Origin: a virus
Virus record (IMG/VR): IMGVR_UViG_3300005095_000126
Coordinates: 1 to 40,286 of that record
DNA: 40,286 bases
Direction: 5' to 3' (one strand)
This document shows, one piece after another, positions 1 through 40,286 of the stretch; position 1 is the first letter of the stretch, and the number at the start of each line of letters is the position of its first letter. Both the position numbers and the translations under genes were made by a program. The notes below the pieces were generated by a model that was not told the DNA's origin, made no database searches, and worked only from the letters and a program-made list of their open reading frames with translations.

Positions 1-219
1 CAGGCCCTGCGGGTGTCGGACGTAAGCGTCATTGGTGAATACTCTTCGACTCAGGTCTCGGGTGCCCCGTCTTCTTGGGATATTTACCTCCGTGCGACTC
101 GAACCGTGGTAGTAAAGGGCGTTCAGCACGTGGACGGAGCGAAGTGGGCGGATGAGAATGTCAAAGTTGTGCCCAGGGCCTCCGTTTGGGTGCGCTGGAA
201 TGTGACCTTTGAGGACTAG
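1..219 (+). CDS. C-terminal end of an unknown protein (partial)
   Basis: The reading frame is open to the left edge, so this is the 3' end of a longer gene. A GTG at 13 could start a 68-residue protein, but no ribosome binding site can be judged. The visible part is rich in alternating Val, Arg and Trp (for example VRWNVTF near the end), which suggests beta strands, as in many phage structural proteins; that is only an impression. Its TAG stop shares the palindrome CTAG with the stop of the convergent gene on the other strand, so no terminator fits between them. Function not recognised. Confidence 0.5.
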   Translation, partial: QALRVSDVSVIGEYSSTQVSGAPSSWDIYLRATRTVVVKGVQHVDGAKWADENVKVVPRASVWVRWNVTFED

Positions 220-1013
220 AGAAGATAGTTCGATAGGTCGTGCCGTTCGTGACCAGTGTAGACAAAAAGTTGCTTTGTGGGGACCTCAATGATGAGGTCT
301 GTGAGCATGTCTCCGATTATACGATTTATTTCCTGCGCTATGTTGTCCAGTAGCACGTCCGTGTGGATGACGAGGACGCTTTGAAGGGTTGGCGGGGGTG
401 GGACATCTTTGTAGGGTTCGACTTCTACATATCCCGGAGGAATTTCTTCCACGAAAGTGAGGGTATTTGTGGGAGTATCACTTTCGAGCATGTGTGTGAT
501 GTCGGTAGTAACGTCCATGAACCGCGTGAGGACTGGTAGAGACCATTGCTCCGGGAGGTCGATAAAGAATCCGTATGGTGGTGTTTCTTCGGTGCGTTGG
601 ACACCCAAGATTTCATATATTCTGTCTACAAGGGTGAGTCGAGCCCTCCATAACCACTCATTTTTATTGACTACGAGTGTTGGTTGGTCATGGGGACTTG
701 GTTGGCCGTATTTGATAATGAGCATCTTCTTTAGCTGCTCTATTTTGGGCACGGCGATTTTTGTGAGCAGGATGGCAGGATCTTTGAATTGCACAAGGGT
801 TGGAATTACGAGGGGATGGTTGTTTTCGGTGATGAACTCGGCCTTTTGCGTGTAGCTGTCATAGGAAATGCGTTGTATTGTAATTGATTGTGTGATATTA
901 GTTAAAAGATATTCTATGAGGACGGACAAGTGATAACTTTTTTGCATCTCATTTGCAACTTGTTCGACTCCTTTATTATATGTCGAGTTCAGCGGCGAAA
1001 TTGTATAATACAT
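216..1013 (-). CDS. Hypothetical protein, 265 aa
   Basis: I do not recognise this protein. The start is supported by a GAGGTGATGAA ribosome binding site just upstream. It has no signal peptide or clear membrane helix. A proline-rich stretch (PPPP near residue 207) separates an N-terminal part from a C-terminal part that contains an amphipathic-looking helix. It overlaps the end of the 72-aa gene upstream by 25 bases, so the two are probably translated from one leftward message. Its base composition is AT-richer than the replication genes further right. Confidence 0.7.
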   Translation of the reverse strand: MYYTISPLNSTYNKGVEQVANEMQKSYHLSVLIEYLLTNITQSITIQRISYDSYTQKAEFITENNHPLVIPTLVQFKDPAILLTKIAVPKIEQLKKMLIIKYGQPSPHDQPTLVVNKNEWLWRARLTLVDRIYEILGVQRTEETPPYGFFIDLPEQWSLPVLTRFMDVTTDITHMLESDTPTNTLTFVEEIPPGYVEVEPYKDVPPPPTLQSVLVIHTDVLLDNIAQEINRIIGDMLTDLIIEVPTKQLFVYTGHERHDLSNYLL

Positions 1014-1207
1014 TTCATCACCTCGTTTTGGTCTTGCTTGCTTAGTTCATTTACTTTGAGCACAACCGGTCCGTCATATTTTGAGTGTAGTTCTATGATT
1101 TCAAATTGTCCGGTTTTGTTACTATATACGGTAGCTTTGTCACCATTTGCGACGACAACAATGTCTTTTGTTAAATTTGCGCGAATTTTTTGCCTAAAGT
1201 TCATCAT
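989..1207 (-). CDS. Small hypothetical protein, 72 aa
   Basis: A small protein with a basic N-terminus and predicted beta strands (IVVVANGDKATVYS). Two ATG codons stand in tandem at the start (1207 and 1204), and neither has a Shine-Dalgarno sequence, so a very short or absent leader is possible. It is the first gene of a leftward pair and is divergent from the plus-strand gene starting at 1246. The 38-base gap between them holds a perfect 14-bp palindrome that may act as operator or promoter. Function unknown. Confidence 0.6.
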   Translation of the reverse strand: MMNFRQKIRANLTKDIVVVANGDKATVYSNKTGQFEIIELHSKYDGPVVLKVNELSKQDQNEVMKCIIQFRR

Positions 1208-1213
1208 TTATGA

Positions 1214-1227
1214 ATGTTTTAAAACAT
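1214..1227. promoter_or_regulatory. Palindrome between divergent genes
   Basis: ATGTTTTAAAACAT is a perfect 14-bp palindrome in the short gap between the leftward gene starting at 1207 and the rightward gene starting at 1246. Its half-site AAAACAT recurs in two other divergent gaps (6392-6399 and 29824-29846). A repressor site or overlapping divergent -10 elements are both possible. Confidence 0.4.
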
Positions 1228-1245
1228 AAAAAGGAGGTTCAAGCA

Positions 1246-1554
1246 ATGCTTACTAAACGCATTATTGAAAAATCTCTCCAAATTCAAGAAATTGATGAAG
1301 ATACGATGATTGACGTGGCGAAGTTGCTGACGGAAGAAGAAGATCCCGCCACGGCCCTCACTGAGCTGCGCAGGATGGTTTTCAAGTCTACGGTCCCTGG
1401 GATGGGGGGCTTGGGCAATCAGTTGGTCCTGGCCCATGCCGCACTCATTGCCAAGGCCCCTCTTTCCTGCCAGGAAAAGCTCATCGCGGAGTCGGCAAAG
1501 ATGCTGGCAGTGATAAATAGGATCAAACCTCCCGAGGCCAAACAGGAGGCTTAG
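1246..1554 (+). CDS. Hypothetical protein, 102 aa
   Basis: The start at 1246 is chosen because AAGGAGGT lies at 1231-1238 with good spacing; an in-frame ATG at 1210 has none. The protein is mostly helical, with an acidic N-terminal half (EIDEDT, TEEEDP), a glycine-rich turn (PGMGGLGN) and an alanine-rich helix. It lies two bases upstream of the ADP-ribosyltransferase-like gene, whose ribosome binding site is inside this gene's last codons, so the two are almost certainly co-translated. It could be a chaperone, inhibitor or small structural partner of that enzyme; nothing in the sequence decides this. Confidence 0.65.
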   Translation: MLTKRIIEKSLQIQEIDEDTMIDVAKLLTEEEDPATALTELRRMVFKSTVPGMGGLGNQLVLAHAALIAKAPLSCQEKLIAESAKMLAVINRIKPPEAKQEA

Positions 1555-1556
1555 CC

Positions 1557-2774
1557 ATGCCGAAAAGTGCCCGCCTCGTCCCGGTTAAGAAGCTGGTAGC
1601 TCCTCCGGGAGTAAACCCCCACTTACGGACCTACTATGTGAACCCGGACAAGGATAAGCCCGGAGACAAGAAGGATGAGGCCACCGAAGTTAAGGACATA
1701 ACTTCCTTCCTCGGGCGGGCAGCAGATAAGCTGGAAAAGCTATCAAAGGAAAACTACCGTAGCTACGGCTTCGATAAGGCAAAGACGAAAGAGGAACTCA
1801 AGGACCTCGTCACCAATGCCATCGAAACTGAGGCCAAGCGGCAATACTACAAGCCTACGGACGTTTTCAAAGGCACCTACCTCCTGGCCGCGGGGGTGCT
1901 GGCCGGGGTAGATGCCAAAACGCTCAAGAAACTCACGACCAGATTCAAGACTTCCTTCTATGAGCGCGGGTTGGAAGCCTTTGGCATCTATCCGGAGGAC
2001 ACCACCACGAGCCACGGCCCTACTAAGATGTGGTATAACCTCCTCGGCTCCTATGCGACCCTTCGGCGAATGGGCTTCAATCGCAAACAGGCTTTAGAGG
2101 TCCACGGACGGCTCACTTTATCCCACGTTGCTCCGGATGGTGTTGATGTTGCGGGGTTCAATAAGGCCGCAACGAATGGTGAAGTGGCCCGAGGGATCTT
2201 GATTAACCATCTCGCCTACTCCAGGGCCCATAGGAAACTCGGTGTGCCCATCATTGCAGATCTCATGGCCGGCCACATGGAGGGCCTCTCACTCAATAAC
2301 GGCACTCCTTTCCAGAAGGCCCTTGGCCACCTCTACACTACGACTCAGTTGATCTTGAAGAAACTGGCTCCGAAGTTGAAGAAGAAGACCTTCTACCGCG
2401 GGATGGTGGTGCCGGCATTTGAAGGGAAGTTCAAGGTCAAGTCCGGGCGGACTCAATCGGTCAGTGACCAGTTTGAGGTCGGGATGTTTTTTGCCGGCGT
2501 GATGGCCGAAGACGTGGCCGAGAAGGGGTTTAGGCCGGCACATGAGCTGGTAGAGCTTCCCCGGGGCTATACGGATACGTTTGAGCAGATCGAGGTCTTC
2601 TACGACAAGCCCCGAGAGGGGATGCTCCTCCGTCTACGTGGATTGAAGGACACGCGGCGTATTATCTTTTCTATGACGGAGGAAACTATCCCCGTTTATG
2701 ATAAGGTCTATAACCTCACGAAAGCCGCCAAAAATATGGCCGAGGAGGAAACTGAGACTCTCTTCTTCGCTTAG
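1557..2774 (+). CDS. ADP-ribosyltransferase-like protein with shared N-terminal module
   Basis: The C-terminal third carries the pattern of arginine-directed ADP-ribosyltransferases: FYRG at residues 279-282, a serine motif SVS at 301-303, and a TEE segment at 374-376 in the place of the catalytic E-x-E. The first Glu of E-x-E is Thr here, so activity is uncertain. The N-terminus has LVP at 7-9 and LRTYYVNPDK at 23-32, matching at identical positions the 483-aa protein at 29864. The middle is helical and aligns loosely with the second transferase-like protein (10245-11357). By analogy with T4 Alt it may be packed in the virion and delivered to the host; this is inference. AGGAGG precedes the start. 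Confidence 0.6.
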   Translation: MPKSARLVPVKKLVAPPGVNPHLRTYYVNPDKDKPGDKKDEATEVKDITSFLGRAADKLEKLSKENYRSYGFDKAKTKEELKDLVTNAIETEAKRQYYKPTDVFKGTYLLAAGVLAGVDAKTLKKLTTRFKTSFYERGLEAFGIYPEDTTTSHGPTKMWYNLLGSYATLRRMGFNRKQALEVHGRLTLSHVAPDGVDVAGFNKAATNGEVARGILINHLAYSRAHRKLGVPIIADLMAGHMEGLSLNNGTPFQKALGHLYTTTQLILKKLAPKLKKKTFYRGMVVPAFEGKFKVKSGRTQSVSDQFEVGMFFAGVMAEDVAEKGFRPAHELVELPRGYTDTFEQIEVFYDKPREGMLLRLRGLKDTRRIIFSMTEETIPVYDKVYNLTKAAKNMAEEETETLFFA

Positions 2775-3250
2775 AGGTTTCTCCGGGCCCAGACGGCGAT
2801 GAGAAGGGCTTCGGCCCTGTTGTGATCTTTCTTCCTCTTGAAGAGATCTGCGTGGTTGGGGAAGAGCCTCTTGGCGACGTTGATAGAAGCCGCCTTGTCT
2901 CTCCCGTCTTCCTTCTTGATAAGACCCCTCTTCCACTTGGTGGGGGTCACCTTTTCATACCCAATACCCTCGGCAATGAGGGCCATTTCAATCATTCCAC
3001 ACCAGCGCCCGAAGGTGAAGGCAGACTTCCCGGAGTCCCGTGGCATGGAGTGGACGTGCTCAAGGGCGGCTATCTGGATGTCGTAGGCGTCTTTTTGCTC
3101 TTTGATCCAGTTGAGGATGTTGTGGGCGTCTCCGTCTACATCCGTGATTTGCACTTCGTTGTCTTCGGTGACGAGTGCAAGGGCTCCGTTCTTCCCGGGA
3201 TCCACTCCGATCCATGCTTTCTTCTTTACAGCAGTTCTCTTTTTTGGCAT
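2771..3250 (-). CDS. RuvC-like Holliday junction resolvase
   Basis: This 159-residue protein has the RNase H-like RuvC layout: strand one with GVDPG (Asp17), ALEHVHSMP with Glu64, and a C-terminal KDHNRAEALLIA helix supplying Asp142 and Glu147 (His143 nearby). Such enzymes cut four-way junctions before packaging or during recombination. The start at 3250 is chosen over an in-frame upstream ATG at 3334 because AGGAGGG lies directly before it and the upstream frame is occupied by the neighbour. It is the last gene of the leftward SbcD-SbcC cluster, overlaps the Cys-rich gene by 25 bases, and its TAA interlocks with the TAG of the convergent gene (TTAG at 2771-2774). Confidence 0.85.
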   Translation of the reverse strand: MPKKRTAVKKKAWIGVDPGKNGALALVTEDNEVQITDVDGDAHNILNWIKEQKDAYDIQIAALEHVHSMPRDSGKSAFTFGRWCGMIEMALIAEGIGYEKVTPTKWKRGLIKKEDGRDKAASINVAKRLFPNHADLFKRKKDHNRAEALLIAVWARRNL

Positions 3251-3510
3251 CCTTCCCTCCTGATTCTCTTTCCGAGTTCGGTTAGAACTTCCTCCGGCTC
3301 GCGGTTGCCGTGTTGTCTTATGGCCAGCACACACGAGTCATAGGTGGCAAGATCGAGACCGTCATCGCAGACGTAGTGGCATAGATGATTGGGCTTGAGC
3401 ATCATGCCGAACGGATGATTGTGGTCTACGGCTCGGAACTTACGACACTGATTGCACGGTAGTTGAAAAAGGATTGCACGCGGGTTACCCGTCCACGTTG
3501 TTTCTCCCAT
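3226..3510 (-). CDS. Small Cys/His-rich protein, possible zinc binder
   Basis: A 94-residue protein with Cys19-x2-Cys22 and, after a His-rich loop (DHNHP), Cys44 and Cys48, which may bind one zinc. The start at 3510 follows AAAGGAGGT; a further in-frame ATG at 3537 lacks a ribosome binding site. It overlaps the SbcC C-terminal half upstream (26 bases) and RuvC downstream (25 bases), placing it in the recombination operon. Phages encode many small zinc proteins of this kind, and I cannot assign a specific function. Confidence 0.7.
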   Translation of the reverse strand: MGETTWTGNPRAILFQLPCNQCRKFRAVDHNHPFGMMLKPNHLCHYVCDDGLDLATYDSCVLAIRQHGNREPEEVLTELGKRIRREGCQKRELL

Positions 3511-4126
3511 TTTTGGAACCTCCTTTCTTTTTGACATAGGATTGGTTTCCCTTGCGTTGCACCTCGAAGACGGCGTCGGCCTCTTCGATAAGGGCCGGTA
3601 GGTGGCTGATGATTATGAATTGCAGGCCTAGTTTCTCATGAAGCTCTCGCAGGAGCTTACTACAATACGGCTGGAGATCTGAGGAGACAAACTTGAACGG
3701 TTCATCAAGGAAAATTACCGGCCTACTGTCCCGTGACAGGCCCCAAAAGGTGGCTCTCAAGGCGAAGGAGATCAAATCGGCCACTCCACCACCGGCGCTT
3801 TCCAGGGGGTGCAGAGGATGACCGTCTTCGTAGAGCACAAGGTCAACGACCGGCCTCCCACGCTGGTGGAGGATCTGGGCCTCAAATGACAGTCTGGGGC
3901 CGAACACGGTTTGCAAGGCGAGGGTGGTCAGTTGGCCTACGGTGCCCGTCACGTCTTTGAGGACTGCATCGGCGACTTCCTGGATGATCTTGATGAGTTT
4001 GGTAACTTCTTCCTCTTCCCTGGCAAGCTCTTCGAGTTCAAACTCAAGTCGCTTCTTTTCCTTAGCCAAGTGTTCTTTCTTGGCCTTGATGTTGTTTAGG
4101 CGTTGGCGTAGTTCTTTAGTCCTCAT
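3485..4126 (-). CDS. SbcC/Rad50-like ATPase, C-terminal half
   Basis: This 213-aa protein starts with about 55 residues of charged coiled coil, then carries the second half of an SMC/Rad50-type ATPase: signature loop ESAGGG (109-114), Walker B VIFLDEP with Asp141-Glu142, and an H-loop His175 (IIISH). It has no Walker A, so it cannot form a nucleotide site alone. The matching N-terminal half is at 37862-39043 on the opposite strand. With SbcD (4366-5256) it should form an SbcCD/gp46-gp47-type complex processing DNA ends. The start overlaps the previous stop by 11 bases. Known family: Rad50/SbcC; the split arrangement is inferred from the motif distribution. Confidence 0.85.
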   Translation of the reverse strand: MRTKELRQRLNNIKAKKEHLAKEKKRLEFELEELAREEEEVTKLIKIIQEVADAVLKDVTGTVGQLTTLALQTVFGPRLSFEAQILHQRGRPVVDLVLYEDGHPLHPLESAGGGVADLISFALRATFWGLSRDSRPVIFLDEPFKFVSSDLQPYCSKLLRELHEKLGLQFIIISHLPALIEEADAVFEVQRKGNQSYVKKKGGSKNGRNNVDG

Positions 4127-4355
4127 CGAGTAAGGCTCCGTATTTGTCTTTGAATTCTTCGAGTTTCTGGTCTAGTTCGCGCTTTAACTTGGCGTAGTGC
4201 TTACGCAGCGCCTCAAGTTTCTTTTTGGCTTCCTCAATGTCTTCGACGCCGAACTTCTTGCGCAACTCTTCTAGTTGCTGGGCGAGTTTGCCTTCAAGGC
4301 GGGCTTTCTTTGCTTTGAGTTCTTCAAGCCTTTCTTGGATTTCGACGATGTCCAT
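4116..4355 (-). CDS. Small coiled-coil protein in SbcCD cluster
   Basis: All 79 residues form an almost uninterrupted charged heptad-like helix rich in Glu, Lys and Leu, broken only near FGVED. AAGGAGGAA precedes the start. It lies between SbcD and the SbcC C-terminal half, overlapping the latter by 11 bases in a different frame. The natural guess is that it supplies part of the missing Rad50 coiled coil or bridges the two half-ATPases; it could also be an unrelated accessory. No slippery sequence suggests a frameshift fusion. Confidence 0.7.
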   Translation of the reverse strand: MDIVEIQERLEELKAKKARLEGKLAQQLEELRKKFGVEDIEEAKKKLEALRKHYAKLKRELDQKLEEFKDKYGALLDED

Positions 4356-4365
4356 GACTTCCTCC

Positions 4366-5256
4366 TTAGTTTAGATCGGCTCTTTTGAGCACTTTGTCTA
4401 GGATTGAGACTAAATCGTGTTCCCGGGCTGCCTCGCGCACCAGGCCCAGGAAATCACGTTTAGTTACCTTTTCCTGAGCCAGTTTTTCTATGAATTCCGA
4501 AACATCAGCAAGTTCTTCTTGCTTGTTGTTTTTGAGGTCAATAAATACGTCCTTCTCGTGAGGGACCGTGATCCAGTCTATGATCTCAAAGGCATCCCCG
4601 GTCCACTCTATCTTTGCCACCTGGGGTTCAAAATCTTTTTGGTCGATGGTGAGTCGTGCAAGGGATCCCGAGTTGACCAGCAGTTTATGGCCTACGCGGG
4701 CCGTGAAGCGCTTATGGTTGTCTCCGCTGATGATGAGGTCGTAGTCGTGGTTCTTTAGTAGCTCCTTCGCCGGAACTCCTGCAAACGGTTCGTTTCCTTT
4801 CAGGACCGTTTCATGAATGATAAGGACTGCTGGGTGCCCTTCAGGCTCTGGGATCTCTTCACCCCAGTCGACGATGGTGTAGTAAATACCGTCTATTTTT
4901 CCCTGCTTCTTCCGACCGCGGGGGAAGACAACCGTCTCGATGATCTGAAAGGGGGTATTCTCTAGTGAGCTTTGGTGGTAGCGCATGTCGTGCTGGCCGG
5001 CGGCAAGGAGGAGCTTATCATAGCCACGAAAGAGGTTGATGAGTTGTGCGACTATTTCGTAAGGCACGATGGTGGCCCGGGCGGAGTCAAATAGGTCCCC
5101 GGCAAGGGCCAGAATGGCATCTTCTTCGCGGGCAAGGTTGATGACGAACCGCACCTTTTTGAGCAGAGCCCCCATGAAGTCTTCGTCGGTGCGTGCAACG
5201 GGGCGGGGGCGTCTAAGGTGCCAGTCAGACGTAGCGATTATTTTGGCCTGGGCCAT
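4366..5256 (-). CDS. SbcD/Mre11-like nuclease
   Basis: A calcineurin-like metallophosphoesterase of 296 residues with the Mre11 motif series: SDWH (Asp11, His13), GDLFD (Asp54), GQHD (87-90, with Gln where most family members have Asn), HE (148-149), SGDNH (Asp179, His181) and the NSGS loop at 195-198. The C-terminal 80 residues resemble the part of SbcD that contacts SbcC. Expected role: two-metal 3'-5' exonuclease and endonuclease of the end-processing complex, equivalent to T4 gp47. AGGAGGA sits upstream. It overlaps the previous gene by 19 bases and is followed by the coiled-coil and SbcC half genes. Confidence 0.88.
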   Translation of the reverse strand: MAQAKIIATSDWHLRRPRPVARTDEDFMGALLKKVRFVINLAREEDAILALAGDLFDSARATIVPYEIVAQLINLFRGYDKLLLAAGQHDMRYHQSSLENTPFQIIETVVFPRGRKKQGKIDGIYYTIVDWGEEIPEPEGHPAVLIIHETVLKGNEPFAGVPAKELLKNHDYDLIISGDNHKRFTARVGHKLLVNSGSLARLTIDQKDFEPQVAKIEWTGDAFEIIDWITVPHEKDVFIDLKNNKQEELADVSEFIEKLAQEKVTKRDFLGLVREAAREHDLVSILDKVLKRADLN

Positions 5257-5720
5257 AGGTATCCTCCTAGGAGCTCCAATATATCTTGAAGCAAGAACTC
5301 AAAGTTTTTGATGCTGAACACATGTGAGCTGACAGTGTTGATGTTGTAGTAGAAGGTCACTGTTCCTTCTTGCGCATCGTGTTTTATGGCAATGATACTT
5401 GGTATCCTAAATGATACTTTGACGGTATGCAAGATTATGTAGTCCTTGTGCACAATAATGCCCTTTGAGGCCAAGAATGCGGTTGCAACTCCTTTGCGAC
5501 TTACCGTGGTGTAGATGGGGTTGATGCTGCCTACCTTGACCTCAATGCCAGGTTTGGCATAGTAGACATCTGTAATGAGAGAAAATGGGCGTTTGAACGT
5601 GACGTTGGAAATTATTCCGAACGGTTCTGGATAGGCTTCGGCGCAGGCTTTTTCCCACTCAGTTTTCAGGTGTGTGAGGCGTTTCGTTTTGATCTTGGTG
5701 ACAAAGTCTGACAAGTTCAT
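5238..5720 (-). CDS. Hypothetical protein, 160 aa
   Basis: Not recognised. AAGGAGAAT upstream supports the start at 5720, which lies 62 bases inside the preceding gene. The protein looks mostly beta-stranded after a basic N-terminal helix, with no cysteine cluster and no membrane segment. Its end overlaps the SbcD start by 19 bases, so it is co-expressed with the end-processing genes, but this does not establish a shared function. Confidence 0.7.
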   Translation of the reverse strand: MNLSDFVTKIKTKRLTHLKTEWEKACAEAYPEPFGIISNVTFKRPFSLITDVYYAKPGIEVKVGSINPIYTTVSRKGVATAFLASKGIIVHKDYIILHTVKVSFRIPSIIAIKHDAQEGTVTFYYNINTVSSHVFSIKNFEFLLQDILELLGGYLWPRPK

Positions 5721-6375
5721 TCATTATTCTCCTTCTGTGAGCGATAAAGGCCTTAACTTCGTCCAGTTCCACCCTGCCTTCTTTGACCGCGTTTGCAAGC
5801 ACTTCTATGACTTTGTGCATGTATTTATCGAACTGGCCGTTTGTGTTTGTGAGTTGTATGTCATTTCCGGCCAGTTCATATAGGCGCAAGGCCTGGGCAA
5901 CCAGCGCCACGTCTTTTAGAGTTTTGAGCATAAGCAGCACGTATTCTTCCAGATTCGTTGGGGGGAAGATGGCCTCTTTTATTTGGCTAAGGAGGAAGGA
6001 CTGCTCCAACTTGATTTTCCAGTGAGTGGGAATGATGATGTGACATGTGTTGTTGCGCTCGGTCTCTTTGACGTGGAAGGCCGATCCTTTTTGGGAGATC
6101 GTTACCTTGCGTTGTTTATTGAAGAGCACGCTACGTATTGCGGCCCTTTCTTGTTCAAGTAATTGGATGTTGTCAGGTGCTATGGCTGCTACGATACGCT
6201 CGTTGGCTTTTATCAGTTCCTCATCCTCATTTTTCACCAATTTACGCCGTATAGCTTCCAATTTCAGCTTGGTGTAGTTGACAACTTCTTCCGCGCTCAG
6301 TGCGTAGATGCGGGATTCTAGGTCGCGCAACGTGCGGAGCAGCTCGTCGTCGGGCATCGTTGTGATGTCGGGCAT
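5659..6375 (-). CDS. Hypothetical helical protein, 238 aa
   Basis: The first gene of the leftward SbcCD operon, with AAAGGAGGTGA upstream. The N-terminal 80 residues and the C-terminal 90 are helical and charged; a short beta-like segment (FHVKETERNNTCHIIIPTHW) lies in the middle. No catalytic motif is apparent. A TATAAT-like element on the minus strand (6402 to 6397) is suitably placed as its -10 box. Function unknown. Confidence 0.7.
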   Translation of the reverse strand: MPDITTMPDDELLRTLRDLESRIYALSAEEVVNYTKLKLEAIRRKLVKNEDEELIKANERIVAAIAPDNIQLLEQERAAIRSVLFNKQRKVTISQKGSAFHVKETERNNTCHIIIPTHWKIKLEQSFLLSQIKEAIFPPTNLEEYVLLMLKTLKDVALVAQALRLYELAGNDIQLTNTNGQFDKYMHKVIEVLANAVKEGRVELDEVKAFIAHRRRIMNELVRLCHQDQNETPHTPEN

Positions 6376-6391
6376 AAGTCACCTCCTTTGT

Positions 6392-6402
6392 AAAACATTA
6401 TA
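6392..6402 (-). promoter_or_regulatory. Probable -10 element and AAAACATT half-site, leftward promoter
   Basis: Read on the minus strand, TATAATGTTTT lies about 20 bases upstream of the start at 6375. TATAAT is a consensus -10; the -35 region is poor (TTGCAC at 15-bp spacing is the best fit). The same AATGTTTT string occurs in the divergent gaps near 1214 and 29824. Confidence 0.4.
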
Positions 6403-6426
6403 TGAAAACGCGTTGGAGTGCAAACA

Positions 6427-6741
6427 ATGAGTGATGAAAATAAGGTTGTCACGTTGACTCCCCAGGAGCAAGCGGAGCCGCAGAAGGAGCCCGTGCCCTG
6501 GGAGAGGATCAAAGACGAGCTGGCTGATATAGTGTCCTACGTAAATGAGCACCTGAGTGAGTTGGATGCCCGGACGCGCGGAGCAGACTTCCAACGCGGT
6601 CATTACGAAGCCCGGCACTGGTTGCTTTCCCAGAAAATTGCTGCATTAAACAGTTTAATGAAGTTGAATACTGAGGTTAGGAAGTTAAGTGAGAAAGAAG
6701 AGAAAGAAGAATTTGATTCTATTGCAGACTTGCTAGGATGA
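6427..6741 (+). CDS. Hypothetical helical protein, 104 aa
   Basis: The ATG at 6427 is preferred over an in-frame GTG at 6418 because GGAG at 6415-6418 is correctly spaced for it. The protein has a Pro/Glu-rich N-terminal tail and then a long charged helix, with an acidic C-terminus. It is the first gene of the rightward group leading to HU and overlaps the next start by ATGA, indicating translational coupling. Function unknown. Confidence 0.65.
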   Translation: MSDENKVVTLTPQEQAEPQKEPVPWERIKDELADIVSYVNEHLSELDARTRGADFQRGHYEARHWLLSQKIAALNSLMKLNTEVRKLSEKEEKEEFDSIADLLG

Positions 6742-6947
6742 TAATTAAACCGGTTGTCTATAATGGTAGAGAATTAGTCGTCTTTCAGGAGACGACGGTG
6801 TTTGATTATTTCTTTGCTCCGGTGCTGAATATCACACCGGATGATCCCCGCGAGTTGGAAATTCTCCAGCGGTATGCACGGCTGATGTCCCAGCCACGTC
6901 AGGTCTGGGCCGCAGATCGGCTGGGATTCGTCAATAGTGTAGAATAA
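6738..6947 (+). CDS. Small hypothetical protein, 69 aa
   Basis: Coupled to the preceding gene by an ATGA overlap. It has a beta-like N-terminus (IIKPVVYNGRELVVF) and a helical second half. It carries no recognisable motif. It lies immediately upstream of the HU-family gene. Confidence 0.6.
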   Translation: MIIKPVVYNGRELVVFQETTVFDYFFAPVLNITPDDPRELEILQRYARLMSQPRQVWAADRLGFVNSVE

Positions 6948-6967
6948 AGAAGGAGGAGGATGAAAAA

Positions 6968-7264
6968 ATGACTAAGGCAGGAATCGTTGAGAAGGTAGCA
7001 GAGAAGTTGTCGAAGCAGGGTATTGCTCTTCAAAAGAGCGTCATTGCTGAGGTCGTCAACGCCACCATCGAGGCCATGGTTGACGCTCTTCGGATCGACG
7101 GTAAGCTTACCCTGAAGGGATTCGGCACCTTTAGCGTCGTCCAGCGCAAGGCTTTCACGGCCCGTAACCCGCGCACCGGCGAGAAGGTGAAGGTTCCCGC
7201 GAGCAAGCGGGTGAAGTTCACCGCTTCCAGCACGCTGCGTGACATCATCAACAAAAAAGCTTAA
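6968..7264 (+). CDS. HU/IHF-family DNA-binding protein
   Basis: At 98 residues it matches the family's usual length of about 90. The helical N-terminal dimerisation region is followed by LKGFGTF and the DNA-contacting arm with ARNPRTGE (residues 58-65 by my count) and the closing FTASSTLRD. HU dimers bend DNA and assist replication and packaging; phage HU proteins such as SPO1 TF1 can prefer modified DNA. AAGGAGGAGG precedes the start. A strong intrinsic terminator follows within 30 bases, so HU ends a transcription unit. Confidence 0.95.
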   Translation: MTKAGIVEKVAEKLSKQGIALQKSVIAEVVNATIEAMVDALRIDGKLTLKGFGTFSVVQRKAFTARNPRTGEKVKVPASKRVKFTASSTLRDIINKKA

Positions 7265-7289
7265 CCGATCCATCCCCATCCCTACCCCA

Positions 7290-7318
7290 GGAGGGCTCAT
7301 TTTGAGCCCTCCTTTTTT
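7290..7318 (+). terminator. Intrinsic terminator after HU gene
   Basis: Perfect 9-bp stem GGAGGGCTC/GAGCCCTCC with a 5-base loop, followed by six T. The best rho-independent terminator in the window. Confidence 0.92.
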
Positions 7319-7321
7319 GTT

Positions 7322-7350
7322 TTGCTCTCCATAACCCAGCAGGGTATACT
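7322..7350 (+). promoter_or_regulatory. Sigma-70-like promoter of DNA polymerase gene
   Basis: TTGCTC at 7322-7327 and TATACT at 7345-7350, spaced by 17 bases, directly after the HU terminator. The polymerase ATG is only eight bases past the -10 box and has no Shine-Dalgarno sequence, so the message may be leaderless. Confidence 0.65.
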
Positions 7351-7358
7351 TCTTTGTC

Positions 7359-8750
7359 ATGCAAGTAGTTGCGCACTCACCAACGGCGTATAGGTTGATT
7401 CACGACGGAGCCCTTGCCTTACATAGAGCCGAGCAAGTCGGGATGCGGATTGATACCGACTATGCGCGGACAAAACTCGAAGAGTTGAAGGAAAAGGTAA
7501 AGGAAGAGCAAAGGGCTTTAGAATCTAGCAAACTTGGTAAGGTCTGGAAGAAACTTTTCCCGGCCAACTTCAACCCGAACTCAGATGATCAATTGCGCAA
7601 GGTCATTTACGGTGAGCTCGGGTTGGAGCCTCCAAAGATTACGGAAAAAGGCACCCCGGCCACCGACGCCGAGGCCCTGCGCAAGCTGTCCAAACAATTA
7701 CCCGACGTGCATCATGTTCGAGAGATTAGGCGTTGGTCTAAGGCCCAGCAATACCTCAATAACTTTCTTGTCGAGCAAGTAGATGGCATTCTCCACCCTT
7801 TCTTCCACCTCCACACGGTAAGGACTTTTCGGTCTAGCTCGTCCAACGTCAACTTCCAAAATATCCCAAAACGTGATGCAGAAATAATGAAGTTGGTGCG
7901 GAGGGCCATTCTTCCACATCCCGGATGCCAACTTCTTGAGATCGACTACGGGTCTCAGGAAGTGCGAATTGCGTGCTGTTATACGAAGGATAAGGCCCTC
8001 ATCAATTACGTTCAGGACCCGTCGTCTGACATGCATCGTGATGCCGCCATTGACCTCTTTATGCTTCCTTCCTTGGACAAGGGTCACAAAGGCGAGAAGC
8101 TCCTCCGAAACGCCGCCAAAAATGGCTTCGTTTTTCCTCAGTTTTATGGTGACTACTGGAAGAACTGTGCTCGGTATCTTTGGGAAGACTGGGTAATGGA
8201 GCACAAGATCCACATAAGAAACCCTGACAACCCGAGCGAAGACATTTTCGTGCTCGACTGGCTAGCTAAGAAGGGCGTGGATTCTTATGAGGCCTTTGAA
8301 GAACATGTGATGAAAGTGGAGGAGCTCTTCTGGAAAGTCCGGTTCAAAGATTATGACCAATGGCGTCAGGCCCAGGTGGCCTTCTACGAGGAACATGGTT
8401 ACGTGGACATGTATACCGGCTTTCGCTGTAAGGGCATTATGGGCCGCACTAAGGTCATTAACTATCCCATCCAGGGATCGGCCTTTCACTGTTTATTACA
8501 GGCTTTCATTTGGATAGATCGAGTGTTTCAGCGTCTTCGTCTTGCAAGCAGACTTATTGGCCAAATTCACGATGCTATCATAATAAACGTTGTGCCCGAG
8601 GAGCTAGATGAGGTTTTGGCCATCTGTAAGGAATACATGATTGACCGCCTGATGGACAAATGGCGGTGGATAATAGTGCCTTTGGAGATCGAGGCGGATA
8701 TAACCGGCGTTGATGCGCCGTGGAGTGAGAAGGAAACTTTACCCGTGTAG
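7359..8750 (+). CDS. Family A DNA polymerase, polymerase domain only
   Basis: This 463-residue protein starts where the polymerase domain of Pol I starts (ALHRAEQVGMRID resembles the usual 'ME..G..vD' entry) and has no 3'-5' exonuclease region. Motif A is DYGSQEVR with Asp196; motif B is RNAAKNGFVFPQFYG with Arg250, Lys254 and Tyr263; motif C is IHDA with Asp405. Motif C is HDE in most family A enzymes, so Ala406 replaces a conserved acid. PIQGSA lies between B and C. An exonuclease may be encoded elsewhere, as in Rhodothermus phage RM378. It likely replicates the phage genome. No ribosome binding site is visible at the ATG. The patatin-like gene follows. Confidence 0.9.
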   Translation: MQVVAHSPTAYRLIHDGALALHRAEQVGMRIDTDYARTKLEELKEKVKEEQRALESSKLGKVWKKLFPANFNPNSDDQLRKVIYGELGLEPPKITEKGTPATDAEALRKLSKQLPDVHHVREIRRWSKAQQYLNNFLVEQVDGILHPFFHLHTVRTFRSSSSNVNFQNIPKRDAEIMKLVRRAILPHPGCQLLEIDYGSQEVRIACCYTKDKALINYVQDPSSDMHRDAAIDLFMLPSLDKGHKGEKLLRNAAKNGFVFPQFYGDYWKNCARYLWEDWVMEHKIHIRNPDNPSEDIFVLDWLAKKGVDSYEAFEEHVMKVEELFWKVRFKDYDQWRQAQVAFYEEHGYVDMYTGFRCKGIMGRTKVINYPIQGSAFHCLLQAFIWIDRVFQRLRLASRLIGQIHDAIIINVVPEELDEVLAICKEYMIDRLMDKWRWIIVPLEIEADITGVDAPWSEKETLPV

Positions 8751-8763
8751 GAGGTGCGTGACT

Positions 8764-9591
8764 ATGCGCGTATGTTTAGTTCTTTCCGGGTCTGGCGTTA
8801 ATTTCGATGCCCATATAGGAGCGATCAAGGCCCTGCACCATGCAGGGGTGGAGATCACCGAAATGGTGGCTGTTTCTGGTGGGTCCCTTGTGGCCGCGGC
8901 GTATGCTTTGTTGGGTGAAGAGTTTGAAGAGCCGTTTACTCCGGTGAGAATCTCCAGCCTATTTAAGAAGGCTCCGTGGTGGAAGGCCTTGTTTAAGGGT
9001 TACCTTTATGAGCGCAAGGGATTTGAAACCCTTGTGCGTAATTTGTTTGGAGATATGCGTTTAGCCGACTTGAATATTCCACTTACCGTGCTTGCTTCTA
9101 ATCTGGAAACCGGTGACCCAGTGGTATTCAGTTCTGTTGAAGAGTATCACAACGCTCCATCAGATCGTATTTATGATGCGTTGTTGGCGTCTACTGCTGC
9201 TCCGCTGGTGCTTCCACCTCATCTAGGTCTCTATGATGGGGGGATTATCAATAATATTCCGATTGATTGGGTTCATGACTACAAAGGGGTGCCGGAGGAC
9301 GTGCATATCATTGGCGTAAGAGTCGTGCCACCGCGTCCTAGACCGTCTATCAAGGACGGTTCGTTGATGCGGATGGTTTCTATTTCAAAGGCAGTTTTAG
9401 ATACAATGTTGACCGCCCTCGACCGTGAACATGTAGAGGAACATGTGGATGACGTGTGTTTTGTTCCCGTTGATACCTCGTCCTTTGATTTTGGAATCAA
9501 TTTCAGTGAGAGGACGCGGAATAGAGTTTCTGGATATGAAAGAATGAAGAACTTTTTGGAAAAGAAGTTTTTTGAGATCTTGAATGGATAG
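8764..9591 (+). CDS. Patatin-like phospholipase
   Basis: A 275-residue patatin-family hydrolase with a glycine-rich oxyanion segment (SGSGVNFDAHIG, residues 8-19), a nucleophile elbow AVSGG with Ser38 (the first Gly of G-x-S-x-G is Ala), and a DGG motif with Asp158 completing the Ser-Asp dyad. Family members remove acyl chains from membrane lipids. No signal peptide, so it would act in the cytoplasm or on the inner membrane face, or be carried in the virion. Start 8764 follows AGGAGGT; an in-frame upstream ATG overlaps the polymerase. Roles in lysis, membrane remodelling or host conflict are all possible. Confidence 0.82.
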   Translation: MRVCLVLSGSGVNFDAHIGAIKALHHAGVEITEMVAVSGGSLVAAAYALLGEEFEEPFTPVRISSLFKKAPWWKALFKGYLYERKGFETLVRNLFGDMRLADLNIPLTVLASNLETGDPVVFSSVEEYHNAPSDRIYDALLASTAAPLVLPPHLGLYDGGIINNIPIDWVHDYKGVPEDVHIIGVRVVPPRPRPSIKDGSLMRMVSISKAVLDTMLTALDREHVEEHVDDVCFVPVDTSSFDFGINFSERTRNRVSGYERMKNFLEKKFFEILNG

Positions 9592-9608
9592 CACTTGCTT
9601 GTTATATC
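9580..9608 (+). promoter_or_regulatory. Possible promoter before helix-turn-helix gene
   Basis: TTGAAT at 9580-9585 and TATATC at 9603-9608 with 17-base spacing, partly inside the end of the patatin-like gene and 32 bases before the next ATG. The fit to consensus is moderate. Confidence 0.4.
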
Positions 9609-9640
9609 TACTTCAAAAGACCATAGACGGAGGTGATATT

Positions 9641-9877
9641 ATGCGTAGCCGCAGACCAACAACTGTCAGCGATGTGCGGTTCGTGTTCGAGAACATGGGT
9701 AAGATGACGAACCGCCAGATGGCTGATGCGCTGGGTGTTTCTCCCACGCGCATTACTAAGATCAAGCGAGAGCTTCGGGAAAGACTGAAGGCGCGCGGCA
9801 TCGAGGTTTCCACGACGCCGCGCTATGGGGTTAACCGCGCGGTCGATGAATTCGTTGAAGAAGAGCTCGGTGCTTAA
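9641..9877 (+). CDS. Small helix-turn-helix DNA-binding protein
   Basis: A 78-aa protein with a clear helix-turn-helix: MTNRQMADALGVSPTRITKIKREL, where GVS is the turn and the following helix is basic. The start at 9641 follows CGGAGGTGA; an earlier in-frame start lacks one. It is probably a transcription regulator of the phage or an MerR/Xre-sized adaptor. It is the last gene of its rightward group and converges with the two small leftward genes; a 9-bp hairpin spans the junction. Confidence 0.75.
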   Translation: MRSRRPTTVSDVRFVFENMGKMTNRQMADALGVSPTRITKIKRELRERLKARGIEVSTTPRYGVNRAVDEFVEEELGA

Positions 9878-9881
9878 GTAG

Positions 9882-9910
9882 GGAAGGGGGGCTATTCTTC
9901 GCCCCCTTCC
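9882..9910. terminator. Hairpin at convergent gene ends
   Basis: GGAAGGGGG/CCCCCTTCC, a 9-bp stem with an 11-base loop, between the stops at 9877 (plus) and 9892 (minus); its right arm lies inside the leftward gene. It lacks a T-run on either strand, so it may stabilise 3' ends or be a weak terminator. Confidence 0.45.
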
Positions 9911-10077
9911 TTGACCAGGGTGATCAAATCAATCAAGGCCCTTCTAGCGTCTTCCACGTCCTCGTGCTTAACCACCACTTCCGCAGCAATCTCTAATATT
10001 TGCGCCGGCTGCTCTGCCGCATTTATTTGACGGGCAATTTCGGCTAATTCTTGGATTGGCAAGGTCTTTTTAGGCAT
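9892..10077 (-). CDS. Small helical protein, tandem paralogue of upstream gene
   Basis: This 61-aa helical protein aligns along its length with the 74-aa protein encoded directly upstream: both have an L-x2-[IL]-A-x2-I-x-A start, then IL-x-[IL], then V-E/D and a final LI-x3-x-E-E pattern. GAGGAGGAA precedes the start, which is inside the last codons of the neighbour. The pair lies downstream of an ADP-ribosyltransferase-like gene. Function not recognised; a small dimeric partner, inhibitor or tail chaperone are candidates. Confidence 0.65.
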   Translation of the reverse strand: MPKKTLPIQELAEIARQINAAEQPAQILEIAAEVVVKHEDVEDARRALIDLITLVKEGGEE

Positions 10078-10294
10078 TCTTTTCTTCCTCCTCTAACATT
10101 ACGATCAGTCTGGCAATATCTTTGTGGACTTCGACGGCCCCGTGGTCGTCGGCAATGGACTGGACGAGTTTTAGAATGGTGGTCTTGTCATTAGTTGCTT
10201 TGATCCTGCCGGCCAGTTTGACCAGTTTGCTCGATGGCAAGAGTTTAGAGGAAGGTGACAACTTCTTTTTCGTGCTCAAACCACGAGTGCTCAT
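10070..10294 (-). CDS. Small helical protein, tandem paralogue of downstream gene
   Basis: A 74-aa protein with a basic, serine-rich N-terminal tail (TKKKLSPSSKLLPSSK) followed by a helical domain matching the 61-aa protein downstream. CGGAGGA lies seven bases before the ATG, so the start is well supported even though it is 50 bases inside the transferase-like gene in another frame. The tail is absent from the paralogue. Tandem duplication followed by divergence is the simplest explanation. Confidence 0.65.
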   Translation of the reverse strand: MSTRGLSTKKKLSPSSKLLPSSKLVKLAGRIKATNDKTTILKLVQSIADDHGAVEVHKDIARLIVMLEEEEKNA

Positions 10295-11357
10295 CTTTTC
10301 GTCCTCCGAGCTTTTTTATTGTTTTATCTAAACCCTTGCCATGTAAGACTGCAACTATCTGCCGCTCTGTTTTGGGTTTGAGTTCAAAAAGGATACTCAA
10401 CTCCTCCGGATCTCCCATTATGGGATCTTCGGGGATGTATTTGACTTCCTCTTTGACCTCGGCGTAGGGGCCGTTTTTGTGCTTGATCGGACGCTTTGCG
10501 TGGCGAGGGATTTTTGAGAGGGCATCGTTGGCCCGGGCAAATTTCTTCGCGATCCAGTCATCAACCGTGGTAGAGAACAGTTTCCCCCAATTGATGTCGA
10601 TGGTTTCTTGCATCCCCAGCACGACGGTCATACCGCGGTAGAGCTTCTCGAAGTTGCCGTTTTCTTCACGCACGTCCGGATCTTTGATGACCTCCTGGGT
10701 GGTCTTATAGATGCGCTCGGCAACATCCGCGAGGGGGTGCTGGTGCTTTTCCTTTCCGAGTTTTGTGGCCAGGGCATTTGTAAGGCCTTCGCGGGTGAGG
10801 GTGAAGGTGTCGGAACTCCCGGAGACCCAGTTGTTTAGGGTCTTTATTGCGTATTCGTCTGGATCGTCGATTTTAAAGTCAAGGTCCTTCATTATCTTGT
10901 TTGCACGTTCTCGGCCCACGAGCTTTATGAGGTTGTGGTAGATTCCGAACCCCCAACGAGGGTCTTCGGCCACCACTGCCCTGATATTCTCTTCCAGGGC
11001 GTATTTTTGCTCCCCTTTTGCCAGCAAGTAGGCAGCAGCTACCGGGAAGATGTCGTAGCTGCTCATTGCGGTGCGTAGGGAATAATGGTTGTCGAAAACC
11101 CTGCTGGCCTCATGGATGAAGGCCTCCACACCGTCTCTCTTCAACTCGTGGTAGCCGTTGAAGTTCTTTTCCCCGTTTATCTCCTCCAGGATGCTTGCAA
11201 GCTTTTCCCCATCTTTGGGAGCTTCTTTTTGGGGATTCACCCAATACCCTTGCTGGTGTGGTGGCACGAAGGCAACATCGCCGGTCTTAGTTGTGCGGAT
11301 ATAACCGCTCCGCGTCTTTGGCTGAAGGATCTTGAGTTTGAGTTTCAGTTTCGGCAT
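10245..11357 (-). CDS. ADP-ribosyltransferase-like protein, second copy
   Basis: A 370-residue protein with a full R-S-E ADP-ribosyltransferase pattern: LYRG (Arg241), FSTTVDDWIAKKFA (Ser262-Thr-Thr, followed by the usual alanine/phenylalanine helix) and a C-terminal EKEVV with Glu363-x-Glu365. The helical region before it aligns with the 405-aa protein at 1557 (IYKTTQEVIK against LYTTTQLILK). The N-terminus has YWVNPQK at 38-44, a weak version of the shared module. It lies five bases after the tape-measure gene, suggesting late co-expression and possible virion association. Known relatives modify host proteins such as RNA polymerase (T4 Alt, ModA); the target here is unknown. Confidence 0.68.
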   Translation of the reverse strand: MPKLKLKLKILQPKTRSGYIRTTKTGDVAFVPPHQQGYWVNPQKEAPKDGEKLASILEEINGEKNFNGYHELKRDGVEAFIHEASRVFDNHYSLRTAMSSYDIFPVAAAYLLAKGEQKYALEENIRAVVAEDPRWGFGIYHNLIKLVGRERANKIMKDLDFKIDDPDEYAIKTLNNWVSGSSDTFTLTREGLTNALATKLGKEKHQHPLADVAERIYKTTQEVIKDPDVREENGNFEKLYRGMTVVLGMQETIDINWGKLFSTTVDDWIAKKFARANDALSKIPRHAKRPIKHKNGPYAEVKEEVKYIPEDPIMGDPEELSILFELKPKTERQIVAVLHGKGLDKTIKKLGGRKDEHSWFEHEKEVVTFL

Positions 11358-11362
11358 GGCCC

Positions 11363-14300
11363 TTACCTTGCGTAGACGTTTACGACTCCTGCGTTGATGA
11401 TGCCGGCGTCCTCCCTCCGTTCGGTGGGCCTTGGAGCCGCCGCGGGCGTGACCATCTCCGGAGGCTTGATTCTTCCAATGGCCTCTATGGACTCGGGGGC
11501 CTTCATACCCTCCAGCGCCCGGAGCACGTATTGCCTGGAAAGGTTTGGCAAGGCCCCGAGCTGAATCAGGCGTCCCACTGCCGGCTCAAGGGCCTGCATC
11601 GGGTCTTCCACCTTACCAGCTTCTTCGGTGACGATGCGCTGGAGGAGTTGCTCCGCGGCGCTTAGGGGCATGTCCTGCGCATAAGCGATGTTTGCCGCCG
11701 TGCGCGATTGCAGGGCAATGTCCGTAATTCCCGGCCCGGACATGCTGATGTTGGTAAAGGCCAGATTTTCGCCCTGTCTTTGGATGCGGTAGAAGGGCTC
11801 GTCATACGGGATTTCCTTCGTCGGCACGGCTCCCAGGGCGTAACCCATCCAGCCGAGAGGAGTGTCTGGCAGAGGCAGTTCCGTGCTCGGGCTTCGGGGA
11901 CGTTCTTTAGCCTCCCGGAAAAGTTGTTTGGCGATGCTCTCGTCGTAGAAGGTCTGAGGTATCTCCGGGGGCTGGAAAGCTCCCTCTACGAGAGCCGTCT
12001 GTTCGGCCAGTTCCCTCTTGGACATTTGAAGGCCCGTAATGGTAGCTGCCCTCTCGATCCGCTCAACGGCGAGGGGCCCCTGGTCGGCATAACGGCCCTT
12101 CACTCCCATGATGTAGCTCGTGAAGAGGTCCATGGTCGGCTCTTCTTCGAGCTGAGAAGCCCTCTCTTTAAAGTTCTGGAGGGCCGCTTTGTATTGCCGC
12201 TTAAATGTCTCCGCCATGCGCGTCATCATTACGTCAAACGGAGACTGCGTTTCCGTCTCCGCGGCAGCGGCCTCGGCGACTGCTTTGGTTGTTGGGGCCT
12301 TACTGGCCTTGAGGGCTTGGTTGATGGTCTGCATTTCTTCTTCGGGGATCTCTCCCGCATAGACTTCACTGGGGGAGAGGACACTTTGAAGCATCTTTAA
12401 TCCAGAAGCCCCTCCACGTTTCAGTGCATCCCACAATGCTCCGCCAACCGTCTTGGCGTCCTGGGACATTGCGCGGAGATTTTCCTTGATTGGGCTCTCT
12501 CCACTTGTGGTTTGGGGCGTTGGTTTCGTTTCTTGAGGGGCAGGTGTTGTTTTTGGTGCCGCCTGTTGGGCAAGTTGCTCCAGTGATTGGGCGGCCTTTG
12601 TGGCGGCTTGGCCAAGCTGACTCACGCTACTTGCCGCGGCCTGCGCAGGCTGTGCCAGCAGCATGCCGGCGGTTTGTTCACCTTTGGTCATTTCTTCCGT
12701 AATTTTGCTGAACCAGGAGATGGCCGGTTCACGGAAGTATTCTGCGGGCTTTTCCCCGGCAAGGATCAAGCCCATGCTGGCCCATTTGAACAGTTCAGGC
12801 CGTCGCATCCATTCTCCGAAGTCGATGGCTCCCATCTTGGTGAGTCGGGCCATCCGCAGAGAGGTGGATTTCCAAAGATCGAGGCTTTCATCTATGCCGA
12901 AGACGCCGAACATTGGCAGGGTCTTGAACGCCGTTTGACTGGCCCCCAAGGCGGTGAATCCTGTCGCGGTCAGTTGCTGGACGAATGTTGGAATTCGTTC
13001 TTGTAGTTCCGCCGTGCGCGTCCAGTCTTGGATCATTGAGGTGGGAATCTGTTCGATGCGATATTTGCCGTAGATGGCCTCTTCCATGGCCTTGCCTACC
13101 ACCAGGCTGAGCGCTCCGGCAGTATAGGTTTGGGTCAGCTCTTCGCGCTGGGCCGTTACGGCCTGGGCTTGGGTAACAAGGCGGCCTTCTAGGATTTGCG
13201 TAAGTTTCTCAATCGTAGACTCGTCGGCCTTCGGTAGAAGGTTTGTGAGGCCCTTTTTGAGTTCGAGTTCGGCTTCTGCTTTCAGCTTTACGGGTTTGCC
13301 TTCTTCAAAGACGAAGGCCTCCTGCGGCTGTTGCAAGAATTTCATGGTGGTGGGCAGAAGCGTCCGGGACAAATTTTCACTCAGAGCCCTAAACGCTTGC
13401 TCATTGCCACGGGTTTGCTCGCGCATAATGGGCTGGAGAGCTTCTAGCACATTCTGAGCACCCTGCACCGGAGCCGTTGTTGCTGCAATTGCCTGTTGTT
13501 GGAAGCGTTGTGCGTAGTCTTCACCAAGACGCTCTTCAACGCTGTATTGGCGCATGAACACGGCTACGCGTTGCTGTGCGCTGATGAGTGCGTCCTGAAT
13601 TGCCCGCGCAATTGGATCACCAAGGACATTTTCCTGTGCGGCCTGAGTAGTTTCTGCTGCTTGCCTTGCTCCAAAGTATCCCAGACCCACACCCAGTGCA
13701 GAAACTGCAAACCCCGCGCCTTGCACAATTGGGTGCGGGACGAACATCATTCCACCACCCACGATTTGTGCCATGCTACCCCAGCGTTGGAGTGCGTTGA
13801 GTTCTGGTTGGGCAAGAGTATAGGCCCCGTGGGCAATGAACCCCATACCGCCAATGGCGGCTCCGTAACGCATGAGACGTTGCATTGCGTTTCCTTGCTG
13901 TTGGGAGAAACGATCCAGGGCCTCGATGATTCTGGACCCAATTGCGCCTAAAATCGTTGGTGATGCAATAATACTGGCACCGGCCACGGCCTCTGTGAGA
14001 GTGGTAGAAAACGGCTGATTTTCGGCCTGGCTAAACGCATGTTGGAGGAGACCAAACCCAGTAAAGGCCGCAGCGGCCCTGGGCAGGTTCTGTCGTCCAT
14101 ACCTAATCACCGACCACCACCCGGCCAGTCCGGCCATCTGGGTAAGGGCCTCGGTGGAAGAAATATCTCCCATTCCGGTTGCGAAGATATTTGCAATCGG
14201 GCCACCGATGAGGGCCCCAGGCATGGCGATGGCCGTGCGTGCTACACCGGTCATCATGCCCTGGGCGACCGGGCCGAAAGAGGCCATGACGATCTTTTCG

Positions 14301-16966
14301 ATGCTTTGCTGGATTTGCTTAACGACGCGCTGAACCGGGCGCTGGCTAAAGACGGCCTGAAAGTTATTGACTCCTTCGTCGAGACTTTTAGCAAAGGCCT
14401 CAACGAGGCTGAGACCGACCTGGCGAATCCGGGTAGCCTTCACGTCCTCGGGCATGTCGGAGGCCTGGATCACTCTAATTTCTTTCTGTGCCTCCACGAC
14501 CTGCCCGAGGAAGCCCTGGGCGAACTGCACGAGAAGGCCCCCGATGCCTCCGGCAATGTTTCCTCCACCGAGGGTTGCTTGAAGGGCCGTGTTCACACCA
14601 CTGGCGATGAGTGAGATGGCCCCTGCCACCGTTCCGTAAAGGTCCTGGGTGATGGCAACACGCTGTTCTTGCACGGCGAATTGCCTGAGCTGGGACTCGG
14701 AAACTTGTCCCGGGGCCACTCCCAGGGCCTGAGCCGCACGCACTTCTATCTGTGCCCTGGTCGGGGCGTATTCTAGGAGACGCTGGGCCCGCTCTTCGGC
14801 GAGTTGTGAAATGCCCCTTACTTGGGCCTCCGGGAGGATCGCTGCCAGGGCCGACTCTTCAAAGCGCGTGGCCGGGGCTCCTTCGGGCGTGGTGCGGGTC
14901 AGTTGCCCGACAAATTGCGCTAGTGCAGGTTGCATCTGAGAGGTCAGGGGAACTACGACGGCATTTATCATTGCGTCGGAGATGTTTCGTAGCTGCACGT
15001 CAAACTGGGCACCGCGGCGCACAAGAATCTCCCGGCCCCCAAATAGACTCATGAGGGCCTGATTGAGGACCTGCACCTGCTCAAAGCCGGGCATCTGTTT
15101 GAACTCGGCAAAGGAGACACCGGCGTATCCGGCCAGCAGCTCAGGGCTTATGTTGAAACGAAGCTGCATGGAGCGGAACTGGCCGCCGAGCATTTCACGG
15201 ATGGCGAAGAGTGCCCCACCGACCCCCTGTTCCGGGGCAAGCATGGAGAGGAGCTGCACGGCGTTGACTACCTGCTGCTGGGCCTGTGGGCTGGTGGCGT
15301 AGGGGCGTAGACTCGGGTAGATGGACATGGCCGTGAGCACTTCCATGGCCTCGGGGAACTGAATGGGCTGCACTTGGGCAATCTGAATGGCGGACTGCAC
15401 GGCCTGCTGTGCCGCGGTGCGGGACCCCAAGAGGGCCTGCATCGAGGTGAGTCGACCTGCGAGGTCGGCCATGTATTGCGGAATTTGCATTCCGAAAGAT
15501 GCAATTTCTTGGTAGAGCGGCGTGAGGCCCGTTACTCCCCCAGCAGCCGAGTAGAATGGCATGAGGGTCTGGTAGGTGGACTGCATGGGGATCTGATTAA
15601 GGGCCTGGAACATGACTCCGGAGAAACCGAACATCAAGGCCCACTGGAGGTTGGTGAGGTTCATGCTGGTGAACCCCGCAAGGGCCTCACCGATGTCTGC
15701 TAAGGGGCCGAGTTTGAGAGAGGTCCCCAGGGGCAACCTTCCGGCTGCGAAGACTTGTTGAGCTTGTTGCAGGCCCTGCCACCGTTGCATGAGGGTGGAA
15801 AGCTCCATCCCTCCCGGTAGCTTCGCCAGTTCAGCGGGCTTAATACGGCTGACTTCCTGCATGACTTGCGCCATGCTTTCTTTGTGTTTTTTGACCTCAG
15901 CGGCATAAGCCCGGTGTGCCTGGATGAATTCTGAGCTTGAGGGTCCGTGGGTGCGGAGGGCCTCTTCGGCCTTATTGAGGGCCTCTTGCACCATATTGAG
16001 GGAGCGGAAGACCCTTGAGGTGTCAAGCCGCACACCACGGCGTTGCAGGGCCTGGGTGAGTTCGGGGCTGGTCAGGGGAGACAGGAGGTCGGCAATGCGG
16101 TATTCGACTTGTTGTGCCTTACGCTGAACATCGAAAACCGCCGCGTAGCGCCGTTGTCTGGCTGAAAGGATCTGGTCGATCTCTTCAATCTGACCAATGA
16201 CTCCGTAGATGTAACGGCCCATTGCTCCGGGATCTACGCGCTTCTTTGTGTAGACGGGTGTCCCGGAGGCTCCCATGTCGGGCCCCATAAGGGCCACGTC
16301 GGCGTCGATGACGCTTTGGTAGGTCTTTCCAACGGTCTGGAACCCCTGGGCGAATTGCTGGAGAGTGTTGATTACCATGGCGGAGAGGTCTCGGGTAAGA
16401 CGAGCCTCTCGCTGGGCGAAGCCTGTAATCAAACGGTCGAATATTGGGGTTCCTTCAAAGAGCCCGGGCTGGGTTTGTTTGACCTCCATGAGCTTTTGCC
16501 GGGCTCCGAGGACGGCAGCATATTCGTCAATCAACCCACCCTGGGCCATTTCGGTTTTGGCCGCAACGTGGGCGATTTCTCCAAACAGTTGCTGCTCTAC
16601 TGGAGAAGTCTTGACACTAAGGGCCTCAATTAGGGTTTTGATTTGAGATGAATAAAGTTCCTGTGCAATGGGGCCTTTTTGCTGAGCAATGCCGTAGGCA
16701 AAGGTCCGCGCGTCGAAAATTTCTTGAAAACGGCTGGACGGGGGAAAGTGGTAGCTGAATTGGAGCGCCCCGGGGCGGGACAATTGCCCTTCTGCCTGCT
16801 GGGTAACGGATTGGGCCTGTTGGAGCTTCTGCGTGAGGTTGGTGAAGGTGGAGTTGACACTTTCAAGGGTGGCCTGGAGTGCTTGAATAAACTCGTCCAG
16901 GGTGGCGGTAGGGTCCTGCTTAGCGTCTGCGACCTTTTTTGCGTCCGGCTTCTTCTGTTCGGCCAT
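11363..16966 (-). CDS. Tape measure protein
   Basis: At 1,867 residues this is the longest gene. It has long Gln/Ala-rich helical stretches at the N-terminus (about 1-430), a cluster of glycine/alanine-rich hydrophobic segments in the middle (about 760-1100, such as IAGGIGGLLVQFAQGFLG and ALIGGPIANIFATGMG) and a Pro/Thr-rich linker near 1500. This composition is typical of tail tape measures, which set tail length and are ejected with DNA. At the usual 0.15 nm per residue it would span about 280 nm, so a long tail is implied. Start 16966 follows GGAGTG. It overlaps the metallophosphoesterase gene upstream by 47 bases. No peptidase or lysozyme domain was recognised. Confidence 0.8.
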   Translation of the reverse strand: MAEQKKPDAKKVADAKQDPTATLDEFIQALQATLESVNSTFTNLTQKLQQAQSVTQQAEGQLSRPGALQFSYHFPPSSRFQEIFDARTFAYGIAQQKGPIAQELYSSQIKTLIEALSVKTSPVEQQLFGEIAHVAAKTEMAQGGLIDEYAAVLGARQKLMEVKQTQPGLFEGTPIFDRLITGFAQREARLTRDLSAMVINTLQQFAQGFQTVGKTYQSVIDADVALMGPDMGASGTPVYTKKRVDPGAMGRYIYGVIGQIEEIDQILSARQRRYAAVFDVQRKAQQVEYRIADLLSPLTSPELTQALQRRGVRLDTSRVFRSLNMVQEALNKAEEALRTHGPSSSEFIQAHRAYAAEVKKHKESMAQVMQEVSRIKPAELAKLPGGMELSTLMQRWQGLQQAQQVFAAGRLPLGTSLKLGPLADIGEALAGFTSMNLTNLQWALMFGFSGVMFQALNQIPMQSTYQTLMPFYSAAGGVTGLTPLYQEIASFGMQIPQYMADLAGRLTSMQALLGSRTAAQQAVQSAIQIAQVQPIQFPEAMEVLTAMSIYPSLRPYATSPQAQQQVVNAVQLLSMLAPEQGVGGALFAIREMLGGQFRSMQLRFNISPELLAGYAGVSFAEFKQMPGFEQVQVLNQALMSLFGGREILVRRGAQFDVQLRNISDAMINAVVVPLTSQMQPALAQFVGQLTRTTPEGAPATRFEESALAAILPEAQVRGISQLAEERAQRLLEYAPTRAQIEVRAAQALGVAPGQVSESQLRQFAVQEQRVAITQDLYGTVAGAISLIASGVNTALQATLGGGNIAGGIGGLLVQFAQGFLGQVVEAQKEIRVIQASDMPEDVKATRIRQVGLSLVEAFAKSLDEGVNNFQAVFSQRPVQRVVKQIQQSIEKIVMASFGPVAQGMMTGVARTAIAMPGALIGGPIANIFATGMGDISSTEALTQMAGLAGWWSVIRYGRQNLPRAAAAFTGFGLLQHAFSQAENQPFSTTLTEAVAGASIIASPTILGAIGSRIIEALDRFSQQQGNAMQRLMRYGAAIGGMGFIAHGAYTLAQPELNALQRWGSMAQIVGGGMMFVPHPIVQGAGFAVSALGVGLGYFGARQAAETTQAAQENVLGDPIARAIQDALISAQQRVAVFMRQYSVEERLGEDYAQRFQQQAIAATTAPVQGAQNVLEALQPIMREQTRGNEQAFRALSENLSRTLLPTTMKFLQQPQEAFVFEEGKPVKLKAEAELELKKGLTNLLPKADESTIEKLTQILEGRLVTQAQAVTAQREELTQTYTAGALSLVVGKAMEEAIYGKYRIEQIPTSMIQDWTRTAELQERIPTFVQQLTATGFTALGASQTAFKTLPMFGVFGIDESLDLWKSTSLRMARLTKMGAIDFGEWMRRPELFKWASMGLILAGEKPAEYFREPAISWFSKITEEMTKGEQTAGMLLAQPAQAAASSVSQLGQAATKAAQSLEQLAQQAAPKTTPAPQETKPTPQTTSGESPIKENLRAMSQDAKTVGGALWDALKRGGASGLKMLQSVLSPSEVYAGEIPEEEMQTINQALKASKAPTTKAVAEAAAAETETQSPFDVMMTRMAETFKRQYKAALQNFKERASQLEEEPTMDLFTSYIMGVKGRYADQGPLAVERIERAATITGLQMSKRELAEQTALVEGAFQPPEIPQTFYDESIAKQLFREAKERPRSPSTELPLPDTPLGWMGYALGAVPTKEIPYDEPFYRIQRQGENLAFTNISMSGPGITDIALQSRTAANIAYAQDMPLSAAEQLLQRIVTEEAGKVEDPMQALEPAVGRLIQLGALPNLSRQYVLRALEGMKAPESIEAIGRIKPPEMVTPAAAPRPTERREDAGIINAGVVNVYAR

Positions 16967-17792
16967 ATTGCACTCCGTCTACCAAGCGCAGAAGGCGCTT
17001 TGGGATCTCTACTGATGTTTTTAGAGCAATTAGTTGATCTTTGTCCTTAGCTTCGTGCAATATGGCCTCTAAGGTGTCAATGGGGCAGTCTTTGGAGTAG
17101 GCAATGAACCTAACTGTTTCGTTTGGGATGGGTTGGAACTTTCCGTCCTGAATCAATAAGGTGCCGAACCCTACCTGGTCTTGTCGAAAAGCCATGGCCG
17201 TTACCGTGCCTAGTTGAACGTAGTTTGGTTCTACGTGGTAGCGATGAATATGGCCGTTGATGATTACTGCGTCTTTTCTCAGGAACTTTTTGATTTGGTC
17301 GATCGTCCACATTGGAATTCCATACCAAACATCCTGGTAATAGACGTTGTTGTGACTCAGAATCACCTTAGCATCCCCGAAATATGGTCCCCAAGCGGAA
17401 ATTTGGGGGTAGCGTCCGGCATAGGGCCAGCAAAATATTTCCCGCGTGATATGGCATGGATTTCTGATTAGGAAGGCGTTTTTTGAGCTCAGCTTAAGGC
17501 CCAAGTCGTGATTTCCGAGGACGAATAGGAAATCCGTGGCAGGAAAAAGAGATACCAACTCATCTACGATCTTCGTGTTTCTTTTGGAGGTGGTGTCTAC
17601 GGTGTCTCCCAGGAAGATAACTTTGGCCGGCGCGTAATGGTCAATGGTGGAGACGATAAAGCGGACCAGCCGTTTTTCCCATTCGTGGGAGAACTTGGAC
17701 GGTTCAAGGTAGAACTTTTTTCCGATGTGGGCGTCTCCGAAAATGAGGAGACGCTCTTTTTTAAAAACATCTGAAAAGGAGGTCGTTTGCAT
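16920..17792 (-). CDS. Calcineurin-like metallophosphoesterase (second)
   Basis: A 290-aa protein with the metallophosphoesterase set: GDAHIG (Asp20, His22), GDTVD (Asp63), GNHD (93-96), LSHN and NGHIH. It is separate from and not obviously similar to the SbcD-like enzyme outside these motifs, and it ends in a basic tail (GRKKGRRR). It might be a nuclease, a nucleotide or protein phosphatase, or a cAMP-type diesterase; the motif set alone does not decide. Its ATG overlaps the ATG of the opposite-strand gene in the tetranucleotide CATG, leaving no intergenic space and no visible ribosome binding site. Confidence 0.82.
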   Translation of the reverse strand: MQTTSFSDVFKKERLLIFGDAHIGKKFYLEPSKFSHEWEKRLVRFIVSTIDHYAPAKVIFLGDTVDTTSKRNTKIVDELVSLFPATDFLFVLGNHDLGLKLSSKNAFLIRNPCHITREIFCWPYAGRYPQISAWGPYFGDAKVILSHNNVYYQDVWYGIPMWTIDQIKKFLRKDAVIINGHIHRYHVEPNYVQLGTVTAMAFRQDQVGFGTLLIQDGKFQPIPNETVRFIAYSKDCPIDTLEAILHEAKDKDQLIALKTSVEIPKRLLRLVDGVQYGRTEEAGRKKGRRR

Positions 17793-18189
17793 GACGCGTG
17801 GAGTTTACATCGGTAAGAAGAACGAGGGTGACTTCGACCTCGTCTCTACTGGGGATTACATAAACCCAATCTCTGCAACGTTCAAGCTCAAAGACCTCCA
17901 GCGGACTGTTTCACTCGTTCAGCCCCTCTATCTCATCATCAACGATGTTGAGGTGGAGTATATCAAGGTGGAGATTTCGGGACGGATTACTTTGATTCGG
18001 ACCTTCTTGTCTTGGGACCAGCAAAACTGGACCCAGCGTTTGGTGCTTGAGGAAAACATCAATGCCATAGGGCGGACTGAGGTTCGTCAATTTTTCATCA
18101 AGTATATGGTTGATGACTTCCTCAAGTATTTTAATTTGAAGGACGAGGGCTCTTATCGCCAAATCAAATTAAATCTCGTGTGGGTGTAA
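17791..18189 (+). CDS. Hypothetical protein, 132 aa
   Basis: The start at 17791 follows AAAGGAGGT (17775-17783), which lies inside the divergent metallophosphoesterase gene. The protein looks beta-rich with repeated Ile/Val strands (LYLIINDVEVEYIKVEI) and a short helical C-terminus. Phage structural or DNA-associated proteins often look like this, but nothing specific is recognised. It is followed five bases later by a 63-aa gene and then the SSB promoter. Confidence 0.7.
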   Translation: MTRGVYIGKKNEGDFDLVSTGDYINPISATFKLKDLQRTVSLVQPLYLIINDVEVEYIKVEISGRITLIRTFLSWDQQNWTQRLVLEENINAIGRTEVRQFFIKYMVDDFLKYFNLKDEGSYRQIKLNLVWV

Positions 18190-18193
18190 GGTT

Positions 18194-18385
18194 ATGCCGG
18201 TCAACATAAATGGTGTTGGTTTCGAGGAAATTTTGGGTTTAAGACAGCGCGTCTCCCAGCAGGAGACGGAGTTCCTTTCCGAGCAGATCCGCCGCGCTCA
18301 GGAGCGCGAGGGCGGAGTCCGTTTTAGTTTTAAGACCCATCTCGATTATAAGTATGATGACATTGCCCGCGTCTTTACCGATTAA
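18194..18385 (+). CDS. Small hypothetical protein, 63 aa
   Basis: A short protein with an amphipathic helix (residues 10-38, rich in Gln, Glu and Arg) and a beta-like end. A weak TAAGG precedes the ATG. It closes the small two-gene unit before the promoter at 18389. Function unknown. Confidence 0.55.
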   Translation: MPVNINGVGFEEILGLRQRVSQQETEFLSEQIRRAQEREGGVRFSFKTHLDYKYDDIARVFTD

Positions 18386-18388
18386 GGC

Positions 18389-18417
18389 TTGACTTCCTAA
18401 TTCCAATCAGACATAAT
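18389..18417 (+). promoter_or_regulatory. Sigma-70-like promoter of SSB gene
   Basis: TTGACT at 18389-18394 and CATAAT at 18412-18417 with 17-base spacing, 35 bases upstream of the SSB ATG. The leader then holds AGAAGGAGGAT, a strong ribosome binding site. Confidence 0.75.
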
Positions 18418-18452
18418 AGAGACATCACAACAAAAAAGAAGGAGGATAAGGT

Positions 18453-19700
18453 ATGGCTCGTCGTCGCCGAATTGCGTCTTTACGTGAACGTGTTCGTAAG
18501 AATGCCAGTTCTACTGGCGGAACGTCACTGCTCGCTCTCCCGGAGGGGATGGATTTCTTTCGGGAGAAGAAGGGCAAAGTGACTATTGACATTTTGCCTT
18601 ATGAAGTAACTCAGAAACACCCGGACGAGGTGGAGCCGGGGGAGATCTGGTATAAGCGCCCGTTCTGGGTGCATTATAAGATAGGCGTGGATGAGAACGC
18701 CTATATTTGTCCCAGGAGTGTTGGGCAAAAGTGCCCGATCTGCGCCTATCGGGAGAAGCTCATCAATGAAGATTATGAGGGCAACAAGGAAGTGATTGAT
18801 GCCCTCAAGCCCAAGCTCCGTGTCCTCTACGCGATTCGGGTGCTCAACAACCCGAATTACGAAGAGGACAAAGTGTATCTTTGGCAAATTGCCTACGCCA
18901 ATTTCCAGAAGCAGCTCGATCGGGAGATCACCGAAGGTGAAGAGGAGTGGGCTGACTTCCCCGATCCCGACAATGGGTATCACCTTCGGGTCAGGTTCGT
19001 TGAGGAGACCTTTAATGGTCGGAAATTTCTCAAAGCCGACCGCATTGATTTCATCGAACGCAGCGAGCCCATTCCGGACGAACTGTTGGATCAGGTCCCT
19101 CAGCTTGATGATCTTCTAAAGATCTTGCCTTACAAGAAGTTGGAGAAGATCTTCTGGGAGGGGGAGGACGCTCCCGTGAGCATGGAGGAGGGGCAGGACG
19201 AGGAAGCCGAAGAGAAGCCCAGTCCCAAGCCCAAGGCTAAGGTAGAGGAAGTTGTCGAAGAGGAGGAAGAAAAGCCCCGTCCTCGCCGTCCGCGTAAAGA
19301 GGAGGATGAGGAAGCCGAAGAGAAGCCCCGCCCTAGGCCCCGTAGACGTGATGAGGACGAGGAAGCCGAAGAGAAGCCTCGTCAGCGCCGTCCTCGTCGC
19401 CGTGACGATGATGAGGACGAAAGGAAGCCCCGACGCAAGCCCCGCGCTGATGAGGAAGAGGATGAGGAAAAGCCTCGTCACAATCGGTCCAGATCCCGTC
19501 GTCGCGATGAGGATGGGGAAGAGGATGAGGAAAAGCCTCGGTCCAAGTCCAAGGCTAAGGTAGAGGAGGAAGAGGACATCCCGGTCGAAGGTAGGTGTCC
19601 TTATGGTCACGAATTTGGCGCTGACTTTGAGGCCTTTGCCGATTGCGATACGTGCGAGATGTGGACTGAGTGTCAAGAGGCCTACGAGAAAAATAACTAG
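18453..19700 (+). CDS. gp32-like single-stranded DNA-binding protein
   Basis: The N-terminal 215 residues resemble T4 gp32-type phage SSBs: a basic leader, then a zinc-binding set His75, Cys86, Cys94 and Cys97 (GQKCPIC) whose spacing is close to that of gp32. Residues about 235-375 are low-complexity, alternating DEEAEEKP and RPRRR blocks encoded by DNA direct repeats. The C-terminus has a second Cys group, Cys382, Cys398, Cys401 and Cys407, in a C-P-x-G-H-x-F-G...C-x2-C context. Acidic SSB tails normally recruit replication partners; this one is unusually long and mixed in charge. It coats single strands and acts with UvsX and the UvsY-like protein downstream. Confidence 0.8.
   Translation: MARRRRIASLRERVRKNASSTGGTSLLALPEGMDFFREKKGKVTIDILPYEVTQKHPDEVEPGEIWYKRPFWVHYKIGVDENAYICPRSVGQKCPICAYREKLINEDYEGNKEVIDALKPKLRVLYAIRVLNNPNYEEDKVYLWQIAYANFQKQLDREITEGEEEWADFPDPDNGYHLRVRFVEETFNGRKFLKADRIDFIERSEPIPDELLDQVPQLDDLLKILPYKKLEKIFWEGEDAPVSMEEGQDEEAEEKPSPKPKAKVEEVVEEEEEKPRPRRPRKEEDEEAEEKPRPRPRRRDEDEEAEEKPRQRRPRRRDDDEDERKPRRKPRADEEEDEEKPRHNRSRSRRRDEDGEEDEEKPRSKSKAKVEEEEDIPVEGRCPYGHEFGADFEAFADCDTCEMWTECQEAYEKNN
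19200..19567 (+). repeat. Direct repeats within SSB gene
   Basis: Three exact copies of GAGGAAGCCGAAGAGAAGCC start at 19200, 19308 and 19359. Two copies of GAGGATGAGGAAAAGCCTCG start at 19458 and 19521. A 19-base string beginning CCAAGGCTAAGG brackets the block at 19231 and 19549. The repeats encode the charged tail and could change in number by slippage or recombination. Confidence 0.85.
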
Positions 19701-19707
19701 TCAAGGA

Positions 19708-19731
19708 AAGGGGCGGCTAATGCCGCCCCTT
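19708..19731 (+). terminator. Hairpin after SSB gene, possible attenuator
   Basis: AAGGGGCGGC/GCCGCCCCTT, a perfect 10-bp stem with a 4-base loop, eight bases after the SSB stop. Only a short, interrupted T-run follows (AGTCTTT), so it may reduce rather than stop readthrough into the recombinase gene. Confidence 0.6.
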
Positions 19732-19749
19732 AGTCTTTAGGAGGGGCGC

Positions 19750-20871
19750 ATGTCAAAAGAAATGGAATTTGAAAGAACTGTGGTAGACGACATGGCCGAG
19801 GAAATTGCCGAGGCCGTGGATGAAGCGGAGAAGGCTGAGCTTGCTCAGCTTGACGCCGATCTGCACGAGCGGGAGCTCGTGCATACCGGGTCGGTGATGC
19901 TCAATCTGGCCTGCTCCGACCGCTGGCATGGTGGCTTTCCGATCGGAGCTATGGCCAATATCATAGGGGACTCCTTCGTGGGTAAGTCTTTTTTGGGTCT
20001 CCACCTGCTTGCTCATGCAGCTTATGACGAGCGGTTTAAAGACTTTACGCTGGTTTATGATGATGTCGAGCGGAGGTTCATGTTCGATGAGGAGTTGTTT
20101 GGACCGAAGTTCGTTGAGCGGGTTGAAGCTCCCCCGAAGGACCACTCCGATACCGTTTTTGACTGGTTTGTGAATTTGGAAACTCTGTTCAAAAAGGGTA
20201 AACCCTTTATCTACGTGCTCGACTCTTTAGATGCTCTGACCGGAGGCGATGAGGAAGAGAGGCTCACCAAGATGGCCGAAGGTAAGGGTGCCGGTGGCTA
20301 CGGCACGATCAAGGCCAAAAGCCTCTCGGAAATGCTCAGGGCCATTCGGGTCAAGTTGAAGAACACCGGATCCTTCCTTCTAGTCATTTCCCAGGTGCGA
20401 GAGTCTCTTGATGCAATGTCGTTTGAGCGCTACCGCAGGGCTGGTGGTAAGGCCCTCAAGTTCTACTGCACGCACGAGGTGTGGCTTACGCGGGCTAGCG
20501 CCATAACGAAGACGACCCGTGGGCTTACCCGCGAGATTGGAGTAAACGTCAAAGCCAAGGTCAAGAAAAATAGCCTCACGGGCCGACCCCGGGAAGCCTC
20601 CTTTGCGTTTCTGCACGGTTACGGGGTGGATGACATCCGTTCCGTGGCCGAATTTCTTTGCACTACCAAGGTTTTCACCAAGAAGAAGGGAACTATTGAG
20701 GCCGAACCTTTTGACTTCTCCGGCACCTTGGAGAAGTTCATTTCCTTCATTGAAGAAGATCCTGAGCGTGAGAAGCGCCTCTATGAACTCGCCGAGCAGA
20801 CATGGCGGGAAATAGAGGAAAGCCTGAAACCCAAGCGCAAACCCGTCTGGCAACGCTTCCAGCGTCAATAG
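19750..20871 (+). CDS. UvsX/RecA-like recombinase
   Basis: A 373-residue RecA-fold ATPase: Walker A GDSFVGKS (73-80), Walker B FIYVLDS with Asp158, and a following glycine-rich loop region (GKGAGGYG) before LLVISQVRE. Length and layout fit phage UvsX recombinases, which load on SSB-coated strands and drive strand exchange for recombination-dependent replication. The first 45 residues are acidic and helical. TTAGGAGG precedes the start. It sits between SSB and, further on, a UvsY-like gene, the expected partner set. A 9-bp hairpin (TGCACGAGC, 19862-19883) lies in its coding sequence. Confidence 0.88.
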   Translation: MSKEMEFERTVVDDMAEEIAEAVDEAEKAELAQLDADLHERELVHTGSVMLNLACSDRWHGGFPIGAMANIIGDSFVGKSFLGLHLLAHAAYDERFKDFTLVYDDVERRFMFDEELFGPKFVERVEAPPKDHSDTVFDWFVNLETLFKKGKPFIYVLDSLDALTGGDEEERLTKMAEGKGAGGYGTIKAKSLSEMLRAIRVKLKNTGSFLLVISQVRESLDAMSFERYRRAGGKALKFYCTHEVWLTRASAITKTTRGLTREIGVNVKAKVKKNSLTGRPREASFAFLHGYGVDDIRSVAEFLCTTKVFTKKKGTIEAEPFDFSGTLEKFISFIEEDPEREKRLYELAEQTWREIEESLKPKRKPVWQRFQRQ

Positions 20872-20889
20872 TTTCCAACCACTAAGATA

Positions 20890-20925
20890 GCACCTGCCGC
20901 CGTGGCGGGTGCTGCCATCTTTTTC
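20890..20925 (+). terminator. Intrinsic terminator after recombinase gene
   Basis: GCACCTGCC/GGCGGGTGC stem (20890-20898 with 20904-20912, one mismatch) with a 5-base loop, followed by TGCCATCTTTTT. The T-run is offset by a few bases. Confidence 0.65.
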
Positions 20926-20926
20926 C

Positions 20927-20954
20927 TTGACAAGATGCTCTCCTCAGTTATAAT
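20927..20954 (+). promoter_or_regulatory. Consensus sigma-70 promoter
   Basis: TTGACA at 20927-20932 and TATAAT at 20949-20954, both perfect consensus, with 16-base spacing. It lies directly after a terminator and 31 bases before the ATG at 20986. It should be the strongest host-polymerase promoter in the window and drives the 314-aa gene, zinc-ribbon protein and clamp loader. Confidence 0.88.
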
Positions 20955-20985
20955 AGTTAGAAATGCTGACAGAGGAGGAAGAGCA

Positions 20986-21930
20986 ATGGCTATGCAGAAG
21001 ATAGGAGACGTTCGTGGGTGTGGAAAGGAGACGCTTGAGCAGATATTTGAGCGGCTCCTTGCCCGTCAGGAGGTCCTGTATGGGCCCCTGAGCCAGCGAG
21101 AGAAGTGTGTATCTTTTCTCGCTGATTTTTGGATGGGGGTCCCGATGCGTGCGAATCGCACGCATCAGTATAATGTGTGCTCTAAGCACTACCCGCTGAC
21201 CTTTTGGGCCTTCCTGTCGGGGTATTTCTACCCCAAGTGTCAGCGGGTGGTGTTTAAGATGGTCACGGCCCGCATTGGGTATGCGATCCAGCATTCGCGG
21301 TCGCATACCATCAAGAAGTTCTTCATGCACCGCGGGCCGGATTGGTTCTACCCCACGGACTTCGTGGGGTTATCTTTTTGTGTGGCCGCCGGTAGTCAGT
21401 CGGCGGTCTATATGAATACTGATCCGCTGGAGTCGGTTCCACTCTCCATTTCGCGGATGGTGGAGCGGCTCAGGGAGGCCGGATACCTTCAGCCTTTTAG
21501 GCAGGGTTACATGCGGGTCAAGCGGCCTTTCAAGTCCCAGCTCTTGACGCTCGTGCGGAGTCTTGTAGACGCACGGCGTCTTGCGGTCATGCACGAGCGC
21601 CTCAAGCGAGAGGGTTGGGACTACGTCTCTTCGATCTGGCGGCGAGTGCTGGAGCGCTTGCCGGTCGGGATCGAGGAGGCGCTCGTTGCCGGCTTCGTGG
21701 TCTTTCAGGTCACGCGGACCCTGCGGTTTGGAGACGTATCGGCAATGGGGAGCATCTTCGACGATGAGGAGCGGGCCGGGCTCTTTATTGATTGCCTCCG
21801 CACCGTCGTGGAGCTTCCCGAGATGGAGGCCATCCAGCGGGAGCGTCATCACGCCCGGACCCGGCTCTTTGAGGGTGGTGGTAAGGCTGCTGAGGCTGAG
21901 GTGCAGAAGGAGGTGAGCCATGGCGCGTAG
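20986..21930 (+). CDS. Hypothetical protein, 314 aa, with hairpin-rich coding sequence
   Basis: The start at 20986 follows GAGGAGGAA and the consensus promoter. The protein is helical with several Arg-rich segments and aromatic-rich loops (GPDWFYP), plus winged-helix-like sections; no family is recognised. A primase-like or DNA-binding replication role would suit its position before the clamp loader, but that is guesswork. The coding DNA is unusual: strong inverted repeats occur at 21094-21124, 21144-21166, 21191-21248, 21278-21309, 21350-21370 and 21548-21599. It overlaps the zinc-ribbon gene by 11 bases. Confidence 0.75.
   Translation: MAMQKIGDVRGCGKETLEQIFERLLARQEVLYGPLSQREKCVSFLADFWMGVPMRANRTHQYNVCSKHYPLTFWAFLSGYFYPKCQRVVFKMVTARIGYAIQHSRSHTIKKFFMHRGPDWFYPTDFVGLSFCVAAGSQSAVYMNTDPLESVPLSISRMVERLREAGYLQPFRQGYMRVKRPFKSQLLTLVRSLVDARRLAVMHERLKREGWDYVSSIWRRVLERLPVGIEEALVAGFVVFQVTRTLRFGDVSAMGSIFDDEERAGLFIDCLRTVVELPEMEAIQRERHHARTRLFEGGGKAAEAEVQKEVSHGA
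21094..21599. repeat. Cluster of inverted repeats inside a coding gene
   Basis: Arms that I checked base by base: 21094-21105 with 21113-21124 (12 bp, one G-U); 21144-21154 with 21156-21166 (11 bp, 1-base centre); 21191-21200 with 21239-21248 (10 bp), enclosing 21219-21224 with 21229-21234; 21278-21286 with 21301-21309 (9 bp); 21350-21357 with 21363-21370 (8 bp); 21548-21556 with 21591-21599 (9 bp), enclosing 21567-21572 with 21576-21581. The message should be strongly structured. Confidence 0.85.
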
Positions 21931-22102
21931 GCGGGTGGTTCGGGCAAGCAAGGGGTTTAAGTCACTTCCGTGTCGGGTTTGTGGCACGGAAGAGGTGGTG
22001 GACTACTACGCCGTTGAGTGCATCTGCTCCAGATGCACTCAACGGCTTGTCAACTATATCCGTCGGAAGGACGCAGAAGCCGGGTTGACAAAAAGGAGGT
22101 AG
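21920..22102 (+). CDS. Small zinc-ribbon protein
   Basis: A 60-aa protein with a basic N-terminus and Cys18-x2-Cys21 and Cys36-x2-Cys39 knuckles (an extra Cys at 34), as in a zinc ribbon. AAGGAGGTGAGCC precedes the ATG, which lies within the end of the 314-aa gene. It may bind nucleic acid or a replication protein. Both Cys pairs are encoded within DNA inverted repeats (21965-21992 and 22010-22046), so the sequence is constrained at two levels. The clamp loader starts two bases after its stop. Confidence 0.7.
   Translation: MARRRVVRASKGFKSLPCRVCGTEEVVDYYAVECICSRCTQRLVNYIRRKDAEAGLTKRR
21965..21992. repeat. Inverted repeat in zinc-ribbon gene
   Basis: CTTCCGTG at 21965-21972 and CACGGAAG at 21985-21992 form a perfect 8-bp stem around a 12-base loop. 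It spans the codons of the first Cys pair. Confidence 0.7.
22010..22046. repeat. Perfect 17-bp hairpin in zinc-ribbon gene
   Basis: GCCGTTGAGTGCATCTG at 22010-22026 is followed by a CTC loop and its exact reverse complement at 22030-22046. No T-run follows, so it is not an intrinsic terminator. It spans the codons of the second Cys pair and ends about 60 bases before the clamp loader start. Confidence 0.95.
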
Positions 22103-22104
22103 GA

Positions 22105-23019
22105 ATGCCGTCTCTTACGGAGAAGTATCGTCCTCAAAGTTTCGACGAAGTAGTCGGGCAGGAAAAGGCCGTCGGCATCCTTAAAGGCTTTGTGAAGGAT
22201 GCCGACAGGCCGTCGTCTTATTTATTTGCGGGCCCCTCTGGCACGGGGAAGACCACCTGTGCCCGGATTTTTGCCAAAGAGTTGGGGGCCCAACCACACG
22301 ACATTGCCGAGGTGGATGCCGCGGACATGCGCGGCATTGACACCATCCGGGAGATGAAACAGTGGGCCATGGCCAAGCCGTTTGGTAAGGCCAAGGTTTG
22401 TATTTTTGATGAGGCCCACATGTTTACCCGGGAAGCCCAGAATGCCCTCCTGAAATTGTTGGAAGACCCACCAAAGCACACTTACTTCATCATCTGCACC
22501 ACGGACCCCCAGAAGCTCATCCAGACGGTCAAGTCCAGATGCGTGCGAGTTGATTTTGAGTCGGTTGATGCGGATGCGATTGCAGGGTTGTTGAAGTGGA
22601 TTGCGGAGGAAGAAGATATTGACTTTCCGAAGAGCTTATTGCTCCGAATTGCTGACAGTGCTTTGGGCTCTCCCCGGGTGGCAATCAAAATACTGGAGAA
22701 GGTGAAACATCTGCCTCCGAAAGAAGCCGCGAAGGCCATTGGGAACGCTGCCGAGGAGTCAGATGCGGTGATTCGCCTATGCCGGTTACTGCTCCGCGGC
22801 GCGGCGTGGACGGATGTGGCTAAGGTTCTCAAGGAGCTCAAAGACGGATACCATCCGGAACAGGTGCGCCGCGTAGTGATGAGCTATATGGCATCTGTTT
22901 TGCTCAATAAGAAGAGCGACCAAGCAGCCGTGATTCTCGACATCTTTCGTGACCCCGTGTGGGAATCTTTTCCCACGCTCGTGTTATATTGTTACGAGGT
23001 AGTGGAGGGCGGGAAATGA
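22105..23019 (+). CDS. Clamp loader ATPase (RFC small subunit / DnaX-like)
   Basis: This 304-aa AAA+ protein begins with EKYRPQSFDEVVGQE, then has Walker A GPSGTGKT (43-50), Walker B with DEAH (102-105), the LLKLLEDPP helix and the SRC motif (144-146) typical of clamp loaders. It lacks the zinc module of bacterial DnaX and so is nearer RFC small subunits or T4 gp44. It should load a sliding clamp for the DNA polymerase; no clamp was seen in the window. The start follows AAAAGGAGGT; a longer in-frame start at 22018 overlaps the zinc-ribbon gene and is rejected. Its stop overlaps the next ATG (ATGA). Confidence 0.92.
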   Translation: MPSLTEKYRPQSFDEVVGQEKAVGILKGFVKDADRPSSYLFAGPSGTGKTTCARIFAKELGAQPHDIAEVDAADMRGIDTIREMKQWAMAKPFGKAKVCIFDEAHMFTREAQNALLKLLEDPPKHTYFIICTTDPQKLIQTVKSRCVRVDFESVDADAIAGLLKWIAEEEDIDFPKSLLLRIADSALGSPRVAIKILEKVKHLPPKEAAKAIGNAAEESDAVIRLCRLLLRGAAWTDVAKVLKELKDGYHPEQVRRVVMSYMASVLLNKKSDQAAVILDIFRDPVWESFPTLVLYCYEVVEGGK

Positions 23020-23549
23020 GTAAGGTTGCTGCTCTAAAAGATATTCTGCCTATAAATGTTGAGGAATTAGATGCGGAGTGGGCAACTCAGCCTGAAATCT
23101 ATTGGGAGTTTGCCAAGGAAGCTAAAAAGGCTGAGTTGCAAGTAAAAAAATTGGAGGCCAAATTAGATTTGTTTCGGGCGCAACTTGCTCGACGTATCCG
23201 TCAAGATCCCCAAGCGCACGGGCTTCCAAAAGCCACCGAGGCAGCCATTGCTGATATAGTAGTAAGTCATCCTGACTATCAGGTGAAGCTAAATGAGCTG
23301 CTAAATGCTAAATACAAGGCAGACCTCTTGAAAGCAGTTTTAGAAGCTCTGAGACAACGCCGGGATGCGTTGTCCAATTTGGTGCAGCTTCTAAAAATGG
23401 AATATTTCAACCCCGAGGTGCCAGAAGGTGTTGAACCTTTAGTGCGTGAGAGGCTAAATAAGGCACGCCAAAAGGTCCAGAGTTTGTTGGCTAATGATCG
23501 TGTAAAAACCTCTTTAAGGAGGAAAAAAGATGAGAAGAGTGACGAGTAG
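23016..23549 (+). CDS. UvsY-like recombination mediator (tentative)
   Basis: A 177-aa, almost wholly helical protein. The pattern EWATQPEIYWEFAKEAKKAE, then IRQDP, GLPKATEAAI and a later ALRQRRDALSNLVQL helix with EYF near the end resembles a family common in phage replication modules that pairs with RecA/UvsX and SSB and is often compared with UvsY. Such proteins help load recombinase on SSB-coated DNA. It is translationally coupled to the clamp loader by ATGA. The gene is AT-richer than its neighbours. The assignment rests on pattern recall and position. Confidence 0.5.
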   Translation: MSKVAALKDILPINVEELDAEWATQPEIYWEFAKEAKKAELQVKKLEAKLDLFRAQLARRIRQDPQAHGLPKATEAAIADIVVSHPDYQVKLNELLNAKYKADLLKAVLEALRQRRDALSNLVQLLKMEYFNPEVPEGVEPLVRERLNKARQKVQSLLANDRVKTSLRRKKDEKSDE

Positions 23550-23772
23550 GGAACTGCAAGAGTGCATAGATACACTCTTGCGAAACAGGCTGACCACCTA
23601 TAAAGGTGGGAACGAAGGTGACATTTTGACAGCATTTTGCAAGGCGGTGGAAGGTGTCCCGAACGTTCATGTTGAGCGAGTGCCGTCAAAAATCGTATCA
23701 ATCTATTATGCGATATGCGATGGGGAATGCGAACTAGAAACCGAAGTGCCGGAGTTCGAGAGAACCCGCTAA
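23530..23772 (+). CDS. Small hypothetical protein, 80 aa
   Basis: AAGGAGGAAAAAAG precedes the ATG at 23530, which lies 20 bases inside the preceding gene. The protein has a helical N-terminus and a beta-like C-terminus with CDGECELETEVPEF. No known family is recognised. It overlaps the beginning of the helicase reading frame. Confidence 0.6.
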   Translation: MRRVTSRELQECIDTLLRNRLTTYKGGNEGDILTAFCKAVEGVPNVHVERVPSKIVSIYYAICDGECELETEVPEFERTR

Positions 23773-26567
23773 TACCACTGCCACTTGCGTTGGGGATCAC
23801 CCTCCAGGCGGCTGAAAATGGAGAACGGCTGAGTCCGGCGGTCAAGGCTGCCGTGAAATACTACTGGACCCACGGCAAGCTGCCGCCCAAGTATGCCTCT
23901 GTTGTGCAGCGGGCTGCTGATAAACTGGCCGTCAAGTATCCCCACGCCGAGCAGGTTCCGGTGACGGCCACCAAGTTTGCAAAGCCCTTAAACGGGGTTT
24001 TGTTAGAACTTCGGTTTCCACCAAATAAGCGCCTCTCAAAAGAGATCGCTGCCATTCCGGGAGCTTCCTACGATAGGTCTACCAAGAAGTGGGTGGTTCC
24101 CCTTCGTGCCGATACAATCGACATCCTTGAGGACCTTGGGTTCGTTGTCCCACCGTATGCTCGGGATTTGGCTGAGCGTGGTAGGGATTATCCCAAAGTC
24201 CATCCTGCGCAGGTTGGCCTTCCCAAGTGGTATCTGCGAAAGCTCCTCCCATACCAGCGTCTGGGTGTTGCCTTTATGGAGTCGCGCGGGGGGCGTGTTT
24301 TGCTCAATGACGAGATGGGCCTGGGTAAGGCTCAACCGATTTGGATAAGCCAGGTCCTCACCCCAAATGGCTGGAAATATCTGGCCGATCTGACTCCTTA
24401 TGAGTTGATTTATAGCCGTGAGGGAAAGCCGGAGCGGGTTCTGGGCATCTTTCCCCAGGGCGAGAAGATGGTCTATCGCCTCCGGTTTGAAGATGGCGCT
24501 TATACCTACTGCTGCAATGACCACTTGTGGGTGGTTACGGTCGATGGCGGCCCTGAGCAGGTCGTTCCTTTCACGCAAGTGCGGGAGTGGTTTGAAGCCG
24601 GGCGGACGGTCTCCGTGCCCACGCCTGCTCCTATTCAGCACATGGCGGCTTTTAGGGAGGAGGGCCCCGACCCGTTCCTGGTTGGAATCTTAATCAGCCG
24701 CGGTGTGCGTGATAAGGACGCCCTGCGCATCACCGTCCTGGACTCGGAGGTAGGGGCTTACGTGCGCCGCGCCGCCGAGCCCTTCTGCCACGTTGACGTG
24801 ACTCTCGGCCCGTATGGGTGGGTGCTCACACTTCGTCCGAAGAAGCGACACAAGCTCACTTATGACTACCTTGAGTTCTGTGCCAAGAACAGGCGCATTC
24901 CGACCTTTGCCTATACCGGGAGCGTTGCCGAGCGGGAGTTGTTGCTCAAGGGCCTTGTCGGCACGACTGGAGACCTGCAAGAGTTCACCGTTGAGGTCCA
25001 TGAGGAAGGTCTACGCGTAGACATCATTGAACTCGCGCGGTCGTTAGGAATGTTGGCCAAAGAGACCGAAGAGGGTGTTAGGGCACGGAGGTCTCCCACA
25101 CGACGATTGGTCGGGATTGATGAGGTCGGAATGGAGCCGTGTGCCTGTATTTCCGTCTCCGGAGCCTCGAAGACTTATGTCACTGATGATTACGTAGTGA
25201 CACACAACACCGTGCAGGCACTGGCTTGGTGTGAAGCCCATCCCGAGAAGAGGCCAGTGCTCGTAATTTCCCCGGCCTCCGCAAAATACAATTGGGTGGA
25301 GGAGATCAAGAAGTGGTCTTTGAGAGAGCCGGGGATCTATGTGGTCGACGGGCGATTTTCCCGGGGCCGGACCCTGGAGGAGTGCTTCGTTGATGGAGAT
25401 GAGGAATCAGAAAATATTTATGTGGTAATCAATTACGACATTCTCGGCTCCCGGAAGGAAAAACGGAAGACCAAAGGGAATAAGGAGCGCACCGTAGTCA
25501 ACCCGGGATGGGTGGACGAGCTTCTTCTCTACGACTTCAAGGTGCTCATAGTCGATGAGTGCCACCGCGTAAAGAACATGAAGGCCCAGCGGTCCAAGGC
25601 TGTGTATTCTCTGGGACGCAAAGCCCCTCACGTCATAGCCATGTCCGGCACCCCCATCCAGAATGGTCCCCATGAGTTCTATCCAATCTTGAAGCTGGTA
25701 GACCCCACCATCGTCCCCAGCTACGATGAGTTTCTCATTAGGTATTGTGGGGCCAAAAAGACTCCCTGGGGGTTGAAGCCCGGGAAGCCGACCAACATTG
25801 AGGAGCTGCACAACCTCCTCACCTCTACGGTCATGTTGCGCCGGCGTAAGGCCGACGTGCTCAAAGACCTGCCCGAGAAGATCCGGACAGCGATTCCATT
25901 CAGGCTGGAAAACATGAAGGCTTACATTGAAGGCGTGAAGGCCTTCGCCGAGTGGGCCCGGTCTATGGGTATCGAGAGTGAGGCCGACATCAATGCCGTG
26001 GTCTTGGCGCAATTGGCTAAGTTGCGGAGTCTCGTTGCGGAGTTGAAGATGCCACAAGTGATAGACTGGATTGAGACCTTTCTCGAATCCGACCAGAAGC
26101 TCGTGGTATTCGGCCACCATCAAAAGGTGCTTGAAGCGATTCACAACCGCTTCAAGAAAGAGTCCGTGCTCCTTTACGGGAAGGTGCGCTCGGCCAAGGA
26201 ACGGCAACGTATTCGCGACCGGTTTCAGGAAGATCCAAATATCCGTCTGTTTGTAGGGAATTTTCACGCCGCCGGGGAGGCCATTACACTTACGGCGGCC
26301 TCACACGTCTGTTTTGTTGAGCTCGATTGGGTGCCCGGGGTCCTTCAGCAGGCCGAGGACAGATGCCACCGAATTGGTCAAAGATTTCCCGTCAACATCT
26401 GGTATCTGCTCGCCAAAGATACGGTAGACGACCTCCTTGCGGAGAAGGTCATCTTTAAGCACGGGGTTGTGTCGCAGGTATTGGATGGGAAAGAAGAGCA
26501 GTGGTTCGACCGCACTGCCCTTCTTTCCGTGGTGGAAGGCCTCTTACAGCAGGCTGCCAGGTATTAA
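23715..26567 (+). CDS. SNF2-family helicase interrupted by an intein
   Basis: The spliced host protein (about 657 aa) is a SMARCAL1/HepA-type SNF2 ATPase. A short HARP-like segment (ASYDRSTKKWVVPL, about 116-129) is followed by motif I DEMGLGKT, motif II VDECHRVKN, motif III MSGTPIQN, and motif VI QQAEDRCHRIGQ. Such enzymes remodel or anneal forked DNA. A 293-residue intein interrupts motif I between Lys and Thr, so the ATPase should be inactive until splicing. The start is uncertain: ATGs at 23715 and 23727 overlap the previous gene and have no clear ribosome binding site, and a TTG further in is possible. The stop shares TTAA with the convergent portal stop. Confidence 0.9.
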   Translation: MRWGMRTRNRSAGVRENPLIPLPLALGITLQAAENGERLSPAVKAAVKYYWTHGKLPPKYASVVQRAADKLAVKYPHAEQVPVTATKFAKPLNGVLLELRFPPNKRLSKEIAAIPGASYDRSTKKWVVPLRADTIDILEDLGFVVPPYARDLAERGRDYPKVHPAQVGLPKWYLRKLLPYQRLGVAFMESRGGRVLLNDEMGLGKAQPIWISQVLTPNGWKYLADLTPYELIYSREGKPERVLGIFPQGEKMVYRLRFEDGAYTYCCNDHLWVVTVDGGPEQVVPFTQVREWFEAGRTVSVPTPAPIQHMAAFREEGPDPFLVGILISRGVRDKDALRITVLDSEVGAYVRRAAEPFCHVDVTLGPYGWVLTLRPKKRHKLTYDYLEFCAKNRRIPTFAYTGSVAERELLLKGLVGTTGDLQEFTVEVHEEGLRVDIIELARSLGMLAKETEEGVRARRSPTRRLVGIDEVGMEPCACISVSGASKTYVTDDYVVTHNTVQALAWCEAHPEKRPVLVISPASAKYNWVEEIKKWSLREPGIYVVDGRFSRGRTLEECFVDGDEESENIYVVINYDILGSRKEKRKTKGNKERTVVNPGWVDELLLYDFKVLIVDECHRVKNMKAQRSKAVYSLGRKAPHVIAMSGTPIQNGPHEFYPILKLVDPTIVPSYDEFLIRYCGAKKTPWGLKPGKPTNIEELHNLLTSTVMLRRRKADVLKDLPEKIRTAIPFRLENMKAYIEGVKAFAEWARSMGIESEADINAVVLAQLAKLRSLVAELKMPQVIDWIETFLESDQKLVVFGHHQKVLEAIHNRFKKESVLLYGKVRSAKERQRIRDRFQEDPNIRLFVGNFHAAGEAITLTAASHVCFVELDWVPGVLQQAEDRCHRIGQRFPVNIWYLLAKDTVDDLLAEKVIFKHGVVSQVLDGKEEQWFDRTALLSVVEGLLQQAARY
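24330..25208 (+). other. Intein in SNF2 helicase (Ala1 type), dead homing endonuclease
   Basis: The intein runs 293 residues from Ala1 (AQPIWISQVLTPNGW) to His-Asn (YVVTHN), with Thr as the first extein residue. Block B is seen as CCNDHLW. Ala1 inteins splice without the first N-S shift. Two LAGLIDADG-like helices are recognisable at intein residues 116-125 (FLVGILISRG) and 205-215 (LLKGLVGTTGD), but the catalytic acids expected near their ends are Ser-Arg and Thr-Thr, so nuclease activity is probably lost. Splicing residues look intact. Confidence 0.88.
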
Positions 26568-28369
26568 GCCTCTTCTCCCTTTTTGAGCTCCAGGTAGCGG
26601 AGCAACAGTTCCGTCACCTTTATGCTTTCATTTGCCCGGCTTTCGCGGAAGAGATTGCTGAACAGTTCTTCCTTCCCGGGCTCCACCGCCGAAGTGGGGA
26701 AGATTTCAATTTTGCTTTCCGCTTCGTCTTCCTCCGGTTCTTGGGCGGTTTCTTCCTGACCAAACTCCCGCGTCTCCCCACCCTCCTCCATGTCGGCAAA
26801 GAGGGTGTCTATGGGGCTGGACTGAGCTTCGGGAACCTCTTCGGTGAAGAGCGAGGGGGCCTCCTCACCCTGCATGAGGCTCTTTTGTTTCTTTTGCTCG
26901 AACTCGATCATCTTGATGAGGCGTTCAACCTCGAACTGGGAGAGATCCTTGAAGACATATTCGACCACCCAGGCAGTCGGCGGAGCGATACCGAGCGCTG
27001 CGACCATCTGATTCACAATCATCATACGGCGGACGATGGTTTCGACTACGCGCGTCTCCGCATTGGGGTCAGGATTGGGGAACTGGATGGAGACAACGAC
27101 GTTGGAATAGCCCCATTTCTTTAAGACTTCAGTATAGAGGTCCTCCAGGGCATAGGCGATGTGTTTTTGATAGATCCGCACCAGTCTAAAGAACGCCTTC
27201 TCAACGTATTGCTCCTTGCCGGTCTTTTCCGTGCCGAAGATGTGGGAAGTGAGCAGGTTGGTGAGGATTCGGTTCACGTAGAATTTGAGGTCGTCAAGCT
27301 TTGTGGCGCTGGGGTCGGAAGGGATGGTTTGCACCCGCGTGGCAGAGTCTTTCACGATCGGAATGACCAGGTCTGCCCCGGTTTTGATAACGGACCTTTG
27401 CGAAATCTCTTCCCCGCGGTCAATTCGCATCCGGAAGATGGACTTGAGGCGGCGGGTGAAGTTCTTCACCATTTCAGTGATTTCTTTTTTCTCCTTCCCG
27501 GTCACGTCTAGGAAGAAGATGATGAACCGCCGGGCTCTGGTCACGCGGTGGATCAATAGGGCCTGCTCAAACAGCCGCATGAACCTCCAAACTACCACCA
27601 GAGATGTTAAGGGGTTGTGTTTGATGCCTACGACGTTTCCGGCGTTTAGGTGCAGGATTTCATCCGGCTGGAACTCGATGACCTTCTTTTCTGAGAGCCA
27701 GCGGCTGAGGTTCGTGGGTTTATAGAGTCCCGAGGGCGAAATATTTTCGTCTATAATTTGATAGTAGGCTTCCGGACGCCCGTCCCGCCCGTATTTGATT
27801 TCTATGGTCTCGGAAGGGAGGTAGTTGAACTTCACAATGTTTCCCTGGTCGTCTCGCACCTTTTCGAGGAACCCATCCTCGAACTTGATTACGTCCAGGA
27901 TGGCCGGCCAAAGCTGCCGGCGTATCTTCGTAGCCCGTTCCCAGCGTTTTAGTTTCTTTTCGGCTGCGCGGACTTCGTTCGTGTCCGGGCCGGATAGGAC
28001 TACTTTGTAGTCGTCCAGGTTCACTTCTGAGGCCCCGAAGTTCACATAGCTGGCGTAAATCTTCACGGAGTTGTGCGCTTCGGGGGTTTCGGAAATGAAC
28101 TGCTGGAGGTCTGAACAGATGTCTACGCGGTAGGTGGGTAAGGCATATAGCTCTGCTTCGAGAGTAGACATGAATTCGTTGACGAATTCATCATAAGACA
28201 GTTCGCGTTTCTCTTGCACCTTTGTTGACAACTGAGTGTGAATCTTCTCCGCAACTTTTGCAGCATTTTCCTCATTTAATCCCATCTGAGTCAATTCAGA
28301 TACGAGAGCGTCAGTGTCAAGTTTAACTATCGTTTCGTCTTTTTTGCGAAAGAAATCAAGGAGTCCCAT
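26564..28369 (-). CDS. Portal protein
   Basis: A 601-aa protein with portal features of the T4 gp20 type: an N-terminal wing region, an Arg-rich crossing segment (RARRFIIFFLDVTG, then KNFTRRLKS), a clip/stem region and the segment DDLKFYVNRILTNLLTSHIFG resembling the 've.y.kklY.aLnVP' stretch of portals. A long acidic Glu-rich C-terminal tail (about 500-570) follows. Portals form the dodecameric DNA gate at one head vertex and bind terminase. GGAGATAT lies upstream, and its start is two bases past the stop of the 353-aa gene. Its stop overlaps the helicase stop in TTAA. Capsid and terminase genes are outside the window. Confidence 0.8.
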   Translation of the reverse strand: MGLLDFFRKKDETIVKLDTDALVSELTQMGLNEENAAKVAEKIHTQLSTKVQEKRELSYDEFVNEFMSTLEAELYALPTYRVDICSDLQQFISETPEAHNSVKIYASYVNFGASEVNLDDYKVVLSGPDTNEVRAAEKKLKRWERATKIRRQLWPAILDVIKFEDGFLEKVRDDQGNIVKFNYLPSETIEIKYGRDGRPEAYYQIIDENISPSGLYKPTNLSRWLSEKKVIEFQPDEILHLNAGNVVGIKHNPLTSLVVVWRFMRLFEQALLIHRVTRARRFIIFFLDVTGKEKKEITEMVKNFTRRLKSIFRMRIDRGEEISQRSVIKTGADLVIPIVKDSATRVQTIPSDPSATKLDDLKFYVNRILTNLLTSHIFGTEKTGKEQYVEKAFFRLVRIYQKHIAYALEDLYTEVLKKWGYSNVVVSIQFPNPDPNAETRVVETIVRRMMIVNQMVAALGIAPPTAWVVEYVFKDLSQFEVERLIKMIEFEQKKQKSLMQGEEAPSLFTEEVPEAQSSPIDTLFADMEEGGETREFGQEETAQEPEEDEAESKIEIFPTSAVEPGKEELFSNLFRESRANESIKVTELLLRYLELKKGEEA

Positions 28370-28371
28370 CG

Positions 28372-29433
28372 CTATATCTCCATAAAGATGTTTTCTTGCT
28401 GATGCATTGCTGGTAAATCATGAGGCAGCAGTCCACGCTTTATGTCACTGTTTATTGAGCAGTGACGGAAAGTTGTTGACAATATTCTGTCACTTATTGA
28501 CTTGTCACCACAGTCGAATCTCAACTCTTTGACACCATCTAGCAGCACTTCCATTACACGACTCATTATGACGTTCCGTGCCCAACTACCGATATAGCCA
28601 TTTTTGACGCATTTAAGTATGGCGTCACCATAATCTTTAGCGCTTTCTAGGCTGATTGTCAGCCTGGAAAGTTTTGGAATGTTGATTGGTTCCTGCGCAG
28701 TGACTGAAAGCATCTTCTTGATTAGGACATCCTTCTTTTTCTCGAAGTCATCAGCTACCGGCACGAATCCACATCTGAGGGCTAAAGATGATTCATAATT
28801 TGAACGCACTGGTAAGTAAATTGCGCGAAACTTTTGGCGGATATTGACGATAAAGAACATAAATTCGAGGAAGGCGTAGTTTACTATCCTCGTAATTGTA
28901 ATTTCTTTGTCTCCTCGGCATTCACAAGTAATCTTCCGCACCACCGTGTTGCCATCAACGACGGTGGATACGTAGGTAAAGCGGGGCTTCTTTGCGTATT
29001 TGCGGAAGATGATGGTCGAAGTGATTTGCCTTTCTCCGGAGAGGGTGACGGTCTCAGTGGTCCCCTCTTGTTTGTCTTCCACAACGGCAACACTGCTTCC
29101 GTATTGGAATAGGTTCTCATAGTCGTAGAGAGCCCCGGAGATTCGGGCGTGCTTGAGGCCCCATGACTGGCCGAAGCATTGGTAGTCGTCAGGGACTCGC
29201 AGGCCCGTCATGGCCTGCGCGGCGAGGATCATGCCTTCAAGGAGTGCACCGGCCCCCTGGCCATACTGGGCTGCCTTTTCCGGGGTGACGTAAAAGGTGC
29301 GGTAGCAGGTGCCGCCCCCTTTGCACTTCGTAAGTATGCGGACCGGCACTACTTCCCGCTGAACTGTGGGGGACGGCCCGCGGGAAACATACCTGCTTTC
29401 TGCAATTCTGCGGAACTTAACTTTTTTCTTCAT
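28372..29433 (-). CDS. Hypothetical protein with shared N-terminal module, possible GNAT-like fold
   Basis: A 353-residue protein whose residues 29-53 contain VP-x14-RTFYVTPEK with exactly the same spacing as in the proteins at 1557 and 29864, preceded by a basic leader of 20 or more residues. Residues about 185-235 (IRQKFRAIYLPVRSNY, SSLALRCGF) faintly recall the N-x2-S-x2-L-Y-x-K-x-GF end of GNAT acetyltransferases; this is weak. It is upstream of and nearly contiguous with the portal gene, so it is probably expressed late and may be a virion protein. Its second half is AT-richer than the first. Confidence 0.65.
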   Translation of the reverse strand: MKKKVKFRRIAESRYVSRGPSPTVQREVVPVRILTKCKGGGTCYRTFYVTPEKAAQYGQGAGALLEGMILAAQAMTGLRVPDDYQCFGQSWGLKHARISGALYDYENLFQYGSSVAVVEDKQEGTTETVTLSGERQITSTIIFRKYAKKPRFTYVSTVVDGNTVVRKITCECRGDKEITITRIVNYAFLEFMFFIVNIRQKFRAIYLPVRSNYESSLALRCGFVPVADDFEKKKDVLIKKMLSVTAQEPINIPKLSRLTISLESAKDYGDAILKCVKNGYIGSWARNVIMSRVMEVLLDGVKELRFDCGDKSISDRILSTTFRHCSINSDIKRGLLPHDLPAMHQQENIFMEI

Positions 29434-29803
29434 CTTCGGTTACCGTGTCCTCCGGGAAGAACACACGTGGTTCTTCGCAGTAGTAAGGGCTCTCCTTGAA
29501 GAAAAGAATCTCCCCAAGGGTCCTGCCGATGGGATCTACCTGTTCAACAAAGATTTCGTCGAGTTCGGCTGCTTCCGGGCCAAGTTTTTTGATCGCCTCA
29601 TAGGCCTTGACGGTTCCGGTGCGTTCTAAGAAGGCCCTAAACCACTCCCGCTTGTGGTAGCGTGGGATGATGTAAGAGGTATCTTCGTCGACTTGTGTGC
29701 ATAGGAATAATAGGCCCTCGTGGTCCGGAAATTTGTAGTAGTAACGGAAGGCCCCGACGAAGGAGGTGAACTTTACCTTGTAAGGGTCGAACAGTTCTTT
29801 CAT
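29417..29803 (-). CDS. Hypothetical protein, 128 aa
   Basis: The start at 29803 follows GGAGGG; a longer in-frame ATG at 29881 would extend into the divergent gene and is rejected. It is an acidic protein with an aromatic-rich N-terminal part (GAFRYYYKFPD) and a Glu/Asp-rich tail (TEDEEKS). It overlaps the 353-aa gene by 17 bases and is the first gene of the leftward portal unit. Function unknown. Confidence 0.65.
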   Translation of the reverse strand: MKELFDPYKVKFTSFVGAFRYYYKFPDHEGLLFLCTQVDEDTSYIIPRYHKREWFRAFLERTGTVKAYEAIKKLGPEAAELDEIFVEQVDPIGRTLGEILFFKESPYYCEEPRVFFPEDTVTEDEEKS

Positions 29804-29823
29804 TGCAACCCTCCAGCTTATTA

Positions 29824-29846
29824 AAATGTTTTTGCAGAAAACATTT
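29824..29846. promoter_or_regulatory. Inverted repeat between divergent genes
   Basis: AAATGTTTT and AAAACATTT, perfect 9-bp arms with a 5-base centre, in the 60-base gap between the leftward start at 29803 and the rightward start at 29864. It shares the AAAACAT half-site with the gaps at 1214 and 6392. Possible operator or paired promoter elements. Confidence 0.45.
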
Positions 29847-29863
29847 ACAAAGCGAGGTGTCGT

Positions 29864-31315
29864 ATGCCGATAAGACCGCATCTAGTTCCTCTGCTCAAAG
29901 GAGCCTTAGACCCCCGGCGCGGTATTATCCTGCGCACTTATTACGTCCGCCCGGACAAGCTCGCCGAGATGATCGAACGTGCCCGCACGGTTCCCATCAA
30001 AAGCTACGTTGCTGATATTCCGAACTACTCGGCCCTCTCGAAGGCCGTCAAAATAGACGACATTTCAGGCCTGCGGGACCTATTTCCTAAGAAGTCGGCA
30101 GCTTGGGGATACGTCAAAGACAGGGCGAAGATGAAAACCCCGGCCCAGCAGCGGGGCCGTCTTAGCCAAACCCTCTATGCCCTCGCCCTCCGTCCAGACA
30201 CCATCGTCGTTCAGGCCGGACGGAAGTTCCTCCGCGGGGCTTCGACTAAATACGATGTCGTAGTGATTGAGTCGACCAAACCTACCAAGGACGGCGGGGC
30301 CATGAAGGTAAAATATACCCCCGTCCTTCAACAGACTCCGCATCCAGAGCAGCACGGATTGGAGCTTTCGCGCATTCTGGCTCTAATCAACATGCGTCCG
30401 CGGAAGCTGACGGACGTGATTCTTTCCCTTGTTACAAAAGAGACCTTCAAGGACAAGACCTCTTTGCTTCCCAATCTGCTCTTGTCCATTCACACGTTTA
30501 TGGCTAGTCCGGTGGTGTGGACGGAGGTCTTATCTACCTGGATTACCTACTGGGCGACTGATGAGAAGTTTCGGCTAAGTAACCACGCCCTCTTGCAGCA
30601 TCTTGCCGCCCTGCGCACGATTAACAGACGTAGATTCGATGCCATTTTGGATACCTACGAGATCCCTCCGACTATAAGTCACGCATTGAAATTGGCCGAG
30701 ACCGGGTTTGAGGCTGTTATTGAGTCACGCAAGCTCGATGAGATACAAAAGGCCATTCTCTTGAATATGACCACCCCGGAGAAGCAAGTGCCGGTCCTCT
30801 ACGCCTACGTGCAGGGCCACCCGGAACTTAGCCTCTCAATCAAGGCCGCCGTGGCGAACCTCGTCCTTACCGACAAAGCGGCTAAATTATTTGAAGCCTA
30901 CTTTCAAAACGCCGAGGTTTTGGACGAGTTCATTGCTTGGTGCCGCGATGGGGCCCCGCCCACCTGCGCCATGCTCATGGCGGAGATGAAGGCGGCCAAA
31001 CACCAAAACTGGCATTTCATTCCTTACTCTCTTGCCCAGCATGTTCCGGGCCACCCCTTAATTTGCCAGGCCCCTACGCGGTTTCTTAAAATCCTCCCCC
31101 TGCCGAAATTTGACCTGTCGAAGTTCACTAAGAAGACCGTCCACGTGCATTTGGATGTGCCGGAGCTGGACACCACGCCGTTTGTGCATTTTCAGCCCGT
31201 CATGGCCTTCAAGAAGGAGGAAAACGGCTTGGAGCTCAAGGATGCAAAGGTGATGAAGGAAGAGGGGGATTGTGTCGTCGTCCTCCACCCTATTTTGGCG
31301 ATTGCGAAGAAATAA
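29864..31315 (+). CDS. Helical protein with shared N-terminal module, 483 aa
   Basis: The first 32 residues match the transferase-like protein at 1557 at 15 of 32 positions, including MP, LVP at 7-9 and LRTYYVxPDK at 23-32. The remainder is different: a long helical region (about 165-370) that looks like stacked helices, then a beta-like C-terminal part (KTVHVHLDVPELD). No catalytic motif is seen. The shared N-terminus on an unrelated body is the main clue, suggesting a common destination such as the capsid interior. GAGGTG precedes the ATG. Confidence 0.72.
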   Translation: MPIRPHLVPLLKGALDPRRGIILRTYYVRPDKLAEMIERARTVPIKSYVADIPNYSALSKAVKIDDISGLRDLFPKKSAAWGYVKDRAKMKTPAQQRGRLSQTLYALALRPDTIVVQAGRKFLRGASTKYDVVVIESTKPTKDGGAMKVKYTPVLQQTPHPEQHGLELSRILALINMRPRKLTDVILSLVTKETFKDKTSLLPNLLLSIHTFMASPVVWTEVLSTWITYWATDEKFRLSNHALLQHLAALRTINRRRFDAILDTYEIPPTISHALKLAETGFEAVIESRKLDEIQKAILLNMTTPEKQVPVLYAYVQGHPELSLSIKAAVANLVLTDKAAKLFEAYFQNAEVLDEFIAWCRDGAPPTCAMLMAEMKAAKHQNWHFIPYSLAQHVPGHPLICQAPTRFLKILPLPKFDLSKFTKKTVHVHLDVPELDTTPFVHFQPVMAFKKEENGLELKDAKVMKEEGDCVVVLHPILAIAKK

Positions 31316-31339
31316 AAAACGTTGTAACATCGCCATTAT

Positions 31340-31825
31340 ATGGAAAGAGTGAAATTTCCGTTCTGCAACCACATCTGTCTTAAGTGCTTCAAAAAGAATT
31401 CCCCGCCCGATGACTATGATGTCACTTCGCTCTTTGAACAGTTGCGAAATGTGGATAGTGTAACCATCGGAGGGCAGTGCTTTGAGCCATTGTGCTTGGA
31501 CATTTTCATTAGGACAATATGGTTGGCGGAGGCCCTAGTGCGGGAGGGGTGTGAGGTAACCGTCAGAACGAATGGGACGATTGACATAGGGCCTGCCGCC
31601 TTCCTCCCCGTTCACTACCATGTTGTTGTGAGGGGACCGTCGGTAGTAGATACCAGCCGATATGTCTCCGGGGCGTTTGCCCACCTGCTGGACAAGGACA
31701 AAGTGACTATTGTGATCCGTCCCGGGGAGGAGGAATTCGCCAAAAACTTCTGTGCTTGGCTCAAGGAATTGAGGTGCCAGGCACCTATTGAGGTCAAAGG
31801 AGGAAAGGGTCATGGAACGCAGTGA
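31340..31825 (+). CDS. Small radical-SAM-like protein
   Basis: The N-terminus FPFCNHICLKC has Cys9-x3-Cys13-x2-Cys16, the classic iron-sulfur pattern of radical SAM enzymes. It is followed by VTIGGQCFEP (42-50), like the GGEP strand that holds SAM, and VTVRTNGT (73-80), like the TNG strand. At 161 aa it is near the size of NrdG activases and short QueE-like proteins. The ribonucleotide reductase downstream is class II and needs no activase, so another reaction is likely. No clear ribosome binding site precedes the ATG. It overlaps the next gene by 14 bases. Confidence 0.62.
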   Translation: MERVKFPFCNHICLKCFKKNSPPDDYDVTSLFEQLRNVDSVTIGGQCFEPLCLDIFIRTIWLAEALVREGCEVTVRTNGTIDIGPAAFLPVHYHVVVRGPSVVDTSRYVSGAFAHLLDKDKVTIVIRPGEEEFAKNFCAWLKELRCQAPIEVKGGKGHGTQ

Positions 31826-32495
31826 GTTAGTCAATGCCGCAAGGGAACTGAATGCCGCGTTGGGGCTCAAGCCCCAGATAGATCTGGACTGGAGTGATGA
31901 GCTTCTTGCACTCGCGCTTAAGAAGGTATCGAAACTCGTCGTGCCGTCTGACCGACTGACGGACGATACCTGGCGGGTGTTGCTCCGTCTTGGCGAACTC
32001 CCTCCGGAGGTCGTCAAGGCAAAGGCACATCTTCTCGACTATGTCCGCACCGCCCCCGCAATGACCGAGGCAGAAACTACTCGGCATGTTGAGCAGGAGG
32101 TGTCAAATGAGGAAACTCAGGCGCAAACTGAGGAGACTGTTGCGCAGGTTATCGAGGAAGTTGCTGTAAAACCTAAGAAGCAAGGCCGTCGATCGCCGCT
32201 CATAGCCTTCTTGGAGGAAAAGATTGCCGAAGGCAAATATACGCCCAAAGAGATTGCGGCTATGGCCGCGGAAAAGTTCCCCGAGTATAGAAGGAACACC
32301 ATCACGTCAATCATCGCAGGGGCTCGTGCCCCGGGGCAGTGCCGATTCAAATACGTGGCGGCCTTCGACGATCAAGGGCGGCTCCGATTCACAAAATTCC
32401 TCAGAGACGAACTCCGTCGTCAAGGAATCCGCAGCACGGAAGAGTTCCGCCAGTTCCTTGCCGGATACGAAGGTGATCCTTTCGTGGCCGAGTAG
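31812..32495 (+). CDS. Helix-turn-helix-like protein, 227 aa
   Basis: The start at 31812 follows AGGAGGAAAGGG. The N-terminal part (VNAARELNAALGLKPQID) has the look of a family seen in phages; a Glu/Gln-rich linker (about 85-120) leads to a C-terminal domain with YTPKEIAAMAAEKFPEYRRNTITSIIAGAR, a plausible helix-turn-helix. It may regulate transcription or recruit a replication factor. It lies between the radical-SAM-like and nuclease-like genes. Confidence 0.6.
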   Translation: MERSELVNAARELNAALGLKPQIDLDWSDELLALALKKVSKLVVPSDRLTDDTWRVLLRLGELPPEVVKAKAHLLDYVRTAPAMTEAETTRHVEQEVSNEETQAQTEETVAQVIEEVAVKPKKQGRRSPLIAFLEEKIAEGKYTPKEIAAMAAEKFPEYRRNTITSIIAGARAPGQCRFKYVAAFDDQGRLRFTKFLRDELRRQGIRSTEEFRQFLAGYEGDPFVAE

Positions 32496-33027
32496 CTGGC
32501 GGAAACTTTATGGGAACATTTTTCACTTTGGACTGGAGCAACTGATTTTAGGGCGGAGGGTGACTAAAGAGGCCCTCCGCTCGTTCTTCCCCAACGCTCC
32601 CGACCAGGTCTTCGAGGGAGCGTGGCAAAAATTGAAGGCAACGGCCAAGTCTGATCTCGCGACATTTCTGCGAGATTTAAAGCGTCTGGGTTACACCTTC
32701 TTGTCAGAGGCCGTGATTATTGATCCAAAGTCAAAGAAGATCTACCGCCCGGACATTTTGGCCGTAAAGGCCGGAGATATGGTCAACAGTCGGGTGGTGG
32801 TAGTCGAAATCAAGTCAGGCAAGCATTACGACCTCGACAAGCTTCGCCGATACAAAAAACTTGTCGAGGACAGGTTTGCCGCACCAACCGTCGCCGTTGT
32901 TTACTTAGGTGGGAGTAACACCATTAAGGTCATCGGTCACGACAATAAAGTCCAAATACTAAAGAAAGGAGTCAAGTCATGGGAACTAAAGCCGGTCAGA
33001 AGATCAAAGAGCGTCTCGAAAAAGTAG
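32473..33027 (+). CDS. PD-(D/E)XK nuclease-like protein
   Basis: The C-terminal half shows the nuclease core: YRPDILAV (Asp94), a short loop, then VVVVEIKSG (Glu112, Lys114), followed by a helix containing KLRRYKKLVEDRF. This is the D...E-x-K signature of restriction-like and Cas4/RecB-like nucleases. No Cys cluster is seen. The start is uncertain: a GTG at 32473, inside the previous gene, is the first reasonable choice; the frame upstream of it is antiparallel to real coding sequence and is rejected. It overlaps the reductase start by 49 bases. Function could be recombination, end processing or host DNA attack. Confidence 0.72.
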   Translation: MILSWPSSWRKLYGNIFHFGLEQLILGRRVTKEALRSFFPNAPDQVFEGAWQKLKATAKSDLATFLRDLKRLGYTFLSEAVIIDPKSKKIYRPDILAVKAGDMVNSRVVVVEIKSGKHYDLDKLRRYKKLVEDRFAAPTVAVVYLGGSNTIKVIGHDNKVQILKKGVKSWELKPVRRSKSVSKK

Positions 33028-36000
33028 CCCAGTGGAAAGAGGCAATCGACTTCCTTATTTCGACTCGTTACGCCATTAGAGAAAACAGAAAGCCTATTGA
33101 GCATTCCTACGAAGAAGTAATTGAGCGTATCATTGCAGGCATCGAGCCCAAGAAGCTAGACAGGGTATTGGATGACGGCTTCAAGCATGCCTTCTGGCAG
33201 GCGTTTGAACCACACTTGGAGGGGTTGGTCACCCGCCTGCGGGAACGCTTCGTCATCCCTTCAACTCCCATCCTCATGAATTTCAATGCCCGCACTAAGC
33301 ACGGGGGCACCTTTGCTTGCTACCCCATGATTCCCCCAAAGGATTCTCTCGATGACATTTTCGCCGTTGCTCATCGGATGGCAAAAGTGTTCAAGTGCGG
33401 TGGTGGAGCCGGGATCGGAATGTCCAACTTGCGCCCAAGTGGGGCTCCGGTGGATAACGAGCAGGGGATTGCTTCCGGTCCGGCTTCCTTTACGAAATTC
33501 TATGCCGCCGTGGCCGATGTGGTGTCGCAGGGTGCTCGCCGCCGCGGGGCCCTCATGGCTTGGTTGTGGTCCGACCACCCCGACTGGCGCGCGTTCATTT
33601 CGCTCAAGGATCACATAGATTTCGCCGATGACCACCCCCTAAATTCTGTCAACATCAGCCTTGCCGTTAAAGACACCCCGTCTTTTCTGCGCTCTGAGCA
33701 GTTGAAGGAAGTGGCAGAGCACGCGTGGAAGACGGGAGATCCGGGTCTACTCTTCACTGACATCCATTTGGCGAAGACACCAATTCCCGCGCAGTTTGAG
33801 CCCTTTCACGTTAATCCTTGCGTGACGGGGGACACCTTGCTTTTCACCGGAAGGCGCTGGGTGCGTGCGGATAAGGCCTTTTCCGAGCCGGTAGTCGTAG
33901 ATTCGATGCGCCTCTGGAAGGTGGGAGTGAAGGAGTGCGTGAGAGTTACATTTAAGTCTGGTTTCTGCATCAAATGCACTCCCGACCACCGTTTCATGGT
34001 TGAGGGGCGTGAGTGGGTTGAGGCGCGTGATCTGCGAGGCAGAAAGGTGCCGGTTACTGTGCCTGAATTGGTTCCTGCCATTCCGTCTGTGCGTTTCTCT
34101 GCCGAAGAATGGCAGATGATGACTAAGGATGGAAAGATAATTTATCCTGAACAGATGGGAGACATTTATGCCCAACTAGCGTGGTTGAGGAAGGCATTCT
34201 ATTACACGTGGATGACGTATCCCAAACAACGGTGGATTAGTTTTGTTAAGTATGCTGGTCGCCATGCTGGTGATGTTGAAGACGCGTTGGTTTATGCGTT
34301 GCGTATGATTGGTATTAGAGCTAGTGCTCCTCATGTTGGTTTCATCGTTGTGCATCCTGACGATTTTGATGCGTTATATAAGTTTGTTAATGATGGTGAA
34401 GTTGATTTTGACCGGATCGAAGAGTTGATGGATGATGTCGTTGATGTGGTGGAAATTGGTGAGGATTACGTTTATGACTTTCAAATGATGCGTCCGGAGA
34501 ATTACACATTTGGCAATGGCTGTATTATCCACAACTGCGGAGAATATCAGTCTGTTGCTGGAACTGTGTGTAATTTGCTGACAATAAACACACTTGCCTC
34601 TGCGTTCGCCAGTGATGGTGCTGAAGATAAGTTTCTTGAAAATATATTTTGGTCTGCCTTTTATGCAGCTATGTTTGGTAACTTCATCATCTTTGCCGGT
34701 GGGTATCCTGAGCCATCATTTAAGTATAAGACTTGGCTTTGGCGGCCAGTTGGTATTGGACTCACCGGCTTGCATGAGTCGATGATCTATTTTGGTATTG
34801 ATTACGAAAGCGACGAAGGTGTGGAGTTTACTCGCAAGGTTCAGCGCAACATTCTATTTGGAACACTAAACGCTTCTGCGACGCTGGCTTCGGTGATTTG
34901 GGACATGATTCCGACTGACATGCCTAACGACTCTGAGCTGGAACATTACCATTCGGATACGTATGTTGACGAGTGGCCATTTGATGACTGGATACCGAAG
35001 AAATTGCCAGTGCATGCTGATAGAATGCTTTGTGGCTTGACACGTGATGATTTAGATTTTCCTTGGGAAGATCATGCTTATGATCTTGTGCGAAAGACAC
35101 TAGACGCTCACGGGTGTCTTTTTAACTGCGTGACTACGTCCCAGGCTCCTACCGGCTCCGTCTCGATCTTTGCCGGTTGTGGTTCTACCGGTGTAGAACC
35201 GCTCTGGGCCAAGGAGTGGGAACGGATGATGAAGGATCTCGATGGCACACCGCGTTACTTCAAGTTGAGGTCGCTTGTTGCCGACATGATCGACAGGCTC
35301 AAGCCTGCAATTGAGATCTCCCCCGACGCCCAACTCCGAATAATGAAAGCCGTCCAGGACTATTGCCACACCGCCGTCTCGAAAACCGTAAATCTGCCCA
35401 ATTCGGCGACGGTGGAAGACATCATTCGCATCTTTAAGCAGGCAGCTCAAGACGGTCTAAAATCGCTGACGGTCTATCGTGATCGCTGCCGTGCTGTTCA
35501 GGTTCTTAGATCGACTGAGGAAGAGAAGACACGGGAAGAAGGCACTTGGGAAGACCCGACGGGGCTGGCCGACAAAGTCGGTGTGCGCCAGGGTATGACC
35601 ATTCCCGCCAGGGGCACTAAGACCCTGTATTTCACGCTCAATCGGTTCTTTGAGGAAGACCCGCGGGTTTATGAGGTATTCGCCGTGGGTGGAAAGAGTG
35701 GGTCTGCTCTATTGAGTTACCTTGAGGCTCTTGGCCGCCTGGTCAGTGCCATGCTCCAGCGCGATCCGGACGCCATTCAGGTCATCGTAAAAACCCTCTC
35801 CGGCATTGACGCCGGTGAGTTTTATAAGCTCCCCGGGGTGGAAACGCCGGCGCGTTCCGGCCCGGAGGCATTGGCCTTGGCCTTGCTCCACTACGGTGTG
35901 GTCAGGGAGGACACCAAGAAGGAATTGCTCGACGGGGGCGGAGATATTTGTCCCGAGTGTGGGAAGGCCACCTTCATGCGCCAAGGTGGTTGCCGTTGCT

Positions 36001-36029
36001 GCAAGAATTGCGGCTACTCAACTTGTTAG
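32979..36029 (+). CDS. B12-dependent (class II) ribonucleotide reductase with intein
   Basis: Without the intein this is about 777 aa and matches NrdJ: PSTPILMNFN, Cys114 in FACYPM (redox cysteine), GGGAGIGMSNLRP, the NP/CGE active-site loop, APTGS near the substrate phosphates, and a C-terminal CPECG...CKNCGYSTC redox/zinc tail. It reduces ribonucleotides to deoxyribonucleotides with adenosylcobalamin and works with or without oxygen; the host must supply B12. A 239-residue intein splits NP|CGE at the catalytic cysteine. AAAGGAG precedes the ATG. The stretch from about 34.2 to 35.1 kb is AT-richer than the flanks. No B12 riboswitch was seen. Confidence 0.93.
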   Translation: MGTKAGQKIKERLEKVAQWKEAIDFLISTRYAIRENRKPIEHSYEEVIERIIAGIEPKKLDRVLDDGFKHAFWQAFEPHLEGLVTRLRERFVIPSTPILMNFNARTKHGGTFACYPMIPPKDSLDDIFAVAHRMAKVFKCGGGAGIGMSNLRPSGAPVDNEQGIASGPASFTKFYAAVADVVSQGARRRGALMAWLWSDHPDWRAFISLKDHIDFADDHPLNSVNISLAVKDTPSFLRSEQLKEVAEHAWKTGDPGLLFTDIHLAKTPIPAQFEPFHVNPCVTGDTLLFTGRRWVRADKAFSEPVVVDSMRLWKVGVKECVRVTFKSGFCIKCTPDHRFMVEGREWVEARDLRGRKVPVTVPELVPAIPSVRFSAEEWQMMTKDGKIIYPEQMGDIYAQLAWLRKAFYYTWMTYPKQRWISFVKYAGRHAGDVEDALVYALRMIGIRASAPHVGFIVVHPDDFDALYKFVNDGEVDFDRIEELMDDVVDVVEIGEDYVYDFQMMRPENYTFGNGCIIHNCGEYQSVAGTVCNLLTINTLASAFASDGAEDKFLENIFWSAFYAAMFGNFIIFAGGYPEPSFKYKTWLWRPVGIGLTGLHESMIYFGIDYESDEGVEFTRKVQRNILFGTLNASATLASVIWDMIPTDMPNDSELEHYHSDTYVDEWPFDDWIPKKLPVHADRMLCGLTRDDLDFPWEDHAYDLVRKTLDAHGCLFNCVTTSQAPTGSVSIFAGCGSTGVEPLWAKEWERMMKDLDGTPRYFKLRSLVADMIDRLKPAIEISPDAQLRIMKAVQDYCHTAVSKTVNLPNSATVEDIIRIFKQAAQDGLKSLTVYRDRCRAVQVLRSTEEEKTREEGTWEDPTGLADKVGVRQGMTIPARGTKTLYFTLNRFFEEDPRVYEVFAVGGKSGSALLSYLEALGRLVSAMLQRDPDAIQVIVKTLSGIDAGEFYKLPGVETPARSGPEALALALLHYGVVREDTKKELLDGGGDICPECGKATFMRQGGCRCCKNCGYSTC
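33819..34535 (+). other. Intein in ribonucleotide reductase active site
   Basis: The 239-residue intein begins CVTGDTLLF (block A), has CTPDHRFMV (block B), ends VYDFQM...GNGCIIHN (blocks F and G) and is followed by Cys of CGE. The catalytic Cys of the mature enzyme is thus the +1 residue. The middle 110 residues show no clear LAGLIDADG or HNH motif, so any homing endonuclease is lost or unrecognisable. Splicing residues look intact. Confidence 0.92.
35181..35200. repeat. Inverted repeat in reductase gene
   Basis: GGTTCTAC and GTAGAACC form an 8-bp stem with a CGGT loop, inside the second extein. It lies where base composition returns from AT-rich to the GC level of the neighbours. Confidence 0.6.
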
Positions 36030-36041
36030 GGGAGACTAGCG

Positions 36042-36473
36042 ATGGAAAAGGAAACAAAGAAGCTCACGATTGGGCAAAAACCGCTGGAATACTACAAGAA
36101 GGGGGAGACCGTCTACGCCCGGGTCCACATCTTCAAAGGCGAGTCCATTGCGGACCCGGGCAGGAAGATGGTCCGCTTCAAGGTGTCCATTCAAGGCACA
36201 GTGGAGGGGGTCCTCCCGGCGGATTTCGGAGTGGTCAAAGACATAATAGAGCACGTAGATATTGAATTTGAGCTGTTGGAATTGATTCTGCGTGAGTTGT
36301 TTGAGAAGCCTGAGAGGGTAAGAATTATTGCGGCTTTAGATGATGCCCATGCGGTATCGGCCCCGGGCAGTGAAATTGGGGTAATTGATATGCCCTATGA
36401 TTCGTTTATAAAACTCAATTCCATCTTAGAGATGGCTTGTTTCAAACCACTTGAAACCGAAAACGTGTTTTAG
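36042..36473 (+). CDS. Hypothetical protein, 143 aa
   Basis: AGGGGAG precedes the ATG, which follows the reductase stop by twelve bases. The N-terminal 60 residues look like a beta barrel (ETVYARVHIF, MVRFKVSIQGTVEGVL); the rest is helical and acidic. It might be an accessory of the reductase operon, but no motif shows this. Confidence 0.65.
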   Translation: MEKETKKLTIGQKPLEYYKKGETVYARVHIFKGESIADPGRKMVRFKVSIQGTVEGVLPADFGVVKDIIEHVDIEFELLELILRELFEKPERVRIIAALDDAHAVSAPGSEIGVIDMPYDSFIKLNSILEMACFKPLETENVF

Positions 36474-36482
36474 GAGTGTGCC

Positions 36483-36785
36483 ATGGCTGATTTGAAGCTC
36501 CTCCAGTTCCTTCGTGACAATGACATCTTGTCAAAAGTAATCCCAAAGCGGAAAGGAAGAGGATTTACTCTGGTGCTTTCAAAGGATGTAGGGTTAGATG
36601 TAAGGGAGATAAGGGCGAATCTCCCGCCGCGGCAGAGGCGGGGTGATGGTCGGTTTGATTTGATCTACGACGGGCGAAATAATGTCTACCGTCTCGTCGG
36701 CACGATTGATGTAAGAAGTATGTCAGCACTAGATAAGGTGTGGTTTTCGTTTGGCAAGCGTATGATGTCACTTTGTAGGAGGTAA
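36483..36785 (+). CDS. Hypothetical basic protein, 100 aa
   Basis: TTTTAGGAG lies before the ATG. It is a basic protein with Arg-rich loops (NLPPRQRRGDGR) and a Lys/Arg-rich C-terminus, possibly nucleic-acid binding. Function unknown. Confidence 0.6.
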   Translation: MADLKLLQFLRDNDILSKVIPKRKGRGFTLVLSKDVGLDVREIRANLPPRQRRGDGRFDLIYDGRNNVYRLVGTIDVRSMSALDKVWFSFGKRMMSLCRR

Positions 36786-36788
36786 GTC

Positions 36789-37214
36789 ATGGAGTTTGTT
36801 GTCTTTGAGCGAGATGGTCGAGTAGTCGAGATCCCAAAGGAGTTGGCTGAGAAGGTCAAGTTTAATAAGGACGCCCTTCATGACGTGGTCTTTAAAGGGC
36901 CAAATGGGTTGCATTCTGCACTCACGAGGTATTCTGAGACTCTTGATGTTTCTATTCTAAACAGCATTGCGTATGCTGTGCTGTCCGTTATGGTAGTTGC
37001 CGCTACTCATCTAGCTGATGAGCCAGTCGGTGTGCTTTGCACCATGATTACTGCTCTTCCTGTGGACAAAGCCTTTGGAATTGTGCGCAATTTTATTGAC
37101 AATGTATTATCTGTAAGTGGCACTGATGGTGTGTATTATGCATTGTATGTAGTCGTTGATGATATTGCTAACAAGTGTCACGTCAAAGGCAGGGGAGTCG
37201 TATCTCTTAATTAG
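36789..37214 (+). CDS. Hypothetical protein, 141 aa, one hydrophobic helix
   Basis: AGGAGG precedes the ATG. Residues about 54-74 (ILNSIAYAVLSVMVVAATHL) form a strongly hydrophobic stretch that could be a membrane helix or a buried one. A beta-like N-terminus and a second Val/Ile-rich segment follow. It is AT-richer than the upstream reductase. Function unknown; a holin is conceivable but the layout is not typical. Confidence 0.6.
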   Translation: MEFVVFERDGRVVEIPKELAEKVKFNKDALHDVVFKGPNGLHSALTRYSETLDVSILNSIAYAVLSVMVVAATHLADEPVGVLCTMITALPVDKAFGIVRNFIDNVLSVSGTDGVYYALYVVVDDIANKCHVKGRGVVSLN

Positions 37215-37224
37215 GAGGTCTTTT

Positions 37225-37869
37225 ATGCTCGGCATATTTGTGTCTACCGGAGATGAAGGAACATTTGTGAGTGGTATGTTAGGTAAGTGGGAAAAGGTTA
37301 TCAAAATCACTAGTAAAGGTTGGCCGTTTGAATACGATAACTTGGTGTTTTCTCGCAGTTACGGGTTCTTACTCACTTTTGATTCTCTACTGGTGTGTTA
37401 TGGACGAGAGATGACTGAGCCTTTCCTTGAGTCCCAAACCAAATTTATCGAGTTCGTCCAGCGTCGGACGGAAGATAAGATCTGTGAGCACTTGGTCCTC
37501 GGTTCGGGAGTATGTCCCACCGGGAAACGGGTTAAGTTTGCTTCGCGGACTGTGATAGCGCACCAGTCACGTAAGATTTTGGGCGTTGTGCCGCTGCCTA
37601 CGCGGGAACTTTACTACGTCAACGTGCAGTTCAACCCTCCGGCGGACCGGGATGAGCGGACGTGTGTGGCCCAAGCCCTGGTGCCGTTGAGGGTGGACCA
37701 AATTTGGCACGACGTAGTCGGCAAATACTTGACCGATATTGAGGTGGAAAAGGAGTTTTGCTGTATTCCACTTGAGGAGGCTCAAGAGCGGGCCAAGGAA
37801 TTTCTGGGTGAACCGAAACTTGGTGAAGACGAAGAAGTCTACACTGTGAGGAGTCCGGAAGATGCTTAA
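37225..37869 (+). CDS. Hypothetical protein, 214 aa
   Basis: The start at 37225 follows AGGAGGT; an in-frame ATG at 37156 lies within the previous gene and is rejected. The protein is beta-rich in its first half, with GVCPTGKRVKF and a CC pair near residue 180. It ends in an acidic tail. Its stop overlaps the SbcC N-terminal half by eight bases, so the two are coupled. No recognised domain. Confidence 0.65.
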   Translation: MLGIFVSTGDEGTFVSGMLGKWEKVIKITSKGWPFEYDNLVFSRSYGFLLTFDSLLVCYGREMTEPFLESQTKFIEFVQRRTEDKICEHLVLGSGVCPTGKRVKFASRTVIAHQSRKILGVVPLPTRELYYVNVQFNPPADRDERTCVAQALVPLRVDQIWHDVVGKYLTDIEVEKEFCCIPLEEAQERAKEFLGEPKLGEDEEVYTVRSPEDA

Positions 37870-39043
37870 GCGTCTTGTCTTGCAAAACGTCGAGGGTCAC
37901 AAGAAGTCAATTTTGGATTTCAGTCCGGGAGTAAATTTCATTGTGGGTTCCTCAAATGTGGGGAAATCCTCTATTTTTCGGGCAATTAGGTGGGTGATTT
38001 CAAATCGGCAACCGAAGGGGAAACTCACTCCCTGGGACGACCCAAAGGCCACTACGAAGGTCCTCATGCACTTCGATGACGCGTCTGTGGCCCGAATAAA
38101 GGGGCCGAAGACGAATGAATACCGTGTCGGTCGGCAAGTTTTTAAAGCTGTGGGGATGGACGTGCCGGAGGAGGTGCAAAGGGTCCTACGCCTAAGCGAC
38201 GTGAACTTCCAACCTCAGCACGTTTCCCACTTCTTACTTTCCGAGCGGCCTTCGGAGATAACGGCCCGATTCAATCGCCTTGCCAATTTTGAGGAGATTG
38301 ATGCGGTCGTAAAGGCTGCCAATGCACATAAACGCGAGTTGAGCACGTTGAAAACGCGGGCTCAGGAGGACCTTGCCCGTGTTGAGGTAGACCTATCCCG
38401 TCTTGCCGCGGTGGACCGCGCCGATGCGATGCTTTCTAGTATCGAGGAACTTGAGGAAGAGGCAGTCTCCCTGGAAGAGGGGCTGGAGGCTCTTGAAGAC
38501 CTCCTGGAGTCCATTACGTGCGTGCGGAGTGAACTTGCTTGTTTGGCTCTGGTCGATGCCGCACTCCGTCGCTTTGAGCGCATCAAAGACGGTATGGCCG
38601 CCTTGGAGACCCTGGAAGAGGACATTAGGGACCTCAAGGTGCGTATTAGGGCGGTTGAAGATCTTGAAGAAGAATTGGAGGTTTTAGATCCAGTCGAGGA
38701 TGCTTTGGTCGATGCGCAGGTCCTCCAGGAACTAATGGAGCGGACTAAAAAAGTGTGGGATGACTGGCAGGAGTTGGAGGCCCTCCTGGTGGAGGTTGAA
38801 GACATACAGGGAGCCCTCCGGTTGCTTGAGCAGTTTGATTTTGGCGGCCTCATGCAGGCCTTAGAGGAGATGCGTGTGCAGAGGAAACTCCTCGAAGAGT
38901 TGGAAGAGATGGTAGATGAGACCATAGCACTGGAGAATCAATTAACACACGTAGAGCAGGAACTTGATGATTTAATTGAGGAGGTCGGGGAGCAGTTGAA
39001 GAAGGGCTGTCCTCTGCGGGAGTTATGCCCGCATGTTTCGTAG
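37862..39043 (+). CDS. SbcC/Rad50-like ATPase, N-terminal half with zinc-hook-like end
   Basis: This 393-aa protein has the first half of a Rad50-type ATPase: Walker A GSSNVGKSS (29-37), FDDASVARIKG and a Q-loop VNFQPQH (about 114-120), then about 240 residues of Glu/Leu-rich coiled coil. It ends GCPLRELCPHVS, with Cys383 and Cys389 placed where a zinc hook would sit at the coil tip. It lacks the signature and Walker B, which are in the protein at 3485-4126. GAGGAG precedes the ATG. It converges with, and overlaps by 21 bases, the 69-aa gene on the minus strand. Confidence 0.88.
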   Translation: MLKRLVLQNVEGHKKSILDFSPGVNFIVGSSNVGKSSIFRAIRWVISNRQPKGKLTPWDDPKATTKVLMHFDDASVARIKGPKTNEYRVGRQVFKAVGMDVPEEVQRVLRLSDVNFQPQHVSHFLLSERPSEITARFNRLANFEEIDAVVKAANAHKRELSTLKTRAQEDLARVEVDLSRLAAVDRADAMLSSIEELEEEAVSLEEGLEALEDLLESITCVRSELACLALVDAALRRFERIKDGMAALETLEEDIRDLKVRIRAVEDLEEELEVLDPVEDALVDAQVLQELMERTKKVWDDWQELEALLVEVEDIQGALRLLEQFDFGGLMQALEEMRVQRKLLEELEEMVDETIALENQLTHVEQELDDLIEEVGEQLKKGCPLRELCPHVS

Positions 39044-39232
39044 GGTCCTCACGAAGGTTTCCCGCTCGGAGGGGGAAAGCATGTCAAGGAAACGCTCCCT
39101 CTCCAGCGGGTCCATCATGAGGAAGTATTTCCTCACTCTCGGCGATTCAAGGATGTGAGGCTTTCCAGCCGCGAGCTGCAAAGCCGTCAGGCTACCAGCC
39201 ATAAAGTTTGCTCGGCTGTTCCGGGTTGTCAT
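39023..39232 (-). CDS. Small hypothetical protein, 69 aa
   Basis: CAGGAG lies before the ATG at 39232. The protein is helical and basic at first, with LERERFLDMLSPSERETFVRTLRN forming two helices. It overlaps the upstream partial gene by 41 bases and the convergent SbcC half by 21. Function unknown; small virion-assembly proteins look similar. Confidence 0.6.
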   Translation of the reverse strand: MTTRNSRANFMAGSLTALQLAAGKPHILESPRVRKYFLMMDPLERERFLDMLSPSERETFVRTLRNMRA

Positions 39233-40286
39233 ACCTTATTACTCCTGCAAGATCGTTATTGATTAGTTCCAGCTCAAACCGTGCCTTTTGGACCTCCAGC
39301 ACGCGCTTTCTAAACGATTCAGCCTTTGCTTTAGCTGACGCCGCTGCATCATCGAGTCCGGCCTCGGCGAAGGTTTTGGCGCGCTGGGACTGCTCTCTAG
39401 CGGCAAGCACCAGGGCCGTCGTGTCTCCGTAGATCTTTCCAAATTCGGGATGGTGCAGGTCCCCGGTGCGGTAGTCAACGTGAAGCATAGACCTGGCCGC
39501 CATTTTTCCCGTCGAGTCCAATTTGTATAGTATACCAGCCCTAGGATCTCCCGCAGTCACGTGGAGCACATTTGTGTCCTTCATGGCGTCCAGGGTCTGG
39601 CAGCTTTGGCAGGGGAGGTGTGCACCGCTGCGCAGGAGATCAACCGGATGGGTAGAGAAGATGGCCGAGGTTTTGACCGGTTTGGTCATCGCATCTACCA
39701 TGGTGCGCAAGGTTCCCCCTATGACTCCCTTGATGTCTTTCTTGTAGGAAATGTATTCCCTTGGGTTAAGAGTGAGCATGAGCGCGCGGACTTCTGGGTC
39801 GTCAAAATTGAGCTTCTTGGCTACTTCTTTCGGTGTTCCTCCAAAAATGTCTTGGGTAATTGACTCATAACCCTTAAAACGCTGGATGAAAAATCGTTCT
39901 AAGGCCCGTCGGCCCTCTTTATGCGCCGCCTGCCATTGGGCAATTACGTCGGGGGAAAGATTACTGAGAAGTTTCTTGACTCTGGCGCGGGCCATGTCTT
40001 CCATTTCCGTGTATTCTCCGTAGTTTTGGGCAATTCCAAGGCCGTATCTGTCGTCTGCTGACTTAACCGCTCCTAAGTATGTATTATTGCCCACTAAGCG
40101 CTGAAATTGCTCGTAAAGTTCGTTTGGGTCCTTTGTTGAGGCCTGGTTGTATTTGTCACTAAAGATGTCCATGATGATCTCTGTGTTTCCGGTTTGCTCG
40201 TCCCGGGCTGTGCCGAGCGCCCCGCGAAGTCCCATGACGACTGATTCAACTGTCAGTGTGTCCAAGAAGCGCCGCGGGGAAAATTC
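39192..40286 (-). CDS. Unknown protein, C-terminal 364 residues (partial)
   Basis: The frame is open to the right edge; a TTG at 40265 could be read as a start, but coding-like sequence (FSPRRF) precedes it, so the gene most likely continues beyond. The central region has HLPCQSCQTLD and, 40 residues on, MAARSMLHVDYR, then an Ala-rich coiled coil (about 285-335). The CxxC pair with the later ARS strand recalls a family of unknown function that I cannot name. Its adjacency to a small helical gene would suit a head or tail protein. Confidence 0.6.
   Translation of the reverse strand, partial: EFSPRRFLDTLTVESVVMGLRGALGTARDEQTGNTEIIMDIFSDKYNQASTKDPNELYEQFQRLVGNNTYLGAVKSADDRYGLGIAQNYGEYTEMEDMARARVKKLLSNLSPDVIAQWQAAHKEGRRALERFFIQRFKGYESITQDIFGGTPKEVAKKLNFDDPEVRALMLTLNPREYISYKKDIKGVIGGTLRTMVDAMTKPVKTSAIFSTHPVDLLRSGAHLPCQSCQTLDAMKDTNVLHVTAGDPRAGILYKLDSTGKMAARSMLHVDYRTGDLHHPEFGKIYGDTTALVLAAREQSQRAKTFAEAGLDDAAASAKAKAESFRKRVLEVQKARFELELINNDLAGVIRYDNPEQPSKLYGW

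Follow-up and report, generated by a model that had tools for sequence, protein, structure and literature searches.

What role could one short N-terminal segment play when it is carried, with a fixed internal spacing, by otherwise dissimilar proteins of a single virus? This question is raised by a 40,286-nucleotide stretch of viral DNA (IMG/VR record IMGVR_UViG_3300005095_000126), referred to here as the window. Four of its proteins, named P0001 to P0004, are concerned, and their genes and modules are as follows.

1557..2774, plus strand: P0001, tagged protein 1, 405 aa; diverged ADP-ribosyltransferase-like by motif (YRGM; C-terminal ETE)
1578..1652, plus strand: module in P0001, residues 8-32 VPVKKLVAPPGVNPHLRTYYVNPDK, with predicted strands at 8-14 and 22-28
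29864..31315, plus strand: P0002, tagged protein 2, 483 aa; body without a recognisable relative
29885..29959, plus strand: module in P0002, residues 8-32 VPLLKGALDPRRGIILRTYYVRPDK
28372..29433, minus strand: P0003, tagged protein 3, 353 aa; body without a family match
29275..29349, minus strand: module in P0003, residues 29-53 VPVRILTKCKGGGTCYRTFYVTPEK, after a 28-residue basic extension
10245..11357, minus strand: P0004, 370 aa; ADP-ribosyltransferase-like by motif (YRGM, STT...A..F, C-terminal EHEKEVVTF)
11226..11300, minus strand: partial module in P0004, residues 20-44 IRTTKTGDVAFVPPHQQGYWVNPQK

Translation from these coordinates places the motif VP-x14-RT[YF]YVxP[DE]K near the N-terminus of P0001, P0002, and P0003, at residues 8-32 in the first two and 29-53 in the third, as the initial annotation had read it. 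VP stands at residues 8-9 in both P0001 and P0002 and is followed at 24-32 by RTYYVNPDK and RTYYVRPDK, respectively; in P0003, VP is found at 29-30 and RTFYVTPEK at 45-53, so that the 21-residue shift claimed for this protein, with an unchanged 14-residue spacing, is correct. Codon 29 of P0003 is GTG, an alternative start, and both P0003 and P0004 are encoded on the minus strand, a detail absent from that annotation. BLAST aligns 16 identical residues over the first 32 of P0001 and P0002, instead of the 15 originally counted. As described, P0004 contains YWVNPQK at residues 38-44, but its match to the module is partial, lacking RT and having VP at 31-32, a few residues before GYWV; the N-termini of P0004 and P0001 share 12 identical residues over 31 (BLAST, E = 3e-4). 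The segment is basic, with a net charge of +5 to +11.

The shared module is real and beyond chance. In a leave-one-out analysis, a profile made from any two of the modules was slid over the 25-mers of 8,287 open reading frames from the window and related phages, and the left-out third module scored 82, 88, and 104, whereas the best of the 1,031,328 other 25-mers reached 45, 46, and 50. Taken pair by pair, the BLAST E-values are modest (3e-4, 0.002, and 0.025), and a comparison restricted to N-terminal 70-mers linked three pairs within the window (E = 5.8e-5, 2.1e-4, and 2e-3). When this N-terminal test was run on 15 records of related phages, each large or nearly complete, none contained a similar group of short matches linking three unrelated proteins; what they did contain was mostly duplicated genes, open reading frames split at record edges, and single weak pairs. 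Internal proteins I-III of T4, used as a positive control, gave 1.6e-6, 0.008, and 0.026. Moreover, different codons encode 10 of the 13 residues that are identical between the P0001 and P0002 modules and 7 of the 11 identical between P0001 and P0003, although only 4 of 9 between P0002 and P0003; identical residues written in differing codons indicate that the module is kept at the protein level and does not originate from a recent DNA duplication.

AlphaFold2, given the four aligned N-termini, predicts a β-hairpin (strands 8-14 and 22-28) that leads into a flexible linker; the model was built from four sequences, and its confidence is low to moderate (pLDDT 78 for residues 11-20, 77 for 21-30, and less than 50 from residue 36 onward). 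The predicted turns (APPGVNP, DPRRG, and CKGGG) suit a hairpin, and a hairpin of fixed length would account for the fixed spacing between VP and RTYYV. In this low to moderate confidence model the module is free-standing, joined to a linker, and is not part of one common fold, which is in line with the initial reading of it as a targeting tag. A Foldseek search with the hairpin returned nothing below E = 0.5, as is expected for so small a motif.

The bodies that follow the module had been described as different from each other, which is so for five of the six pairs, all at the level of shuffled sequences; the exception is the pair P0001 and P0004, whose bodies give z = 3.3, a value reached by 1 of 300 shuffles. 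These two proteins are probably diverged paralogs, likely derived from one gene, and thus the module would be carried by three independent bodies instead of four. ADP-ribosyltransferases usually display an R-S-E pattern, in which an Arg in strand 1 is followed by an STS-like motif and a C-terminal ExE. Read by eye, P0004 presents all three motifs in order (YRGM, STT..A..F, and EHEKEV), and P0001 keeps YRGM and ETETLFF, but its STS is degenerate and unclear. The initial reading of both proteins as ADP-ribosyltransferase-like, suggested by these motifs, finds no match by profile or structure, searches of Pfam, PHROGs, NCBIfam, and the PDB for this family being empty or at chance level; the identity is therefore at most plausible. 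The same four resources support no family for any of P0001 to P0004, and no homologs of P0001 and P0004 were found among annotated phages. The whole-protein model of P0004, made with P0001, has a pLDDT of 34 and is too poor for its fold to be read. A GNAT-like reading of P0003, suggested by a GF motif seen by eye, was dropped because profile searches give it no support, and a Ku identity finds no profile support either, as none of P0001 to P0004 has a Pfam match at E up to 10.

Two of the tagged genes adjoin genes of virion type.

26564..28369, minus strand: portal protein of the T4 gp20 family, 601 aa (Pfam Portal_T4, E = 5e-16; PHROG portal; tblastn to T4-like portals)
11363..16966, minus strand: 1867-aa Ala/Gln-rich protein, tape-measure-like by size and composition

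The portal gene scores 58.8 bits against the Portal_T4 profile, whose curated cut-off is 22.9, and P0003 lies 2 bp upstream of it on the same strand. P0004 begins 5 bp downstream of the gene for the 1867-aa protein, which has no family match in Pfam or PHROG searches and is putatively tape-measure-like. No recognised virion genes are adjacent to P0001 and P0002, and no genes for a prohead protease, a scaffold, or a major capsid protein were seen in the 40-kb fragment. Replication genes take up most of what remains of the window, which encodes PolA, RecA, a gp32-like SSB, a clamp loader, and an SNF2 helicase, together with ribonucleotide reductase, SbcD-like, and SMC-like genes. A PolA profile recovered about 295 viral relatives with the same replication module, at up to 47% identity, none of which has the tag or related structural genes. 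The nearest portals found by a portal-profile search are about 20-28% identical, and no tag was found near the 80 distant portals kept from it; single-sequence searches of IMG/VR and annotated phages with P0001, the portal protein, and P0005 returned nothing or only very distant portals. Since the replication module is shared with relatives and the structural genes are unrelated, the window, judged by its gene content, is a mosaic phage without a close structural relative in the data searched.

The initial annotation had proposed to look for recurrence of the module on diverse bodies in other phages, and the outcome was negative in IMG/VR and in 85,000 prokaryote genomes. The exact RT[YF]YVxP[DE]K motif occurs 3 times in IMG/VR, only once inside an open reading frame (96 aa long), and 24 times in the 85,000 genomes, where the readable matches lie mostly within proteins that we take to be Ku-like and glycoside-hydrolase-like. 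VP-x14-RT[YF]YVxP had no match in IMG/VR, a P0004-type pattern had five, none with the module, and short-query tblastn with the modules produced chance matches only. No motif-scan match in either collection tags the N-terminus of a protein that could plausibly belong to a virion. As these scans require exact residues and may leave out records near the window, they show that the tag is uncommon and do not imply that it is unique. Thus, with the tag found nowhere else in these collections and no close relative of the structural genes in the data searched, recurrence across phages is not supported.

Short N-terminal signals that sort proteins into virions are known from phages. In T4, internal proteins I-III share a capsid-targeting sequence (CTS) (PMC3012670) of 10-20 residues that directs proteins into the head (PMC3012670, PMC5694885). 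As with the CTS of internal proteins I-III and Alt, the module considered here is a short N-terminal segment on unrelated bodies within one phage; moreover, Alt is an ADP-ribosyltransferase, as some of the cargo here would be by motif, and the portal belongs to the T4 gp20 family in both cases. However, whereas the CTS reads MKTYQEFIAE..., the segment described here comprises about 25 residues and is a predicted β-hairpin. The analogy with T4 that had been drawn for the module is supported by the behaviour of the CTS in the same N-terminal test and not by sequence, as no similarity to MKTYQEFIAE was seen when both were placed side by side by eye; the tag falls outside the CTS family by sequence and would work in a CTS-like manner only if the sorting interpretation holds.

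In P1, the first 30 residues of DarB suffice for its packaging, and the darB reading frame lies beside the portal gene (PMC9024508). This resembles the present case in its N-terminal signal and a gene beside that of the portal, with DarB being a large effector cargo; in contrast, no common sequence has been found among the Dar proteins of P1 (PMC9024508), whereas here three or four proteins have one in common. In SPN3US, gp53 and gp54 begin with the same 15 residues, and the prohead protease processes both behind a short motif whose last residue is E (PMC5694885), their direction to the head by this tag being proposed by the authors of that work (PMC5694885). N-terminal identity is retained there too over a diverged remainder, but the SPN3US pair are evident paralogs with 34% identity overall, whereas most bodies here are unrelated. 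Finally, about 44% of phage ADP-ribosyltransferases occur in contexts suggesting head packaging (PMC9503650), and polyvalent or MuF-fused ADP-ribosyltransferase effectors are encoded beside virion genes and predicted to be injected (PMC5512222, PMC9503650). The window likewise encodes ADP-ribosyltransferase-like proteins near virion genes, but they lack a MuF domain, a large multidomain protein, or a family match.

The claim that the module is a targeting tag has the best support among the explanations considered, from a real, N-terminal, and constrained segment on non-homologous bodies and from the position of two tagged genes next to the T4-gp20-like portal gene and the tape-measure-like gene. 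By analogy with these systems, we give an even chance to the module being an N-terminal virion-sorting tag, CTS-like in its role and distinct in sequence and predicted structure, and capsid loading seems the most likely form of such targeting, a view held with moderate confidence. Against it count the failure to find the module in other phages of the collections searched, the position of P0001 and P0002 away from recognised virion genes, and the absence from the fragment of visible genes for a prohead protease, a scaffold, and a major capsid protein. The basic hairpin, with its two strands and turn, and the flexible linker would then constitute the sorting tag, which would let unrelated proteins dock on one common partner while the particle is being assembled; the likeliest partner is a prohead component associated with the portal or the core. 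Once docked, the proteins may be packaged and then reach the cell together with the DNA, and at least one of them, probably two, would be an ADP-ribosyltransferase-like effector. A prohead protease may also cut the tag off within the linker.

1653..1688, plus strand: linker after the P0001 module, with a weak candidate prohead-protease site, ATE-44, chosen post hoc

The pattern [LIAS]-x-E, which resembles the prohead-protease sites of T4, phiKZ, and SPN3US, is present in all four linkers, as the tripeptides ATE-44, LAE-35, LLE-66, and ILE-58, and ends 3-14 residues past the module (post hoc product of background frequencies, 0.0005); because both the motif class and the search interval were picked after inspection, it is a lead and not a result.

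The same hairpin could instead be a docking tag aimed elsewhere than at the capsid: at the lumen of the tail or the tape-measure chamber, at a phage complex inside the cell (for replication or transcription), or at a host protein. The position of P0004 beside the tape-measure-like gene and that of P0001 and P0002 away from head genes would fit this, as would the basic charge, and the sequence gives no hint of the partner. However, the gene for P0003 is tightly linked to that of the portal, and the documented N-terminal tags of T4 and SPN3US, as well as the DarB signal of P1, go to the head, so that we consider a non-capsid target rather unlikely. Common ancestry, in which all four proteins would be paralogs with diverged bodies and the hairpin an integral part of them instead of a tag, seems similarly improbable. 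P0001 and P0004 do resemble full-length paralogs, and a body model with a pLDDT of 34 leaves room for a hidden common fold in P0002 and P0003, but five of the six body pairs are no more similar than shuffled sequences and the bodies vary in both length and composition; nothing but the module is conserved, and it runs into a disordered linker in the model and is displaced behind an extension in P0003.

By far the least probable explanation is that the similarity is short, convergent, and without function, a very remote prospect to which the occurrence of RT[YF]YVxP[DE]K in Ku-like and glycoside-hydrolase-like proteins lends something, as Ku proteins contain RTYYVGPDK. It is opposed by the fact that a single 40-kb genome holds three copies, all N-terminal, equally spaced, and similar in their flanks, and by leave-one-out scores far over background; Pfam, which includes Ku, matched none of the four proteins.

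The virion-sorting tag can also be placed in a broader frame, which we offer tentatively and with some doubt. The β-hairpin may be a propeptide that constitutes a new virion-sorting signal and loads several unrelated effectors, including ADP-ribosyltransferases, into the particle of an uncultured phage lineage in which a T4-type portal is joined to a widespread PolA/clamp-loader/RecA replication module, and it could be attachable to a foreign reporter, as is the T4 CTS. If the segment is indeed a sorting tag, it would provide a sequence handle for recognising which unknown phage proteins are injected as infection begins, a matter otherwise learned only from virion proteomics. Moreover, the hairpin would be a second sequence type of shared N-terminal packaging tag, a kind of signal now known mainly from T4.

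The sequence (F)VPxxxVDPxYFxRTYYVGPDKGG, worded closely to the N-terminal phage module, is present in Ku-like proteins of two prokaryote-genome loci, L156 and L161. This resemblance was considered and is read as a coincidence, since Pfam profiles gave no match to any of the four phage proteins (the three tagged ones and P0004, an ADP-ribosyltransferase (ART)-like protein with a partial module).

Several further genes of the window deserve mention:

1210-1554, +, small helical ORF, 2 bp before P0001 (a tagged ART-like protein)
8710-9591, +, patatin-like phospholipase (Pfam E = 6e-23)
9892-10077, -, small helical ORF, downstream of P0004
10070-10294, -, small helical ORF, downstream of P0004
23715-26567, +, SNF2-type helicase, inserted homing-endonuclease segment at residues 395-453
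31340-31825, +, 161-aa protein, cysteine cluster CNHICLKC of the form CX3CX2C
32979-36029, +, ribonucleotide reductase large subunit, intein at residues about 310-519

The two ORFs downstream of P0004 resemble each other by eye and, together with the one preceding P0001, could serve the ART-like proteins as partners or chaperones. The patatin-like phospholipase, an unusual phage gene, lacks the tag at its N-terminus and could be lysis-related or act as another effector. The 161-aa protein weakly resembles QueE-like radical SAM enzymes and falls short of the 208-244 aa of these relatives. A frameshifted remainder was looked for in its vicinity, without success.

Apparently, two genes of this one phage, those of the reductase and the helicase, carry inteins. 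Moreover, a compact module comprising a 460-aa PolA, clamp loader, SSB, RecA, and SMC/SbcD is common to a large group of uncultured phages (about 295 IMG/VR contigs, many of 60-80 kb, including L007-L086 and L087-L144), the structural regions of which are highly variable.

What the first reader, a model, noticed from the sequence alone, without database searches (positions are those of the whole stretch)
1557..11357. Two diverged ADP-ribosyltransferase-like paralogues in one phage
The 370-aa protein has a complete R-S-E set (LYRG Arg241, STT 262-264, EKE 363-365). The 405-aa protein keeps FYRG (281) and SVS (301-303) but has TEE where E-x-E is expected. Regions before the RG motif also align (IYKTTQEVIK against LYTTTQLILK). 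T4 has three such enzymes (Alt, ModA, ModB) that modify host RNA polymerase and ribosomal proteins. One copy here may be catalytically altered or have a new target.
Basis: partly seen in the sequence, partly recalled or inferred. Interest (0 to 1): 0.7.

Follow-up and report, generated by a model that had tools for sequence, protein, structure and literature searches.

The report
Two phage ADP-ribosyltransferases sharing N-terminal tag
An uncultivated phage carries two very diverged enzymes of the ADP-ribosyltransferase kind, probably packed into the virus particle and injected to modify host proteins as in phage T4, and both begin with a short tag that two otherwise unrelated proteins of the same phage also carry.

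Summary
A (405 aa, 1557-2774 +) and B (370 aa, 10245-11357 -) match no Pfam, PHROG or NCBIfam family, and no direct relative was found in the viral, phage or genome scans. Through a bridging family (Bacillus phage SP-15, Chloroflexota, actinomycetes) B is credibly an R-S-E ADP-ribosyltransferase (ART): hhalign P 2e-5 to 5e-5, score 39 against 26 for the best of 400 unrelated ORFs. A ranks second of 43 window proteins but within that background. AlphaFold2 models the bridging family at pLDDT 77 and its structural matches are mostly ARTs. B's own model failed (pLDDT 34).

One point changes: A does not lack E-x-E. An ETE (398-400) ends 5 residues from its C-terminus, exactly as B's EKE (363-365) does, with near-equal spacings (R-S 20/21, S-E 97/101). 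'Catalytically altered' is therefore unsupported.

New: A, B, the protein beside the portal gene (28372-29433) and 29864-31315 share a short N-terminal tag, much as T4 internal proteins share only a capsid-targeting sequence. Best reading: head-packaged, injected, Alt-like enzymes; targets unknown. New member of a known kind.

The parts
1557..2774 (+). A: 405-aa predicted R-S-E ADP-ribosyltransferase
   Evidence: ORF with AGGAGG upstream; second-ranked of 43 window proteins against the bridging ART family; C-terminal part similar to B
1575..1652 (+). A, N-terminal tag (residues 7-32, LVPVKKL...LRTYYVNPDK)
   Evidence: shared with B, C and D
2298..2771 (+). A, predicted ART domain (about residues 248-405)
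   Evidence: YTTTQ...FYRGM aligned to the bridging family
2397..2399 (+). A, Arg281 of FYRG
2457..2465 (+). A, S-motif SVS 301-303
2748..2756 (+).
10245..11357 (-). B: 370-aa predicted R-S-E ADP-ribosyltransferase
   Evidence: best of 43 window proteins against the bridging ART family; hhalign P 1.9e-5 (domain), 4.8e-5 (whole)
11226..11345 (-). B, N-terminal tag (residues 5-44, ...VPPHQQGYWVNPQK)
10248..10742 (-). B, predicted ART domain (about residues 206-370)
10635..10637 (-). B, Arg241 of LYRG
10566..10574 (-). B, S-motif STT 262-264
10263..10271 (-). B, E-x-E = EKE 363-365
29864..31315 (+). C: 483-aa protein of unknown function; same N-terminal tag at residues 7-32
   Evidence: best N-terminal pair with A (score 66, z 9.4); nothing shared beyond residue 60
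28372..29433 (-). D: 353-aa protein of unknown function directly before the portal gene; same tag at residues 28-53
   Evidence: N-terminal pair with A score 50, z 7.5
26564..28369 (-). T4 gp20-like portal protein, context of D
   Evidence: Pfam PF07230, E 5e-16
11363..16966 (-). 1867-aa tape-measure-like gene ending 5 bases before B, same strand
   Evidence: ORF; no family match; tape-measure reading is inference from length and hydrophobic stretches

Best explanation
A and B are mono-ADP-ribosyltransferases of the R-S-E clade, distant members of (or sisters to) a phage-virion-associated family typified by SP15_258 of Bacillus phage SP-15. In each, an N-terminal tag of about 30 residues directs the protein into the prohead, as the capsid-targeting sequence does for T4 internal proteins; a helical segment follows, then a C-terminal ART domain. 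The enzymes are ejected with the DNA and use NAD+ to modify host proteins (or nucleic acid) at the start of infection, as T4 Alt does. R241/R281 would hold NAD, the S-motif (262/301) the core sheet, and the second Glu of the C-terminal E-x-E (E365/E400) would be catalytic. Shown here: the motifs, homology of B to the family, the ART-like predicted fold of the family, similarity of A to B, the shared tag. Inferred: catalysis, packaging, ejection, targets and the role of the tag.
For: B and A rank first and second of 43 window proteins with an HMM of eight natural family members. hhalign of B to the family: P 1.9e-5 (domain) and 4.8e-5 (whole), score 39.4 against 25.8 for the best of 400 unrelated phage ORFs and 24.0 for shuffles. 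YTTQ, YRG, STT and A..FA align in order. Family model pLDDT 77; its PDB matches are overwhelmingly ARTs. Same geometry in A and B: R-S 20/21, S-E 97/101, E to end 5/5. Virion link: tag shared with the protein beside the portal gene; B lies 5 bases after the 1867-aa structural-looking gene; a family member is one polypeptide with an XkdF-type prohead protease; BFVD relatives are named head-morphogenesis and minor capsid proteins; 44% of phage ARTs have such contexts (PMC9503650).
Against: No curated family matches A or B. B's own AF2 model failed. A alone does not exceed background (24.3 against 25.8), and with a thinner profile B has only P 0.0033. After the E-x-E, A and B have only 5 residues, whereas T4 Alt and Mod have about 30 and the bridging family about 14, so the last strand of the fold is missing. 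Both carry insertions between S-motif and E-x-E. No direct evidence for packaging, and the tag was found nowhere else.
Confidence: 0.6

Rival explanations
1. A and B are ARTs but act like T4 ModA and ModB: made after infection, not packaged. The N-terminal tag serves another purpose, such as binding a common partner or a processing enzyme.
For: A and C are on the + strand, away from the portal operon. The tag has no known counterpart. T4 ModA/ModB show that non-packaged phage ARTs exist (PMC10468400).
Against: The tag is shared with the portal-adjacent D; bridging-family members are joined to head or prohead-protease domains; B is next to a structural-looking gene.
Confidence: 0.23
2. B is an active ART while A is a catalytically altered or dead paralogue kept for binding, or A uses an internal Glu (E346, or E376 of TEE).
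For: A's match to the family is within background. In free alignments A's internal FEQIEVFY falls on the family's ExE, and S301-E346 (45 residues) is close to the usual S-E spacing; B has a like-placed E304 (42 residues).
Against: ETE 398-400 sits exactly where B's EKE sits, 5 residues from the end, and aligns with the family's ExE once ends are trimmed alike (the trimming favours this result). B's only E-x-E triplets in 370 residues are the C-terminal ones. MLLRLRGLKDTRRIIFS and ILFELKPKTERQIVAV before them resemble the family's 'VP..RI' strand (inspection).
Confidence: 0.13
3. A and B are not ARTs: the YRG, S and ExE motifs are chance or local resemblance on another, mostly helical fold.
For: No library match, failed AF2 model, and much of the HMM signal comes from the TQ-YRG stretch.
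Against: B against the family is far above shuffled and unrelated controls and spans TQ, YRG, STT and A..FA in order. Motif spacings agree in A and B.
Confidence: 0.08

Closest known systems
SP15_258 of Bacillus phage SP-15 and its relatives in a Chloroflexota MAG and actinomycetes (unnamed TQ-YRG-ExE ART family; loci L113-L117, L125, L126)
   Same: Y..TQ..L..YRGM, S-motif, A..FA, hydrophobic strand, E-x-E close to the end of the domain; phage origin and links to head proteins
   Different: about 20% identity; long insertions between S-motif and ExE; no TGxGC before ExE; no strand after ExE; an N-terminal tag instead of fused domains
T4 Alt (Alt/VIP2 family)
   Same: R-S-E motifs, inferred head packaging and early action; sits beside structural genes
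   Different: no significant sequence similarity; Alt is 682 aa with ART in the C-terminal third and about 30 residues following the ExE strand; no such tag
T4 ModA and ModB (Mod family)
   Same: R-S-E ARTs, two per genome; B is the top window hit of a Mod profile (E 0.021)
   Different: adjacent 200-aa genes made after infection; A and B are longer, unlinked, and lack the C-terminal strands
T4 internal proteins with a capsid-targeting sequence
   Same: unrelated proteins sharing only a short N-terminal sequence (PMC3012670)
   Different: the sequence is unrelated and packaging is untested here
MuF-ART and polyvalent phage proteins
   Same: head-packaged ART effectors are a recognised phage strategy (PMC5512222, PMC9503650)
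   Different: A and B show no MuF, portal or RNA polymerase fusion; the prototype polyvalent ART is H-Y-D, not R-S-E

Membership tests
R-S-E ADP-ribosyltransferase clade | Arg on strand 1, as in (Y/F)RG | tested here: met
   B R241, A R281, in register with the family
R-S-E ADP-ribosyltransferase clade | S-motif after the first strands | tested here: met
   B STT 262-264 in register with the family; A SVS 301-303 by alignment only
R-S-E ADP-ribosyltransferase clade | E-x-E opening a late strand | tested here: inconclusive
   B EKE 363-365, A ETE 398-400 present; placement depends on the alignment and no structure of A or B
R-S-E ADP-ribosyltransferase clade | ART fold | tested here: inconclusive
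   B model pLDDT 34, unusable; the bridging family's model is ART-like
R-S-E ADP-ribosyltransferase clade | NAD+-dependent ADP-ribosyl transfer | not testable with these tools
   needs biochemistry
Pfam PF03496 (ADPrib_exo_Tox) | profile match | tested here: not met
   no match at E 10 in the window's own record and none by hmmscan
T4 Alt family | sequence-profile similarity of the ART domain | tested here: not met
   Alt profile: B E 1.5, A E 1.9
T4 Mod family | sequence-profile similarity and two strands after ExE | tested here: not met
   Mod profile: B weak (E 0.021, hhalign P 0.0045), A none; only 5 residues follow ExE
SP15_258-like TQ-YRG ART family | significant profile similarity | tested here: met
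   B: P 1.9e-5 to 4.8e-5, above all controls. A: second of 43 but within background, so met for B only
SP15_258-like TQ-YRG ART family | TGxGC motif directly before ExE | tested here: not met
   absent from A and B
Head-packaged, injected phage effector | presence in the virion and ejection into the host | not testable with these tools
   only indirect: tag shared with a portal-adjacent gene, virion-linked relatives

The most novel reading that the evidence does not exclude
The N-terminal motif (VP...R-T-Y/F-Y-V-x-P-D/E-K) is a new capsid-targeting signal that this phage uses to load a set of unrelated proteins into its head: two diverged ARTs (A, B) and two proteins of unknown function (C, D). 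It would mark the injected set of proteins from sequence alone in a phage lineage with no cultured member.
Probability: 0.42. Interest if true: 0.62.

Novelty: new member of a known kind. Interest (0 to 1): 0.42.

Why it matters
It extends probable virion-associated ADP-ribosyltransferases to a phage too distant for every family library used here, and brings out a bridging ART family (SP-15, Chloroflexota, actinomycetes) that those libraries do not name either. The shared tag gives a simple, testable prediction of which proteins this phage injects, and points to two unknown proteins (C, D) as likely injected effectors.

Tried and rejected
Direct relatives of A, B or the portal: none in IMG/VR; none for A or B in INPHARED or, with the A/B alignment, in GTDB contigs. 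These pattern scans find close relatives only. Related contigs found through RecA and DNA polymerase share only the replication module: no match to A, B or the portal in the fetched loci, and none to B or the portal in the longer records searched (A was searched only in fetched loci). AF2 of B with A as second row: pLDDT 34, not used. Exact DNA pattern for RTYYVxP[DE]K in viral contigs: none. Alt-only profile: no signal. A frameshift cutting off C-terminal strands of B: the other frames after the stop show no such strands, and the overlapping next gene has its own GGAGGA ribosome-binding site, so rejected. TEE 374-376 as the E-x-E of A: rejected in favour of ETE 398-400. PDB sequence searches with A, B and the bridging family: nothing useful. 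Method note: the SP-15 protein was found with a consensus peptide that I composed from memory, and the scan was steered by two artificial rows; the HMM and hhalign statistics use natural sequences only.

Full report
Setting. The window is a whole IMG/VR record of 40,286 bases from an uncultivated tailed phage. It has a T4 gp20-like portal, gp32-like, RecA-like, clamp-loader-like, DNA polymerase A and SbcCD-like genes, an intein-bearing ribonucleotide reductase and an SNF2 helicase with a homing-endonuclease match. Its replication genes have many relatives in IMG/VR (82 loci with a DNA polymerase relative), but the portal and the two proteins in question have none that could be found.

Observation. 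A is 1557-2774 (+), 405 aa; B is 10245-11357 (-), 370 aa. Neither has a match in Pfam, PHROGs or NCBIfam (one fragment of B has a chance-level PHROG hit, E 0.15) or a meaningful one by sequence in the PDB. A and B resemble each other beyond chance in two separate stretches only: the N-terminus, and A 241-405 against B 201-370 (0 of 2000 shuffles reach the score). The stretch between is not similar.

Where the E-x-E lies. B has only two E-x-E triplets in 370 residues, EHE 361 and EKE 363, which end 7 and 5 residues before its C-terminus. A has one at residue 90 and two at 396 and 398, again ending 7 and 5 residues before its C-terminus. R-to-S distances are 21 and 20, S-to-E distances 101 and 97. 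The simplest reading is that A keeps a full set (R281, S301, E398/E400) and that TEE 374-376 is not the catalytic motif. An internal Glu (B E304, A E346) would give a more usual S-E spacing of 42-45 residues and is kept as a minor alternative.

Bridging family. A consensus peptide for a phage-type ART, composed from memory, found one phage protein, SP15_258 of Bacillus phage SP-15. A steered scan of GTDB contigs gave real relatives in a Chloroflexota MAG and in Streptomyces, Streptosporangium and Nonomuraea; profile searches of 696 genomes added two more. The family reads W..TS...Y..TQ..L...(Y/F)RGM...SSFS....A..FA...VP..RI...TGxGC..ExEvVvL. An HMM from eight natural members ranks B first (E 0.0044) and A second (E 0.054) of the 43 window proteins, and no shuffled protein reaches B's score. 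hhalign gives B P 1.9e-5 for the domain and 4.8e-5 for the whole protein. B scores 39.4, while the best of 400 unrelated phage ORFs scores 25.8 and the best of 150 shuffles of B 24.0. A scores 24.3: second in the window, above its own shuffles (21.0), but within the background of unrelated ORFs. With a thinner five-sequence profile B has only P 0.0033, though the same motifs are aligned in register. B is therefore a well-supported distant relative; A is supported mainly through B and through motif geometry.

Fold. The model of B with A as second row failed (pLDDT 34). The second and last job was therefore spent on the bridging family (a Streptomyces member, five rows): pLDDT 77, pTM 0.72. The YRG lies on strand 99-107, the S-motif on strand 132-136, then helix 139-146, and the second Glu of E-x-E (E179) opens strand 179-183, followed by one last strand 188-194. 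Foldseek's best PDB matches are TreTu/TreX toxins (known to me as ARTs), cholera-type A subunits and PARP10 (E 0.0045 at best, probability 1.00). The top VIA-align rows are TreX (Z 8.2), KptA/Tpt1 (about 7), then ART2.2, ExoS, C3, VIP2 and others. Z values near 8 are not decisive alone, but the listed rows belong almost wholly to one superfamily. In BFVD the best hits are SP-15 itself, a phage head-morphogenesis protein and other phage proteins. So the family is ART-like in predicted fold, and by inference so is B. In this family the E-x-E strand lies close to the end of the domain (14 residues before the end of the Streptomyces protein), so the C-terminal position in A and B is less odd than a comparison with T4 Alt and Mod (about 30 residues after E-x-E) suggests. 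Even so, A and B end earlier still and lack a last strand.

The N-terminal tag. When the first 75 residues of all 43 window proteins are compared pairwise (903 pairs), the first, second and fifth best pairs are A-C (z 9.4), A-B (7.5) and A-D (7.5), where C is 29864-31315 (+) and D is 28372-29433 (-), the gene directly before the portal gene. Beyond residue 60, C and D share nothing with A, B or each other. The core [YFW][YFW]V.P[DEQ]K occurs in exactly these four proteins, always within the first 55 residues; shuffled N-termini give a mean of 0.0007 proteins and never more than one (the motif was defined after seeing it, so the pairwise test is the fairer one). An exact scan for RTYYVxP[DE]K in IMG/VR found nothing. 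[quoted passage not shown]

Mechanism. The best reading is two Alt-like, head-packaged ARTs acting on entry. Supporting context: B follows the 1867-aa structural-looking gene by 5 bases; D adjoins the portal gene; one family member is a single polypeptide with a phage prohead protease domain (PF14550, E 1.3e-19); and about 44% of phage ARTs sit in contexts suggesting head packaging (PMC9503650). Packaging, catalysis and targets are not shown.

Novelty. Phages with two or three ARTs are known: T4, and two ART genes side by side in Phi1 and in Aeromonas phage L9-6. This is a new, very diverged member of a known kind. The tag is the more novel element, and its meaning is open.

Noticed in passing
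window 32979-36029 (+) and 23715-26567 (+): Ribonucleotide reductase with an intein splicing domain, and an SNF2 helicase with a long insert and a homing-endonuclease match: two probable inteins in one phage fragment.
   Followed up: no
window 8710-9591 (+): Patatin-like phospholipase (PF01734, E 6e-23) in a phage, overlapping the end of the DNA polymerase gene.
   Followed up: no
window 9892-10077 (-) and 10070-10294 (-): Two small helical proteins directly downstream of B resemble each other (N-terminal pair score 57, z 7.9); the upstream one starts inside the end of B. Possible partners or regulators of B.
   Followed up: partly
window 18453-19700 (+): gp32-like single-strand-binding protein with a long charged tail of Glu/Asp and Arg/Lys repeats.
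   Followed up: no
window replication genes; loci L018-L097: The replication module belongs to a large uncultivated lineage in IMG/VR (DNA polymerase up to 48% identical), while no relative of the portal was found in those contigs: a mosaic genome.
   Followed up: partly
window 4366-5256 (-) and 16920-17792 (-): Two separate calcineurin-like (SbcD/gp47-like) phosphoesterases in one phage fragment.
   Followed up: no
L114:3026-5227 (+): Chloroflexota MAG protein in which the bridging ART domain is followed by an XkdF-type prohead protease domain (PF14550).
   Followed up: partly
L115:3506-5688 (+): Streptomyces sp. CB01881 has two adjacent genes of the bridging ART family, another diverged pair.
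   Followed up: no

Follow-up and report, generated by a model that had tools for sequence, protein, structure and literature searches.

Dense hairpins across a coding replication operon of a double-stranded DNA phage and their tentative origin in quasi-palindrome mutation

Introduction

What lays a dense run of strong hairpins across consecutive genes of a DNA virus: selection on the folded messenger, a process acting on the DNA, or base composition itself? We took up this question in a single window, the whole stretch of 40,286 bases analysed here (IMG/VR virus record IMGVR_UViG_3300005095_000126, positions 1 to 40,286), which is possibly a fragment. A sequence-only reading had reported dense strong stems at 21094-22046, placed them in two coding genes and suggested, among other roles, a structured RNA with a function besides coding.

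Results

Gene neighbourhood of the structured stretch

Genes and signals around the stretch follow one another in this order:

18453-19700, + strand: gene conserved among related phages, a second structured peak
19750-20871: UvsX/RecA-like gene (PHROG match phrog_97)
20888-20914, + strand: terminator-like intrinsic hairpin 3' of the recA/UvsX-like gene, with a 12-pair stem and a 3-nt loop, then CCATCTTTTT
20927-20954, + strand: sigma-70 consensus promoter TTGACA-16-TATAAT (16-bp spacer)
20986-21930, + strand: ORF of 314 aa with an AGGAGG ribosome site, the window's most hairpin-rich large gene
21920-22102, + strand: ORF of 60 aa with a zinc-knuckle-like CxxC...CxCxxC pattern and its own GGAGG site (zinc ORF)
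22105-23019, + strand: clamp-loader subunit gene, T4 gp44-like (phrog_5846, E 4.5e-71)
From 23019: gene that sits after the clamp loader both here and in relatives

The terminator and the promoter lie directly upstream of the stems, as the reading had stated. The promoter matches the consensus at 12/12 positions and ranks first among five promoter-like sites between 15 and 25 kb, and its sequence suggests strong transcription. By their matches to phrog_97 and phrog_5846, the neighbouring genes resemble the T4-type replication module (UvsX, gp44/gp62 clamp loader). The order is rotated relative to related phages, in which it runs clamp loader, 23019-like, 18453-like and recA. Between recA and the clamp loader the window holds the 314-aa ORF and the zinc ORF, and no recognisable counterpart of either was found in the related phages. 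The product of the 18453 gene, for which a PHROG search returned no match, is possibly a gp32-like single-strand-binding protein, the name being our suggestion. Further upstream, a strong terminator-like hairpin at 17729-17756 (GGGCGTCTCC...GGAGACGCTC, then TTTTTT) lies where the divergent genes 16920-17792 (- strand) and 17725-18189 (+ strand) overlap.

Hairpins exceed expectation and reach into a third gene

Every stem that the reading had listed at 21094-22046 was found again, including the 12-bp stem with one G-T pair and the 17-bp stem. The individual stems between 20,986 and 22,400 are:

21094-21124, + strand: 12-pair hairpin with one G-T, then ATTTTTG; terminator-like, within the 314-aa ORF
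21144-21166: near-perfect 11-bp palindrome with a 1-nt centre, without a second copy in the window
21183-21256, + strand: long hairpin with 26-nt arms, 81% complementary, 22 nt separating the arms
21266-21339: 8-bp stem CGGCCCGC/GCGGGCCG (21266-21273/21332-21339) around the next hairpin
21278-21309: perfect 9-bp stem, 14-nt loop
21350-21370, + strand: perfect 8-bp hairpin, then TATCTTTTTG; terminator-like, within the 314-aa ORF
21548-21599: perfect 9-bp stem, 34-nt loop
21965-21992: perfect 8-bp stem within the 60-aa ORF
22010-22046: perfect 17-bp hairpin, 3-nt loop, across the codons for CxCxxC in the 60-aa ORF
22171-22206: perfect 12-bp hairpin, 12-nt loop, within the clamp-loader gene
22316-22337: perfect 8-bp stem near the end of the structured stretch

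That such stems lie beyond chance was borne out. Across 20986-22400 we counted 9 perfect stems (at least 8 bp, loop at most 30 nt) where dinucleotide shuffles led us to expect 0.49 (maximum 4 in 300 shuffles), and 15 imperfect stems against an expected 1.45. The longest ones were hard to obtain by synonymous shuffling: 17 bp was reached in 1 of 400 shuffles of the 60-aa ORF, and 12 bp likewise in 1 of 400 shuffles of the clamp-loader segment.

Folding energies were then compared with shuffles that preserve codons and protein, a control that the reading had proposed for all genes of the window. The 314-aa ORF stood out, with z -7.0 under synonymous-codon shuffling (120-nt windows, 60 shuffles), -8.4 with protein and codon counts kept and -7.7 with dinucleotides kept as well; it thus folds more than such shuffles at z -7 to -9. 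Its folding energy averages -50 kcal per 120 nt; almost every other gene in the window falls between -17 and -40. The excess over codon-preserving shuffles amounts to -8.8 kcal per 120 nt, compared with a mean of -0.81 (standard deviation 1.39, most extreme -5.0) among 153 genes of related phages; for the zinc ORF the excess is -12 to -13 kcal per 120 nt. The hairpins are a genuine and exceptional anomaly of codon arrangement.

Such folding might be put down to a hot habitat, to GC content or to base composition alone. The 314-aa ORF has the highest third-position GC (0.73), and the IVYWREL content would fit a warm host, at about 60 C. Yet z stays below -7 in both the synonymous and the dinucleotide-preserving synonymous shuffles, and related phages with equal IVYWREL content show no excess, the trend being opposite. 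These comparisons refute composition or habitat as sole cause, an explanation that we regard as very improbable.

The excess is present in the two genes named by the reading but does not end there: the structured stretch continues to ~22,350, into the clamp-loader gene. That gene is structured only over its first ~300 nt (~360-nt segment tested), with z about -4 at 22105-22464 and +0.5 at 22465-23019.

The reading had also pointed to other coding hairpins and to the need for a genome-wide control. The virus is indeed mildly hairpin-rich, with 51 perfect stems against 14-17 expected (1.4-fold in related-phage loci), and the stretch is its peak. Mild structure extends virus-wide: with the two ORFs set aside, the mean is -2.1 kcal per 120 nt, against -0.9 in relatives, and the stretch lies within a milder structured block of replication genes at 17.7-23.5 kb. 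Within this block, codons 1-240 of the 18453 gene (18453-19172) reach -8.6 kcal per 120 nt, compared with -1.3 +/- 1.3 in 44 homologues, and the 23019 gene reaches -5.1 compared with -0.4 in homologues. Other structure peaks are a stretch at 17725-19000, the small genes 6738 and 9584, and 36042; genes 6738-6947, 9584-9877 and 36042-36473 have a folding excess of -5 to -10 kcal per 120 nt that is larger on the sense strand. The replication block thus has a lineage-specific feature, and the finding is where it peaks.

The stretch is a coding operon

The 314-aa ORF is a coding gene, and the stretch a coding operon of 314-aa ORF, zinc ORF and clamp loader, because the frames have ribosome sites and a coding codon pattern, the genes overlap (the zinc ORF starts 11 nt inside the 314-aa ORF) and a stop-free frame as long as the 314-aa ORF arose in 0 of 3000 shuffles. 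GC by codon position is 0.63/0.42/0.73, and codon scores in the correct frame far exceed those in both alternative sense frames. A large structured non-coding RNA, like the GOLLD or ROOL RNAs of phages and with the ORF accidental, would account for a strong-looking promoter followed by ~1.4 kb of folded sequence, and phages and bacteria are known to have large ornate RNAs (PMC12286853). All the coding evidence speaks against it, as does the continuation of the structure into the conserved clamp-loader gene; the window gave no Rfam hit at the gathering threshold, GOLLD and ROOL included, and no hit in a tRNA scan. We consider this explanation hardly credible.

For the 314-aa protein, no match was found in Pfam, PHROG, PDB, INPHARED phages, PLSDB plasmids, IMG/VR, GTDB or 62 related loci, a result weaker than true absence, as homologue search by exact-peptide seeding misses distant relatives and records very close to the window may be missing from the collections. 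No homologue of the zinc ORF was found either, including among the 62 related loci. Two further ideas were considered and rejected. For a programmed frameshift leading from the zinc ORF to the clamp-loader frame, inspection by eye found no slippery heptamer ahead of the 17-bp hairpin. For hidden ribosome sites, the accessibility of the three starts falls within the range of other genes.

The stems might instead serve a purpose of their own as DNA hairpins, such as single-strand initiation sites or a promoter-driven R-loop replication origin, in which case the 314-aa protein could be an initiator. Their strand symmetry, strong folds under DNA parameters at 21151 and 21901 and the site between the recA and clamp-loader genes would suit this, and the protein carries faint winged-helix hints (12 bits to Pfam Fe_dep_repress; weak GntR/DtxR/MarR rows in a Foldseek search that gave no significant match). 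However, the AlphaFold model behind that search, made without an alignment, is unusable (pLDDT 40), GC skew does not change direction here and AT content is not high. Neither of the two main palindromes recurs, which makes them unlike iterons and led us to reject repeated operators. We judge a dedicated DNA function improbable.

Several other coding features of the window were recorded. Four otherwise different proteins (genes 1557, 29864, 28372 and 10245) have in common a short motif close to the N-terminus, RT(Y/F)YVxP(D/E)K or GYWVNPQK, at 1632-1652 (+), 29939-29959 (+), 29275-29295 (-) and 11226-11246 (-), and differ in sequence after it; the motif could be a shared tag for targeting or packaging. 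A homing-endonuclease domain match lies inside the helicase match of the SNF2-like helicase gene (23715-26567), and the ribonucleotide reductase gene (32979-36029) has an intein splicing domain match, so that both genes look intein-containing. By eye, 8770-9591 encodes a patatin-like protein (GSGVNFDAHIGAIKAL, VSGGSLVAAAYA) directly 3' of the DNA polymerase gene.

Clamp-loader homologues are conserved as proteins but lack the structure

The clamp-loader segment is the part of the stretch that can be tested in homologues. In the corresponding 360 nt, z ranged from -1.3 to +1.4 among the eight closest homologues (41-45% identity); some of the more distant, AT-rich homologues went down to -2 to -3.4, and no value among the 26 was more extreme than -3.4. 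Clamp-loader homologues thus retain the protein without the structure, the very pattern that the sequence-only reading had named as speaking against an RNA function.

Strand symmetry and codon tests point in different directions

With protein and codon counts fixed, the excess of the 314-aa ORF is -9.4 kcal per 120 nt on the sense and -8.6 on the antisense strand, a ratio of 0.92; pooled with the zinc ORF, the values are -9.01 and -9.06. The antisense/sense ratio in the peak is therefore about 0.9-1.0. Simulated genes tuned for sense RNA folding by synonymous swaps (n=9) gave ratios of 0.54-0.81, and simulated genes carrying inverted copies (n=10) gave 0.81-1.26, both sets being few and simple. 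In contrast to the near-symmetric peak, the 18453 gene is sense-led (whole-gene ratio 0.71), and the 36042 and 6738 genes likewise lean to the sense strand at about 0.7.

The one G-U mismatch that the reading had taken as a sign of selection on RNA does not carry that weight. Among imperfect stems, GT/(GT+AC) was 0.73 compared with 0.64 in the null, so G-T is not clearly enriched, and the G-U fraction lies below the null on both strands (z -2.4 and -3.4), the pairs being more strictly Watson-Crick. Selection on RNA would require sense to exceed antisense clearly and G-U to be preferred over A-C, and neither was clearly seen in the peak; the stems are strand-symmetric and mostly Watson-Crick, as template switching would have them. 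The suggestion of a structured RNA with a function is upheld in its strong local excess at the codon level, but not as RNA-specific selection, antisense excess being about equal to sense.

Amino-acid sequence was examined as well. Its order adds nothing in the 314-aa ORF (mean -40.8 for synonymous shuffles, -40.5 for permuted ones); in the zinc ORF the sequence itself plays a part in the 17-bp hairpin (means of -40.3 for synonymous and -36.5 for permuted shuffles). Simulated template-switch genes showed an amino-acid contribution in 11 of 12 cases (mean -1.2). Third positions of the 314-aa ORF are 5% A, the lowest among all genes, and 45% G. Against phage codon usage the ORF has z -8.5 on the sense and -4.6 on the antisense strand; its codon composition stabilises sense RNA only. 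RNase E-like RNWUU motifs number 8 in this ORF against 14.5 expected (z -2.35, lowest of 25 genes).

Near strand symmetry and the lack of clear G-T enrichment favour a DNA-level origin, and the null result for amino-acid order and the third-position composition favour a sense-RNA effect. The third-position composition could stem from RNA selection or, conceivably, from a base bias linked to transcription.

Discussion

Our tentative preference, to which we give somewhat less than an even chance, is transcription-associated quasi-palindrome mutation under protein constraint, and we place it narrowly ahead of selection for a folded messenger. A lineage-specific inverted-repeat hot spot would underlie the coding operon. 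Where synthesis stalls or becomes exposed in strongly transcribed DNA, the polymerase may briefly use the nearby opposite arm as template, and imperfect inverted repeats would become near-perfect ones (quasi-palindrome correction). Purifying selection on the proteins would pass mainly silent or tolerable changes, and the resulting messenger would be dense in hairpins, any added stability or polarity being a by-product, perhaps a useful one. Template switching is known to create and repair perfect hairpins (PMC8794818), transcription raises quasi-palindrome mutations in yeast (PMC3820800) and functional coding genes can hold perfect inverted repeats (PMC6649704).

Both the template-switch origin and its tie to transcription from the promoter are our inference, and several features speak for the origin. 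The excess is near-equal on both strands and within the range of the inverted-copy simulations, G-T is not clearly preferred and pairs are mostly Watson-Crick, the stretch spans three unrelated genes and the eight nearest clamp-loader homologues are unstructured over its part, the amino-acid contribution in the zinc ORF is what an inverted copy predicts, and the whole virus is hairpin-rich. Against this origin, amino-acid order contributes nothing in the 314-aa ORF, unlike in nearly all simulations, codon composition helps the folding of sense RNA only, and about 12-25 template-switch events would be required in this single gene. If template switching is filtered by selection on the proteins, the results for strand ratio, G-T and amino-acid order can be reconciled. 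In the collections searched we found no close relative that would show the events directly.

A somewhat more doubtful, still serious contender is that the messenger was directly selected for dense folding: an early transcript structured through its synonymous sites, resistant to endonucleases and with polarity coupled to translation, an untranslated transcript being stopped at the intragenic terminator-like hairpins. Two hairpins with U-runs inside the 314-aa ORF (21094-21124 and 21350-21370) would, if working, tie transcription to close translation. The codon arrangement looks tuned without help from amino-acid order, the shift in composition favours folding of the sense RNA alone, RNWUU motifs are depleted, and the other structured genes of the window (18453, 36042 and 6738) lean to the sense strand. 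Structural selection on viral ORFs is reported as widespread, with DNA viruses showing it least (PMC6544989). Such selection sits poorly with an antisense excess nearly equal to sense, outside the range of the nine RNA-tuned simulations, with the missing wobble preference and with the unstructured clamp-loader homologues; the RNase E motif depletion is modest and may just mirror pairing. A function of the RNA is thus possible, hinted at by third-position A and motif depletion, but not the reading that we favour. Its boldest form, which we hold to be unlikely, is an early replication-operon transcript of a dsDNA phage folded over nearly its whole coding length, a dual-function, nuclease-proof and translation-gated messenger; such an almost fully folded transcript would recall the genome-scale ordered RNA structure known from RNA viruses.

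The anomaly belongs to an already described kind, and its density is unusual. As in structured coding sequences (PMC6544989), synonymous codons are arranged so that the ORF out-folds its shuffles; here the excess lies 5-6 standard deviations beyond related-phage genes, extends over three genes in a row and is almost the same on both strands. Coding palindromes in the mitochondria of Nematomorpha likewise place perfect inverted repeats in functional protein genes, with template switching or repeat conversion proposed as cause (PMC6649704); their arms reach 284 bp, whereas here arms of 8-26 nt occupy one 1.4-kb stretch of a dsDNA virus. Near-perfect, Watson-Crick, strand-symmetric stems recall quasi-palindrome correction (PMC8794818, PMC3820800), although no ancestor or close relative showing an event accompanies them here. 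The GOLLD and ROOL ornate RNAs (PMC12286853) share the large folded transcript and the phage context, but here the transcript is coding and without an Rfam match.

Structured coding sequences are usually taken as evidence of RNA selection; at this locus, an extreme case, the simple test of setting the excess on two strands against simulated origins fails to favour that view, and one G-U pair spotted by eye is insufficient to decide. As a small natural test case, the locus helps to tell selection on messenger structure apart from mutation that writes hairpins.
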